DNA of 64,000 bases, from positions 26,516,358 to 26,580,357 of the forward strand of contig OY987244.1 of assembly GCA_963920765.1 (NCBI GenBank). The letters are read 5' to 3'. The DNA comes from Ulota crispa. Lineage: Eukaryota; Streptophyta; Bryopsida; Orthotrichales; Orthotrichaceae. Shown in pieces: positions 1 through 64,000 of this stretch. The translations under genes were made by a program, and so were the position numbers. The notes under the pieces were generated by a model. The model was not told where the DNA came from. It made no database searches and was given only the letters and a program-made list of their open reading frames with translations. Numbering within the stretch: the stretch's first letter is position 1; every line of letters starts with the position of its first letter.

Positions 1-324
1 AAGCAATACTATTGGTCCTCATCAACCAAAACATTGTTGAAGCTACAATAGAAATATTGTTGAACCTACAATAAAAGTACTATTGAACCTACAGTGTGGG
101 CAAGCCACGACCACCTAGCAATCCTTTAAGGGTCAAAGCAGGCAATTAGGGAAGAAGCTGTAAATGTTGCCCATTGGATCAACATTTGCAAATGAGGTGG
201 AAAAATTGTATTTCAAGTGCAAGATGGTGAGGATTTAGACTTCGCCTGCCACTTGCACTAGTATGAGGCTTGTAAGCCACTTTGGTGCATCATTTCTTGT
301 ATGCTTGAGTGGTGAAGCTCTAAG
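1..324. other. Intergenic, no gene seen
   Basis: AT-rich DNA. The first 95 bases contain three diverged copies of a phrase like 'attgttgaacctacaata', suggesting an old short tandem repeat. Nothing else is recognised. Confidence 0.5.
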
Positions 325-325
325 T

Positions 326-641
326 TAAGGTAGGAACACTCATAAGCGTTAGTTTAAGGGTTTTGAACACAATGACTATTAATAAACATTTAGCAAATTA
401 TAAGATTCTATTAGGAACCAAAAAAATGAGTTTGCACTTTTGAATGTATTATTTGGATATTGTAAGAATAAGTTGTAAATTTTTAAAGAGCAAATTGCCA
501 TTGCACTCATAACCAACACTAAAGTTTCATGTTCACATGTTGTACATCCTTGTAATTACATCTATTTAGTTCTACAGATTTTTCAAGATTTTAGAGGCGA
601 CGGTTATGGGAACACTAATGCTTATGGGTGTTCCTACCTTA
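326..641. mobile_element. TAAGGTAGG-type MITE, uninterrupted copy
   Basis: Terminal inverted repeats TAAGGTAGGAACAC at the left and GTGTTCCTACCTTA at the right enclose 316 bp with no coding potential. The interior matches, in inverted orientation, the element at 22200-23439. That copy is the same length once its 918 bp insert and one TTAA are removed. The single TTAA at 354-357 is the empty target of the insertion seen there. Superfamily not assigned; the terminal TAA/TTA could fit a Tourist/Harbinger-like target. Confidence 0.75.
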
Positions 642-916
642 TACCAAATTCCAAATTGATAAGAAATGTGTGTTGAAATTGAATGTCACAAAATCATGCC
701 ATAAAGTAACAAAATAAAATTATGGTACTAGTTGCAAAGAAGCACATTGAAATATTTGAAATCTAGGTAAAACTTTTTATCCTGCTTTTTGCAAATAAAA
801 TTGAGGTGCTACATTCAACTAAATTAAATATTCATTTACAAATTTTGGAAGTTAATCCTCAAATGAAGTTATTAGGTCGTAGTAAAGGTAAATTCACAAA
901 TCATAAACAATAAGAC
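642..916. other. Intergenic, no gene seen
   Basis: AT-rich, no open frame of note and no recognised repeat. Confidence 0.4.
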
Positions 917-1986
917 TTAGTGGTGTTTGGTTAGAGTCAACACTTTGGGCCAAAAAAAAGTGGTGACTTTATCCAAGCATTCATAATTAAGAAACACTTT
1001 ATTTGCTTTGTTTTCCCTAGTTCTAGTGGTTGCAAGTTTGGAGGTGCTTTCCCACCCATGTTCTTGATATACTACCAAACATTTTTTTAATTGATGAGTA
1101 AAACTAAACATTGATGAAAAGAAAATGTTGACCATATGCACTTGACCTTCACCCTTGAGCACCCATGCCATTTTCACCAAAACTAGGGTTTTGAGAGATT
1201 CACAACTTTGATGTATTGTATCCCAATTAATTAGATGATCCACAAAAAGTGACCATGGAAAATAGTGGAATACCTACTTAGAAAATGGCTTGTAAATTTT
1301 GGGAACAGTTGACTGTGGGAGATGGGAAATTATAACATTTGATCAAACAACATGTAATGATGAAATCTTAATTTTTGGTAGATAGTTGCTATTTGGTGTT
1401 TTTACAAATTCTATAAGCACTTGATTCATCTTAAATTTTGTGAGCAGCAAGGTTAGATGTGAATGCACACTCTTGTAAATTATTGAAGATTCTACTTCTT
1501 TTTATGTCAAGTTTTATGGCTTCAAATTGCTATTGCACAAAAAACTATGACCGGTTTGTGACAGTTGCCATAATTAGGGTTTAGAACATGTTTGTACCCT
1601 TGCTAACAAATTTCTTGCTACCAAAGCACACACAAGGAAGCTTGCAAGGGATATTGACCGGTTGTAGAGCTGCTTGCCACCACGCCCCGTATGGTATTTC
1701 ACCCAATCAAATTTCTTGCAGCACTTGTACAACATTTGACTTGCCTTGCCATTAGTCTTGGCATGAACAACTTGAAAGCCTTCATAATTGTAGTTTATAG
1801 CAAGATCAAAAAATTAGATCATGTGCCTCAAACAAGCCTTTGAAATCATGAGCAACAAAATTCCGTCGCTGGGGCTCTCAAGGATTAACCAAGCTCATAG
1901 TACATGCTTTGGGCAAATGGAGAGTGGGCCTGTGATCTTATCCATTTGTTGTTGTTACAAAAGTTGATGCTAACCAAGCACCACTG
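917..1986. mobile_element. CAGTGGTG-type MITE (Tc1/mariner-like) split by a nested TTAA element
   Basis: The left end reads TTAGTGGTGTTTGG and the right end CCAAGCACCACTG followed by TA. Tc1/mariner elements characteristically have CAGT termini and a TA target. The copy at 59884-60221 has the same ends and interior. Removing the nested element 1152-1884 plus one TTAA leaves about 333 bp, against 338 bp for the intact copy. Non-autonomous, with no transposase. Confidence 0.7.
1152..1884. mobile_element. TTAA element, CCCTTGAGC subfamily (733 bp)
   Basis: Starts CCCTTGAGCACCC after TTCA (1148-1151, a decayed TTAA) and ends GGGGCTCTCAAGGA before TTAA (1885-1888). It sits inside the CAGTGGTG MITE; the intact MITE copy has a single TTAA at the corresponding position, giving a clean empty site. 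Homologous interiors occur at 34223-36619 (inverted) and 46625-47020. No ORF of note. Confidence 0.75.
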
Positions 1987-2057
1987 TACAAGCTATTTCA
2001 AATAAGTATGCAAGTTATTTTAGTTGCTGTAACTGTACTTGTGATGCTAGTTCACGC

Positions 2058-2462
2058 TAGGGTTAGACCACCCATTCCTGATCAGTTACGCTCGTGTAGG
2101 ATAGCACATTAGAGTAACAAATACGACGCAACATTTTCTTTTGTGGCTTCATACGAAATATTGCGACACAAATTTTTTCGGATTTTTTCACCCAAAATTG
2201 AGTTATATACAATTTTTGACGTGCATAAAGTGTTCTAAACCCATACACAATCACTAGAATCTCCTAATCCCAATCATAGCCAAAATACTTCTTGCTCACT
2301 ACTTCCTACTTTCTTTTGGGATACATGTCATGACCTCATTCATCTTAATCTTAAAAAAGAAAAAAAATACGCATTCCAAAGCTTGGAAATAGGCTAGTTG
2401 GAGATTGCACACCCCAAAGGGTGGGTTTGGATCCCTGATTGGGAATGGGTGGTCCTACCTTA
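2058..2462. mobile_element. Diverged TAAGGTAGG-type MITE
   Basis: The inverted ends GACCACCCATTCCTGATCAG (left) and CTGATTGGGAATGGGTGGTC followed by CTACCTTA (right) enclose about 405 bp. The left terminal TAGGGTTAG is a decayed version of the family end. Confidence 0.5.
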
Positions 2463-3033
2463 ATTCAAAGAACAATTGAACTTTCTACTTGTAATAAGAG
2501 AGAGGTTCACTTTAGGTCACTAATAATATTCTAGGTAACAGTATATGAACAATAAGTGTGACTCAATTTGCCAAACTTCTGAAGGAATTATAATCTTCTT
2601 ATTCTCAATCAGAAAGTGTGTGAAGAATGTCAAATGACAAGGAATAGATAATTAATACTAATAATTAATTTATCCCAAATTTAGATACATAGTCAATTTG
2701 TGATTTTTTTACCCTGGCAAAGTAAAAATTATTCTTTTTTTTTTTTTAAACTTTTGACTGGAGATAAGCTCAATCATTGCATTAATTTCATTATTTTAGC
2801 ATTTCCTTGCACAATCATTGGTAAAATTATGAACCCCAACAATGCCTTTAAGATTTGACACTGTGAACATTTATTGAGCCTAGGCCGGGTACATTAGAAA
2901 GTGTGTGAAGTGGTTTTACCTCATATGACATTCCTATTGTACATCACAAAAACCTTGAATACAAAATCGTAGTTTAGTCCTTGTATGAACGAAATTATCC
3001 ACATGCACAACAGAGTGCAAGGAATTTTTTAGC
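2463..3033. other. Intergenic, no gene seen
   Basis: AT-rich, with an oligo-T tract near 2735-2747. No coding or repeat signal recognised. Confidence 0.4.
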
Positions 3034-3037
3034 TTAA

Positions 3038-3956
3038 CCCCTAAAAGACCATTGTCCCTAAGGGGGACAAATGGGATTTTGGGCAGGTACCTATGGCCTC
3101 AATTTTTGTCCTAATTTTTTGAAAGTTTTTTTGGAGATAGAAAAACACATTAGCTTTTGGGGAATATCAATTTTATTCCAATTGATGCCAGGGAGCAAAA
3201 GTTACGCCCAAATAAGCACAAATTTGGGGACTAGGGGCAGCAAAAAAATTCTTATAAAAACTTGAAAAAATATTTCATTTTTTTTTCTTATAGATTATAT
3301 CTTTGTCTACATCTGAAGCTTTGATTCATTCCATTTGAACTAGTTATGAGAAAGTTATGGACAATCTTGTTTTTTGGGCAACTCAAGCATCTTCTTGAGA
3401 AAATAACTTATAAACTTCATTTTTGAATGCAGGTTTAACATTTTTTCAGAAAAAATTGTTGGAGAGGGTGAAGTTTGCTTTCTAGAACAATCTCGCCATT
3501 GGGATTATTGCATTTCAATTCCATTGCAGGGTTATCAGCAATTTAAGTTTTTTTTCAATCTCATTCCTTCTTCTACCTAATTTTTTTTAAAGAATGAAAA
3601 TTAAGTATTCTTTTTTTTAAAAAAATTTCCGAGATTCCCAACTCAACTCCCCACTATGCAAAATAGAATTCCAAACTCTGTGGTGCAAAAATTTTAAGTT
3701 AAAAATGTTCAAAGTTTAAAATCCAGTCATGCAAGGTGCAAAAAAAGTGTGTTTTTTACACTTTAAATGCATTTGTCTTCCAATCTGTGTGGTCAAAGTT
3801 CTTGAGTTTTGTATGACACATTTTTATAGTAGTCTAGCACAAGATCCTATGGTCAGATATGCAAAATGCTTGATTTTCAAACTTTTTTACTCTTTGCCAT
3901 AGAAGTGGCAGTTTTGAGTGTCTTTTGACTAAATAAAGGCCATGGTCCTTTAGGGG
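3038..3956. mobile_element. TTAA element, 915-bp subfamily, copy 1 (919 bp)
   Basis: Flanked by TTAA at 3034-3037 and 3957-3960. Ends CCCCTAAAAGACCATTG and CCATGGTCCTTTAGGGG. Almost identical over its whole length, in inverted orientation, to 22490-23407. Just inside the left end is a perfect-stem hairpin (CCATTGTCCC / GGGACAAATGG, about 3048-3074). The 64-codon open frame inside (3071-3265) also occurs in the other copy but shows no domain, so I treat it as chance. Confidence 0.85.
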
Positions 3957-3960
3957 TTAA

Positions 3961-4430
3961 CCGGCCAGTATCCTATATTCTCTTGGGCCAACCAGTTGTC
4001 TATAGTATACTCCCAGCTAAGCCTATAGAAATTAAGAATGTTCTCTCTTTTTCCTCTCAAATAGTTAGTTTTTTTCCTAAACTTTTGAATTTAATTTAGC
4101 AATTCTCAAAACCAACCGGCTAGCTTGTAACTAAACCTGCATTCCTCATACACTAATGCACAATCTAAAACAATATAAAAAGATATTGCATCCATAAAAT
4201 ACATAGATGTACTTACTAGTCACTATTCAAGTACTTCACTCATGTGTACAAGTAGAGAAAAATAGATTATATGGTTCTATTGTACCACATCTTTGTTTTA
4301 TTGAGATGGCACATTGATACATTTTTCATGATTGCATTGAACTCCAAGGGTGGGGAAATAGGGGATTAATGAATTGTTTGTTGCAATAAGTACATGTCTT
4401 GGGGTCCTTTTATATCTTTTTTGGGACTTC
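3961..4430. other. Intergenic, no gene seen
   Basis: AT-rich spacer between two TTAA elements; nothing recognised. Confidence 0.4.
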
Positions 4431-4434
4431 TTAA

Positions 4435-5080
4435 CCCCTAAATGCCCAAGGCCTTTTTGAACTTCTTGACATATTCACGTAACTAAACAACCAATCAACT
4501 TTTTCATAAATTTCATCAAGTTTTTTTGAATTGTAATTGTACAAATTTAAACTAAACATGTTAAAGATTGCATGGAAAAATAAAACCCAACAATATCACT
4601 TATAGTTTGAAAGATTATAATGTTTGAATATGAGGGTGTTAAAATTGCAAAAAGTGACTTGAAGTCTTCCAATCCTCATTTTGCACGTTAAATCTAAAAA
4701 TTTGGTCACCAAAAAAATATGAGGTTTAAGGTCATTCCATGTTTAACTTTAATCAATTTATAGCTTTTGAAATCTACTCCTAATTTTTTTTTAAATGGAT
4801 TTTTAATGTGGAGTTTTCTCCAAGCTCTAGTGTATTTGAGGCTCATTTTCAAGATATTCCAACACTAAAAAACTCAAGATTGCAGTGGACACCCTTGTAC
4901 AAAATCTTGAGTAGAAAAATCATCAATATTTATTTTCAAAATCAAATTTTTTGATGTTGAATACATACTTCAATACAAACCCCCCATTACAAAAAATACT
5001 AAATATAGTGATTTGAAAAAGTTTTATTCATCTTTAAAATTTTGTAAACACCCAAACTAGGTGCCTTGGGCATTTAGGGG
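4435..5080. mobile_element. TTAA element, CCCCTAAATGCCC subfamily (646 bp)
   Basis: Flanked by TTAA at 4431-4434 and 5081-5084. The terminal inverted repeat CCCCTAAATGCCCAAGGC is perfect over 18 bp. No ORF. Likely parent type of the 62 bp element at 10230-10291, which keeps the same ends. Confidence 0.85.
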
Positions 5081-5084
5081 TTAA

Positions 5085-5739
5085 GGACCTTGTTGGGGCC
5101 TTGGGGGTTCATAATTTTGCTAATGCCTATGCCTAGAATACACATTCTACTGCTATACTAATATTGGGTTAGTACGTATACTAATATTGTGTTAGTCTTA
5201 AAGACAAGAATTCAACACATTTTTTGTATTTGATTGTGAGATACAAGAGAAATTTCAAGCAAATTTGCATTACATTCATATTAAATTTTTGTTTGGATTC
5301 TTAAAAAAAAAGAAAAAGAAAAAAGTATAACTTTTTTTTTTCACTCTCAACATACGACCTTCTACCGGTATGTAAGATCACTTGCAACTACTTTTTGATT
5401 GGTTTCAAACATACCCAATCTAATAGAAGTTTTTTTTAACAACTTTTATGACCAAGTAGGAGCTTCTAAATAGGGGATTTTTTCCCTTGTATTATACCTT
5501 AGATATTAAATCTTGAAGCGGCAAAATCATATAATGAAGATCACTTTCATTTTATCTCTTTAGGAACTGAGACTATACTATAGAGAAGCTTAACACCTAA
5601 GCGTCTAAAGAGCCCAATATAGCCAAAGCGGGTGCTTGGAAGTATGAAAGGGAGTAATCCAAAAACAATTGGATAAATATACGCAAAATGTCAAAGATAT
5701 TTTTCAATATTTTGCTACAACTTTGATAGTTTCATGTGT
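5085..5739. other. Intergenic, no gene seen
   Basis: AT-rich, with A- and T-rich low-complexity runs at about 5307-5340. No gene or mobile element recognised. Confidence 0.4.
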
Positions 5740-6186
5740 TTATTCATATCCAAGCAACTCATAAGAAAGGAAAAGCATATTCTGGCTAGGTAGATTGATG
5801 GTGTCCTTGGCTTTGTCTTCTTCATCTCCCCAATTTGTCGCATTTGCCTTCACTTCACTTCCCCAACTTACCACATTTCCATTTGCTCTTGAAGGGTTGT
5901 TGAAGTACAATGGAGTAAATATTTTGTAGTTATAAGAAGGTTCAGTGATACCAAACAATTAGTCTCCTTCTAACAAATGTGTGCCAACATTAGAAAAGTT
6001 TGGAAATAGTTTATAGTCTATATCACCCTCTTCCAATGCTTGTGAAAGTGGAGCAAGTTGAGGGTCCTCCATCTTGAATCCCACTATCTTCTCAACTCTA
6101 GTAAGAGGGCTTGAATTAATAAACTTGTCATCCACACATTCACCCAAATTGGACCAAAGCTCTTCCACCTTGTTTTCTTGATCCAT
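5740..6186 (-). pseudogene. Possible decayed small protein gene (one in-frame stop)
   Basis: On the minus strand an ATG at 6186 opens a 75-residue acidic, non-repetitive frame (MDQENKVEELWSNLGECVDD...). It ends at a TAA at 5959-5961, and the same frame stays open for 72 further residues to 5740. A 148-codon frame with a single stop and ordinary amino-acid composition is unusual in this AT-rich DNA and suggests a recently broken small gene or exon. I do not recognise the family. It could equally be two chance frames. Confidence 0.3.
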
Positions 6187-6457
6187 CTAATATGTGTTAG
6201 ACTACAAAAGAGCAATCACAAGAAATGATGATTGAGTGATGAAGGCTAGCTCTTGAAAATGTATATCTAAAACACATGCAACAAGAATGTAACTCAAGAA
6301 GTGTTGCCTAAAAGCCAAATAATAATGTTGTATTTATACATGCTTGTTCTAGTTCCATTGAAAGTAAAATCCATTTTTGAGACAACTTTTACATTCAATC
6401 AAACACAAAAAAACAAAAGATGCTTTGATTTAGCTTTTGCATTTACTAATCATCATA

Positions 6458-6563
6458 AAAAAGTAAAAGTATCTTAATTCGCCTTTTACATTCTATTACA
6501 CGTGAAAAAGTAAAAGTATCTTAATTCACCTTTTACATTCTATTACATGTGAAAAAGTAAAAG
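6458..6563. repeat. 47 bp tandem repeat, 2.2 copies, upstream of the PRCC-like gene
   Basis: Units at 6458-6504 and 6505-6551 differ at only two positions, and a partial third copy runs 6552-6563. Each unit contains AAAAAGTAAAAG and CCTTTTAC, which are complementary enough to form hairpins. It lies about 60 bp upstream of the TATA-like motif of the next gene, so it could affect that promoter. Confidence 0.75.
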
Positions 6564-6623
6564 TCTTTGTTGGAGGCCACTGTACTGTACAGTAAGAACA
6601 ACTCGGTACGCACATAACAGTGG

Positions 6624-6630
6624 TATAAAT
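6624..6630 (+). promoter_or_regulatory. TATA-box candidate for the PRCC-like gene
   Basis: TATAAAT lies 279 bp upstream of the ATG, in a short region richer in G+C than the surroundings. Position fits a core promoter with a leader of about 250 nt; no transcript evidence. Confidence 0.35.
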
Positions 6631-6902
6631 GGCGGGTTTCAATCGAGGTGGGTAGTCAGGGTACCGTCGGCGGGCCTCAATTCGCCAGTGCTCTGCATGA
6701 GTGACTGTGGCAAACTCAACATATTTCAATTGGCATTTCCTGGAGATCGTGTGTTTTTTGCTTCGCGAATCCCGAGAGGATTTTGATTTTGCAAGCTCTG
6801 CTGAGTTCTGTACAGTAGCGTATGTCGAGTTCATTTGGCTGTTTGGGCACTATCGGAGAAGCTAGTTTTTAGGGTTCGGATTTGCACTGAGAAATATCGA
6901 AG

Positions 6903-9080
6903 ATGGATTCGCTACTTGCAAGTTATGGAAGTGACGATGAGGACGAGCAAGAGGAGAAGCCTGTAATAATGCCAATCTCGATTCCCGCGCCCGAGTTGCC
7001 ACCACCGAAAGTTTCTTTATTCGGTCGCCTCCCAGCTCCGCGGAATTCTGGTTCCGGTGCTGCTGCTCCTCCTGGTTCATTGTTTGCATCATCTCTGCCT
7101 CCGCCACAATTGGAAGCGAAGAAGGAGAAAGACGGTGTCAAGTCCGAAGAGGAGGATGGAGCAGTTCAGAAATCCCCGCAGCCAGGCTTATTTGCGAAGC
7201 TACCTCCGCCGAAAGTTGAAGAACTCGGGACAGAGTATGCAAACCCTAATGATGGCTACTCGACGAAACCTTCTTTGTTTGCAGCTCTTCCGCCTCCTAA
7301 GGTTGAATTTGATAGTTCCAGGGTGAAGCTGGAGATTTCGCACAGTAGTAACCCTAAAGTGAAGAAGCAACCAGTGGCATTCAAACCTCCGATTGATGTA
7401 TCCATTCTTGAGGATGACGATGATGATGATTGGAGACCAGCGCAGAAGAAAGTTAAAGCTGAGCCTCTCTCTACGACCACGAGCGGAGGTGGCCTCTCAT
7501 CTCTTCTCCCGGCTCCCAAGCACAGTCTAGGGTTAGGGTCTACCTTGGGAGCTGCTCCTACTTCAGGCGGACGCCGGGCAGCTATGGAACTTGTCGAAAG
7601 CACAACTAAAGATGTGAAGACGGAACCAGAAATACTCGATTCAAGGATAGCATCCTCCAATGTTAAGAATGAAGCACATGCCTCACAGGCCCAAGTTCAG
7701 TACTATAACTCCGCTTATGCAGTGGATGAGAGCGCTGCTTTTGTTCCTCAGGTATGCTGCATAAGTGCAATACTTCATTGACTCCTGTTTTTCTTCCTTA
7801 TGTGGTACAGTAGACAGATATGCTACGCTTTAATAACAAGCTAGCAGCTCTTACATGTTGAAATTAGGGTTATGTCTTAATCGTAAGTACTCCCTCTGTC
7901 CCTCTAAATACGTCAAAAAAGCTTCTGCAAAGGATTAACTGTGTTTTTAGTCTTTGTGCTAGTGACACATGCATTCTAGAATCAATATACCTTCTACCAA
8001 ATGTATGCAAAATATCTAGCTTTGATGTTACCATTTGGGCACCCAAATTCCATGCAAAAGGTACCATATTTGTGCATGTTGCCAGCTCCTCACTATTGAT
8101 GATTTAAAGATTAGTAGCAACAATGATACCTCATATGGGCAAGGCCAAGCTTGCTAGGAGAGGAATGCTCCGTATCGCTTAACTTGCCCCCATGAGATTA
8201 TTGAACATGGCAAATGCTTTCTTAACTTTTGAAATCAGGAAAAGGGAACTTTTAAGTGGTACAATGAATGTATCTGATTTGGACATTTTTAGAGGGACAG
8301 AGGGAGTAAATTGCATGGTGATTGCAAAACTAGGGGATTCCTTTTTGAGAAGATTGGCGGTTTCTAACTTGTTGTTTGTTAACTGCAGTATTCAAATGAA
8401 CCTTATGAATGGACAGCGCCACAGCCTGCTCAGGAGACACCGCATAATGGTAATAATCACTATGAACCACAGAATTGGCAGTACTCCGGGAGTGTTCCTT
8501 CTTACTCTACTCAAGCCTCGTACGCATCTGCAAACTCTGCACCAGTTGCTGATCCAGTGGCGCAAGTCTTGCAAGCTGAGAGACGAAGAGGAAGGGAAGA
8601 TAAAATGGCTGCGCCCAATGTGATTGAGGTTAAACAAGCTGATTTGACTGGTGGTGCTAAACTGCGGGAGGATCAAATACGATCAACTGGGATTGCATTT
8701 GGTCCAGCTTATCTGGTAAGACCTAGTGTCTTCTTTCATGTGCTGGTCATTTTTAGTATATATAGATTCATCCACCGGTTAGATTTTGCTAACTCATTAT
8801 TGATGTGCTGTTTCTCATGGGACAGCTCTGTTTTACATTTTTATCCGTGGCAGTTTCGTACTGGCATGAATATTTGTATGGGAGAGCAGCAATGAACAGC
8901 TTTTGTCTTCTTTTCTTGCAGCCGGTTTCGAGTAAAGACAAACCTTCAAAGTTACAACGAAGGAAGCACCAAATTGGCACACTCTTGCAGGATAGCAAGG
9001 CAAGAGAGATGGAGTTGTTAGACCGTCGTGCGAAAGGCAACTTGACGAAAGCAGAAACTCAAGCTAAATATGGCTGGTAG
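6903..9080 (+). CDS. PRCC-like protein (proline-rich, conserved PRCC C-terminus), 444 aa
   Basis: Three exons: 6903-7751, 8389-8715 and 8922-9080, all joined in phase 0 at GT-AG sites (CAG/GTATGC, CTG/GTAAGA). The N-terminus MDSLLASYGSDDEDE resembles the start of PRCC proteins. An (S/G)LFxxLPPPK-like motif recurs at residues about 38, 59, 95, 124 and 179 in a proline-rich region. An acidic run sits at about 160-166. The last 80 residues carry the family signature: the stretch around IRSTGIAFGPAYL, a basic RRKHQIGTLL segment, and the terminal KAETQAKYGW. PRCC proteins are nuclear; human PRCC is known as a papillary-renal-carcinoma fusion partner and interacts with MAD2B/splicing factors, while the plant role is less defined. 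Intron 1 holds a Stowaway-type MITE. Family assignment is confident, cellular role inferred. Confidence 0.92.
7890..8306. mobile_element. Stowaway-type MITE in PRCC intron 1
   Basis: Ends CTCCCTCTGTCCCTCTAAA and TTTAGAGGGACAGAGGGAG with flanking TA at 7888-7889 and 8307-8308, typical of Stowaway (Tc1/mariner) MITEs; 417 bp. Its interior matches about 50090-50573 in inverted orientation. It fills most of the 637 bp intron but stays clear of both splice sites. Confidence 0.85.
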
Positions 9081-9930
9081 CATATGATAGCTTTTCAAGT
9101 CCTGTGTGTACAGCTTTCAACGCGGTTTTCTTGGATTATGGGCTAATTAGCTGGGTAAATTCCGGGATGGGGAAGGTCTAAATTCACACCGTCCAAGCTG
9201 GTGGTAATTTCACTCTGTCCCGTGTACTATTCTCGGAGGATCAAGGGGGTAGCGTCTGTTAAAAAGTTTCACCGACAGTATGCTTCTCTTGTTTAATCCT
9301 GAGAGAATTACCTGCCACATATTCTATGGTTACATTATACTCGTGTTTTCGCAAGAATTGAAACTAGACATTGGAATGCAAATCACGTCATCCCTTACTT
9401 ACAGTCATTGCAGTTGGTTTAAGATAGTCTTCTTCCTCAATAACATCGTTTCACATACTTGGCCTCTTTGAAGGGCCACCTTGGAACTAGCTCAATTGAA
9501 AGGGAGATTTGTATATTACTAGGAAAACCTAGTACGATTCTATGAGGCTCACAGTATCTCGTGAATTTTTTTGCCACGTCCATCATTCCACTTGTTTGGG
9601 ATCTAAATAGAAAAAACTGAGATAATTTCCACTTCTTTTTTCTCTGTCGACCAAGGAATTGTGTCACTGAAATTTGTGATGTTTGTCATAGAATCACTTG
9701 ATTGATCAATTCAACCATAGTACTCATTCACATCGCACAACTCCTTTATCATTTCTGAGAACATGATTTGCAAGTTGTACGGGCGAGGCTGTATCCCTTC
9801 ACCTGTATTAGACACTCCTGTCTACAGGTACCCATGTACATCCTTAAGATTTTGGAAGATTTGTTTGTAGTATTTAGTGTAAAACCGTGCCTACAAATCA
9901 ATCACACATGAAAAGTAAGGCTAAGTGTCC
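9081..9930. other. 3' flank of the PRCC-like gene
   Basis: The first 200-300 bases probably include the 3' UTR. I see no convincing poly(A) signal, further exon, or known repeat. Confidence 0.4.
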
Positions 9931-10020
9931 ACAAACCAATTATAGATGAAGGGATAGAGTACAAACCAATTATAGATGAAGGGATAGAGTACAAACCAAT
10001 TATAGATGAAGGGATAGAGT
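9931..10020. repeat. Exact 30 bp tandem repeat x 3
   Basis: The unit beginning ACAAACCAATTATAGATG and ending GATAGAGT is repeated three times with no mismatch, indicating a very recent expansion, or possibly an assembly-sensitive copy number. Confidence 0.95.
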
Positions 10021-10229
10021 ACAAGACATAACATTCACGAGGAGCTGTGTTACTTATCAAGAGAATGAAAGCCAGGATCTGTTCTGTGCAAAATTACATG
10101 GAGGTACCAAGTGCTGCAGGAAATAAAGCGGTGCTAATACCTTCATTGAGAGGTACTTGCTTTCACAACTAGTGGCGACGGTACTTCACTTTCGGATTAC
10201 CATTGAAAAGAAAGACACTTGTATTTTAA

Positions 10230-10291
10230 CCCCTAAATGCCCACGGCACCCAATTTGGGTGTTTTCATTTGATACCGTGGGCATTTAGGGG
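10230..10291. mobile_element. Minimal 62 bp TTAA element
   Basis: TTAA (10226-10229), then CCCCTAAATGCCCACGG, a 28-base middle containing the near-palindrome CACCCAATTTGGGTG, then CCGTGGGCATTTAGGGG and TTAA (10292-10295). The 17 bp inverted ends are perfect. It is essentially only the terminal repeats of the 646 bp element at 4435-5080. Confidence 0.85.
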
Positions 10292-10295
10292 TTAA

Positions 10296-11240
10296 CCATT
10301 GCTAAACAAATTGATGGTGAAGAAAGGTTCAACATAAAGACATCAATATGATCACGAAGGCCATGTTCAATGACACTTCCATTCATCCCTCACTGCCCAA
10401 AAGTGGGGAATGCTCTATCGTGGGTAGGGATCCGTGAGCAGTGAGTCTAGATTTTTTGTCAAACAAACTCAATTTCACCTATAATCGTGTACATAGGGCC
10501 CTATAATTGTGCATTTTGTACTCTTACCTTTTTAAAAACTTGCTTTTTTAAAGGTTTTTCATTGATTTTGAACTCAATTTTGGTTTATGCTCACCAAATC
10601 TTGGCACAGTGCTCATAGGCTCACCATTTTACTCTCACAAAATAGTGTTATCCGCCCAAAAGTACCATAATAAGAGTCTCTCATGCCACCCGCCAAATGT
10701 TCAAGACTCATTGTTTTTTGGATGAAATGAAACTAATTTTAATTGTATTGGTCTCTACATTTACCTCCCCCTTCAAATAAGTCATGTTTGAAGGGGTCTC
10801 TAAGCTCTCTACAATATATTTTATGGTGATCATAGTTTGCTTTATTGTTTTTGAAAGTTCTTTGACTTGTGATTGGTTGGCAATGTACTTAGCAAATTGC
10901 ACTGTTGGGGATACAAGTGGCCATTCCCTCTAATTCCCTCTAAAACAGATAGAGAGGAAATGGAGGGACCTCATTTGGAGGGTTGCAGGAGATGCTCTAA
11001 GGGGTTGCAGTAGTGGACAAGTCAGTTTTTGGTATAGTTGCTTGCACGGTTTCGGGTTTTGGGTGTAATAATTTTTTATCGACCCCAGTATCTATCGCTT
11101 CCAAATTTGAGACTCCTATTCATTCCATATCAAATCAGTTGTTATAGACACCGCAGTATTGAAGTACGCCATATTTGCGGCAAAGTTGTCAAATATTAAA
11201 TAAAATACGATAGCAGCCTGAGCAAACCAATGCCAACTTC
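10296..11240. other. Intergenic, no gene seen
   Basis: AT-rich; no open frame with recognisable similarity and no repeat found. Confidence 0.4.
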
Positions 11241-12164
11241 AGGAAAACAAAGGCAAGATGTAATGAGCTTAAGTGTAGCTGTGCACTACAGCAGTTGCAC
11301 CGACCAGTTTTCAAAGGATACTCTGTGCAAATTAGAACTTATATGGTTAAAACGAAACGATCTCCGCACGAAGCTATTTGCAAACAAGCGCATATTTAGA
11401 GTAAAATAGGCGCGAGTATCACAGACGGCATAGACAATTTTACATACGAGAATATCCACGCCTGAAATCCTAAACTGGCTCCTTAAGCTATCCGGGGCGC
11501 AGGGGTCAAAGCAATGCAACAAACTTCCACAACTATCCTTTCTAACGGGAAAAATCCAAAAGACACCCAGATAACCAGAAGATATTGGCGAGTTTCAAGG
11601 ACAGTCCCAAAGCTTTAGCACCACAGATCTTCCAGTTGAATGACAGGTGACGCGCATGAGGATTATGACATTTCCCACAACTTGATCTGACCCAGAAGAC
11701 ATGCAAACGTAAGATCCTTTAGCAAGCGAAAAAAAAAGAACTAAAACTAGACGGTGTCAGCAATACCGTCGCATTCAATAATGATGCCTCAATCGATCGA
11801 TCAATCAATCAGTCAGTTCAGACTTCAGACCCACCCCTGCCGGCTTACCCTTCTCCCTCAGCCTTATTCGCATCATGCCTTCCAAAAAGAATCGTCCTAT
11901 ACCTCTACAAAATTGCAACTCAAATCCTCGCCCACAGTTCCACCGCAAAAACACATTACAACCAGGACCACCGCCATGGTCCTGGCCACCCCCATTCCCC
12001 CCCCCCTCTCGCCATCCCTCCCCACACGCTGCTCCTACCTAAACTATATCCCAACTGGTCCACGTCACATATCATCTACTACTACTAATGCCGGAGTCCA
12101 GTCCACACTCCCACCCACCCCCCACAGGCCTGCGCCTGCGCGTCTCGCTCCGCATCTTTTTTCT
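11241..12164 (-). other. 3' flank / probable 3' UTR of the SHMT gene
   Basis: Composition rises gradually in G+C toward the SHMT stop codon at 12165. The C-rich stretch 11990-12120 just downstream of the stop is probably 3' UTR. Polyadenylation site not assigned. Confidence 0.4.
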
Positions 12165-13922
12165 CTACTCCTTGCCGAACTTGAGGTGGGTCACGTCGAA
12201 CCCGGGCATATCGAACGACGTCGAGAACTTCTCCACGTCCGCCTTCAGCGCCGCGATCTCCGCGTTCCCCTCCACGCCCTTGTTGAACTCCTTCAGCATC
12301 TTGCCCCGCTCCTTCTGCACCTTCAGCGTGATGTTCACCGCCCGCTCCAGAAACTCCGCGATCGTCTCGAAGTCCTTCTCCTTCAGCCCCCGCGACGTCA
12401 TCGCCGGCGCTCCTGCCACACCACACCACACCATACCCCCTCTCTCAGCAATCATCCTACACCCTCAGGATCCACAACACGCTCCACACATGCTTGCAAA
12501 CCACCAATCTCTCACTCTACGACGCCACCACAAACCACCCCGCTTACCGATTCGCACGCCTCCGGGGGCCAGCGCGCTGCTGTCGCCGAACACCGCGTTC
12601 TTGTTCAGCGTGATGTGCGCCAGCTCGCACACCTTCTCCACCTTGTTCCCTGCATTCCCATTCCCCCCCACACCACACCACACCACACCACACCACATCA
12701 CCCGGCCCTTCCATCAGCACCACCTCAACGCCCACATCTCGCACCACCATTCCCTCATCCCACACATGACCCAGCCTCCGTCCTCGACACAAAAAACACC
12801 AGCAGCAGCCAAGCCACGGCATTGGCGGGACTCACCGGTCAGGCCGAGCGGCCGCAGGTCCCACAGCACCAGGTGGTTCTCCGTGCCGTCCGTCACCATC
12901 TTGTACCCCTTCTTCATCAGCGCCGCGCCGATGGCCTTGGCGTTCGCCTTCACCTGCTTCGCGTACGCCTTGAACAGCGGCGTGTCCACCTGCTTCAGCG
13001 CCACCGCCAGCGCCGCGATCTGGTGGTTGTGCGGCCCGCCCTGCAGCGACGGGAACACCGCGAAGTTGATCTTGTCCTCGAACGCATAAACCTCGCCCTC
13101 CTTCTGCCCCTTCTTCGCCGCCTTCGCCCCCTTGCGGTAGAAGATCATGCCCGCGCGCGGCCCGCGCAGGCTCTTGTGCGTCGTCGTCGTCACCACGTCG
13201 CAGAACTCGAACGGCTGGTTCACCTCCTGCGCCGCCACCAGCCCGCTGTAGTGCGCCATGTCGCACATCAGCAGCGCGCCCACCTTGTCGGCGATCCCCC
13301 GCAGCCGCGCGTAGTCCCAGTCGCGCGGGTACGCGCTGCCCCCCGAGATGATCATCTTGGGCCGGAAGTCCAGCGCCTTCTCCTCGAGCTTCTCGTAGTC
13401 GATGAACCCGGTCTCGTAGTTCACCTTGTACGGCAGGCTCTCGAAGAAGATGGACGTGGCCGAGATCTTCTTCCCGCCCGACGTGTAGTAGCCGTGCGTC
13501 AGGTGCCCGCCCGACGGCAGATCCAGCCCCATGATGCGGTCGTGCGGCTGCAGCAGCGCCGTGTACACTGCGAAGTTGGCCGGCGACCCCGAGTACGGCT
13601 GCACGTTGACGCCCCAGCTGGCGGCGTCCAGGTGGAAGGCCTTGAGCGCCCGCGCCTTGCACAGGTTCTCGATCTGGTCGATGAACTCGTTGCCGCCGTA
13701 GTAGCGCGCCCCCGGCAGCCCCTCCGAGTACTTGTTCGTCAGCGCCGACCCCAGCGCCTCCATCACCGCCTGCGACGTGAAGTTCTCCGACGCGATCAGC
13801 TCGATGCCCCGGCTCTGCCGCACCTTCTCGTGCTCGATCAGGTCGTACACCTCCCCGTCCGCCTCCTCCAGCGCCTGGTTGCCCCACTCCCCCACGCTGT
13901 ACTCCACCGCCTCCGAACCCAT
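12165..13922 (-). CDS. SHMT: Serine hydroxymethyltransferase, cytosolic type, 478 aa
   Basis: Interconverts serine and glycine with transfer of a one-carbon unit to tetrahydrofolate, PLP-dependent. Exons 13922-12836, 12649-12548 and 12412-12165 join in phase 1 at GT-AG sites. The product aligns end to end with plant cytosolic SHMTs: [12 protein letters not shown] (40-50), [20 protein letters not shown] (63-82), [13 protein letters not shown] (135-147), the PLP lysine in [10 protein letters not shown] (K250), LQGGPHNH (293-300), [17 protein letters not shown] (347-363) and, across the introns, [21 protein letters not shown] and APAMTSRG. No transit peptide follows this ATG, and the length matches the cytosolic isoforms (about 470 aa). 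The exons are roughly two-thirds G+C, strongly unlike the other genes here. A possible upstream in-frame ATG in a spliced leader would add 15 residues (see findings). Confidence 0.97.
12413..12711. repeat. CCACA-type microsatellites in both SHMT introns
   Basis: Intron 2 (12413-12547) has a run of ACACC units at 12416-12432, and intron 1 (12650-12835) has a longer one at 12669-12700. Both lie next to the 3' splice site of their intron (minus strand: GTGTG repeats just upstream of CAG). The parallel placement is notable. Confidence 0.75.
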
Positions 13923-13961
13923 GATGCTATGTGCTCTGCTGCCTCCTTCTTCTTTACGACG

Positions 13962-14984
13962 CTGCGCCACCAACATCAACATCAACATTCATTCACTCAT
14001 TCAAAGGCCTTCAATGTATAATCACATCCTTCTCCGTTCTCGCATTTGAAGCCATCAAGCTTCAGTCAAAATTGAACATGCCGGGAACAGCAATTCTGCC
14101 GTGATCACTTTCCATCACTGACTACAACAGCATTCGGCGTGATCTTGTACACATCTAAACTTGAGAGAGAGCAAAACCCTAAACTACAACGGCATTCATA
14201 TCACTTCCGAGATGATCAATCCTAGCCCTGTTGTGCTTTTCAAGACGAAAATCACATACCTAGGACACAGGTCTTCAGAATACTGACCCCGACACAAGAT
14301 ACTCAGAAGAAAAATAAATTTCTACTAACTACCGCGATTCAGAAGACAAACAACAAGTCCATCTATTTCATCTAAAAGATGTACCCTAGCCACTAGTGCT
14401 GTGGCGGGCTTCTATTCAGAACTCTCGGTTTCTGGCACTGGCTGCAAACTACAACACACTCTTGATACCCAAACAAAAGCTACTGCCAGTAGTTTCTCAC
14501 TACCAATATACCCAAATTCTGAGGAAAAACCCTGGATTGTACCTCGCAGACCGGAAACATCAGAAACGCCATGAATGGCAAAATCCAGACAACGAATCAC
14601 GCGAGATCAAAAAGCTCAGTACCGGACACGAGGGGCACAGAACAAGGCGAGTCTTAATGACGAACGCTTTTGGGTCCCCAATATATCACCAAAAGTAAAC
14701 AGACATCACTAAACCCGACGTGCGGGTTAAAAACGTGAATCGCATCTCCCAGATCTGAAACACGAGCAACGTCGCCAATGGCAAACCCTTAAAGGCAAAT
14801 CACTCGGTCCCGCTCATCCCAACTACAAACACGAAGCACTAAAACAGAGATGTTGGTGATGAAAGGGACAGAGAACCGAAATACAGTACCAGAGTGAGAA
14901 GCGAAAACGGTGACAAGAAGTGCAACAAGAATAGATACGAAAATTTTCACCGCAAATGGCTAATTATCACCCGAGAAGACTCAC
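13962..14984 (-). other. Probable 5'-leader intron of SHMT (1023 bp)
   Basis: On the minus strand GCAG/GTGAGTC gives a strong donor at 14985/14984, and GGTGGCGCAG/CGTCG an acceptor at 13962/13961, 39 nt before the main ATG. An alternative acceptor lies near 13938. The interior is T-rich with an early GATCTG-like stretch, as is common in plant leader introns. A second possible donor, TCG/GTAAGT, lies at 15093/15092. No cDNA evidence. Confidence 0.55.
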
Positions 14985-15291
14985 CTGCATTACGGGCACG
15001 AGAGAGGCGACGGAAGATCGCAATACAGCACCAAATTGAGCAATACAAATGGAGGCAAGCAATGCAATGGGTGAGGGACGAGGAAAACTTACCGAGAGGA
15101 AAGCAAGGACGACGACGAGGGTGGATGTGGCGACGGAAATGGCGATGGTGGTGAGCTCCTGACGCGATGCAGCGAAGACACGAGCAATAGGAATGTGGAC
15201 GGACAACAGGGAGTGGAAGTGGAGGGGCGGTGTAGCTTTTGCTCTTTCATCTGATGGTGGAGATGCGCCTTCCTTGGGGATCTAACGGTAC

Positions 15292-15299
15292 TGGGCCCA
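15292..15299. promoter_or_regulatory. TGGGCCCA (site II-like) promoter motif of SHMT
   Basis: The palindrome TGGGCCCA lies some 50-100 bp upstream of the presumed SHMT leader. Site II (TGGGCY) elements are common in promoters of plant housekeeping and growth-related genes. Assigned by position only. Confidence 0.4.
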
Positions 15300-15309
15300 G
15301 TCTAGTTTA

Positions 15310-15855
15310 GATCCATGTTTTCCTGATAATATTTTTAAATCATACGTTTGCACATTTTCCTCCTTTTTCGTTTCTCCTTTCAACTACAAAATCCTCTTTG
15401 GTAATTTTCGGCTCAGTTTACTGCAGGTACGTTGATGTGGGGCCAGCTCAGGTGTTTTTTCAAATAAGGGTAATAGTAACGATCATAACATTGTTTATCT
15501 TTGCTGGGAGCGACTTTTGCTCCCTCAATATCGGGAGGATCCCAACGAATGATATGCGATTGCTCTGCCCGTCATCAATCATAGTGATGTATTTATATCC
15601 AAATTCTCATACCAGGTATCTCGGGGAATATGTTGGGAGGTAAGACGCCTGGTTAACAATGTTATGATTTGCCCCTTTTTTTTGTTTTTTTGTTGTTCAA
15701 TTGCATCCTTCGGGGACCAAGACTATAACAAGATTTTTGAATCCAAGTATGATTTCAAAATTCTCAAATTCAATCTTCTAATGGTAAATATTTAAACTCT
15801 TGCATTTTTCGGTAGGTGAAAAAAACAATGCTTTCCCACCTTGGCCCCACATTAA
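15310..15855. other. Upstream of SHMT, no gene seen
   Basis: The composition returns to AT-rich. A T-rich run lies near 15675-15692. No supported coding region. Confidence 0.4.
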
Positions 15856-16214
15856 CTTAAGGTAGGAGCACTCTTGACTATTAGTGTCCCCATCCTCGTG
15901 TCAATGATAACCCTGCTTTCTAGAAACATAAGGCTCTTTTCAATCAAAGTTTGCATGAAGAGTTAACATTCAAAACCACACAAGCATGAAATACAAGATT
16001 TTCCGCATACAGGTCACTCAATCATTATAATGTTTCACCTCCAACGGTAGATCTAGCTAAAATTTTGGTGCTTTAAAGTGAACAAGGTGTACTTCCCACT
16101 TGTACAGTTGGATTATTGAAAATGGGTCCACATTTGAGTTAATTGCACATCTAAGCTTACAGCCCCTGTTTTTAGTGAATTTTGTGAAAATGGGTGTGGT
16201 CCTTAAAGGGTTAA
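15856..16214. repeat. Repeat also present, inverted, at 63740-63985
   Basis: 15955-16190 is matched in inverted orientation near the right edge of the window (shared phrases include AACATTCAAAACCACACAAG and GGACCACACCC-like ends). It begins near a TAAGGTAGGAGCACTC end and stops at CCTTAAAGGG followed by TTAA (16211-16214), which looks like one end of a TTAA element. The other end is not found. Confidence 0.5.
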
Positions 16215-17527
16215 TTGTCCACCATAATTTTCCTTCAAATATGGGGATATAACTTCTCTACACTCAATATTGGGTTTAGGTTGCCCCACACTAATTTTTT
16301 GACATTTCACACTATATAAATTTTTAGTGTTGCTACAATATCTTTCATCAAAAATTACTGCAACAAACCATTTTTAAATAGCCTATCAACAACAATGAAG
16401 CAACAAAAAGACAAATTAGTGGCTTCCAAGTCACAAACCATGTAAAATCTAAATATTCAGTGAGTTGCATGTACCTCCAAGTGGCCAAGTGATGAGTCAA
16501 GAGGTAACTTACTGAGGTAAGGCAACCTATTTGCCAAAGCAACCTAAATGCAATATTCAGTGTAGTCAATCTACTAATCAAACAACAATCAAGCAATAAT
16601 GACAATGATTGTATTATGGGTGTGCCCATATTTTTGTTCACATTCAATTATGGATCACATTTGTAGTCACTTTGTAATTTTGTAGTTTTATTTGTAAGAT
16701 TGCCAAATCTAATTGTTCAAGACGTTAAATATTGGCAATTTGTGGCTCCACACTATTTCTCAAGTTCCATATCTCAGTTCACATAGAAACATGGTAGCTT
16801 TTGCTGGTTTGCACTATGCTCCACAGCCCAACTCTACACAGCCTCAATCGAACTCTTGTTTGTCATTTGACTAAATACAATAATTATTTACAAACATTAA
16901 AAATATTGTTATAATATTTTATGCAAAAATAACAATATAAGGACTAAGGTAGGAGGCACGAATACCGCTTGGGTTCTAATTACGTTTATAGTCTACAAAC
17001 GCATGACATGTTCTTTCCAAACTTTATTCCTGTTACTGATGAGTTAGGTAGGCTTACCTGAACAATTTATGGACATCCTATTTTAGGATCCAAGTTTGGT
17101 TTCTAGTATTCTTGGACTCAACTCTTGGAGCAAGGTTCCACCTTTTTATATATCAAACTTTCAAAAAGTGTTGCCAAAGTGAACTAAAATTTGGGATTTT
17201 GGTCATAAAGTGAACCCACAATTCCCAGGCTTTTCAACCATTTGACCAATAAAATTTTGAGAATTCAGTGGAACGTGAACAATAAGCATAAATTGAGTCA
17301 AACAAGGAGATATTGTGTTTGTTGTGGATTTTCGATACGACCACATCGAACATTTTGAGCAAAGTCTTATTTTCGCAACACTAAAATTCTAAAAAACATT
17401 GCCAAGTAGACATTTCTAACTAAGCCAAAACTCTTTGTTTTTTGCAGCAACAAGTCCCAATTTCTGCCTGAGAACCAACCTAATTCTGATAATTCTCTAC
17501 GACTTGGGAACATAGTGTGATTAGCCC
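16215..17527. other. Intergenic with diverged MITE fragments
   Basis: Contains a TAAGGTAGGAGG-type end near 16948 followed by sequence related to 17528-17881, too decayed to bound. No gene recognised. Confidence 0.4.
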
Positions 17528-17881
17528 TAAGGGAGGAGGCTCAAATTCCAACCATGTTCTAATTGCATTTCTTCTTTAGAAATGAGTGACATGTTTCTTC
17601 AAATATCTATTATTGTTATTAATGAATTAGGTAAGCTTAAATGGTTAGTAAACCTCCCAAACCCATCAATCACCACAAGAAAATGGGCATTTTATGACTC
17701 TCACTTATGACAATTGTGAGTCGTTTAGAATTAAGAATGACTCACAATAGTCGTAACTCAAAGTTATAAAAGCCTATTTTTTTGTAATTAATAATAGTAA
17801 TAGATTTTGAAAAAACATGTCACTCATTCTTAGATAGGGAAAGCAATTAGAACATAGTTGGAATTTGAGCCCCTTACCTTA
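17528..17881. mobile_element. TAAGGTAGG-type MITE with a nested CACTA-like insertion
   Basis: Ends TAAGGGAGGAGGCTCAAATT and AATTTGAGCCCCTTACCTTA form an inverted repeat, extending inward (CCATGTTCTAATTGC / GCAATTAGAACATAG). Confidence 0.6.
17670..17790. mobile_element. Possible CACTA-type mini-element
   Basis: Starts CACCACAAGAAAATGGGC and ends GCCTATTTTTTTGTAA. CACTA-superfamily ends typically read CACTACAAGAAAA, so this may be a decayed or related end. Internal short inverted repeats around GACTCACAAT. About 120 bp, no coding capacity. Confidence 0.35.
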
Positions 17882-18284
17882 CATTTAAATTTCCTTGCAT
17901 GTAGTTTGACTCTTACACAATATTTTCACAAAGGTGGTGTTGTAGTAGGAAGAGCATCTTCAATGCACATAATAAACATACTTGACTTATTGAGTTTGTT
18001 CTTTTAATAGATAAAAATTTTGAACACGAAATATTGTATTTTGAAGGGAATAAATCTATTTTGTTGTAAACACACAAGGAATTTTAGGTTGGATAAGAAA
18101 AAGACCAGCCAAAGAGATAACACAATTGTTGTCCCTTTGAGTGATTTTTTTTGGCTTGATTTGGAGAGCCCTTTATATTTTTTGGAAGTTAGTTAATATT
18201 TGATCAAATGTGTTTAAATCGATCAAAGTTCAAATCCAAATATTTTTGGTATGTTTTCACAATAAAATTGTCAATGACCTTCAA

Positions 18285-18290
<6 letters not shown>

Positions 18291-18370
<80 letters not shown>
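18291..18370. repeat. (AT)40 microsatellite
   Basis: Forty uninterrupted AT units, shortly upstream of the sequence gap; a likely cause of the assembly break. Confidence 0.97.
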
Positions 18371-18374
<4 letters not shown>

Positions 18375-18430
18375 TTTATATTTATATAAGTGTATATATA
18401 TTATTATTATTATTTATGATTTATTAAAAT

Positions 18431-19265
18431 AACACATCTAGTATGCAGGGCCAATTTATTGGGTGCTCTAAGGACATCTGCAATGCACCTGGCAAGCAGG
18501 CCCAGTATACTATGTTTAATCTAGAACACCATATTAGGTAAATTGGGAAAAAGAGTACATTTTGAGACTTTCACTATTTTTTTCATTATGGAAAATTAGC
18601 ATATTACAAAAGAAAAAATACGGATTTTAGAAAAAATATGGATTTTTTTTTGTACAATATTGAAATCTTTGGGATTTCCTACAAGAATTTCAAATAATTT
18701 TCAACTTTGAGCTATAGCTATGCCTACATTTATTGAATGTGAGATTAANNNNNNNNNNNNNNNNNNNNNNNNNNNNNNNNNNNNNNNNNNNNNNNNNNNN
18801 NNNNNNNNNNNNNNNNNNNNNNNNNNNNNNNNNNNNNNNNNNNNNNNNNNNNNNNNNNNNNNNNNNNNNNNNNNNNNNNNNNNNNNNNNNNNNNNNNNNN
18901 NNNNNNNNNNNNNNNNNNNNNNNNNNNNNNNNNNNNNNNNNNNNNNNNAACACATCTAGTATGCAGGGCCAATTTATTGGGTGCTCTAAGGACATCTGCA
19001 ATGCACCTGGCAAGCAGGCCCAGTATACTATGTTTAATCTAGAACACCATATTAGGTAAATTGGGAAAAAGAGTACATTTTGAGACTTTCACTATTTTTT
19101 TCATTATGGAAAATTAGCATATTACAAAAGAAAAAATACGGATTTTAGAAAAAATATGGATTTTTTTTGTACAATATTGAAATCTTTGGGATTTCCTACA
19201 AGAATTTCAAATAATTTTCAACTTTGAGCTATAGCTATGCCTACATTTATTGAATGTGAGATTAA
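18431..19265. other. Unmerged contig overlap around a 200-N gap
   Basis: Bases 18431-18748 (318) and 18949-19265 (317) are the same sequence apart from one T in a homopolymer (9 versus 8). They directly flank exactly 200 Ns (18749-18948), a typical placeholder length. Starts (AACACATCTAGTATGCAGGG) and ends (GAATGTGAGATTAA) coincide exactly with the gap edges. The duplication is therefore most likely artificial and true sequence is about 517 bp shorter. Confidence 0.9.
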
Positions 19266-19781
19266 GGTGGGTTACAAAATGATACCTCTATTTTTCTCAA
19301 TTTACCTAATATGGTGTGCTAGATAATAAATTTTTGTGTAATTTTTTTGTTATTTGAAGGGCATTGAAAATACCATTGTGAAAATGTAATAAAATTTAGG
19401 TTTGGACATTGACTAATTTAGATAAATCCCATCAAAAGTTAGTTAGCTTCCTAAAATTTAGAGGCCTCTCCAAATAGCCCCAAAAAAGGGAAAATTCAAT
19501 CCAGGGGTACAACAATGTCTCAATATTGTCCCTTTGGATGCAGTCTCCCTTTTTAGGCTTGATTTGGAGAGGCCTCTAACTTTTTTGGAAGCTAGCTAAC
19601 GTTTGATGGGGTGTATCCAAATTAGTCAATGTCCAAACTCAAATTTTATTATATTTTCACAATAATATTCTCAATGCCCTTCAAATCATTTTATTTTTGT
19701 GTTAAAATGCATTATCTGTTGAAAGACTATACATGATATACGGGGCCTACTTGCTGGGTGCGTTGCATATGCCCTAAGAGC
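18983..19781. mobile_element. Fold-back MITE with GCTCTAAGG ends
   Basis: Left end GCTCTAAGGACATCTGCAAT and right end GCATATGCCCTAAGAGC are inverted. Long inner arms at about 19357-19484 and 19558-19687 pair (AGAGGCCTCTCCAAAT / ATTTGGAGAGGCCTCT). A third diverged arm lies at 18150-18290, from a neighbouring copy. Confidence 0.6.
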
Positions 19782-21360
19782 ATTATCAATTCAAGACAAG
19801 GAATGGGGTTATAACTTCATTTTTCTTGGTGGGAGCCAATTGTTTGGGAGAATGAGATACTTTTGGGCTCCAACGCAACCATGGCAATGCACAACCAAGA
19901 GATAGCCCCGTCAAAATGACCTCCTTGGATGGCAAATTTGCTTATTTCCTAATGGCCTCGAACTATGTTTGCTAATGGAATGATATGTTGCTTGCAGTAA
20001 CTCATAACTTTTTAGCAACAACTTGCAGGTGCTTGCAAGTGTATTCTCTTGTACCTAAATTTGTAATGAGAATTATGTCAGATTAAGAGAATTCCTCCGG
20101 TAAAAGGGATTGCCAATTATGGGAACGGGGAGTGGCACAGGAGCGACCAGTTCCCAATCCTGAACGCAGGGTAAGTTATGGGTTGATGGTGCCCTATCCG
20201 GAACAAAACACGGCTAAATTCCAGTTTACCGGTTCCAGAAAGATCGCAGTATGATATTAAATTGACAGAGATTCATGTACATTTTCCCATGTTCAACCAA
20301 CTGCAGGGCTCTGACATGCCCACTTCTCCAGCAAAACAAATAAATATTCCAAAACCAACCTGAGTCCAAGCTTTTTCTTTTCTCAGTTCACTACATCCAA
20401 GAATATGTATGCCACTCAGCGCAAATATTTCTGGCTAAATTTAGCTAAAAGTGTATTGTAAAAAAAATCAAAAAAATCAAAATATAGCCAAAATTTCAAG
20501 ATATGAAACTGCTTGTGAGATGAGGTGCAATTTGAAAATTGTCCTAGTAGCTAGTGAAATCTTAGATCCAGACACCTTAAGTAGCTAAGAATCACATTTG
20601 ATTTCCCCCCACTTTGCATTCAAGTTAGGAGTTGGGTGCCACTTTGTCCTTGGTAGGATCAAAAGGGTAAAATGTGAGTATCCATTTTGGTAACTCTTGA
20701 TAGCAATTGCAATTGTCAACTTCATCATAATTGCAACTTTATTGGACCTTGTTGCTTGATGAGTTTTTGCCCTATTTGTTTTGCAAAAGCAAGGGAATTG
20801 CAAATTTGGCATCGTATCATTTGTATACACAAACATTGGGAATGTGAGATGAAATCAACCCGTAGAGAATTACTAGTGTTAGAAGTTATCATTTGCACAA
20901 TAAATTTACACGTGCTTCCATTTTTGTTGTATTGCCATTGTTGAACTATGTATTTCAATTTACATTGTTAGTTTACACTTTGCAAATGTCCAAGTTCAAT
21001 ATGATAACTAAAAAAATAAAACAACTATGGAAGATTGATTTTAGACATCACCAATTTGCATAGTTGGAGAATACATATATTTTTAAACTTGATAGTTGCC
21101 ATTTTATCTCAATAAGATGCAAGACATGTAGCTGAAAGTTTCTAGCCAAGGAAAAAATTTAGCCAAAATACTAAACAAAAAACCAAACTATTGCAACTTG
21201 CTTTCTACAAAATACAAGGTAGTTAGCAATTTTTTTGACCTACAATCCTTGTTTTGAGCAAGTAGAGCTAAAAACAAAAAATAAATTTAAGAGCCCTGAT
21301 GCCACTATGCAAAACATGGATGAACCCTCATGTTCTTTTGTCAAAATAGTTCAATTTCAT
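19782..21360. other. Intergenic, no gene seen
   Basis: 20090-20420 is slightly richer in G+C and looks unique. No open frame there is convincing. The remainder is AT-rich. Confidence 0.4.
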
Positions 21361-21462
21361 CCAAAAAATAGCAGTATTATCTTAAGATTGTGATAAATTC
21401 AACAATTCCATCCAAAAATAGCAATATTATCTTAAGATTGTGGATAAATTCAACAATTTCAT
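21361..21462. repeat. 51 bp tandem duplication
   Basis: Two near-identical units (21361-21411, 21412-21462) contain TATTATCTTAAGATTGTG and CAACAATT(C/T)CAT. A shorter approximately 22 bp repeat (CTATA.AAATTGTTT) follows at 21712-21800. Confidence 0.8.
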
Positions 21463-21815
21463 CCACAAAGAAAAGAAATACATTATCAAATGCTCTCACT
21501 GACAAAACTTGTACAGCTTTTGAGCAAAATTTGCTAAGAGAAATCTTACACCGAGACATCAAGATAAGTGACCCCAAGCGCTACTCAAGAGTAGCTCAAG
21601 TGGCCAAATAATTTACTAAATGTGCTAGATCCTCAAAATTAGCACTACGGATTTATGACATATTTAACGTACGGACTATCCAAACTCCACAAATGATAAT
21701 CCAAGAAAAAAAAGTTTGGAAATCTATACAAATTGTTTCGAAGTCTATAAAAATTGTTTAGAGATCTATATAAATTGTTTGGAGGTCTATACAAATTACA
21801 AATTATTTAGAGATC

Positions 21816-22199
21816 TCTCAATACTTTGCCCAATTTGGTCTAAACATCTACAAATCTACCAATACTTTCCATAATCCATAATTATATGAATAGTCCATAT
21901 TTTGCTAAGCAAGGCATGGTTCAAAATTTGGTAAATTTATCAATAAAAACTTGGCTTTTTTTAGCAAGTAGAGAATCTTCTTTTCTCCTAGTAATTTCAA
22001 GAGTTGGTTTCTTGGAGACCTCCTCAAACTTTCACTCCAGGACACCCATTCTTGCACTTTTACATCTTGCTAGGTAAAAAAAACTTTCCGATTCTCACAT
22101 GGAAAATCAAAATTTGAGTGAGAAAGCTTTGATTTTATTATTGAACAACGGCTTGAGAAAATTTGGAATTTCCCCAAGCCTAAAAAAATTCCTATTAGA
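21816..22199. other. Intergenic, no gene seen
   Basis: AT-rich; no recognised element. Confidence 0.4.
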
Positions 22200-23439
22200 T
22201 AAGGTAGGAACACTCATAAGCGTTAGTGTCCCCATAACCATCACCTCTAAAATCTTGGAAAATATGTAGAAGTAAATAGATATAATTACAAGGATGTACA
22301 ACACGTGAACATGAAATCTTAGTGTTAGTTATGGGTACAATGGCAATATTCTCTTTAAAAATTCACCAACTTATTCTCACAGTATCCAAAAAATACATTC
22401 AAAAATGCAAACTTATTATTTATTTGTTGCTAACATGATTCTATAATTTGCTAAATGTTTATTAATAGTCATCATACTCAAACCTTTAACCCCTAAAGGA
22501 CCATGGCCTTTATTTAGTCAAAAGACATTCAAAATTGCCACTTCTATGGCAAAGAGTAAAAAAGTTTGAAAATCAAGCATTTTGCATATCTGATCGTAGG
22601 ATCTTGTGCTAGACTATTATAAAAATGTGTCATACAAAACTCAAGAACTTTGACCACACAAATTGGAAGATAAATGCATTTAAAGTGTAAAAAACACACT
22701 TTTTTTGCACCTTGCATGACTGGATTTTAAACTTTGAACATTTTTAACTTAAAATTTTTGCACCACAGAGTTTGGAATTCTATTTTGCATAGTGGGGAGT
22801 TGAGTTGGGAATCTCGGAATTTTTTTAAAAAAAAAGAATACTTAATTTTCATTCTTTAAAAAAAATTAGGTAGAAGAAGGAATGAGATTGAAAAAAAACT
22901 TAAATTGCTGATAACCCTGCAATGGAATTGAAATGCAATAATCCCAATGGCGAGATTGTTCTAGAAAGCAAACTTCACCCTCTCCAACAATTTTTTCTGA
23001 AAAAATGTTAAACCTGCATTCAAAAATGAAGTTTATAAGTTATTTTCTCAAGAAGATGCTTGAGTTGCCCAAAAAACAAGATTGTCCATAACTTTCTCAT
23101 AACTAGTTCAAATGGAATGAATCAAAGCTTCAGATGTAGACAAAGATATAATCTATAAGAAAAAAAAATGAAATATTTTTTCAAGTTTTTATAAGAATTT
23201 TTTTGCTGCCCCTAGTCCCCAAATTTGTGCTTATTTGGGCGTAACTTTTGCTCCTTGGCATCAATTGGAATAAAATTGATATTCCCCAAAAGCTAATGTG
23301 TTTTTCTATCTCCAAAAAAACTTTCAAAAAATTAGGACAAAATTGAGGCCATAGGTACCTGCCCAAAATCCCATTTGTCCTGCGTAGGGACAATGGTCCT
23401 TTAGGGGTTAAACTAACGCTTATGGGTGTTCCTACCTTA
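22200..23439. mobile_element. TAAGGTAGG-type MITE interrupted by a 918 bp TTAA element
   Basis: Ends TAAGGTAGGAACACTCATAA and TTATGGGTGTTCCTACCTTA. Removing 22490-23407 plus one TTAA leaves 318 bp, homologous to the intact 316 bp copy at 326-641 (inverted). Confidence 0.85.
22490..23407. mobile_element. TTAA element, 915-bp subfamily, copy 2 (918 bp)
   Basis: TTAA at 22486-22489 and 23408-23411. Ends CCCCTAAAGGACCATGG and CCATTGTCC..GGTCCTTTAGGGG type. Near-identical (by eye about 98%) to 3038-3956 in inverted orientation. Inserted in a MITE whose intact relative has one TTAA at the junction. Confidence 0.9.
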
Positions 23440-23933
23440 AGGCGATACAACGTGCTTCCATATTTATGTATAAAAAGCTCATTTGAATCCTCGTATACTA
23501 ACCCAAGAAACAAGTGAAGATGAATACAAAAAATTAATTATGGCTCATAAAACTCCATACTTCAATGGCCAACCACGGTGTATTGAAAAACTAAATTTCT
23601 TCATTACATGGCTCCTTTCTGATACAGCCAAAGCAAGCCTGCATAATATTTGGAGCTGCATAGTAATCGGAGCAGGGTTTGAGGAGAATCGGCGCCTAGT
23701 GTAGTGGCAGCCGGTTGAAATTGCAAAAAATTTAGTTGAAATTTGAAATCATCGGCTAAAAAATTGGTCCATTTTCTTAAATTTTTTAAATATAGTACTT
23801 TTACAATAGGAATTTAGAAGTTTTCCAAAAAATAACCAATTCATGTTAGTGAAAATCTGGTTGAAACTGGACACTTCTAGAGTTCAACTAGTGAAACTAA
23901 AATTTCTCCTTGAACCCTGATTTGGAGGTATCA
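23440..23933. other. Intergenic, no gene seen
   Basis: A 73-codon plus-strand frame at 23483-23704 is open but unrecognised. Nothing else is seen. Confidence 0.35.
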
Positions 23934-24156
23934 TAAGGTCGGTATATCCAATATCAACCATGTACCTCATGGTGTCACTATGTACATAAGGTGATCGTTT
24001 TAGAACTCAAATCTAGGTATGTCATAAATAGCTTATCATTTGTGACACAAATGATAAGCTATTTATGACATACCTAGATTTGAGTTCTAAATTGATCACC
24101 TTATGTACATAGTGACACCATGAGGTAAATGGTCAATATTGGGTATACCTACCTTA
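23934..24156. mobile_element. Near-perfect palindromic TAAGGT(A/C)GG MITE
   Basis: Two arms of about 110 bp with a loop of only a few bases at about 24043. Inner stem phrases such as CATAAATAGCTTATCATTTG / CAAATGATAAGCTATTTATG are perfect. Ends TAAGGTCGG / CCTACCTTA. A diverged relative is at 40153-40298. A transcript would form a long hairpin. Confidence 0.85.
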
Positions 24157-24478
24157 CAACAACAATGGTGTTCAAGCTAAAAAGCCATGTTCCCTAGCAT
24201 CCCACTATCCAAATATTTCTAAACTTTTAAACTCAACACCATGAAATTCACATCTTTGTAAATATTATTAAAAAAAAAACGTCTAACTTTTATTGCATTT
24301 AACCATCTTTGTAAACATTGATCAACAAACATGTATTGGAAGGAGAGCTTACAAACATGGCTAAATAAAGGAAATTCTTACCTAATTACAACTTTTTTAA
24401 TGTTTTAAGTGAATATCAAAAATGCTAACTTTGAATTATGAATCCACTTTGCAATAATTTTAAAATTAGCAAATTGAG
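24157..24478. other. Intergenic, no gene seen
   Basis: AT-rich; nothing recognised. Confidence 0.4.
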
Positions 24479-24482
24479 TTAA

Positions 24483-24713
24483 CCCCTAAGCGCCCAAGAG
24501 ACATGATAATGTCTCTTCAAAAGCTGGGTCAATGTAAATTTGACTAAGATAATCTCATTGTTCCTTTGGTGAAATCACCTCCAATTAAGCCCATCACAAT
24601 GGAGATGCTTCCTACTAACAATTTGTATGGTTACAATTGTGTAGATTGTATTTTTTAGTCCATAGGGGTAAGCAGGTCAAATTTTTTTGGTTTCAAGTTT
24701 GGGGGCTTAGGGG
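24483..24713. mobile_element. TTAA element, CCCCTAAGCGCCC subfamily (231 bp)
   Basis: TTAA at 24479-24482 and 24714-24717; ends CCCCTAAGCGCCCAAGAG and GTTTGGGGGCTTAGGGG. No ORF. Confidence 0.8.
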
Positions 24714-24717
24714 TTAA

Positions 24718-25582
24718 TAATGATAATTACAATGCAGAACATTGATGGGATGAGTCCCATCTAGTGAAAATGTTTTGGATGAAGTGGCTTCAGCTTTTTT
24801 TCTAACCCAATCATGGTTGAGAAGCAAGGATGGCTATATTTTTTTTACAGATGTAAAATCGGATGTTATCAATCTTTCATCAATACTAAATCTCATGGTG
24901 ATTTTGTGAGAAATTAGAATATTACACTAGTAGGATTAGGCGACATCAAGTGGAACCTTGAAAACTAGGCTCCTACTCCCAAATCCATGTATAAAAGTTG
25001 GTTAATTTTTTAATATTTTATCAAAAAATACTATAGAACAACTAGCCGCACCAATTTTGGTGTAGCAAAAAAGCAATAATTAGCACAAAACGTTTTCACT
25101 GACTCCCATCACCGTAGACTGATGTACCCCTGCACTAATAATGTTTTAAAATTATCAATCGTTCCATTTTTATTTGTTGCTTGTCTTTACTACGTACCAA
25201 GCTAGGTCTAAAAATAAGACTCTTTGTACAATTTCCTAGTACAATTAATAAATATAGATAAGACTCTAGTTGCTACTGGGACTATGTACGGATATTGGAA
25301 CCGGGGGCATGGATGTGAAAATTTTATTAGTTGGACTTTGACCTTTTAGAACTTTTGCACATAATATTCAAATATGGCTCGTTAGAATTCATTTAAAATT
25401 AGTTGCAATTGATCATGTATAATTGACTATTTGACACCTTTGGTGTATTATCATGGGTGTGGGGGTGAGGGACTTTGGACAATGCCCTCTATTATGAAGG
25501 GCTAAGAGGCCAAATTTTTGGTTTTTTGAAATCTAATTGATGAAAATCCAGACCTTTGGTCATAGTGTGAAGTAACCCTCAA
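24718..25582. other. Intergenic, no gene seen
   Basis: AT-rich; no gene or bounded repeat recognised. Confidence 0.4.
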
Positions 25583-25716
25583 TAAGGTAGGTGACCCATT
25601 CCTGACCATGTTCCCAATACCAAGCCCTATGTACCCAAGTACTTGTCATTCAGAACTGGGTACATACTTAGGGGTCGGTATTGGGAACACAGTCGGGAAT
25701 GGGTCACCCTACCTTA
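25583..25716. mobile_element. Short TAAGGTAGG-type MITE (134 bp)
   Basis: TAAGGTAGGTGACCCATTCC and GGAATGGGTCACCCTACCTTA-type ends pair over about 40 bp (also GTTCCCAATACC / GGTATTGGGAAC); short loop. Strong hairpin. Confidence 0.8.
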
Positions 25717-26682
25717 GTCAAAAGATTTAATGTTCTAGAACGCTTTGTCTTTTCTAGAATTCCAGCATAAATGTTCAATGTATTACAATGTGACCACTGC
25801 AATTGATTAGTTTACATCAACTTCATCATGGGAAAAGGTTATCACATGCATTGAAGAAGTTTCCAAACAACAAATGAAGATGAATCCACAAGCAAGCATG
25901 GATACATTATTTTTGACACCAAGGTTCAAAGTTCCAGGGGTTCAAACATTACAAAGTTGCAAGGGTGGAAAATTTTGTTTAAAAGTTGCAAGGGTTCAAG
26001 CTTATATTGGCAGGTTCCCAAGACCATATATTTACAAAAGAAATACATCCTTGTGACCAATACGTACTCATCACCTACAATTCAGGAATATTGGAAGGAC
26101 ACTGTTGCATAGGATCCTCCAACAATCGTACCTCAGAAGTCATCCATTGGTAAGAAAATGCGCAGAAGTCGAAAGGAGACCAAAACAAGAATTCAAGTGC
26201 ACAACAGAGACGGACAATACGAGACGGTTTCTATTGAAATGACCGGTCCGTGGATAGGACTACTGTAACTTGTTACATAATCATCTATTCATACCCCCCC
26301 AACAATTTTCCTTCAGGAAATGTACACGTGGAGAAAAAATGCCATTAACAGAGATAAACGCGCAGAGAATCAATCATCTCCAGCTACCCGAGAGTTCCTT
26401 CTTCAAAACCAAAATCCACTCTTACTCCTGACACTAACAAAGCCGAGAAGCAGAGCACTTTTCCTGTAGACTGAACAATCAACCACGCTTTTTCCAACTA
26501 AATAGTTTCTCCAGAACATCCCGTGTTGATAATGTCTTGGTAAAAAAGGAACTTCTCCCTGATCAACTTCGTGCCATGGGTTCAGCATTCTTAAAAACAG
26601 GGCAGCAAAACGCTTGTTAAGGATGTGACAGATGCCATTCGCAAGCAGATTAGGTTAGGCGATGCTAGCTAACCTCGTTATG
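25717..26682 (-). other. 3' flank of the DUF868 gene
   Basis: Probably includes the 3' UTR near 26640-26680. No additional gene found. Confidence 0.4.
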
Positions 26683-27579
26683 TTATTCGTTCTTCCATGC
26701 ATACAGCACCAAAGAGAATCCACTGGGTCCGGAGGTTTCCTTGTCTTTGAAGCTATAGGTACCGGGCCATTGAAGCACAGAGGAGCAGGCAGCAACTTCT
26801 TTCAGCCAAGGCTTATCAGACGACAAGCAAGTCTGGAACATGAACACCGCATGACCTACTCTGGGGTTGAACAACCAGTTGTGCACGTCCCAGAAAACCT
26901 CCACAGGATTCCCATCAACAACGATGGTTTGATTTCCTCGGAACTTCCACATCAACCGCTTCACATGCACCACAACTTCGCGGTCCACTCTGACGTACAT
27001 ACGAGGCTCGTTTGTAGGACCAATCTGGCATTCAATCACAATGTCATGCGCTTTGCCACCTTCTTCAAACTGTGCTTTTGTGGAATGGTACTTTTTACCA
27101 AAAACATGCTCGCTTCGGGATACCAGAATGGCCTCAATGGAGGCCGGTCTTGCTTTGGTTTTCCTGTACGCTTCGTTGTACATGTCACCGAGCAACAAGA
27201 CGACCTCGCCGTCCGATACGACGGCAACGAAGAAGCTGTCACTGGGCACCGGACCACAGATGTACTTTGCTGAGGAGAGGTCCCAGTACACTTCGACTTT
27301 GATGTCATCCACTTCGAAGCTCTTCAACCCCTGCTTCTTCCAGAACATCCACGGCTTCATGTCCACCTTGCACATGTGCTGGTCTACGTCCACGTTCACG
27401 CTGAGCCCTTGGCCTATGAGGTTCTTGCACCACGTGATAGAAAGAGGGCGGCACTTCCCTGCCAACTTCGTTTGGTACAGACATGTGACCAGGTTTTGTG
27501 TCACTTTGTTGCTACCTGCTGAAGTGTCCACCACCTGTACTCCATACTCGCCAAAGCACGAGGGTAAAGAGTCGTGCAT
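26683..27579 (-). CDS. DUF868 family protein, 298 aa, single exon
   Basis: A plant-specific protein family of unknown function. The single exon starts ATG CAC GAC TCT and ends at the conserved C-terminus SLVLYAWKNE, the usual full length (about 290-330 aa). Recognisable family blocks: LPSCFGEYGVQV (5-16), QNLVTCLYQ, the CKNLIGQGLSVNVD segment, KVDMKPWMFWKKQG, VEVYWDLSSAKY, EVVLLLGDMYNEAYRKT, EHVFGKKYHSTKAQF, HVKRLMWKFRGNQTI and PVEVFWDVHNWLF. No signal peptide or membrane span. A leader intron and upstream ORFs are predicted (28467-27912). Family membership is confident; biochemical role unknown. Confidence 0.95.
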   Translation of the reverse strand: MHDSLPSCFGEYGVQVVDTSAGSNKVTQNLVTCLYQTKLAGKCRPLSITWCKNLIGQGLSVNVDVDQHMCKVDMKPWMFWKKQGLKSFEVDDIKVEVYWDLSSAKYICGPVPSDSFFVAVVSDGEVVLLLGDMYNEAYRKTKARPASIEAILVSRSEHVFGKKYHSTKAQFEEGGKAHDIVIECQIGPTNEPRMYVRVDREVVVHVKRLMWKFRGNQTIVVDGNPVEVFWDVHNWLFNPRVGHAVFMFQTCLSSDKPWLKEVAACSSVLQWPGTYSFKDKETSGPSGFSLVLYAWKNE

Positions 27580-27857
27580 CGTGACAACCTGCTATTCACT
27601 TCCTCCACAACACGCGCACTTCTGGTAAAATACTCAGACTCAGTGGTAGTAACAAGTCTCCGGCATGAGAGATGACGAGTCCGATCTGGACTTGCGGTGC
27701 CTAAACGATAGCATCCGTTGGAAAGGAGGATATGCTTCACCTAAACCTTCGATTCCAGCCATCGAAGTCTGGAACTAGAATCACGAATACAACTTCCGTA
27801 TTAGCACCAGAATTCAGCAACATACATCACTTCAGTTGCGTGCTGCACCAACCGGCG

Positions 27858-27911
27858 TCACGGTAATAATACTCGGAGGCCTTTGAAGCCATTTCCGTAA
27901 TCCTCGAACAT
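27858..27911 (-). promoter_or_regulatory. Upstream ORF in the DUF868 leader (17 codons)
   Basis: If the leader intron 28467-27912 is removed, the second leader exon begins exactly with ATG (acceptor TTTGCAG/ATGTTCG) and encodes MFEDYGNGFKGLRVLLP before TGA. It ends 278 nt before the main ATG. A second upstream frame of 74 codons starts at ATG 28967. Both could lower translation of the main ORF; unproven. Confidence 0.35.
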
Positions 27912-28467
27912 CTGCAAACTCATCAACAAAAACAGTTGATAATGAGTAAGACAAACTTTCTAATGCAAAAATGCTGGATTTGCAGCATCGGTGGCTTTTA
28001 GGTCGTGCGACAGTATTTTGTAAAATTCTATCAAAAGAAGAGAGTCCTGCTGGATTCCGAATCTTGTCAAAGATCTAGAGTGCACCTAACGGTGCAATAC
28101 CGACTATGGCCTTTTTTGTTATGCACAACCTTAGATTGTATGATCATTGCAAGGCACGAGCACTAAGCTTGTTGTCATTACTCAGATCTGAAACCATAAC
28201 AAAAATCCAGAGAGGCTCCATCGGATCATAACCAGCAAATAATAGGCATTACTAAACTCAGCTAGTATCCAGACTGGACCATACCTAGAGCGATAAGCGA
28301 ACACCATGTCTCCTAGCGAAAAGAGCACAACGACAACAGACTTGAAAGATTGAGAGAGTGTGAGCGGGTTACTGAAATGTGAATATTGTAGGTCACAAGT
28401 CTAGTAACTCAACTCTAAGCATACAAACGATAGTCAAAATTTGAACCTTGGAGAAGAAGATGCTCAC
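27912..28467 (-). other. Probable 5'-leader intron of the DUF868 gene
   Basis: Donor CGAAG/GTGAGC at 28468/28467 and acceptor TTTGCAG/ATG at 27912/27911 on the minus strand. The promoter would then lie upstream of about 29000-29090, where the G+C content peaks. Confidence 0.45.
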
Positions 28468-29089
28468 CTTCGAATTGAGTATTACATCAGAAACTACGCC
28501 ATCCCGTCCTTGGAACCATGAAAAAGTGTCGTAAGCCAATCATCAAACACGGGATACCGAACGTGTGCCAATGCTGCAGCAGCAGCAAAATGCTACAGAA
28601 AACAACGATATAAAAAACTCTTTCCCCAAACTGCACCGCTTTCGCTTTTTTCCGTACCCTAAAAGAATCCAAGAAGAGGAAGGAAAGGCTCAATGTGGCC
28701 ACATTCTCTAACTAATGCCGGCATTAAACACCTCACCAACACCTAGCAGCCTATCGACAAACAGGTCAAGCAATACTGGTACTTCAAAAACAAAGGCAAC
28801 ACTCCGAGAAATCCAATCTGAAGAACCGAGACCACCAAAGGAATGCCTCCAAAGTTAGTGTCCGTCGCTAGATGACGCTTGAAAGACGATAAAGCAGGGC
28901 ACAGAAAACTAGATCTGGAAGAAGAATGAAGAGGTCCCGTCGTCAAAGGATGGGCACGACGATGCATGCCGGAGACCAGAGTCGACAGCAGCTGAGGAAC
29001 TGAATGAGGAGAGTAGGAGAAAGGGGGAGCCAGAGAGCGGTGGCAGGAGAGCTGGTGGAGCTGTCAGAGCGGCCAGCTGCGTGGTTCCG

Positions 29090-29469
29090 ACATTGCGGCA
29101 GAGGCGCGCACTAGCAAAGCGTCAGATGGTGTCAGTCTGTAGTGGACCTCATCTATCGTCTTCCTTCTTCCGCCATAGCTCTCGTCTCTTCGCAACGGCG
29201 GGTGTTTTTTTTGAAGGGTTGGAAAACACGGGCAGCGTGGAAAAGTCTGTTACTTTTTATTGCTTTCGAGTGAAGCTTGTCTGACCGGAAAAGCTTTACG
29301 CCAGACGGTGATGGCCTACTTCCACGGGTCGGGACCCCATCGCCGCGCAGTTCGTTGGGGAACGTTGGGAGCCTCGTTGACCCGCTTCCTTAACGCCACT
29401 TGCCCTCGCAATCTTTGGTAATTGGATTTCATTCCCATAATTCCATTGAATTTCAGAGGTAGGCGTTTC
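29090..29469. other. Upstream of the DUF868 gene, no gene seen
   Basis: Unique, G+C-richer sequence to about 29410, then AT-rich. Presumed promoter region; no motif assigned. Confidence 0.4.
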
Positions 29470-30023
29470 AGATTTCTCCGTTTTGTACTTGGGTACATTC
29501 AATTCTATTCACCACCACATCCAAGAATATTTATTTATTTATTTTTTGTGAATATTGCCTTTGCCATTTGTATTTTTGGAAAATCTATAATTGTATAGTC
29601 ACAAAATGATTACAAACAAGGGGGCATAATTTGAAAGGGATTACACAGATTTCTCCATTTCTGTACTTGGGTTCAATCAATTCTATTCACCACCTCATCC
29701 AAGAAAATTCATTTATTTACTTATTTTTTGTGAATATTGCCTTTGCCATTTTTATGTTTTGGAAAATTTGTAAATAAATGTACAAAATCACAAAATGATT
29801 ACAAACAAACAAGGGGGTATAATTTGAAAGTGATTACACTGATTTCTCCATTTTGTACTTGGGTACATTTAATTCTTCACCACTACATCCAAGCAAAATA
29901 TTTACTTGATTTTTTTGTGAGTATTGCCTTTTGCTATTTTTATTTTTGAAAGTTTTGTAAATAAATGTATAAAATCACAAAATGATTTCAAAAAGGGAGC
30001 ATAATTTGAAAGTAATTACAAAT
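29470..30023. repeat. About 185 bp tandem repeat, 3 copies
   Basis: Units start at about 29470, 29646 and 29839 with (CAG/CTG)ATTTCTCC, then a GTACTTGGGT motif, CACCAC.(A/T)CATCCAAG, TTTTTTGTGAATATTGCCTTTG-like sequence, and end with GGGGGCATAATTTGAAAG. Unit lengths differ by small indels (176, 193, about 185). The unit size is nucleosome-like, as in satellites, but only three copies are present. No coding potential. Confidence 0.8.
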
Positions 30024-32168
30024 TAGGCATACCTAGCAATATTTCCTTGGTCTTTTGCTTATTGCTCTTTGTTGAATTACCAATTTCTAGTTGTTCATAA
30101 TAATTGGTTAATGCTCATTTTTTGCTATTCATTGTACGGCCTACAATACTCTTAGAAATTTCTTATCCAAAGAGTTGCTCACATATTTTGAAAGTTTTGT
30201 TCTTTCTTGCATGCACTTTTTGTAATGCAATCAATCCCTCTTGTCAATTTCCTTGCAACTTGAAAGGTAAATCTCCTTTGACTAAGAAGCAAATTGAGAA
30301 GATAATAGTAACACTATGTGTGTGCTATCATTTATAATTACTTTAAAATAGTGCTTATATTAGTAATTATTTTGTAATTTTTTATTTGTGAAATCTTGTG
30401 CTTCTAGATTATTAGAATCACCACTTTGGATTTTCCTTGGAGTCCTCACATTTCCTTGTAGAAACTTCCATGTGACAAACTCTCTTTGTAAAACTTTATC
30501 GAATATTTTTTCATACAAGTTTGCACAAATGTGTTATTTTTTGTCCGGTATAGTTGACCCAGTAACCACATCTAAAAATGTCTAAATCAATGATCACAAA
30601 AATGATTCTCATTATTAGCTCAAGTGGCTAAAATATTTGGTATATCCACTTGACTATTCAACATCATGATATATATATTTTTAATCTCTAGAAAATAATT
30701 GGTATAAAATTTGCTATAGTTAACCACATTTGCATACATTGATTTCAATAAGGTATTCAGCACAATACACATGAAATAAGACGCCTACATCAATAATTGC
30801 CCATAAAAGAATTTTAGCATGGATGGTCTATTATTATAAGATATTCGTGTTTGTATGGTCTTGCTTGCAAAAGTAATTTTAAGTTTTATTAATGGTTTAG
30901 ATTTTCATTTGGACAAATTATGGTTATACTAAAAGAAATTTGAGTATTGATCATACATTTACTCAAATCATTTATCAAGTGTGCTATACATCCAAAAAAA
31001 ATGTAGAATTTGATTCTTCAACTTGTTGGCAATTAGGTTAAAACACAATATCTTATTGGCATATGCTTATTAAGCAAATTGCAAGTAGTTGTGACTTGTA
31101 TGTACTACAAATTTTTGACGTTCTTTATAGGAGTTTATGACTAGTCCTTATTGATTATCAAGTAATTTGTCACTTTTTGACATTTGTAACAAGCTTTGTT
31201 CCTAAATTAAATTGTATCTTTTAGTGCCAGTTGAAGTATATATTTTTAACGTCTTTAGCGCATATTTGCTTTTTTATCTCTACATGTATTAAGTATTTAA
31301 TAAAAAATATGCAAAATTTGCAGCAATGAGATTTTATCCAACAGTAGTCCATCCGTGTATCGACACCAAATCAACTAATAATCAATGGATGCGGATATTA
31401 TGGTTAAAGTACCGTAAAGGTGTTTAAACTACAAATTTGTTTTTGATGAAATAAGAGAAAGTTTAATGCAACAATTGTAACATAGGAAGACTCTGAAAAA
31501 AGTCTATTTAAAAAGAGAATGACTATCATAAGTTTCAGATTAATTTTATGAAAAAGTAATTTTTTTTATTATAAGGAAAGAAATTTTCAATTACAGCTTA
31601 GGGTAGTTTTTCTTAGAAGAATCTGGGATTTCTTTCTTAAAACTTATATATTGAAGAATCACATTAGTTTTCTAGATTGTTGCAAAATACTGATTCGGCA
31701 CATGCAAAATTAAACTAGCAAAGTCTAAGTGCATAGATGTGCAACCAAATATATTTGGATTCAAATTTCAATATGTTTGCTATATTAATACTTTAATTCC
31801 ATATGCAAATAAAATGCATCTAGTTGAGAATTGAAAAAGAAATATACCAGGTTTGGGAATTCTAGACTTGAACTTATGGCCTTCATACAATTGAAAAGAC
31901 AAAAAAATGCATTATGTTTTATAAAAGTCAGGGAAAGTATAAAATTCATTAGCAACTTGAGCCACACATATGCCTAATCATGGTAATACCTTAATATTCC
32001 AAAATGGACAAAAGAATTTGTGTTTGTATCAACAAAATTTAGTAGGAATAATTTCATAACTTTAAAATATCAAAAGTAGTCAGTTCTATGAATAAAAAAC
32101 AATAATATATACAGATGTACTTTAGAGGTTATTTTCATTGATCATTACCTATTGAAAAATCTATTATA
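30024..32168. other. Intergenic, no gene seen
   Basis: Over 2 kb of AT-rich DNA with only short frames; no repeat boundary, RNA gene or domain recognised. Confidence 0.4.
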
Positions 32169-32172
32169 TTCA

Positions 32173-32412
32173 CCTCTAAGCACCCAGACCATATTCACTC
32201 AAATCCATACCCTTTTGTACTTAGTCCAATAAAAGTATTACCTAAGTAGAGTAAAATAGCTCAAATTTTTTTGAGTGGTAGTAGACACATGCCTGGAGGT
32301 ACATGAAAAAGTACGAGTCCTTTAACTTTACCATTAAGAAGAGGATAAGAGTCAAACATGAACATTTTTCAAAACTGAGCAACCACATAGTGGTCGCTAG
32401 GGCGCTTAGGGG
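32173..32412. mobile_element. TTAA element, CCCCTAAGCGCCC subfamily (240 bp)
   Basis: Left end TTCA (32169-32172, decayed TTAA) then CCTCTAAGCACCCAGACC; right end GGTCGCTAGGGCGCTTAGGGG then TTAA (32413-32416). Older copy than 24483-24713. Confidence 0.6.
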
Positions 32413-32416
32413 TTAA

Positions 32417-34218
32417 AAGCTTTAAAGCTACAACATTTAGGAATTCAAGTAAAATGATAGTACAAACTTGTGCATACTTGTGTACTATTACATGCTATGG
32501 CCCTTTTAAATAACACAATGAACTTCTTTACGATATCGCTTTTAAGATTTTACAAAGTATGTATTTCTTATTCAAATACATGTTACCCTCATACTTCAAA
32601 ATTTTATTATGTAATTTCTATACCAAAAAAACAAAGACTAACATTTTCTTACTGGGATGTATGATGAAAAGCTGTAAGTGTTGATAATGGATCTCCATAC
32701 CTTCAATCTTTCATGCAGCCCAAACGAGAGCCCAAATCACAAGTTCCCAAGTTTTCTATTAGGTATTAGATTCTTGTACTGTTGTAACCATAGCTAGAAT
32801 CCATGGTATTGATGTTGTACAAAATGTAACTTCATATAAGGTAGGTGGTAAAAGCAACGTTTTTAAAGGTTGATTCAATTTTTTTTTGGAAGACTTGCAC
32901 ACCTTCTAACATTATTTACTAATTTTTTTGAAAGAGAAATGGATATTGCATTTAATTCACGTTTTTAGATATCTTTTAGAATCAATTATGAAATTTTTGA
33001 AGTTGCAATCCTAGGAGGATTTTAGAAGCGTACCACATCCAAACATGTTCACCCTAATTACATTAAAAAATACAACATATAGTTTTGTGCATACAATATA
33101 TGCTTGTGTGTTAGTGATGCTTTTAGAGCCTAAATTATTTTGAGCTTCATACCTTGGTATGATTTGAATCATCACAAAGTAAATTTTCATACAAAATTAA
33201 GATGGATATTCATATAGCAATTCCATCTTTACATAGCATGAATTCACAAAGTGATATTCCTTGTGAATTTAACTCCTAAAAATGCTAGCATTTGATATGT
33301 GGTCGATGAATGATATCAAATGCTTATTGTTGGAGCTGTATAATATCAATGATAAACATCTGATTTTGCTAATAAAGCCATTTTGTCTGTTCTTCAACAA
33401 TGTGATAGTTCGATCATTGAATGCTTTTCAAAATTTTTACAAAGCTTTGTAATAGTTTATGTAGAGGTGGAAGAAAAAAATACACATGCAAAACTGAAGA
33501 TCTTGCGTCTAAAATCTTCTTTGGCCATACTTTTTCCCTTCAAAGTTCCAAATATGCATGCTGCTCCACCCTTGCACTTTGAGAGATTAAAGCAGACATA
33601 CCCATTATCATTCATGTAACATTCAGCCCTCATACAACATAAACCTAGAGAGTGACATTTCTTGTGGGTTTAAGATAGACATACCCATTACCATCCAAAA
33701 TTTAAGCTAGACATACCCATAACCGTCCCAGAAACAAACGAGACATATCCATAACCATCCAGGTAACAATCCCACCCTCATATATCATGTGCATACACTT
33801 GTATTGTGTTATAAGTTGGAAGCACAGAGCCAACAACGTCCCATACCCAACCAATAGGGAGGGCTACTTCCAATTTGAGTAGGGATAGGTGCTTTGAAAT
33901 GCATTCTTTTATTTTTTTCAAAGTTGGGACCACTTAAATCATGCCACATGTCCCAAAGTGAAATAGGAAATAATGGGCAAAAAGTAGTATAGTAGTTTGG
34001 TTATTATCAAAATTGCATGAGTATAGAGGTTGGCAATGGGTTCAAAACACTTTTTGACTCCCAAAATTCATAGAAATTTAAGTTTTGGAAACAAATTTGA
34101 GAAAAATTTGCAATCCCAATATTTCTTATCTTCCTACATGGCAAAAATCTTTGCTGCCTCAAACTCTTTGAAGTTTGTTACAAAATCGCTTAAGTTATCA
34201 GGTACGGGTGCTTCCACT
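32417..34218. other. Intergenic with a degenerate repeat, no gene seen
   Basis: 33593-33763 contains about four diverged copies of AGACATACCCAT.ACCATCC. A TAAGGTAGGTGG end sits near 32837 without a partner. No gene recognised. Confidence 0.4.
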
Positions 34219-34604
34219 TTAACCTCTGAACGCCCTAGAGGACCAAAAGTGTCCTTGCATGATTTCAAAGGCTTGTTTGAGGGATTGGATCTAATTTTTT
34301 GATCTTGATATAAATTACAATTACGAAGGCATTCAAGTTGTCCATGCCAATGAAGTAATGGCAAGGCAAGCCAAATGTTGTACAAGTGTCTCAAGAGATT
34401 TGATTGGATGAAACACCATATAGGGCGTGGTGGCAAGCAAACATTTTACAAGCTGCAACTAGTCAATAGTCCTTGCTAGCTTCCTTGTGTGTGCTCTGTG
34501 GTAGCGAAGAATTTGTTGGCAAGGGTTCAAGCATGTTCTAAACCCTTATTGTGGCAACCCCTCACTAATTGTCTAGCTCATTATTTCCGTACAATAGTAG
34601 TTTG

Positions 34605-35334
34605 GGGTAGTTGCAAGAAACACTTCACAGTTTTGTCTCAAACACCCTTAGTACTGGTAGTACTAGTAGTACTACCGAGCTTTTGGAATAATTTTTTTAA
34701 AAATAAAATAAAATATGAAAAATTTGTAAAGCACTTAAAATAGCATACTCAAGAAAATTCAGACCTAGAAAAATTTTGTTCTAAAAGTTATGCTCAAAAC
34801 AAAATCACCAACAAAAAGCCAATTTCTTTCTTGCTTTTTAGAAAATAGTAAACTAATTTAAAAAAATAAAATAAAAATTGGCCTTTTGAGAACCTATTAA
34901 ACACATTCACATGGTACAATTGCTTTGCTGAGGAATTTCTTTGTATTTTGCCAATGAAGGGAGATAGGATGCCCACTTTGAGACAATGTAGATGCCATGG
35001 AATTTTTAATTTTGCAAAACCCTTCTACACATGCGTGTAAGCATGCTCCATATACAACATCCTTGATTTATAGCCCTAGAAAAGCTTTTTTGAACCCAAA
35101 ATAGTACTAAAAACGCCCAAAATGGCCAAGGTAAACACCTATTTGGGGGCTGTTTAAAAATAGTAGAATAATTTTAAAAAACTGCAAAATTTACAAAAGA
35201 CTTGTGACTGTGACATGTACCTTCCTCTGAAATTTCAGCTCAAACGAACTTGTTGCGCAAAAGTCACAAGCCAAAAAGCACCTGCAGGAGGTGAAGGGGA
35301 CAAGAAATAGTACAAGTGTTTCTTGCAATCACCC
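34605..35334. mobile_element. GGGTAGTTGCAAG element with TTTG duplication (730 bp)
   Basis: Inverted ends GGGTAGTTGCAAGAAACACTT and AAGTGTTTCTTGCAATCACCC-type (about 20 bp, few mismatches), flanked by TTTG at 34601-34604 and 35335-35338. The uninterrupted relative at 1152-1884 has a single TTTG at the homologous point (inverted GCAATTTGAAGCC), confirming a 4 bp duplication. No transposase; superfamily not assigned. Confidence 0.7.
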
Positions 35335-35463
35335 TTTGAAGCCCTAAAACTTAACTTAAAAAGAATCTCATTCTTCAATAATTTATAAGTGTGCGAATTC
35401 ACATCTAATCTTGCTACTCACAAAAATTGAAATGAATCAAGGGCTTATGAAATTTTGTATTAA

Positions 35464-36378
35464 CCCCTAAAATTCTTTTGTGTTTAGAGGCCCAAAGCTG
35501 CTTCAAAATACTAGTCCCCAAACCAGGGTCAAAATATTCATTGAAACTTATTTTTTCACAAATCCAACCTTAGGATCCTTTAGTTGACTTGCACAAATAC
35601 ATTGTCCCAAAATTTTAGAATGAACATCCCCACCAATTGCAAGATCAATGTGCCCAAACTTCAAAATGTAGGCTTTTCTAATCTTTCTAGAAGGTGAAGT
35701 TTTGTTTTTCAAACTTTTTAGAGAAAAACACATATGTTGTATTTCTTGTGCAATTTTTGCAATATGTTGGAAAATGGGTTGAAAGCATATATAAAAAAAG
35801 TAACCAAAAAAAACTTTGGATTCATTTTTACAAAATTTGTAAAGTAAAAGGTATTGATGAATGAAAGATGTAACTAATATGCTAATAAATTTTGGAAGAA
35901 TTTAAAAATTGTTAATCCCAATGGTGAGAATGCTCTAATAGACAATTAGTAACTTTATTTTTTTCATTTTCATTTGAAAATTTTCAAAATTAAGAATAAA
36001 AGATAACTTTATATGTTTTTTTCTACCCTCTTCCTACCTTCATTGCCCACAAAATAAAACTCCTTGTAACTCTTACCTCATTATTTGGAATTGAGTGATT
36101 CAAATTTTTTTGAGTAGGTATCATTTTATACAATTCTATAAAAATAAAAATAAAATTTTTAGAATATGATTTTTGCTGCCCGATTTGACATTGAAATTGA
36201 AAAAATCTTATAAATTTTGTATTACTTATCAGAATGACATGAAATAAAGCTTCACATGTAGATTATGATGAGTAGCATCCATCCTAAAAAATTTATGAAA
36301 AAATTCCAAATTATGAAGTCAATAGAGCCTGCCCAAGTTCTCATAAAGCCCAAAGTGGGCTCCTTGGGCCTTTAGGGG
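35464..36378. mobile_element. TTAA element, 915-bp subfamily, copy 3 (915 bp)
   Basis: TTAA at 35460-35463 and 36379-36382; ends CCCCTAAAATTCTTTTG and CTTGGGCCTTTAGGGG. Older than copies 1 and 2 but of the same length and layout. Nested inside the element 34223-36619, whose sequence resumes exactly at the TTAA. Confidence 0.75.
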
Positions 36379-36623
36379 TTAAATAGCAATTGTTGACCAA
36401 AAAGTGAGATTTTGCCATTATATTTTGTTTGATCAGATGTCGTAATCTCCCATCTCTCACGATCAATTGTTCCCAAAATTTACAAACCATTTTCTAAGTA
36501 GGTATTTTGCCATTTCAATAGTCATTTTTTGTGAATCATCCAGTTGACTGAGATACGACTCATCAAAGTTGGAGGGTCTCCCAAAACCCTGATGTGGAAA
36601 TGGCCTGGGCGCTCAGGGGTTAA

Positions 36624-38824
36624 TGAGTATCTCCCCATTTGAGGGCCGGACAAGAGTTGAGAGCTGGGTAATAGTGGGTATGCAGGTAAACTGCGTGGCA
36701 AACCAGGCGGTAAGCCAGGTGGTGATGAGTTTGAGGTTCAGGGATTTTATTATTTTTTCAAACTGGCTTGTATTGTTCTCTTGCCCTTCATATTTTAAAA
36801 CAAGGGCAATTGTAGTTGGCCACCATCTACCATGAAGTAATCAGCTGAGCCTCAGCCACCCTTCAAATGTCCATGAATGTACGCAGCCAACAACACTGTA
36901 TATTTAACTCTTGCTCACAATCATGGGCTTCGAAAGATGGTGACGTGTCAAATTTTATGTGTTTATTTCCTATTTTGTCCTAGTCCTTTTCTATGGAAAC
37001 AAGTGAAGACTATGACATTTGCCACACTATTTTGCCCACTCAGTATATGCAATGAACTCAACTTTGCTGTAAAGCCATAAAAGTCCTCAATGAAAGTTCT
37101 ATGAAACTTTATAAAGTCTAACTTACTGTACATACAAAACTTGGGCTGGGCTGGGGTGTTCGATGGCCAGGGTGAAGTGTGAACTGACCTCCTCATTGTC
37201 CTTATTTTGAATGAATAGGGCCGGGAGCTCAGTCAGCTATTTTGTGAGGTTGTGGGCAGAGCAGCTTTTTCACATTTCAATTTTTTTGAGAATCTTAGAT
37301 TTTTACCATCACAAGATTGAATTTGGAAATTTTGACTTCACATTTGGATTCAAAGATCACAATTTAGTTGTGAACTTGGGAGGAGGATATAATTGAATAT
37401 TACAAAATAAGGGCAGTTTATTACTTTTACACTTGCCTCAAAATTATAGAGCTTTTTTCACCCTACCCAAAAAACATGGATGTGCAATGGACGGAGGCAT
37501 GACGCCCCATTCATCCAAGTAGGGGGGGGGGCAATGAGAGGATCAGTTCACCTCAAGCCTGTTACATGGCATGCTGTTTTGTGGGGTTAGGCTAGAAAAT
37601 CTTAGCTTTTTTACAGATAAGAATGAAAGTAATAATGTGATAATCTGCTCCTTTGGTTGGAGTTGGTAAATTGTAACTTTCTCTAGGGTTTTAAGATTAA
37701 ATTAGGGTCCTTGAATCCAAAGGTGAATTTAAAATTCCCTAACTCAACCTCTTTGTGATAAACATCTAAATCTTGTCATTATTAGGCAAGTGAAAAAGCT
37801 TAAAATTTTCCACGTTGTCTCCATCACAAGGCATGCCATCTAACCTTAGCTCCAAACTTGATGTTTGTTGTTTCAACATCAATCAGTTCCTTGTCCACTT
37901 TTGCCAAAGTGTACAAAAACCCTCAAAAACCAAGTGTTGACTCAAGATATCAAGAGTATTCGCATGTTAGTTGCCAAATTTGATGTGCTTAAAAGTTACA
38001 TATATTTTGGAGGAGTCCCCAAAATTATTGTCCCTCATCTTTGCTCACCATATGTGCTTCATAAATATAGGCTTGGTATATTGCACTCACATGTTTGTGA
38101 GATCAAATTAGAGAAGCTCAACTTTTCTTACAAACAAAGGTGGAAATAAGAAAAAACCCTTGTTTTTGTAGTTGGTCAATTTTATCTCCTTGCACCACTA
38201 CAAACTAAATCAAGGATACTAAATCCAAAAAAAATCAAAATCCCCAAATTTTATATTTTGGTGGTAAATTTTTAAACTCTTAAATTTTTGTCATGGTAAA
38301 AAATTTGAGTTTTCCACCCTACACCCACAAATATGTACGTGCAACTTATGTGCAATATACTAAGCCATAAATCACCAACTAGAATACAAGACAAAATTTA
38401 ATTAATTGAGAATGAATAATAATTTTGTAGTGCCATTATTTGGCACGGTAGAATTGAGCGGTACCACAAGAACATTTGGAAGATCTTGAAACACTTATTG
38501 TCCAAGTTTGGCACATGTCAAACCTTTAGCAAGTAATCGTGCAATTCCATGGATCATACCAACATGTTGATCCTAGATAAGAAACTTCCATGTTTTCACT
38601 TTAAAAACAATGTTGAAATTTTAGTTTTCCCAAAAATCAAACTCGGAAACTTGAACTGATTTATATTTCAGTGCAAAAGCCTTCAGTTTTATTGCGAATG
38701 CAATTGGAGATACAATAAACAAAATACCGTGTATACGTGCGGGTTATTACTGTTTCACCTTATTTTGTATTATCCTAAAAAGGTTGGGGTTTCACAGCTT
38801 GCGTACAGATACAAGTATAAAGAA
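36624..38824. other. Intergenic, no gene seen
   Basis: 36620-37400 has several medium frames on both strands (up to 77 codons) but none recognisable. A G11 homopolymer occurs near 37520. Otherwise AT-rich. Confidence 0.4.
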
Positions 38825-38825
38825 G

Positions 38826-39142
38826 GGAAAATTTCATGGATACCCTGAAGTTTGCGATATTTGCATAAAAACCCCTGCTTTTTCAGAAATTGCACAAATG
38901 TCCTTGATCAAAATTTTCACGGGTTTATATTGCTGTGTTTGTACTTCCTTCATGACCAATGTTGAAAGAGGGAATGCAATGAAACAAAGTAGAAGCAACA
39001 TGTGCACAAAGGAAGAAGGGAAGTGACATGCACAACAAATAAATGCCTAAAAATCATGGTCCAAGGGTGTTTGTGCAATTTTTGAAAAAGCAAGGGTATC
39101 TATGCAAATATTGCAAACTTCAAGGGTATTCATGAAAGTTTC
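38826..39142. mobile_element. GGGAAAATTTCATGG fold-back MITE, copy 1 (317 bp)
   Basis: Arms of about 80 bp pair: GGAAAATTTCATGGATACCC and TTTTTCAGAAATTGCACAAA at the left versus TTTGTGCAATTTTTGAAAAA and GGGTATTCATGAAAGTTTCC at the right. Related copies at 39203-39757 and 48503-48824. Confidence 0.8.
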
Positions 39143-39202
39143 CTATGAACAATACATCAAGTGTCAAAAGAGTGTATCCAAAAGCCCAATGTGATAAACT
39201 TA

Positions 39203-39757
39203 AGAGAAAATTTGATGGATACCCTTGAAGTTTGCAATATTTGTACAAATATCCTTGGTTTTTCAGAAATTGCCCAAATGTACCTTAACCCCTAAAGGAT
39301 GTTGCCTACCAAAAGTGTTGTATGTATTTCTATGAAGATTATTTAGTACTTGAAGAAATGGCTTTATGAGAAATGCCAAAAATTCCCCAAAAAATCCAAG
39401 TTGATCAACAATATGTTTGTGACTTGGCTTGAAATCTACAACTCCAATGGATTCATGTGCTACCCAAATGCCCCATATGTATACAATACGGGAGGCTGTA
39501 TACAAAACATCAACATCCTTTAGGGGTTAATTGTGACACGATTGTTTTGTTGTGCACAACAATTTCTTCCCCCTCTGTGCGCTTGTGGCTTCTTTCCCCA
39601 TTCTACATGTGCACAAAGGAAGAAGAAAGTGTTGTGCACAACAAAACCAAATTATGAAAATTATAGTCCAAGGGTATTTGTGCAATTTCTGAGAAATCAA
39701 GAATATTTGTACAAGTATTGCAAGCTTCAAGAATATTCATCAAAATTTCCCTAAACC
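39203..39757. mobile_element. GGGAAAATTTCATGG fold-back MITE, copy 2, interrupted
   Basis: Same arms as copy 1. Without the TTAA element 39289-39526 plus one TTAA it is about 313 bp, matching the 317 and 322 bp intact copies. Confidence 0.75.
39289..39526. mobile_element. TTAA element nested in a MITE (238 bp)
   Basis: TTAA at 39285-39288 and 39527-39530; perfect 16 bp inverted ends CCCCTAAAGGATGTTG. No ORF of note. Confidence 0.85.
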
Positions 39758-39952
39758 TAAACAGTATATAGATACTCATAGAAGAATGAAGAGTATTTTG
39801 CAAAAGGATAATTCAAAAATATCTACTAAACTACTTTGACCATTACAACTTTTGCATGTAATATTCAAATTTCATATTGAGCTTTTGATTGAAATTTGAA
39901 ACAAATCTACCATATCATAGGTATCAGATGTTATTTTGGCTCTAAACCGCAA

Positions 39953-39987
39953 GGGAGGGGGGGAGGGGGCTTTGCAAGGGAGGGGGC
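39953..39987 (+). other. G-quadruplex-type G tract
   Basis: GGGAGGGGGGGAGGGGG followed by a second GGGAGGGGG gives at least four G3 runs with one-base loops in otherwise AT-rich DNA. Confidence 0.6.
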
Positions 39988-40152
39988 TTTGCATTGAGAG
40001 AACCTAGCTTACTTGCAAAGCAAACCAAAGACAAAATCTTGTTCATGAACGGATCAATTCAATTTTATGTTTGAGACATATTCTTGAAATGGTAAAGTAG
40101 TGCAAGACCTTTTATCATGTGCAAATTATGAACAAGACATCAATAGGTGGGA

Positions 40153-40298
40153 TAAGATAAGAGCACCCAATACCAACAATATACCTAATGGCATCACTAG
40201 GTAATCATTCTAGAACTTAAATCTATGTACACCAGAGATAGCTTATCATTTTGATCAATAGCAATAAGCCATCTACGGTCTACTGTGCTCCTACCTTA
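40153..40298. mobile_element. Diverged palindromic TAAGGTAGG-type MITE
   Basis: Related to 23934-24156: AGATAGCTTATCATTTTGATC and the approximate reverse near 40259; right end GTGCTCCTACCTTA. Confidence 0.5.
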
Positions 40299-41960
40299 GA
40301 GGTTGACAATGACAAACACAAGCAACTTCTTTACAATCTACTGAACATAAAAGAACATAACACCTACGGAGTCAAAGCCTACCAACGATTTTGAACTTGC
40401 CGCATGTGTAAAAACTTCGAAGAAAGAACAAAGTACCGAAACAAGGCATTTATAATGCGTTGGATTCCTCTGACACAACCCCCATTAACAAAAATAAATA
40501 AAACTTGATTCCAAATAAAAGAAAACCATTAAAAAAAAGCCGTTCTTTAAAATAATTGGACACTGATAATTCTATAATATTCAACAGGCACAGCTTCCTA
40601 ATTCAATCTCCTTTGTCAGGATTTCTGCTCCAACCTCGACTGTGGCGTCGTTGGTCCTGTTTAGGGGTTAACGTTCAGTTCTCGCCAGTGCATGCCCAGA
40701 CCAGTCCCCTCCCTAGAAAAAAACAGTACTCAGAAATGACAGTCAAAGGCGACCAAATTGTCGACTGTTCACAACATAGAGCTCAGAAGATTTTGGAAGC
40801 TCTCAGACTTAGCAGTGCTTAATAATGCACTAGCACCGCTTGACAAAAATTGACAGAAATCGAAAAAAAAGACATTCTTACTGCAAAGAGAGTCCTCTCT
40901 TTTTGCTCAGACTTGAAAACAGAAAAAAATTACTGCTTAGATTAGTCAGTACCATTCCCTTCTGGTTCCAAGCCTAAGCTCTATACACAGAGAAGTGCCA
41001 AACTAAGTCAGCGGTAGCATGGATTTGGAGGCTAGCACTGGGCAACTTAGAAACTCTAATTGCTATTCAGTAAAGTAATTATACTGAGAAGAGTAATATT
41101 AAAAGGGAAAACAAGCGTTTAGAGAGTAAGAATTGTACTTGGGAGCTGCAGTTGCAATGTACGGCAAGGGGAGTACCACTGAGACCATCTTCCAGCAAAG
41201 TTGATTTTCTGCGTACCCTGAAATTCCAAAGTTTCATAACATTGTTGTATAGTGCTGCAAAGGCCTTAGGGCCCAAGCAAGCAAGCAAGAATTAGAGTAT
41301 CCAACATGCTCCAATTCCTTTGACATCTTTCTTTGAGTCGTATTTGATCAGATCTTAAGTTCAAGGATGAAAGCGAAGGTACTCAGTTGAAAAGGGTGGG
41401 CAGTCAACAATTTGATAGAATGTCTTTCAACAGTTCCTGAACTGAAGGAAAGAAAAAAAAATCAGGAAAGCAACAGTTCACTCTAAAAGATCCACAGTGT
41501 CTTTGCCACTTCCCGACAAAATCAGCATTGACAGGATCCAGTGTGAGCGCAGAACTCACGGCCCAAGCTTCCTGACGAGCACGTTAAATTACGGTACTGG
41601 AATACCTGAATACTTACTCTAGTGAGCCTCTACAAAATTATGTGAGGCTTTGTCGAGTCTACAGCTGTACAAAGGGGATGCTGAGGCTTCACTCATCTCA
41701 AAAAATTGATGGACAGCTGCTACTTCAACTCACATTTATCAGAAGACATAGCAATATCTCTACTCGTGACATATCTCAATGTGAACTACATCTCCTTATT
41801 GCTCTCAAAGCCTACCACGTCCTTGAATCGGAACTGCAGCCATTGGCAATAGCCTGAACATGTCATAGCTGACTATATTTTGGATTGGCTCAAAAGGTGT
41901 AAGCTGTAGATGGTTTCTTCATACCTGGCAAAAGAGTCTCTGAGCACATGACTGTCTCTT
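40299..41960 (-). other. 3' flank of the VTT-domain gene
   Basis: Unique sequence with moderate G+C. It may contain the 3' UTR, but no conserved exon was found. A lone CTGTTTAGGGG/TTAA end lies at 40657-40671 without a partner. Confidence 0.4.
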
Positions 41961-44585
41961 TCAGTGAGTCGGATGCTGGGACGAAGGAGGGAAGTCCTCA
42001 AGAGATTGGGTCAGTGGTTGTGATACATTTATTGAAGCACGGCCGTTCCGTGACATCGAACGCTTGAAAGACGATGAATCTGTCGTCACACTTGCCATGG
42101 ACAGAGAAAGCTGCTCAGAAGCCTCACGCTCGGCTGCTTCCTTGAGCTCCAACTCTCTCAGAGCCCTTCTGCCGTATACAGTGGCCGTTACTGCTGTTGT
42201 TACAGCTACACAAAATCCTACGATGTTGTAAATGATCTCCACCAGCGTTATGGGCCGCTTGCTGTGTTTGATGTCGGCTAGAGTGAACAGTAATCTCCCA
42301 CTGCAAGAACACCATCACCGAATGCATCAGCATAGAAATAGGAATCCAAAGTGGAAAAAGAGCCAGGTATATTCATGAAAAACTTAAGGTCAATGAGATC
42401 AACCACCTCTCTGAAACTCCTCTCACCAAATTTCTTTATCACACCTACATTAGCCATTCCAACTTTAACACAATCCTGCTCGAGTTTGTAATTTATGAAA
42501 GTCTTTGAAGAGCACCCTGGAATCAGGATTAGAGGTAAGTGTTCGTCTATGGGGGAGCTTTGAGGAATTAACAGGTTAGTAGTAAAAGAAACTCATTAGT
42601 ATGTTGGTTTACTCCTCCGGGTCCCTCCAAACTAGGCATCAGTAGGTAAAGCAAGGCTTGTTTGATGTTTCCACAGTATGTATCTCGTCTAACATATCCA
42701 AGGTTTTATTCCTCCGGGAGTTTAGAGTTTTTCTAAAGGGGAAACCATTGGCGTAGATAGTTCAAGTGGATGCACCAAGATATATAATTGCGTACGCTAC
42801 ACAGAGAACCTGGTGAGCCAGGTAAACATTCCACTACTAAAATATGCAGTGCACAGATGAAATACCTGTAAATTGTAATCAAAGCTTCGGAAACCATACC
42901 AAGTATGGAACCAGCGATGTAGGGTCCATATTTGATGTTCGTAGCAGTGATGGCATAATTGAACACCGGATACGGAAATGGAGAAACCCGCAACAGCATA
43001 ATCGTCCGAACTTGTTGAACTAAACCCCCTTGCTCGGCAACTCGTAATACCGCCGCCTTCTTTGGATAATTTGTTAACCATTTCTGCAGTAAATAAGCGA
43101 TGTACGTCAGAATGCTGTCCAAACCACGAATGGATAAATCACTCTAAAAAAGGATTAGATTCTAAGAATTTCTAATTGATGTTGTCTAGGATCACCGAGG
43201 ATAAATTGTGGAATCAAGAGAAATACCCTACCCTGCAGACCAAGTATTCTGTACGGTAAAGAAGGCAACAAAGTCCTATATGAAGTGTAAAAGACCCAGA
43301 TGTATTATAAAAACCAGAGGTAAACAAGACCAACTCCTGAAGGAACCCTCTCTTGTATAATTTTAGATCAGAACCTAAGCAGGACAGTCTGCACAATGCC
43401 ATGGCAGCCCAATCTAAATCTCCAAGGCGATTTGTACATAGCATTGAGCACAAGGTTATGAAATTGGAATGGACACTGACCTGTATTCGATCATGCAACA
43501 GCCAGTGTCCAATGAAGTAAGGCAGTGACTGACCAATGGTAGTTCCTGCCAATATGATGAGAAATCCATAACCATAACCAAACAAAATGCCTGACAACCA
43601 CATGGAAGGCCCTGACGGTAAGATGAAAACTGGGAAGAGCGCAAGTGAGCATATGATGACCACCGCCAGAACAGGTCTCGAGAATTCAGTAGATTCCCAC
43701 AACATCAACGGTATGATCACCTGCACAAAAAAGGATGTTTTCAAATCAGTCAACAATAGGAAGGCAAAATCAACTATATAAGGGTTGTGATTTCGGTAGA
43801 TGACTCTACTGTAATCACATTTCTATTGTAGCCACAAAGGTCCTATTTTGGCATTAAACCATAAGAAACAAGATTTTGGACTGCAATGGCATGTGAAAAT
43901 GGCACAAAAGAAAGATTCAAGGAAGTGATTTAATGGCCCCAATAGAATATTCTATCATTTATGTAAGACCACGGTATAATTTTTTTGCAAAGCCTTGGAT
44001 CTTGACATCATATTCGCTTTGAGGTGAGTGTGGAAGCTACAACAGATGTGAGAGAGATGTTCATCATGGATGCATTTTTATCTTATTTTAGGAGCTTTAG
44101 TGATAATTATAGTCTGGTAAGGAGCACACTTTAACATCCATATACTCTCATAAAAAACCATGGTTCCACTTCTGTTTTTTTCTCATTTTATATGCCTCTG
44201 TTCTAACTACAAAATCAGATCGCTCATTGTGCCCATAACAGGCATTTCTAGCAAATCCTCGTCATAATTCAAATGCAGAGTCCGGATTCAGGAAAAAAGA
44301 AAAGGTTACCTTGTCTAAAAAGATGGGGACAATCCAATGAATAACCACAGCAGCGATACCGAGGCATACAATGGCAAGACAAAGCAGTCTCGCCCACCAA
44401 GACCACTGATTGTTCCACGGTTTAGGCCGTGGGGGTTCCGGAATGTTAAACTCCTCCAGGTCGTCTGATTGATCGTCCTCTGCGTGTCCAAGAGGGCGGT
44501 ACGCTGCATCCTCTGAGCCTCCTTGCAGAAGCTCCATATTCTCAAACAAGTCAGTGCCTCTTGGAGAGCCTCTTGAATTGTTCAT
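41961..44585 (-). CDS. VTT-domain (TVP38/TMEM64, 'SNARE-associated Golgi protein') membrane protein, 357 aa
   Basis: Exons 44585-44310, 43720-43481, 43083-42866 and 42300-41961; all junctions are GT-AG and keep frame. Acidic N-terminal cytosolic region, then membrane spans at about 65-88, 108-127, 136-155, around 205-240 and 264-287. VTT/DedA core is visible: LPSGPSMWLSGILFGYGYGF (128-147), a polar LRVSPFPYPVFNYA (203-216) re-entrant-type segment and the GPYIAGSILGMV block (225-236), then IYSGR at the exon 3/4 junction. Plant homologues are annotated as SNARE-associated Golgi proteins. Related VTT proteins in animals (VMP1, TMEM41B) are lipid scramblases, so a lipid/membrane-trafficking role is plausible but inferred. 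The serine-rich C-terminal tail (about 300-357) is less conserved. Confidence 0.93.
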
Positions 44586-44594
44586 TTAAATGAC

Positions 44595-44993
44595 CTGCAT
44601 TTCAAATCAGAATGTCAGCAGAGACCAGCAAGGATTCCATTAAACCCTAAAAAAGCCAAGGACACAACCACTGCAACTGATCATATTGATGGCAAATACA
44701 ACATAAATGCAGCAAAATGACATCATGGCACAATTTTTTTTCTAAAAAAAGAAGTATTAAAATAACGTAAGATATGAAAAAAGAAACAAAGAAAAAAAAA
44801 TGGACAGAAGAGAGTCCTTTATATTACTGCTAAAAAAAACCTGAGGACTAGGTTGTGCCATTTAAGCCGCTTCGTCCTTTAGATTAATTAACCTCATCAG
44901 CCCAGAAGCACTAGATTCTCAGCGTTTTGGGTTATTTTGAAAGGATTACGGCAAAACGACGATGGCGTTGCTCAGATCAAACAAAGGTCTTAC
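44595..44993 (-). other. Probable 5'-leader intron of the VTT gene
   Basis: Donor TTAGG/GTAAGACC at 44994/44993 and acceptor AAATGCAG/GTCATT at 44595/44594, ten bases before the ATG. Upstream exon and promoter would extend to about 45140-45600, a G+C-richer region with a GGGGAGGGGGAGGGG tract near 45556. Confidence 0.5.
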
Positions 44994-45599
44994 CCTAAAA
45001 TCACCACCAAAGCTCAAAAAAATCCCTTTGCCCAATGATGATGTTCTCTTTTCGGAAGAAAAATAATAAACAGCTGCTGCAACAGAAGGCTCAAACAAGC
45101 GTCGTCATCTAATCTAATGCCCGTCAAAATTTCCAGAAGATCTGAAGCTCGCTCGCTCTCTAGCTAGCTCGTAGGACAACTCTCAAAACCCTTGCCTTCT
45201 TCAAAGTCTCTGCATTGCACCCACGTCGTGTGCCCTAAAAACCCACAACTCCTCTCAGATTATGACCTAAAAGACGACCCGGCAGAGCATCTACCGACAC
45301 GCAAACACCACGGAGTCATCTCCTCATCGCGTACCCGCCAGGCATCATCGTCATCATCACAGAGTAAGTTATCAACTTTGGGCTTGAAAATAACCCAAAC
45401 CCATCAACCAATTTTACTGCTCCTGCTCATAAGAGATCTCCACAGACCGCTACAGAATCCGCTTGGCAAGGGCTGGTGTAAGCTTATTCTTGTGGGTAGG
45501 GATCCAGGGGGGTTTGAATCAAATCCAGAGGTTTGAAGCGGCCCGTTTCAACGAGAAAGGAAAAGGGGAGGGGGAGGGGCAGATCGATTGCGAGAGGAT

Positions 45600-46600
45600 G
45601 AGAGAGTCACGGAAGGAAGAACGATGCGATGGCATGGAATGGATTGTGGCGAGGTTTGTGAGGGATTTGGGGAGTTGGGGAGTGGTGTTGTTGCCAGCTC
45701 GCGAGGGGGTTGAAACCCGCGCTGGAATATGATTGGTCTCGTGACGGGTTCCCGGGCAGGACGAGAGTTGTGAAGCAGCCGTAACTCAGCCAGAGCTGCG
45801 CTGCAATAAAAAGAAAAAAAAATGGTACAATTTGCGGCCCCTAAACGTCTAGGAGGACAAAAATTGTCCTCTGCTTCTGAAGGCCCATTCCCATTGCATA
45901 ATTGGACGTGTTTGGGTGAGAATCTTTTTGTCTTCTTCCCTGACGTGTGTCCACCAACATGGTTTGAAATGAGTTTCTCAAATATATTTAGAATGCGTCA
46001 GTAAAACAAGTTCTCTTGTATGACGCATTCCCCCTATTTCAAGCAACTAATGAGAAGGTTCCATGTATGACCTCAAAAGGTGGTAGTAATGATGTGGGAC
46101 CTTCTTGGTGGTGGGGTTTTGAAACTTTCTTGTGCTTTTAGTCTTTGCTTGTATATTTTTGTCCATGCACATTCCTATCACTCATCTTGCCAATGAGAAT
46201 GAGTTTTAGTGTGACTCATCTTAGAACAGTGAACTCAGCTGACGAACTACCGGTGGACATCCCGGTGAGAATGGGGCATGAAAAAAGATGCTGTGGTTAA
46301 AAAAAAAGTCGTTTTTCATTTGATTTTTTTCAGAATTGGCCATAAACACATGGTCCTTCATGGAAGACAAAAATTTATCTCATGAGATGCATTCATATTT
46401 TGTTGTAACCCAAATTGTGATAAGATTCAAAAACACAGTGTTAGGTCCCAAGCTGCCCTTCTTGCAACTTTCATGAGGGCACCATGCACTATTGACTTTT
46501 GCAAGTTTATAAAACAAAATTTTAATGGGTGAGCACCCGCCACACCACTATAGAAACCACTGTAGAGGGCAGGCACAGCCACCCATCCAACGCCTAAGGA
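45600..46600. other. Upstream of the VTT gene, no gene seen
   Basis: A small hairpin lies at 45991-46030 (GAATGCGTCA / TGACGCATTC with further ACAAG / CTTGT pairing inside). No other feature recognised. Confidence 0.4.
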
Positions 46601-46624
46601 TTAAGCTTAACCCTTAGCCCTTAA

Positions 46625-47020
46625 TCCTTGAGCACCTAGCCATTTTCACCAAAATCAAGCTTTCTGGAGACCTACATCTTTGATGCATCATATCTCAGTC
46701 AATTGGATGATTCACAAAAAGTCACCATTGAAAACGGTGGAACACCTACTTGGAAAACGGCTTGCAAGTTTTGGGAACAATTGACTGTGAGAGATGGAAG
46801 ATTATAACATTTGATCAAACCAAGGGTATTCCATGCAATTGAAGCTTTCTAGGCACTTATACAATGTTTGACTTGCCCTCCCATTACTCCACTTGCATGG
46901 ACCACTTGAATGCCTCAATAATTGTAGTTTATAGCAAGGTCAAAAAAATAGATTTGGTACCTCAAAATGGCTTCTAAAATTAGGTGAAAATACTTTAAGC
47001 CCTTTGGGGACGTTCATGGG
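46625..47020. mobile_element. TTAA element, CCCTTGAGC subfamily (396 bp)
   Basis: TTAA at 46621-46624 and 47021-47024. Interior aligns with the left part of 1152-1884 (for example CATTTTCACCAAAA, TTGGGAACA.TTGACTGTG). Internal deletion derivative. It shares its right TTAA with the next element. Confidence 0.6.
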
Positions 47021-47024
47021 TTAA

Positions 47025-47926
47025 TTCCTAAAGGATAAAAGTTTCTACAAGAGACAAAATGGATTTTGGGACAACTCATGTTGTTGGGGATTTTGATCAA
47101 TTTTATTGAAATTATTTTTTAAAATAGGGTTTCGCAAGAGCTATGCAAGTGTATAACTTTTATTGGAATTGGGATTGGGGTTACAATTCAAAAATTATGG
47201 AGGAATATAGGGTAATTTTAGTTGGAGAGGTAGATTGGGCTTGCCAATTTTTGGTGGTTTCTCTTAAGGGTAACCAATGAAGACATGACCCTTCAATGGA
47301 GTATGTCCTAAGCAATAGTGTATTAGATAAATACATTGTTGTTTTGAATTTTTGTGTTAAATTTTGAATTGCAATGATTATTAGAGATTTTGTTTTTTTA
47401 TTTCAGTTTTTTTTTTGTCATTGTCATTCATTTTAAGATCTCTCCATTACCACCTTGAATTTTTTATTCTTCAAAAACATCTTTTGAAATTTTGGTTTGT
47501 AAAAAGCTTCAATGTAGTGTGAATCTCAATCACATGTTTGCAATGCAAGACCATGTAGGGTGTGTTCCACGTTTTTGTTGACTATCGGAACTTGTGAAGA
47601 TATGCCTAACATGATTTAGAGCATGTTAGACAAACCTCATGAATGCTCCAAATGCAAAAAATGTTCACAACATGTAGACAAAGGAACTTGCAAATTTTTG
47701 ACAAAACTAAAAAAACTTTATATGCTAACTTCAAACGATTATATCTCAAAATCTGTATGGCCAAATGTCACGAAAGTGTCATTGTGTATTTTTGCACAAA
47801 CCTAATGCAAGGTCTTATAATCAGATTTACAAAATACAAAAAATTTGTCCTTGGAATCAATTGACTAGAAACGGCATTTTTTTTTAATTGTTTTTCCAGA
47901 AAAAAATGGGCTTGATCCTTTAGAGT
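47025..47926. mobile_element. TTAA element, 915-bp subfamily, decayed copy
   Basis: Left TTAA (47021-47024) then TTCCTAAAGGATAAAAG; right end GCTTGATCCTTTAGAG followed by TAAGG (decayed TTAA). Length about 902 bp and layout fit the subfamily. Confidence 0.55.
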
Positions 47927-48502
47927 AAGGACCTTCCTTGCCGTTCTTACCTTTCCTTATTTCCCTTCATAGTGTTTCTTAGAATTTTTTTGCTGAGCAA
48001 ATCTTTGATAACTTCCTATCCAAATTTCTTACTGCATTTTGACCTTGAAAGTATGTTCACACTTGGTGTTAAGAGTGATAGTAGCAAAGAAAAATTAGAT
48101 GCATTTGAACACACCTTTAGACTGCATTCATATTGCCAATACCCCTCCAAAATTAAGTGTGAACATACCCTGACCTTAACACCAAATAAAAATTACGTGC
48201 AAAAGTAGAAAAAATTGCAAAACCTCCCTTTCAAATGAACCATACAATGTGCCAAAATTTGAATGAAATTTACAAAAAAAAATTACTGCTTCATGGATGA
48301 ACATGCATACTTGGGATGATTCTATTGTATATTTTTGCTCCCTGCATGCATTCTAGGGTGTCTACCGCTTGACCAATGAAAAAACAAAACATAGTTCTCG
48401 GAGGTGCTAGTTGTAGCGATCCTTGTGAAGTTTAAAACTTCACGTGGGGCAACCACACTCACGGACTCACACGAGCTTACGGAGTACCTTCAAAAGAATT
48501 TA
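47927..48502. other. Intergenic, no gene seen
   Basis: A loose inverted repeat (TATGTTCACACTTGGTGTTA / AAGTGTGAACATA) at 48050-48180. Nothing else. Confidence 0.4.
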
Positions 48503-48824
48503 GGGAAAATTTCATGGATATCCCTGAAGTTTGCCATATTTACATAGATACACTTGTTTTTTCAGAAATTACACAAATACCCAATTATCAAAATCTCCAA
48601 GCGTTTGTTTTGTTGTGCATGTCACTTCCCTTTTTCCTTTGTGTGCACGCTGCTTCTTTTTTGTTTCATTACATTCCCTTCTTCAACATTGGTCATGAAG
48701 GAAGTAAGGGCACAACAATACAAATGCTTGAAAGTATTGGTCTAAGGGTATTTGTGTAATTTCTGAAAAAGCAAGGGTATCTATGTAAGTATTGCAAATT
48801 GCGGGGTATCCATGAAATTTTCCC
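48503..48824. mobile_element. GGGAAAATTTCATGG fold-back MITE, copy 3 (322 bp)
   Basis: GGGAAAATTTCATGGATA and TATCCATGAAATTTTCCC ends with approximately 80 bp arms, homologous to 38826-39142. Confidence 0.8.
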
Positions 48825-48834
48825 AATAATTTAA

Positions 48835-49712
48835 TGGCAATTTTCCTTTTTGGAAACAAATGGGATTTTAGGCATGTACTTATGTTTGTACTAATTTATA
48901 TGATATTCGAGAAATTTTTTATTGAAGGTGGAAATTCAGAAACTTAAGTGAGCATTTTATATTTTCATTTCAACATGTGAGGAAGAAATTATGCCAAAAA
49001 TTATCAAAATTAGGGGAGAAGGGGCAATTTAGGCAAGGCCTTTTTGTTGTAAGTGGATGTTGATTCCAAAACCAATCAGCTCTTAGGGGCACAAGGTGTG
49101 GCCACTTGGACCAAGGGAAGTGGAGTACAAGGAGCTCGTCTTGGAGGACACCTAATCCTCCATTCAATCTACCTGGCCCTTGTAACAGTTTGTTTTTCTG
49201 TTATTTTCCCCCATGTTGTAGTAGGCTAAGATTTCTTAATTCTCATTTTTTGAATCAATATAATTTGAGTTTTTGAAATGTTTATAATGCCTCCAATTTT
49301 GTCTATTGTAGTTGCAACTTTCATGATTGAGCTTTCAACATTGGAAGATTTTACATAGTATGTTGTACTCTTCCAATTCATTTGCAAACCCCGCAAATAC
49401 TTAGCATGGTATTTTACATGGAGGAATTAAACCTCAACTTTGTGTAAAGCAATTTTTTTCTATAAAAGTGTTGAAAGGCATGTGAAAATTTTGGACATGA
49501 TGGAAAAAAACTTTTTTTGAATTTGAATGCCAATATCTTGCTCTTCTTCATTTGAAATGAATTGATGATTTCCCACAAGCACCTCCTGTAATCTAGGGCA
49601 AGATACGATGTTTAGATATTCAAAAAAGAATATTCCTATTCTTTTACTCTTTCCCCTAAAAATGACAATTTTAGTGACTTTTACAAAAAAGAAGGGCTTG
49701 GTCCTTTAAGGG
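48835..49712. mobile_element. TTAA element, 915-bp subfamily, left end decayed
   Basis: TTAA at 48831-48834 and 49713-49716. Right end GGTCCTTTAAGG is recognisable; the left keeps the subterminal AACAAATGGGATTTT found in copies 1 and 2 but has lost the CCCC terminus. Confidence 0.55.
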
Positions 49713-49716
49713 TTAA

Positions 49717-50089
49717 ATTTACTAAAACTGTAATAAGAAAATTAAATGTGTTCTCTTTTTGCAATTTAAGATTTTCAAAGGCTTTAACATTTGGTTTCCA
49801 AACTTGTCAATTTCTCAAGTGGTAACAAGTAGTTTTATCCAATGAGCGGGAAGATCCAACAAATAGTAGAATCTCAACCAAATGAAGTGTAAAAAAACCG
49901 GTTGAAATTTGAATAAACCGGAAAAAAAGGATAAAATTTTGAGGATTTTCTAATTTCAACATAAGTATACATATAATAATCGATGTTTGTATTAAAAGAT
50001 CGGTTGAAATTAAGAAATATAGGATTTTTACCGTCACAATCTCTCTGGACACTGGTTCTACCTCAAATCATTAGTCCTTTGGCACCAGA
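49717..50089. other. Intergenic, no gene seen
   Basis: AT-rich; nothing recognised. Confidence 0.35.
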
Positions 50090-50577
50090 TGTGCAGGTCA
50101 TCTGGTACCGGTACCGTAGGCAAGCTTGGCTTTGCCCATATGAGGTGTCATTGTTGTTACTAATCTTTAAATCATCAATAATGGGCTAGTAGCATGCACA
50201 AGTATAGTATTTTTTATATGGAATTTGGGTGCCCAAATGACAACATCAAAGGTGGAGATTTTGCATGCATTTTGTAAATGGAACAGTTGCCTACAACTTA
50301 ATTTCGTGCATTCCACAACTGACCAATTGCACATTGACATATTCAAATTCCTTTAATGAGTGCTAGCAATTGCCCATTTTGTTCACAAAATTCCAAGGTT
50401 AAGGAAGTTAATATATTTCCTGTGACCATGTAAATATATTAGCTTATGCACATTGGTCAATAATGGGTTCCATTTTGCAATATTGTGGGAGTGAATGAAG
50501 TTATGTTGTAGGCCGCGGTACATTGATTCTAAAATGCATGTCACTAGCACAAAGACTAAAACACAATTAATCCTTAA

Positions 50578-51494
50578 CCCCTAAAGGACCAATCCCTTTT
50601 CTTTGTGAAAAACACTGAAAATTGCCACTTTTGGGGGATGAAAGGAATGGTAATTTTTTTTTCTTTTTTTTTGAAATCTAACTATAAGATCTTGCTCTAG
50701 ACAATATGAGGTACTTGGGGAAAAAAATGAGCTTATTCCAAATGAAAAGGAGTGAGATCTTTACATGTGAAGTGAAGAAAAATGTTTTTTTTGTATTGCC
50801 CAAAAAATTCAGAAGCCGTTGACCACTCCTATATCAAAAAAATTGCTCTACGCAAAGTTGTGGTTTTTTTTCTTGTGTAGAAGACCAAGTTAGGTATGTG
50901 CGGGAAAATTTTCAATTCAATTGGAACTATACAACACATGGGAAAAAATAGTAAGTAAAAAGAAGTAGAGAATGACTCAACACACTAAATTGTTAAGAAT
51001 TTAATTATTAAAATGAAAAATGCAAATCCCAACAGTTATAATGTTGTGATAAACAATCTTCATCCTTTGGTTTTGTTTTTTTTCCAAAATATTGAAAATT
51101 GAGTAAAATAAAGGACTTCAAAGTTTATTTTAGAGTAGAGAATCTAGAACTGCCCGCAAACAAAAACTCCTCATGACTTTCATCTCATCTAACAAAATTG
51201 AATGATTCCAAGCTCCTCACGTCTATATAAGTCTAAAGAACCTATTTCAGATTTTTATTTGAAAAAAATGAAAGTTTAAAGAAGTTTTTGGCTGCCCGGG
51301 GAGCAACATTTTCCAGATTTTCATGCATAACTTCTTCAATAAATGTCAAAATGAAGAAAAAATTACATTCCCACGTAGATTTTTGAATTCCTCACCTTCA
51401 ATAAAAGTTTCAGAAAATCACGCAAAGTAGTTTAGCCATAGGTACATGCCCAAAATCCCATTTGTCCCCCAAAGGGACAATGGTCCTTTAGGGG
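50578..51494. mobile_element. TTAA element, 915-bp subfamily, copy 4 (917 bp)
   Basis: TTAA at 50574-50577 and 51495-51498; ends CCCCTAAAGGACCAATCCC and ACAATGGTCCTTTAGGGG; subterminal TTTGTCCC/GGGACAA hairpin before the right end. Confidence 0.85.
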
Positions 51495-51496
51495 TT

Positions 51497-51992
51497 AAGG
51501 CATCACCAATCTAGCATTGAGAACAATCTAGCAAAAATATTGCTATTTTTTGATTGGTGTATAATTAGAATGTCAAATTACTATCATTGGAAGCGTATAC
51601 AAAAATTTGTCAAATAAATAAAATAACACAGAGTATTGGAAATTGGACAATCAAAATAAAACCCATCGAAAAATCACAAAAGGACTAACAACATGGCAAA
51701 CCATGCCCAATAAAGAAAATCCCAAGTAATGGCACACCAAACTCTAAAAATTTGGTGTGCTATTACCTTGAAATTTCTTTATTGGACACGGTTTGTCATG
51801 TTGTTTGTACTTTAGCTATTTTTCAATAAATTTTATTTTGATTGTCCAATTTCCAATACCATATGTTATTTTATTTATTTGACAAGTTTTTGTATACGCT
51901 TCCAATGATAATAATTTGACATTCTAATTATACACCAATATAAAAATAATCTTTTTATGGGGTGGTTCCCGGTGCTGGATTGATGATGCTCT
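51497..51992. mobile_element. Long fold-back MITE, GCATCA(C/T)CAATC ends (about 495 bp)
   Basis: Arms of about 200 bp pair almost throughout (TTAGAATGTCAAATTA / TAATTTGACATTCTAA; GGACAATCAAAATAAA / TTTATTTTGATTGTCC), meeting at GGCACACCAAAC/GTTTGGTGTGC-like centre near 51740. Directly abuts the preceding TTAA element. Confidence 0.75.
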
Positions 51993-52036
51993 TAGGAAGG
52001 AAGCTTTTTGGACGTTTTTAGAGGGACAGAGGGAGT

Positions 52037-52612
52037 ATAAGATACGGATTATGATTTTTACGCTCAATAGACCAAATTTTGACCCATATTGCTTGGCTTG
52101 AAGTTCACTTCTAGCTACTAGAACAAACAATCTAAAACGAATTCTATTTGTCACAAAATATCTCTCAAAAACATCTAGTAGCATTGAAGATTATCTTGAC
52201 ATTATTAAATGTAATGGAATTACCTATTTCACCCAGCAAGAGCATTATTTTTTTAAGCTTTCATAGCATTCTTGAACAAACAAACAAAAGTCCCTAACCA
52301 TATTTAGGCAACATAAATAAATTCTTGTGAAATGTGAGTCACCACCCAACGTGTCAAATCAACGTTTACTACGAAAAATAAATTCAAGGTAAAAACTCTC
52401 AAAAAATACACAAATAGGGGTATAGTTCAAAAATGATTTCAAAGAAGGGCACAACCACAGTATTGCCTTTACTGACAAACAAAGAAAGGTTTCAATTCAA
52501 AACGTAAGCAAAGAAGATTTATGTTAAGAGCCAAAGAGTAAACATACTGGCTAGTGAAAAGTGCAACAAGAAGTGTGAGAAAACAAGGTTATCAATTAGG
52601 GAGTTTTGGGAG
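52037..52612. other. Intergenic, no gene seen
   Basis: AT-rich; no recognised feature. Confidence 0.4.
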
Positions 52613-52924
52613 TAAGGTAAGAGGCTCATGATTGGGGAGGAGAAACTTCTTGAAATAATTTTCACTAAATTTTCCTTCACAGACAAGAAGTACTGGCATC
52701 TGACCCAAGCTATTTCATATTTTTTGGAACTTTGTGAAATTAGTTATGAAATTTTGAAAATTGAAATGGCATAGGGCTCTAAAATGGTTCACCTCCTCAT
52801 ATGTACATTGTCTGTACATTGTTGTACATTGTTGAAGCTTATGAAAAATAAGCTGTGCAAAAATAGTACATTTGAGGAGGTGAACCATTTTAGAGCCTGA
52901 ACCGAATTAGAGCCTCCTACCTTA
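52613..52924. mobile_element. TAAGGTAGG-type MITE downstream of the CTL gene (312 bp)
   Basis: TAAGGTAAGAGGCTC and GAGCCTCCTACCTTA ends. Inside is a second inverted pair GCTCTAAAATGGTTCACCTC / GAGGTGAACCATTTTAGAGC. Confidence 0.7.
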
Positions 52925-53255
52925 CCGAAGGTTGTGCAATGAACAGCAGTAAGCCTATTCCTTCTGCAGTGAGCTGACTAGAAAAACCTACTCTGGCCTC
53001 CGCGTGAATGTAACGTTTCGATATCAGCGTATAAGATGACTTGCCTAAGCACGGCAAACTTACATACTTCAAGCACTGAAGCAACAAAACAGACAACCAT
53101 TTCGGAGACACTCAAACAAGAAGAATGCCAATTTGACACACTGTATACATTTCTCATGATATAGTTACAAAAACTATCTAATTTTACACTACTAGCACAA
53201 ACCTACAAAGCAGAAACTGCAGACATGACAAAAGCCAACTCTCTGAAAACCTGTG

Positions 53256-56200
53256 TCAATTCTGACGACGCACGGCGAGAGCAGCATTGTCATCTCTGGA
53301 GGCTGGAAGGAGGACCAGAACGTCGTGAACCTCAGGCTTGGAAGCTACTCCTCGATCTTTGTCCATGGCATAACAAATGTACACGGTGTCTACGATGTTG
53401 CTCAACACTCGAACAAAGAGAATGAGAACCAGCAACATAATCAGCCAACTTAGAACCGATGCAATCAGCCTCTGGTCCCTCGCCAAGCCTGTTGACAGAG
53501 ACAGTACTCCATACACCTGCCAACAAGAGCCAAAAGCCAAAAAACATTGAGAAAAAAATAAGAGCACATGCACCAAAACTAACGTAGAAGATACTAAAAA
53601 GTGCTTCACGATATGTCCCACGTCCCACTGAAATCCGAGCATGTTCAGCCAAGAGTCCTACATGACAGCACTTTTTGATAGTTTTGGCATGAGACTTCAC
53701 TGAAGGTTTGAGTAACCCATTTTGCTACACCCAATTTTCAGCTCAAGTCCCATCAATATTTTTGCATAAAATATTCATGGCTTTCTTTAGGGAGCGACTA
53801 GGTGGACACCCCCTAGTAGCTACACAAACACCTCCATAGCTCAACCTATTAAATTTGACATTATTATTACTCAGAAATATGAAATAAAATCAAAACAATA
53901 CTTTAGCATACATTTGGGTTTACAAGCGCTGCAAACATACAACAAATCTGCCTCATTTGTGAGGCGGTCAGGAGTCAACCAATAAATGAAGGGAGCAACT
54001 AGTTCAACTCTTAAGCCCGTCACAAATGAACAAATGAGGCAAATTTGTTGTGTGTTTGCAATACTTGTAGACGCAAATGTATACTAAAATATTACTTTGA
54101 TTTTACTTCATATTTCAGCATAATAATAATCTCAAATTTAATAGGTTCAACTATGGGGGGTGTCCACCTAGTAGCTCCATTTCTTTGATACTCCTTTTTT
54201 GCCTAATGAAGCTAGGATCTGGGGTTGAGGTGGGACTTGCAGAGATGGGCCGTGGGACGTACTGTGAAGCGCCCCTAAAAGTACTGTTCAAGATGCACGG
54301 TAGCAAAAGCAGAAAGAGAAGGATGCAGCTTAACCCTTAAACAACCCAAAGGCCCTTTGCGACCAGTACAATACGGGGTATTTTTCTTGTATTTGGAATG
54401 GATCCACATTACATTCGAGACCAACAAAGAAGTTGGAGAATAGATCAATGGGGTTCTAGTGAGCTACTTGAGATCCCAAATTAAAATTCCTTATTGGTAG
54501 TGACAATTATACGTCAGCGTATATACTATGCCCTATGGTCGTTTAAGGGTTAACTTACCAGTAGGGCGTATGCTCCGGAGAGGACGACTGTCACCATAGC
54601 CAGAAGTCGATCTGAGATCACTTCCACAAGCACTGTAGACAGCAAGTTCCTCTTCAAGAGATTGTACGTCATAACGGCTGATGTGTAGAAGCTCTCTCCG
54701 GTGATGGCTGCGAAGTTTGAAGTGAACCTCGTGAAGAACTCCACTGCTTCGAGCACCCACTGCAGACAAGCACGGATAAACATCGACAGTGCACCTGCTT
54801 CGCCTCGTTCGTTGTCTGCTTTGTTCAGTGCTCCTCGAATTACTCGCACGAATGCCACAACGAGACCTGCCAGGCAGGCTGTACCAAAGGACGGCCCAAA
54901 CGCAACACTGCATCACAAAAAACGAAAAAAACCACGAGGCTTAGAAAGTAAAAGAAGGGCTTTCAAATTGCATAAGAAACTCTTACATAGTGATAAAAAT
55001 GTCTTGTACCCGAAGACATCTCTCCACAGTTTACAATGATCTCTCAAAAGTCACATAGCAACATATGTTGCAATGCTTAAAATCCTTGAAACGTAAACCT
55101 GAAAACAAGGATTGCTGTCATTGAACATCAATCACAAGAAAACCAGCAGAGTATACTTTTTTAGATACTTCAAAACTACCGGTTACAACTACAGAGCTTT
55201 CACAAACTAGTCAGGGTCTCTAAAAGCGCAATCTAGCTTGAGGTTTTCCAGCAAAGGCAGCAGTAGAAATTTCACAAAAACCGTGATGACAATTCTTCAA
55301 AGGGTAGCACAACAATCAGACTGAAAATTTGAAAGAGAAAATTGCATCAAAAAAGTTACAAACCTTAACGCACGCCGAGTTGCATTGACAGTGGAAGAAC
55401 CCGCTTGAGCAAAGTACCACTGCGAAATGGCACCACTGATGGTAAAGACCTGAAGTTGAGCCACGATCATAGAGGACCAGAGGATGGCAAATCCAGAGAG
55501 GTACTGGTAGTATGGCACCCACGCAGCAGTCTCCCAAACACAACACGGAGTGTCAGTGCCCTGGACACACCGTTGCGAAGAATGATCCAACACCTCCGGA
55601 TTCGTCACCACCTTCCCATTCATATAAGCATATCCCATAAACACAAGAAATGGCACACAGAACAGAAAGAGCGCCAGTGACAAACTAGGAAGTACAAACA
55701 GAAGGGCCAAGTTCTGATGTAAAGCCTCAGAGGAAGTCTGCAACACGCGTACGGTCAATTCCACACGACTCCAGTTGGAATACACGACGTAAATCAAGAG
55801 CCCACACATGAGCAATATGATCCCGAACAAAGCGTATTGCCCGGAGGAGTCGAACTCGGTTCGGCACTCGATGTGGCGTTGACAGACGATGAACCACGTC
55901 AGATCTAGTGCTATTGGAAGAAGCACAAATAACGGTAAAGTGGCATAGATCAGTTGCTTCGTGTATACTCGAAGCAGGTACAACACTCCCAACGCAAATG
56001 GCCCACTCAAGGCGAATGTCAACCCCAAAGTGATCCATATCGGTACAGCAGACGGTGCATTTTTCAGTATTTGAGGGGTAAGGACGTGTAGAACATCAAA
56101 TCTTGGCTCCACTTGCAGATTCTTTGGAATGGAGCACCCGTGAGTCGGGTCATAATGTGCAGAATCCACGAGTTCATAGTCAGGGTTGGAGTGCACCACG

Positions 56201-56454
56201 CCATAGATGCCGAAGGATGCTGATATCAGGATAAGTAGAAGAAAGATGACGGTGAACACCAGGTCCTGGTGAGGCCGAACTCCTACGTTGTAACCAAAGA
56301 CGGTGGATCCTCCGTGAGACTCGGAGGGAGACACCACGGTGTCTGGCTGGATTTGGTAACCCTTTCCTACAAGCTCTGATTTGTCCAGCAGAGGCTCCTC
56401 AATATTGGCACTCTCGATGTCATCGTATCTGGATGTTCCACCTTCAAGTCCCAT
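53256..56454 (-). CDS. Choline-transporter-like (SLC44/CTL, DUF580) membrane protein, 566 aa
   Basis: Exons 56454-55364, 54907-54559 and 53516-53256, GT-AG junctions in frame. The ATG at 56454 has an excellent context (TTCCACCATGGG); the frame extends upstream only without an ATG. About ten membrane spans: 65-88, 136-161, 168-190, 207-226, 249-276, 313-342, 366-385, about 440-478 and 495-525. Family signatures: cysteine-bearing first loop (about 90-135), the SxAFGxxxG block after the exon 1/2 junction (364-372), the NFAAITGESF segment in exon 2, and CYAMDKDRG near the C-terminus (528-536). SLC44 proteins are linked to choline/ethanolamine transport, and plant CTL1 acts in secretory trafficking and sieve-plate development. 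This shorter paralogue's substrate is not established. Intron 2 (54558-53517) contains two transposons. Confidence 0.93.
53791..54178. mobile_element. Long fold-back MITE in CTL intron 2 (388 bp)
   Basis: Ends GGAGCGACTAGGTGGACACC and GGTGTCCACCTAGTAGCTCC. Arms of about 165 bp pair with few mismatches (CCTATTAAATTTGA / TCAAATTTAATAGG; TGCCTCATTTGT / ACAAATGAGGCA). Removed by splicing. Confidence 0.85.
54334..54549. mobile_element. TTAA element at the 5' splice site of CTL intron 2 (216 bp)
   Basis: TTAA at 54330-54333 and 54550-54553; ends CCCTTAAACAACCC and GGTCGTTTAAGGG. On the gene strand the donor reads CTG/GTAAGTTAACCC, so the TTAA is intron bases 6-9 and the element starts at base 10. 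Homologous to 59858-60423 in inverted orientation. Confidence 0.85.
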
Positions 56455-56483
56455 GGTGGAATCTCGCTTCCTTTCCAATCAAT

Positions 56484-58400
56484 CTGCACAACAATACACC
56501 ACTACGGGATATTAGGTAGATATGGAGTTATGCAACTATTTGTGGAGTGTTAACTACCATGTTTTCAAGCTGGTGTAACGTGCCATTGACCCTTTTTTTT
56601 CCCATAATACTACAATACACTCTTGTCATATTAAGCTTCTCATCATTCTGCTACAATAACTTCAAAATTTTTTTCCCTTCCATGAAGAAGTTGATTTTAA
56701 ATAAAATTCCATAAATAAGCGCATACTCCATATCTACCTAATATGGGGTGAGTGCTTCGTGAAGTCAATAAACAAGCACCTGTCTCTCTAGATATTTACA
56801 GCTTTCATATGCCACTTTCTGTTATCCTTAGTGCATTCTGCACGATGTTCCCCAATGTGATCTTCTCCATTCAAAAAGCCTACCTGAAATTCTAAGAATG
56901 CTAGGATTTATATAACTACAGGTTAAGGTGGAGAGTTCTTTTGGTCATAATGATGAGCAACAACTTGCTCCTTTTACTTTCAACACATGTTTCATCTGCA
57001 TTGTGGAGTAAGGTAGGAGGTTCTAAAAGCGTGACCTTTCCACTTCAAAATTTCATAACTAATTCCACAAAGCTCCAGAAAAGATGAAACAACTTGGGTT
57101 CCATGCCAATTCCTCTTGTCTTTCAAAAAAAAATTACTGAATAATATTTTAAGAAGTTTCACCTCCCCAAAATTCAGTTTCGGCCCTTAAATGCTCCATT
57201 CATGAGCTTCCTATCTTAACACTTTCTACATTTCTGAAGTATTGCTTTATCTCTCCAGTGAGCTGAAGAATCCTCAGACGTATCTCGTATGTAATCCCTC
57301 AATGATCGAAAACCTCAAAAAACCTTATTCTAGACAATCTTAGAATGCCGTCTTCCTAGAAACACATGTCACGTAAGAAAATTCATTCTTCACAATAATA
57401 GGCCCCAACCTGCTATTATCATTGTTTCAAACGCATGACACCACCAAATCCTTTCCAAACCATTACCTTGTCTCTTCCTTAGGGGCAGAAACAAAAAAAC
57501 GCCAAGCCAAGCTACAGAAACGGAATCTGTGCCCTAAACGTCCGTTCACAAAAACTTAGATTAATCTATCACTCAAAAACCTCGCACTTCTATATCAATT
57601 ACAGCTCAAATCTTTCATAAAAAAGTCACCACAACTCGTCACAATCAGAACTACAAAAACATAAAACCCCTCAAATTGACAATCTTCAATAAATAAACGT
57701 TACTAAAAACATTTGTAAGCTACAGCCCTAAAACATTTTCAGCTATATAAACAAACAACACGTAGCAAATTTTCAAATCCAAAATTTCAATCGCGCTACG
57801 ATGAATCTACAAAGCCAACAACAGAATGGTTATAAATACACCATTTAAGAAAGGATTAAAAAAACAAATCCACCCTAACGCATTCAAAAATTTAGGAAAT
57901 CAAGGATTCAAGATGCCCGCTCAGTTCTGAATCACCACAGAACTACAGAATGGTGCATAAACCCCCGATAAAAATCAATATACACAAATACAACACTCTG
58001 TTTCGATTAAGAAGAAGAAAGAAAGCATTTACACTAAACTTAATATTTGAAAAAGATAAGTAATGGATTCAGAAGCATTACGAACCCTAAACGTTATGGC
58101 AATCCTGGTGGATTGAATATAATCAGGCTACCGACTTAGATCAAGACATTTAAGTTAAAGGCGATTTCGTACTTCAATGGGAAATGTGAAAACCAGAATG
58201 AATAAATGAACTGGAGAAGTAAGTGAAACGGGAGAAGCAAAGCATCTCGGATTAAGATTAGTGTCTAACCAAACATTTGCCGCAGATGTTGCGCTCTTTG
58301 CAAAACCTGCACACAAAGTGCGCCAAATGCCAAAGCAACTGAGCCAACGCAAGCCAAAGCAATTTGGTTTTCTCTGTTTTTTCGAATGTTTGGATAGTGG
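56484..58400 (-). other. Upstream region of the CTL gene, leader intron likely
   Basis: A good acceptor TTGTTGTGCAG/ATTGATTGG lies at 56484/56483, 29 bases before the ATG. A donor is not certain (GAA/GTACGA near 58170 is one candidate). The presumed promoter is around 58350-58450. Apart from the MITE at 57009-57218 I see no gene. Confidence 0.35.
57009..57218. mobile_element. TAAGGTAGG-type MITE (210 bp)
   Basis: TAAGGTAGGAGGTTC and CATGAGCTTCCTATCTTA ends, with decayed inverted repeat. Confidence 0.5.
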
Positions 58401-58670
58401 TGACTGGTGAGTGATGACATCACCGGTAGTAAGTACGAATGTTTCCGGTTATCAACTGGTAAGGATATCTCCCCAGGGTGTCAATCCATCAGCTCAAAGA
58501 GGATCCCTTATTGATATGGTCCGGGTGTCAACAATGGATTTCCTTTGCGGATTGATGTAACTTTTGTAAAAGAGTGATAATTAGGGGTGAGGTAGAAGGC
58601 TCCAATTTTGTTTTGGCAGTTAGAACTGCTCATATAAAGGTACCAAAAATAGTGTAGAGAGCTTCCTTAA

Positions 58671-58935
58671 CCCCTCAGCGCCCGGAGTTTGAAAGCCTTT
58701 TTAAGTGTTCTAAAAGACATGCTTGCAATTGGAGTTTCCTTGTGAGCTAGAAAATTAGATTTAGGGGATCCAACCTTTGGAATTACTAATTCAGAGCAAT
58801 CGCTATGAGTTGTTCTTGATTTCTGATTGTTTCACTGAATGAACAAGGAGTCTATACCAATCAAACTGCGTTGACATTTAGGGGTTCACATTCCCCATCA
58901 ACAATACAGTATAATGTTGACTGGGCGCTCAAGCG
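58671..58935. mobile_element. TTAA chain, element 1 (265 bp)
   Basis: TTAA 58667-58670; CCCCTCAGCGCCCGGAG to TGACTGGGCGCTCAAGCG; TTAA 58936-58939 shared with the next element. Confidence 0.75.
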
Positions 58936-58939
58936 TTAA

Positions 58940-59853
58940 CCCCTAAAGGATCAAGCCCTCTTTTTAGCAACATAGCAATTTTGAGCAGGTACTTGTGATT
59001 GGAGATTCTCATGTTTTAGGCTAAAATTTTAATAGAATGTGGGAACGAGGTTTACTTTCATAAGCACTAAATTTCATGACATTTGAAGAATGAAAAAGAA
59101 GACATGGTCTAATATGTTGTTTTTTTCACTCAGCAGGCAGCCCAGGCAAATTTTTAAAAATTACTTTTTTCAAAAACAAAAAGATCTACTTGGTTTAGGA
59201 GATTTATGTGAATGTGGGAAGCTTTGAATTGTTTTGTTTTGATCAATGAGATGAAAGTTATGAAGAGTTTTTGTTTGCGAGCAATTATGGATTCTCTACT
59301 CTAAAATATACTTTGAAATCTTTTATTTTACTCTATTTTCATTATTTTGGAAAATAAACAAAGCTTGAAGATGTAAATTGTTCATTGCAACATTACAACC
59401 TTTGGGATTGGCATTTTTCATTTCTATAATTAAATTCTCAACAATTTAGTGTTTTGAATCATTCACTACTTCATTTTACTTACTATTTTTTCCCCATATG
59501 TTATATAATTCCGAATGATTTGAAACTTTTCAGACATGTACCCTACTTAAGTGGAATAAGGAATCTAGAGAAGCACCACTCACACAGCCTTTTTTCCTTA
59601 AGAATTTCACCTTCTAAAGGGTTGTTGCCTAGTTTTGTATAAAGGCGTTTTTGAATATTCAAACTGCTGTATCTTTCAATCTACGCTGTGAAAAATTCTG
59701 ATTTTTTTTTTTTGAGTCTTCTCAAACTATCATGCTACAAGATCCTATGGTTACATATGCATAAAAATGTTATTATTTTCAAATTTGGTTGATGCTCTAA
59801 AAATGGCAATTTTGAAGAATTTTTGGTGAAAACATTGCTTGGTCTTTTAGGGG
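58940..59853. mobile_element. TTAA chain, element 2 (915-bp subfamily, 914 bp)
   Basis: CCCCTAAAGGATCAAGCCC to GCTTGGTCTTTTAGGGG between TTAA 58936-58939 and 59854-59857, both shared with neighbours. No ORF above 62 codons. Confidence 0.85.
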
Positions 59854-59857
59854 TTAA

Positions 59858-60423
59858 CCCTTAAATGATTGTAGGGCATAGTACAGTGGTGCTTGGTTAG
59901 CGTCAACCTTTGTAAGAGCAATAATTGGATAAGATCAGAGCCCCACTCCCCTTTTGCTCAAAAGCATGTATTATGAGCTTGGTTAAGGTCAAGTGCTTGC
60001 ATATGGTCAACGTTTTCTTTTCATCAATTCCCATTTTGACTCTTTATTTAGAAAGGCATTTGGTTAGTGTATCAAAAACATGGATGGGAAAGCACCTCCA
60101 AAGGTGCAACCCCTAGAACTAGGGAAAGTAACCCAAATGGAGGGTTTGTTTATGATCAATGCTTGGATAAGGTCAACACTTTCTATAAGCCCAAAGTGTT
60201 GACGCTAACCAAGCACCACTATATATACGTTGTCATGTAATTGGCATTTGCTACTAATAAGAAGTTTTAATTTGGGATCTCAAGTAGCCCGCTAGAACAG
60301 CTTTGATCTATTCTTCAACTTCTTTGTTGATCTCAAATGTAGTAAAGATGTGAACCTATTCCAAATACAAGAAGAACACCTCGTATTGTACTAGTTGTAG
60401 CAACACGCTCAAGCGTTCAAGGG
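59858..60423. mobile_element. TTAA chain, element 3, interrupted by a CAGTGGTG MITE
   Basis: TTAA 59854-59857 and 60424-60427; CCCTTAAATGATTGTAGGGC to CTCAAGCGTTCAAGGG. Interior equals 54334-54549 inverted; about 226 bp without the nested MITE. Confidence 0.8.
59884..60221. mobile_element. CAGTGGTG-type MITE, intact copy (338 bp)
   Basis: TA then CAGTGGTGCTTGGTTAGCG at the left, CGCTAACCAAGCACCACT at the right followed by ATA. Tc1/mariner-like ends and target. The 54334-54549 relative reads CATAGTATATACG with no insertion, supporting a TA target. One TTAA near 59977 is the empty site for the insertion seen in 917-1986. Confidence 0.8.
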
Positions 60424-60427
60424 TTAA

Positions 60428-62693
60428 ATGGTTCACATTTTCTATCATTAGGAAGAAATTCAGCCCTCCAAAGGACTGTGAGTTTTGGTTGTTCCCAATG
60501 CTGGGAACCAGCCCTTGCTAGTTGTCCAAAAAATTAATTCAAAAAAATATTAAAAAAATCAAAAAAATCATGAAAAGAATAAGATTATTTATTTATTATT
60601 TATTATTTATTCTTTTCTAAAATTAGATTTTTTGATGTGGTTGAACTTCAACCAAGTCAAATTGCGCATGTGGCAATGTGCCCATGATGGGCTCAAAGCT
60701 CCCGTGGTTTTGGGGAAGGAGCCCCTTCTTGGGCCCAAATTCCTTGTGGTTCAAAAATTGTCTCTTTGCATGCACAATTTTAGAGACATAATAGTGTGAG
60801 AATGGCTAGTGCGTAGTGTACCTATTGGTGGTCCTAATTGTGTTGAGATTTATTTTTGAGTAAAGTATAAATATGTGTCATACTAAAATAAATAAATATG
60901 TGATTTTAATCATAAATTGAGTATTAGAATATGAAAAGGGTGCTTGCACGCTTTAATGGACTTATTTGAGCACCCTTGGTTCTACAGTGGTTTTTTTTGG
61001 ACTCATGTGCTTTATTTACAAGCTGCTTTTAAATCATAAGTGCTACACCCTATGATCAAGAATAGCTACCTATGGGCCTTTTGCTTTGATAAATTGTAGT
61101 GAATTCATACCCACTCAAAAAATCACTTTAAATGGCCACAAAATTGTTTCTTCTTTGGCTTTTTATTGAAAATATTTCCAAATTGCTAAGTTGACCTATT
61201 TTTTTCATAGATATCCTCTTTCCCTTAGATGGTCAATTCATGAGCCTCCTACCTTACGCACACCTTCTTCATCCTATTCTCAATCTTCAAAGCATTGGCA
61301 TGTGGCACTCTCCAAGGGTCTCATTTTTTGAAAATTGTGAAGTTTTTATTTTTCACCTCCAAAGGAGAAGAATGGATGTGATGAAGTTTTAGCATGTAAG
61401 CTTAAGGTTTGATGCATGCCTCTTTGCTTGTATTGCTTTCACCCTCATTGTAGTTGGAGACTTCAATTGAACATGTGAATGCAACTTGCTTTGTTACCAC
61501 ATCACCATTTTGTAGGTGAACTCATTCTCCATTCTCCACCTCCCACATAAGGGGAGTCACACCTTCTTCATGGAGAAATTCTTCCATTGACTCATATATT
61601 CACTCCATAACAGTCATAACTTCTTATTCTTCATAGGAGTTTCATTCTAAGAGAAGGTGTGACTATCCCTTATATTATTAGGCATGGATTGTTTGTCAAG
61701 CAACATTCAAAATTCTCTTTTAACACCATAAGTTCAAAAGTGTATATTAGAATGGGAGGTCAAGTACTAGGCACCTTTTAGTCACCCAAAGTTTGAAATT
61801 TTAAAAAAGGGAAGGGAGAGGAAAAGTTAGGGAAAGGGAGTGTGAAAAGTCATCTCAAAGTAAGAGAGACACGGTGCAAAGTGCATGCAAAGCATACTTG
61901 CTATTCTAAAAGAGTGACAACGCTTCTAGCAACAGGCTTCCACCTCCTTTTTCATCTATTTCCAACTCTTTTAACAAACCCCTTTCTTTACACGGGAATT
62001 TGCAGGTATGAAATCTCAAAAACATCACAAATAGAACATAATTTGAAAGTAATCACAAATAGGGGCACATACTTAATATTGTCTTAATGTCTTAATTCAC
62101 ATCTAACCATCAATTGTTGGATAGCAACTACTTGAACCTCATCACCCAATTTTTGATCTTCTTAAGAACTTTCACTATGAATGTTGCTCACATGTGCATG
62201 TATTGAATCCCTTATCTTTACACTTTTCACATCACATTCTTTGTACACTAGGTTTTCTTTGCAACTCTTGAGGCAAATCTTTTTTGCAGTGGGTATGCTT
62301 CTTTGTTCCAATGGGTATGCCAAATAGTAGAGCATTGACATCAGTGTGGTCGTGTCCAATGTCCAGGGAGAACCAAGTTTTAGTTACAAGTGAGTCGACT
62401 TTTTTTGAGGATTGCCCAAAAAAAATGAAAGTTAGCGGATTTGCTTCCGACCATAAAAATATGGTTTTAGGAAATCAACCAAGTTACAATTTCATCTTTA
62501 GGAAAATTAGCCAAACTTGCACTTGTAGATGAGGAAATGGGCCAAATGAAATTTGAAACTATGGGAAATCAACCAATGAACTTTTCCATGATAAGGAAAT
62601 TTTCCGACCTTCTAAACAAAAATCAAATGTTTTTTTATTTCACAAGCAGTTACAAGGTGCCAAAAGTTCAAAATTTTTAAAAACAAGAAACAT
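60428..62693. other. Intergenic, no gene seen
   Basis: A TTTA/TTA microsatellite-like tract at about 60570-60615 and a lone GAGCCTCCTACCTTA end near 61256. Several frames of 60-82 codons are not recognised. Confidence 0.4.
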
Positions 62694-62885
62694 GAGTGAG
62701 GTGGCCATGTGGGTGAATGGGTGCGAGTGAGGTGGCCATGTGGGTGAATGGGTGCGAGTGAGTGGGTGAGCAAGTGAGTGGATGAGTGGGTGAGTAAATG
62801 AGAAGGTGAGTGGGTGAGTAAATGAGAAGGTGAGTGGGTGAGTAAATGAGAAGGTGAGTGGGTGAGTGGGTGAGTGGGTGAGTGT
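62694..62885. repeat. GAGTGGGTGAG-rich minisatellite with 31 bp and 24 bp units
   Basis: Two exact 31 bp units (62694-62724, 62725-62755), then three exact 24 bp units (62784-62807, 62808-62831, 62832-62855), then GAGTGGGT repeats. The 24 bp unit keeps a minus-strand frame open with an 8-residue repeat, most likely by chance. Confidence 0.9.
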
Positions 62886-64000
62886 GTGACTGTGTGATGG
62901 TTAATGGGATAAACAGTGCTCTTGATGATTAATGGGGTAACGATGCACTTGATGGTTAATGGGATAAGAGGTGCACTTGGTGCATCAATCCTTAGAGGAA
63001 ACGTGGTGGTCAATCCCAAGATGGTGGGACTTGACCTAATTCAAATCCAGCCAAAGATATTTAAGTAATAAAAGTCAACAATAATTTTTTTTAAAGTATA
63101 AAAAAGTTTACATTGGTTGGGGGTAACTTGATTGGTTTTTTATGATTTGATTATTGTCTTGCTTTGCTATGCCATGCACATGGTAAGCAAAAGATTGTTT
63201 TGTCTACAACATTTGTAAGAAAAAAAAGTCCAATATAATACATTGAAATTCATGTTTCTACCGAACTATTTTCCTAAACTTAGGAAATCAACCAAGTGAA
63301 AAAAAAAACAAAGATTATTGCCTAACCAAAAAATACATGTCTAGGCCATGACCGATTAAAAATAATAATAATTGAGTGTACCAAAGAAGACTAGGAAATG
63401 TACCTAGTTTTTTTAAAAACCTCCCCGGACACCGGTTGTGTCCTTGTTTGTCAGTACTTTTAAACCTGTCTCATTTGTAATAATATTGTAATTGATTGCC
63501 ATCATTTATAAACTCCCCATCATTGGATGCTCTGATTGCAAGCTTCTTTGAACACAGAACACTCTTCTGAGACACAGTTGCTTTGAATCTGGCATAAGCT
63601 TACTGTTGGATTCTAGCTCATCAATGTCGACGCCATCCTTACCTCAGAGTTATGTTTAGGTTTTTTTGGCTATTGAGGAAAAATATTTGAGACTTGGAAA
63701 CTAAGAATTTTTTTGCATGCAATTGCGAGTGAGCATGACTTTGACCACACCCATTTTCACAGAATCCACTAAAAAGAGGGGCTGTAAGCTTAGATGTGCA
63801 ATTGATTCAAATATGGACCCATTTTCAATAATCCAACCATATGAATGAGAAAAATACCTTGTTTATTGTAAAGCACCAAAATTTTAACTAGATTTACAAT
63901 TGGAGGTGAAACATTATAATGATTAAGTGAGCCATATGCTGAAAATCTTTAATGTTTCATGCTTGTGTGGTTTTGAATGTTAACGCTTTGTGCAGGCTTT
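62886..64000. other. Intergenic, no gene seen
   Basis: GGTTAATGGG(A/G)TAA occurs three times at 62899-62965. 63740-63985 is the inverted partner of 15955-16190. No gene. Confidence 0.4.

Follow-up and report, generated by a model that had tools for sequence, protein, structure and literature searches.

The Ulota crispa window, by which we mean the whole stretch of 64,000 nucleotides analysed here, contains elements that we identify, with a probability of about 95%, as non-autonomous piggyBac MITEs moved in trans by piggyBac transposases of ~5-6 kb elements of the same genome. Taken together, the ends, the empty sites, the transposases, the terminal homology and the DDD and cysteine pattern mark the window elements as piggyBac MITEs and the transposase-bearing elements as coding relatives of these. 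The initial annotation of this DNA had proposed piggyBac from the TTAA flanks and CCC-type termini, and this reading was supported by transposase genes, by the ends of two transposase-bearing loci (L009 and L018) and by empty sites with a single TTAA.

A scored scan of the window, requiring exact TTAA and allowing at most 2 of 15 scored positions to deviate from CCCYTNARNGNCC, detected 34 TTAA+CCCYTNARNGNCC ends (15 on the plus strand and 19 on the minus strand), against a mean of 2.4 and a maximum of 6 in 30 first-order Markov shuffles. Pairing of these ends delimited 16 elements, and a few further ends have no recognisable partner, such as 49716 and 16214 (minus strand), so the count of about 18 in the initial annotation was fair. 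The combined footprint is 9,658 of 64,000 bases (15.1%; 15 footprints, the nested element being counted once), as the earlier figure of about 15% had indicated. That annotation also described TTAA on both sides, which is exact in 14 of the 16 elements and fails in 1148-1888 and 32169-32416, where the left flank is TTCA. Its subfamilies of varied length and interior were confirmed: lengths run from 66 to ~920 bp, with 2,401 bp for one element carrying a nested insert, and the interiors differ. The elements belong to several families, not one. It had correctly called the DNA plant, the host being a moss. The window is richer in ends than is typical for the genome, with 19 perfect ends in 64 kb versus 29,788 in 274.8 Mb, a ~2.7-fold density per kb.

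Family A is represented by elements of 923 bp (3034-3960) and 922 bp (22486-23411), both with TTAA on each side, which are 98.3% identical in inverse orientation; this one copy pair at 98% identity suggests fairly recent movement. A related element of 921 bp lies at 50574-51498. Family B has a copy of 650 bp with TTAA on both sides (4431-5084). At least 40 further genome matches were found for each family, one of them partial in either case (40 of 3,704 candidates scored for family A, and 40 of 4,166 for family B). Another family includes the 737-bp element 1148-1888 (right flank TTAA), which sits within a copy of the 59854-60427 family. To it belong 34219-36623 (2401 bp including its insert), of which the segments 34258-34558, 35315-35470 and 36381-36623 align to portions of 1148-1888, and 46621-47024 (400 bp), whose ends are decayed. 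The element nested within 34219-36623 has 919 bp and TTAA on both sides (35460-36382). There is a minimal MITE of 66 bp, also with TTAA on both sides (10226-10295), and MITEs of 235 bp with CCCCTAAGC ends (24479-24717), 220 bp with CCCTTAAAC ends (54330-54553), 242 bp within an unrelated palindromic repeat (39285-39530) and 244 bp (32169-32416; right flank TTAA), the last with an 85% identical copy at 631-876 of the oriented locus L012. Finally, three elements of 269, 918 and 570 bp (58667-58939, 58936-59857 and 59854-60427) abut one another with a common TTAA.

Queries made of joined flanks recovered three clean empty sites, all paralogous and each with a single TTAA. The site of 1148-1888 is found at 60138-59881, that of 22486-23411 at 503-325, and the three-element array 58667-60427 fills one TTAA site whose empty counterpart lies at 9075-8980 of L018. 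For 13 of 18 queries no match spanned the site. Two more candidates were left uncounted: the joined flanks of 35460-36382 can be aligned to 1546-1242 with an unclean junction, and four matches span the site of 39285-39530, none of them clean at the junction. The single TTAA excludes an 8 bp duplication at the three sites, which agree, on this small scale, with piggyBac. Within an invariant TTAA, duplications of 2 bp (TA), 3 bp (TAA or TTA) and 4 bp leave identical letters. Since TTAA strings cannot separate these lengths, the superfamily is decided by the transposase family.

The ends are abundant throughout the genome. Because TTAA helped to pick the ends in the window, a fairer test of its association is the 13-mer CCCCTAAAGGACC alone, which occurs 9,597 times in the genome and is directly preceded by TTAA in 8,154 cases (85.0%). 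The 17-base pattern TTAACCCYTNARNGNCC fits 29,788 genome sites, compared with 3 for the reversed control, and GGGGTTAACCCC junctions number 1,074 genome-wide, compared with 3 for their control. An insertion preference beside the elements' own ends was considered and dropped. In a 262-kb sample, consisting of the window and 20 transposase loci and thus not random, 1,138 TTAA were counted, with 52 GGGTTAA, 44 TTAACCC and 2 sites having both, as expected under independence. Genome-wide, after subtraction of the control, ~4.9% of GGGGTTAA sites have CCCC on the opposite side versus ~1.8% expected, a value that rests on an extrapolated number of TTAA sites; we claim no preference because this modest excess may be clustering.

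The initial annotation had called for a genomic piggyBac transposase whose flanks carry these ends, and such genes are present, L009 and L018 having ends of this kind. PF13843 (DDE_Tnp_1_7) gave at least 120 genome matches (best E 1.3e-73), a lower bound, as 116 of 528 candidates were scored and four genes give two matches each. In the PDB, the transposase frame of L019 matches piggyBat (9c0f, E 2.6e-24) and that of L023 matches 6x67 (E 4.1e-20), listed as 'Transposase', which we take to be Trichoplusia ni piggyBac; these two frames had no other PDB matches at E 0.001. At the catalytic DDD triad, L019 and 9c0f pair aspartate with aspartate. The first two catalytic aspartates are invariant in all nine aligned frames, and the third is present in L019, L024 and L014 and replaced by N in L023; five frames stop short of it. 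A C-terminal cysteine pattern was detected in 15 of 20 loci with at most one substitution (10 of 20 under the strict form), versus 0 of 20 in a control stretch. Stops break the matched frame in 15 of the 20 fetched loci. One scan of viral contigs confirmed no relatives of the transposase.

Two of these loci delimit a transposase-bearing element by homology. L009 and L018 are 90.5% identical over 5,029 columns (1863-6890 versus 1897-6923) with the transposase inside, and the alignment begins at the left TTAA (TTCA in L018) and stops one base beyond the right TTAA; their CCC-starting inverted ends are thus bounded on both sides by homology. In L012 and L024 the right boundary is placed by homology to within 3 bases. 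With the aid of the motif both ends were assigned in 8 of the 20 loci, six besides L009 and L018 by motif only, and the elements so delimited measure 5.0-6.3 kb. At thresholds of at least 11, 12 and 13 of 16 identical bases, matching ends with a spacing of 4.5-6.5 kb were found on either side of 10, 9 and 6 of the 20 transposases, compared with 133, 64 and 34 of 400 random window anchors. Such pairing was rejected as proof by itself (64/400 versus 9/20 at the same threshold), and the position of ends around transposases is a moderate argument.

Sequence ties to transposase-bearing loci were found for two groups of window MITEs only, the others sharing just the end motif. The left end of L012 matches the right end of 4431-5084 (49 columns, 85.7% identity) and the minimal MITE 10226-10295 (37 bp, 89.2%). 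The left 58 bp of 50574-51498 match the right end of L011 with 84.5% identity. The ~590 bp that close L011 at its TTAA are matched at 73-76% by dispersed copies (39 of 40 scored, self excluded); one of these is L029, with TTAACCCCTAAAGGACC as its left end. For the L011 element no left end was found, so that the right arm may be part of a truncated neighbour.

Upstream of the catalytic domain, 9 of the 20 transposase loci share a conserved domain with no match in Pfam or the PDB. A fold search with a model of this domain (mean pLDDT 57.5) returned 56 matches at E <=10 and none at 0.001. A separate second gene in the L013 element is unlikely, as the upstream and transposase regions form one frame with a stop codon between them.

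Three other explanations were weighed. That the elements are MITEs of the PIF/Harbinger type, duplicating 3 bp (TAA or TTA) and moved by Harbinger-type transposases of the same genome, is highly improbable. Plant PIF/Harbinger MITEs are likewise short with inverted ends, their TWA duplication can be read within TTAA, which holds both TTA and TAA, and PF13359 (DDE_Tnp_4) has at least 150 genome matches; the ambiguity raised in the initial annotation between 3 and 4 bp stands at the level of strings. However, the end motif, present at piggyBac loci, was absent from all five Harbinger-type loci examined (of the 150 matches), in a small test with short 1.5-kb flanks and 2 substitutions allowed. 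In a similarly small comparison only 59854-60427, of the 16 window elements, matched a Harbinger-type locus (L041), at 26-59, 164-370 and 307-362, and none of these matches reaches a terminus. The matches to MITE ends and arms were found at piggyBac transposase loci.

Kolobok also targets TTAA, and some window families have no tie to a transposase-bearing locus; yet it is very unlikely that any of the subfamilies is moved by Kolobok or by a further superfamily that targets TTAA, given that CCC(C/T)T.A..G.CC also ends transposase-bearing piggyBac loci, of which L009 and L018 alone are delimited independently of the motif. A chance pattern is hardly conceivable: TTAA is frequent in A+T-rich DNA, as the 262-kb sample illustrates, but neither the reversed control of the 17-base pattern nor the shuffled windows approach the observed counts.

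Under the piggyBac reading, the transposase would act in trans on the CCC(C/T)T.A..G.CC ends of the MITEs. By analogy with insect piggyBac, it would form a hairpin over the four flanking bases and the end would be joined to a TTAA target, leaving TTAA at the flanks of every insertion; excision may be seamless, as in known piggyBac. Every insertion would supply TTAA targets at its own ends and could therefore give rise to head-to-tail arrays with one common TTAA.

The piggyBac superfamily itself is already known, best of all from animals, where it is a workhorse of genetics, and its known ends begin CCC. The moss elements share with it such ends, the TTAA target and the single-TTAA empty sites, and with T. 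ni piggyBac and piggyBat the DDE_Tnp_1_7 domain, the catalytic aspartates and the C-terminal cysteine-rich domain. They differ in their host, in the size of the transposase-bearing elements (5.0-6.3 kb versus ~2.4 kb in T. ni piggyBac) and in a long region 5' of the catalytic domain, which holds the conserved domain described above. Animals too have piggyBac-derived MITEs, for example those reported from two coral genomes (PMC2872659; cited in PMC9942856), which are likewise non-autonomous and attributed to piggyBac; the differences are the host kingdom and, in the moss, the 29,788 perfect ends of a single genome of 275 Mb. No report of piggyBac in mosses was found in the literature searched. 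The earlier statement that land plants have yielded few reports of piggyBac is in line with the portions of the literature searched, with two exceptions: a review-like abstract mentions its isolation from plants, and a table on ferns lists a trace. A survey of MITEs across 207 genomes of plants (4 bryophytes) sorts them into five main superfamilies plus one special group; neither 'piggyBac' nor 'TTAA' turns up in its main text, as far as available.

The natural range of piggyBac among land plants is hardly described. Tentatively, and somewhat short of probable, mosses may harbour a piggyBac radiation that is old, diverse and highly successful and has no class in plant repeat annotation, its MITEs being filed as PIF/Harbinger or unknown, and in which one transposase lineage gained the conserved N-terminal helical domain unmatched in Pfam and the PDB; this domain might serve as a DNA- or chromatin-binding module peculiar to plant piggyBac. 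If mosses hold thousands of such elements, a major class may be missing from plant TE libraries. Moss genetics would also gain from these elements an insertion set and natural excision sites, and vertical inheritance of moss piggyBac versus uptake from another lineage becomes testable.

The end motif CCC(C/T)T.A..G.CC, adjoined by TTAA, occurs 34 times in the window; 30 shuffles gave 2.4 on average and never more than 6, so the count is well beyond chance. Sixteen elements were delimited, 14 of them with exact TTAA at both sides, and they take up 15.1% of the window. The longest stop-to-stop frame among them has only 117 aa, and thus, judged by sequence, all 16 look non-coding. The two family A MITEs (3034-3960 and 22486-23411; 923 and 922 bp) lie in inverse orientation about 18.5 kb apart and are 98.3% identical over 932 columns, versus 93% for the next best genome copy among the matches listed, which suggests that family A moved fairly recently.

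Other repeats were found in the window. Next to element 50574-51498, starting from its right-hand TTAA, lies an imperfect palindrome (51496-51994, about 500 bp, 83%) without the piggyBac end motif, probably a MITE of another type. A palindromic repeat family of a different kind, of about 320 bp, is present at 48503-48824, 38824-39143 and 39200-39755, and element 39285-39530 sits in one of its copies. There are also a near-perfect palindrome of 223 bp (23934-24156, 93%) and a 318 bp direct repeat (18431-18748 and 18949-19265, 99.7% identical) that may reflect recent local duplication.

The genome searched has 274.8 Mb in 157 contigs (window, G000:C3:26516358-26580357); the assembly cbUloCris4.1 is reported as 275.00 Mb in 408 scaffolds (PMC11803377). 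Exact TTAACCCCTAAAGGACC was found 8,154 times and its reversed control 0 times. When TTAA was not required, CCCCTAAAGGACC was found 9,597 times (control 3), so that TTAA adjoins 85.0% of these sites (8,154 / 9,597). The 29,788 occurrences of TTAACCCYTNARNGNCC (control 3) correspond to about 14,900 elements, if each end is partnered. Scaling from the window, with 19 perfect ends per 9,658 bp, gives by rough extrapolation about 15 Mb of elements, or 5.5% of the genome. Eight family A copies with flanks (L030-L037) were taken from the listed genome matches. Both ends were seen in six, all with TTAA on both sides and differing neighbouring bases; L034 has a decayed left end with CTAA, and the fetched stretch of L037 starts within the element.

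Empty sites were sought in 262 kb of the same genome (the window and 20 piggyBac transposase loci) with 18 joined-flank queries, from 16 elements, one palindromic neighbour and a three-element array. Eight matches from five queries span the junction, and the other 13 gave no spanning match in these 262 kb. Three of the eight are clean junctions with a single TTAA: 503-325 for element 22486-23411, 60138-59881 for element 1148-1888, and 9075-8980 of transposase locus L018 for the array 58667-60427. The junction is gapped or altered in the matches for 35460-36382 (one) and 39285-39530 (four), which were left out of the count. In the array, three MITEs (58667-58939, 58936-59857 and 59854-60427) abut head to tail, with one TTAA common to each pair, and the single-TTAA empty site of the whole array indicates that they accumulated, stacked at one TTAA site. 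Genome-wide, GGGGTTAACCCC junctions number 1,074 (control 3).

Where TTAA is invariant, a 2, 3 or 4 bp duplication gives identical letters, so the 4 bp reading depends on the transposase family. The initial annotation, which read the elements as piggyBac-type and TTAA-targeting, had named a Harbinger-like 3 bp duplication as the alternative. PIF/Harbinger-type transposases are indeed common in this genome (at least 150 PF13359 matches), but in a small test the end motif was present in none of five Harbinger-type loci fetched, within 1.5 kb. The piggyBac reading is borne out by the TTAA ends, the single-TTAA empty sites, the piggyBac transposases and the homology of some MITEs to transposase-bearing loci. 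Insect piggyBac integrates at TTAA and excises seamlessly by way of a TTAA hairpin (PMC7351741).

The 20 transposase loci, fetched with about 4.2-4.5 kb of flank per side, were picked for score and few stops, not at random. L009 and L018 contain copies of the same element (5,027 and 5,026 bp, including both target copies), whose similarity runs from the left TTAA (TTCA in L018) to one base beyond the right TTAA, with the transposase within. Between L012 and L024 the similarity extends to 3 bases beyond the right TTAA. Both ends were assigned by motif in 8 of the 20 loci, which is weaker evidence because the ends were picked by the motif itself; matching end pairs surround 9/20 transposases versus 64/400 random anchors. 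Sequence homology is a stronger link between MITEs and transposases than end position. The left end of L012 is matched by MITEs 4431-5084 (family B, 49 columns) and 10226-10295 (37 columns), and the right end of L011 by 58 bp at the end of MITE 50574-51498. L029, a MITE one end of which is TTAACCCCTAAAGGACC, has 591 bp in common with the L011 right arm (74%). The left end of the L011 element was not found in the fetched locus, so this arm could be part of a neighbouring remnant. After its transposase frame, L011 carries a long 12-base tandem repeat (about 5870-6050 and further) that translates as repeating HTYI.

The only PDB entries matched by the L019 and L023 frames at E 0.001 are piggyBat (9c0f) and 6x67. 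A C-terminal cysteine pattern is present in 15/20 loci with one substitution allowed and in 10/20 in a stricter form, while a control stretch gave 0/20. The matched frame is stop-free in five loci (L019, L022, L023, L024 and L026). Since several of these matches are partial and the third catalytic D is replaced by N in L023, no working copy is claimed. Nine of the 20 loci (L014, L021, L009, L018, L017, L010, L020, L022 and L019) have in common a same-strand stretch of about 70-145 aa upstream of the transposase domain, 35-44% identical to the L014 reference, which is a conserved, probably helical domain (L014 2436-2960 and relatives). It lies inside the element in all five delimited carriers (L009, L018, L014, L010 and L017), and about 4 kb from the transposase domain in L020. 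Four upstream frames, L014's among them, had no Pfam match at E 0.01. The predicted structure is helical and good only in part (mean pLDDT 57.5; about 75-91 at residues 21-60), and a fold search against the PDB found nothing at E 0.001. L013 has another upstream region, separated from the transposase by a stop codon; as both are in one frame, an N-terminal extension is more likely than a second gene.

The window genes, encoding a serine hydroxymethyltransferase, a choline-transporter-like protein and the plant family DUF868, fit a land plant host. By title or abstract opening, none of the open-licence papers listed for mosses, bryophytes, Physcomitrella, Marchantia and green algae/land plants is a report of piggyBac elements in mosses. 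One moss genome paper (PMC10619864) was discarded as a piggyBac report, the word in its text being 'piggybacking'. 'Transpos' and 'repeat' are absent from the available main text of the Ulota crispa genome note (PMC11803377), and the available text of a MITE survey of 207 plants is without a piggyBac class (PMC12550479). The reported isolation of piggyBac from insects, fungi and plants (PMC10813416) and a fern genome table listing 1,230 PiggyBac copies (122 kb, 0.00%; PMC6890710) count against novelty in plants. The large piggyBac expansion in this moss is real, and its host range and scale are apparently new for a known superfamily.
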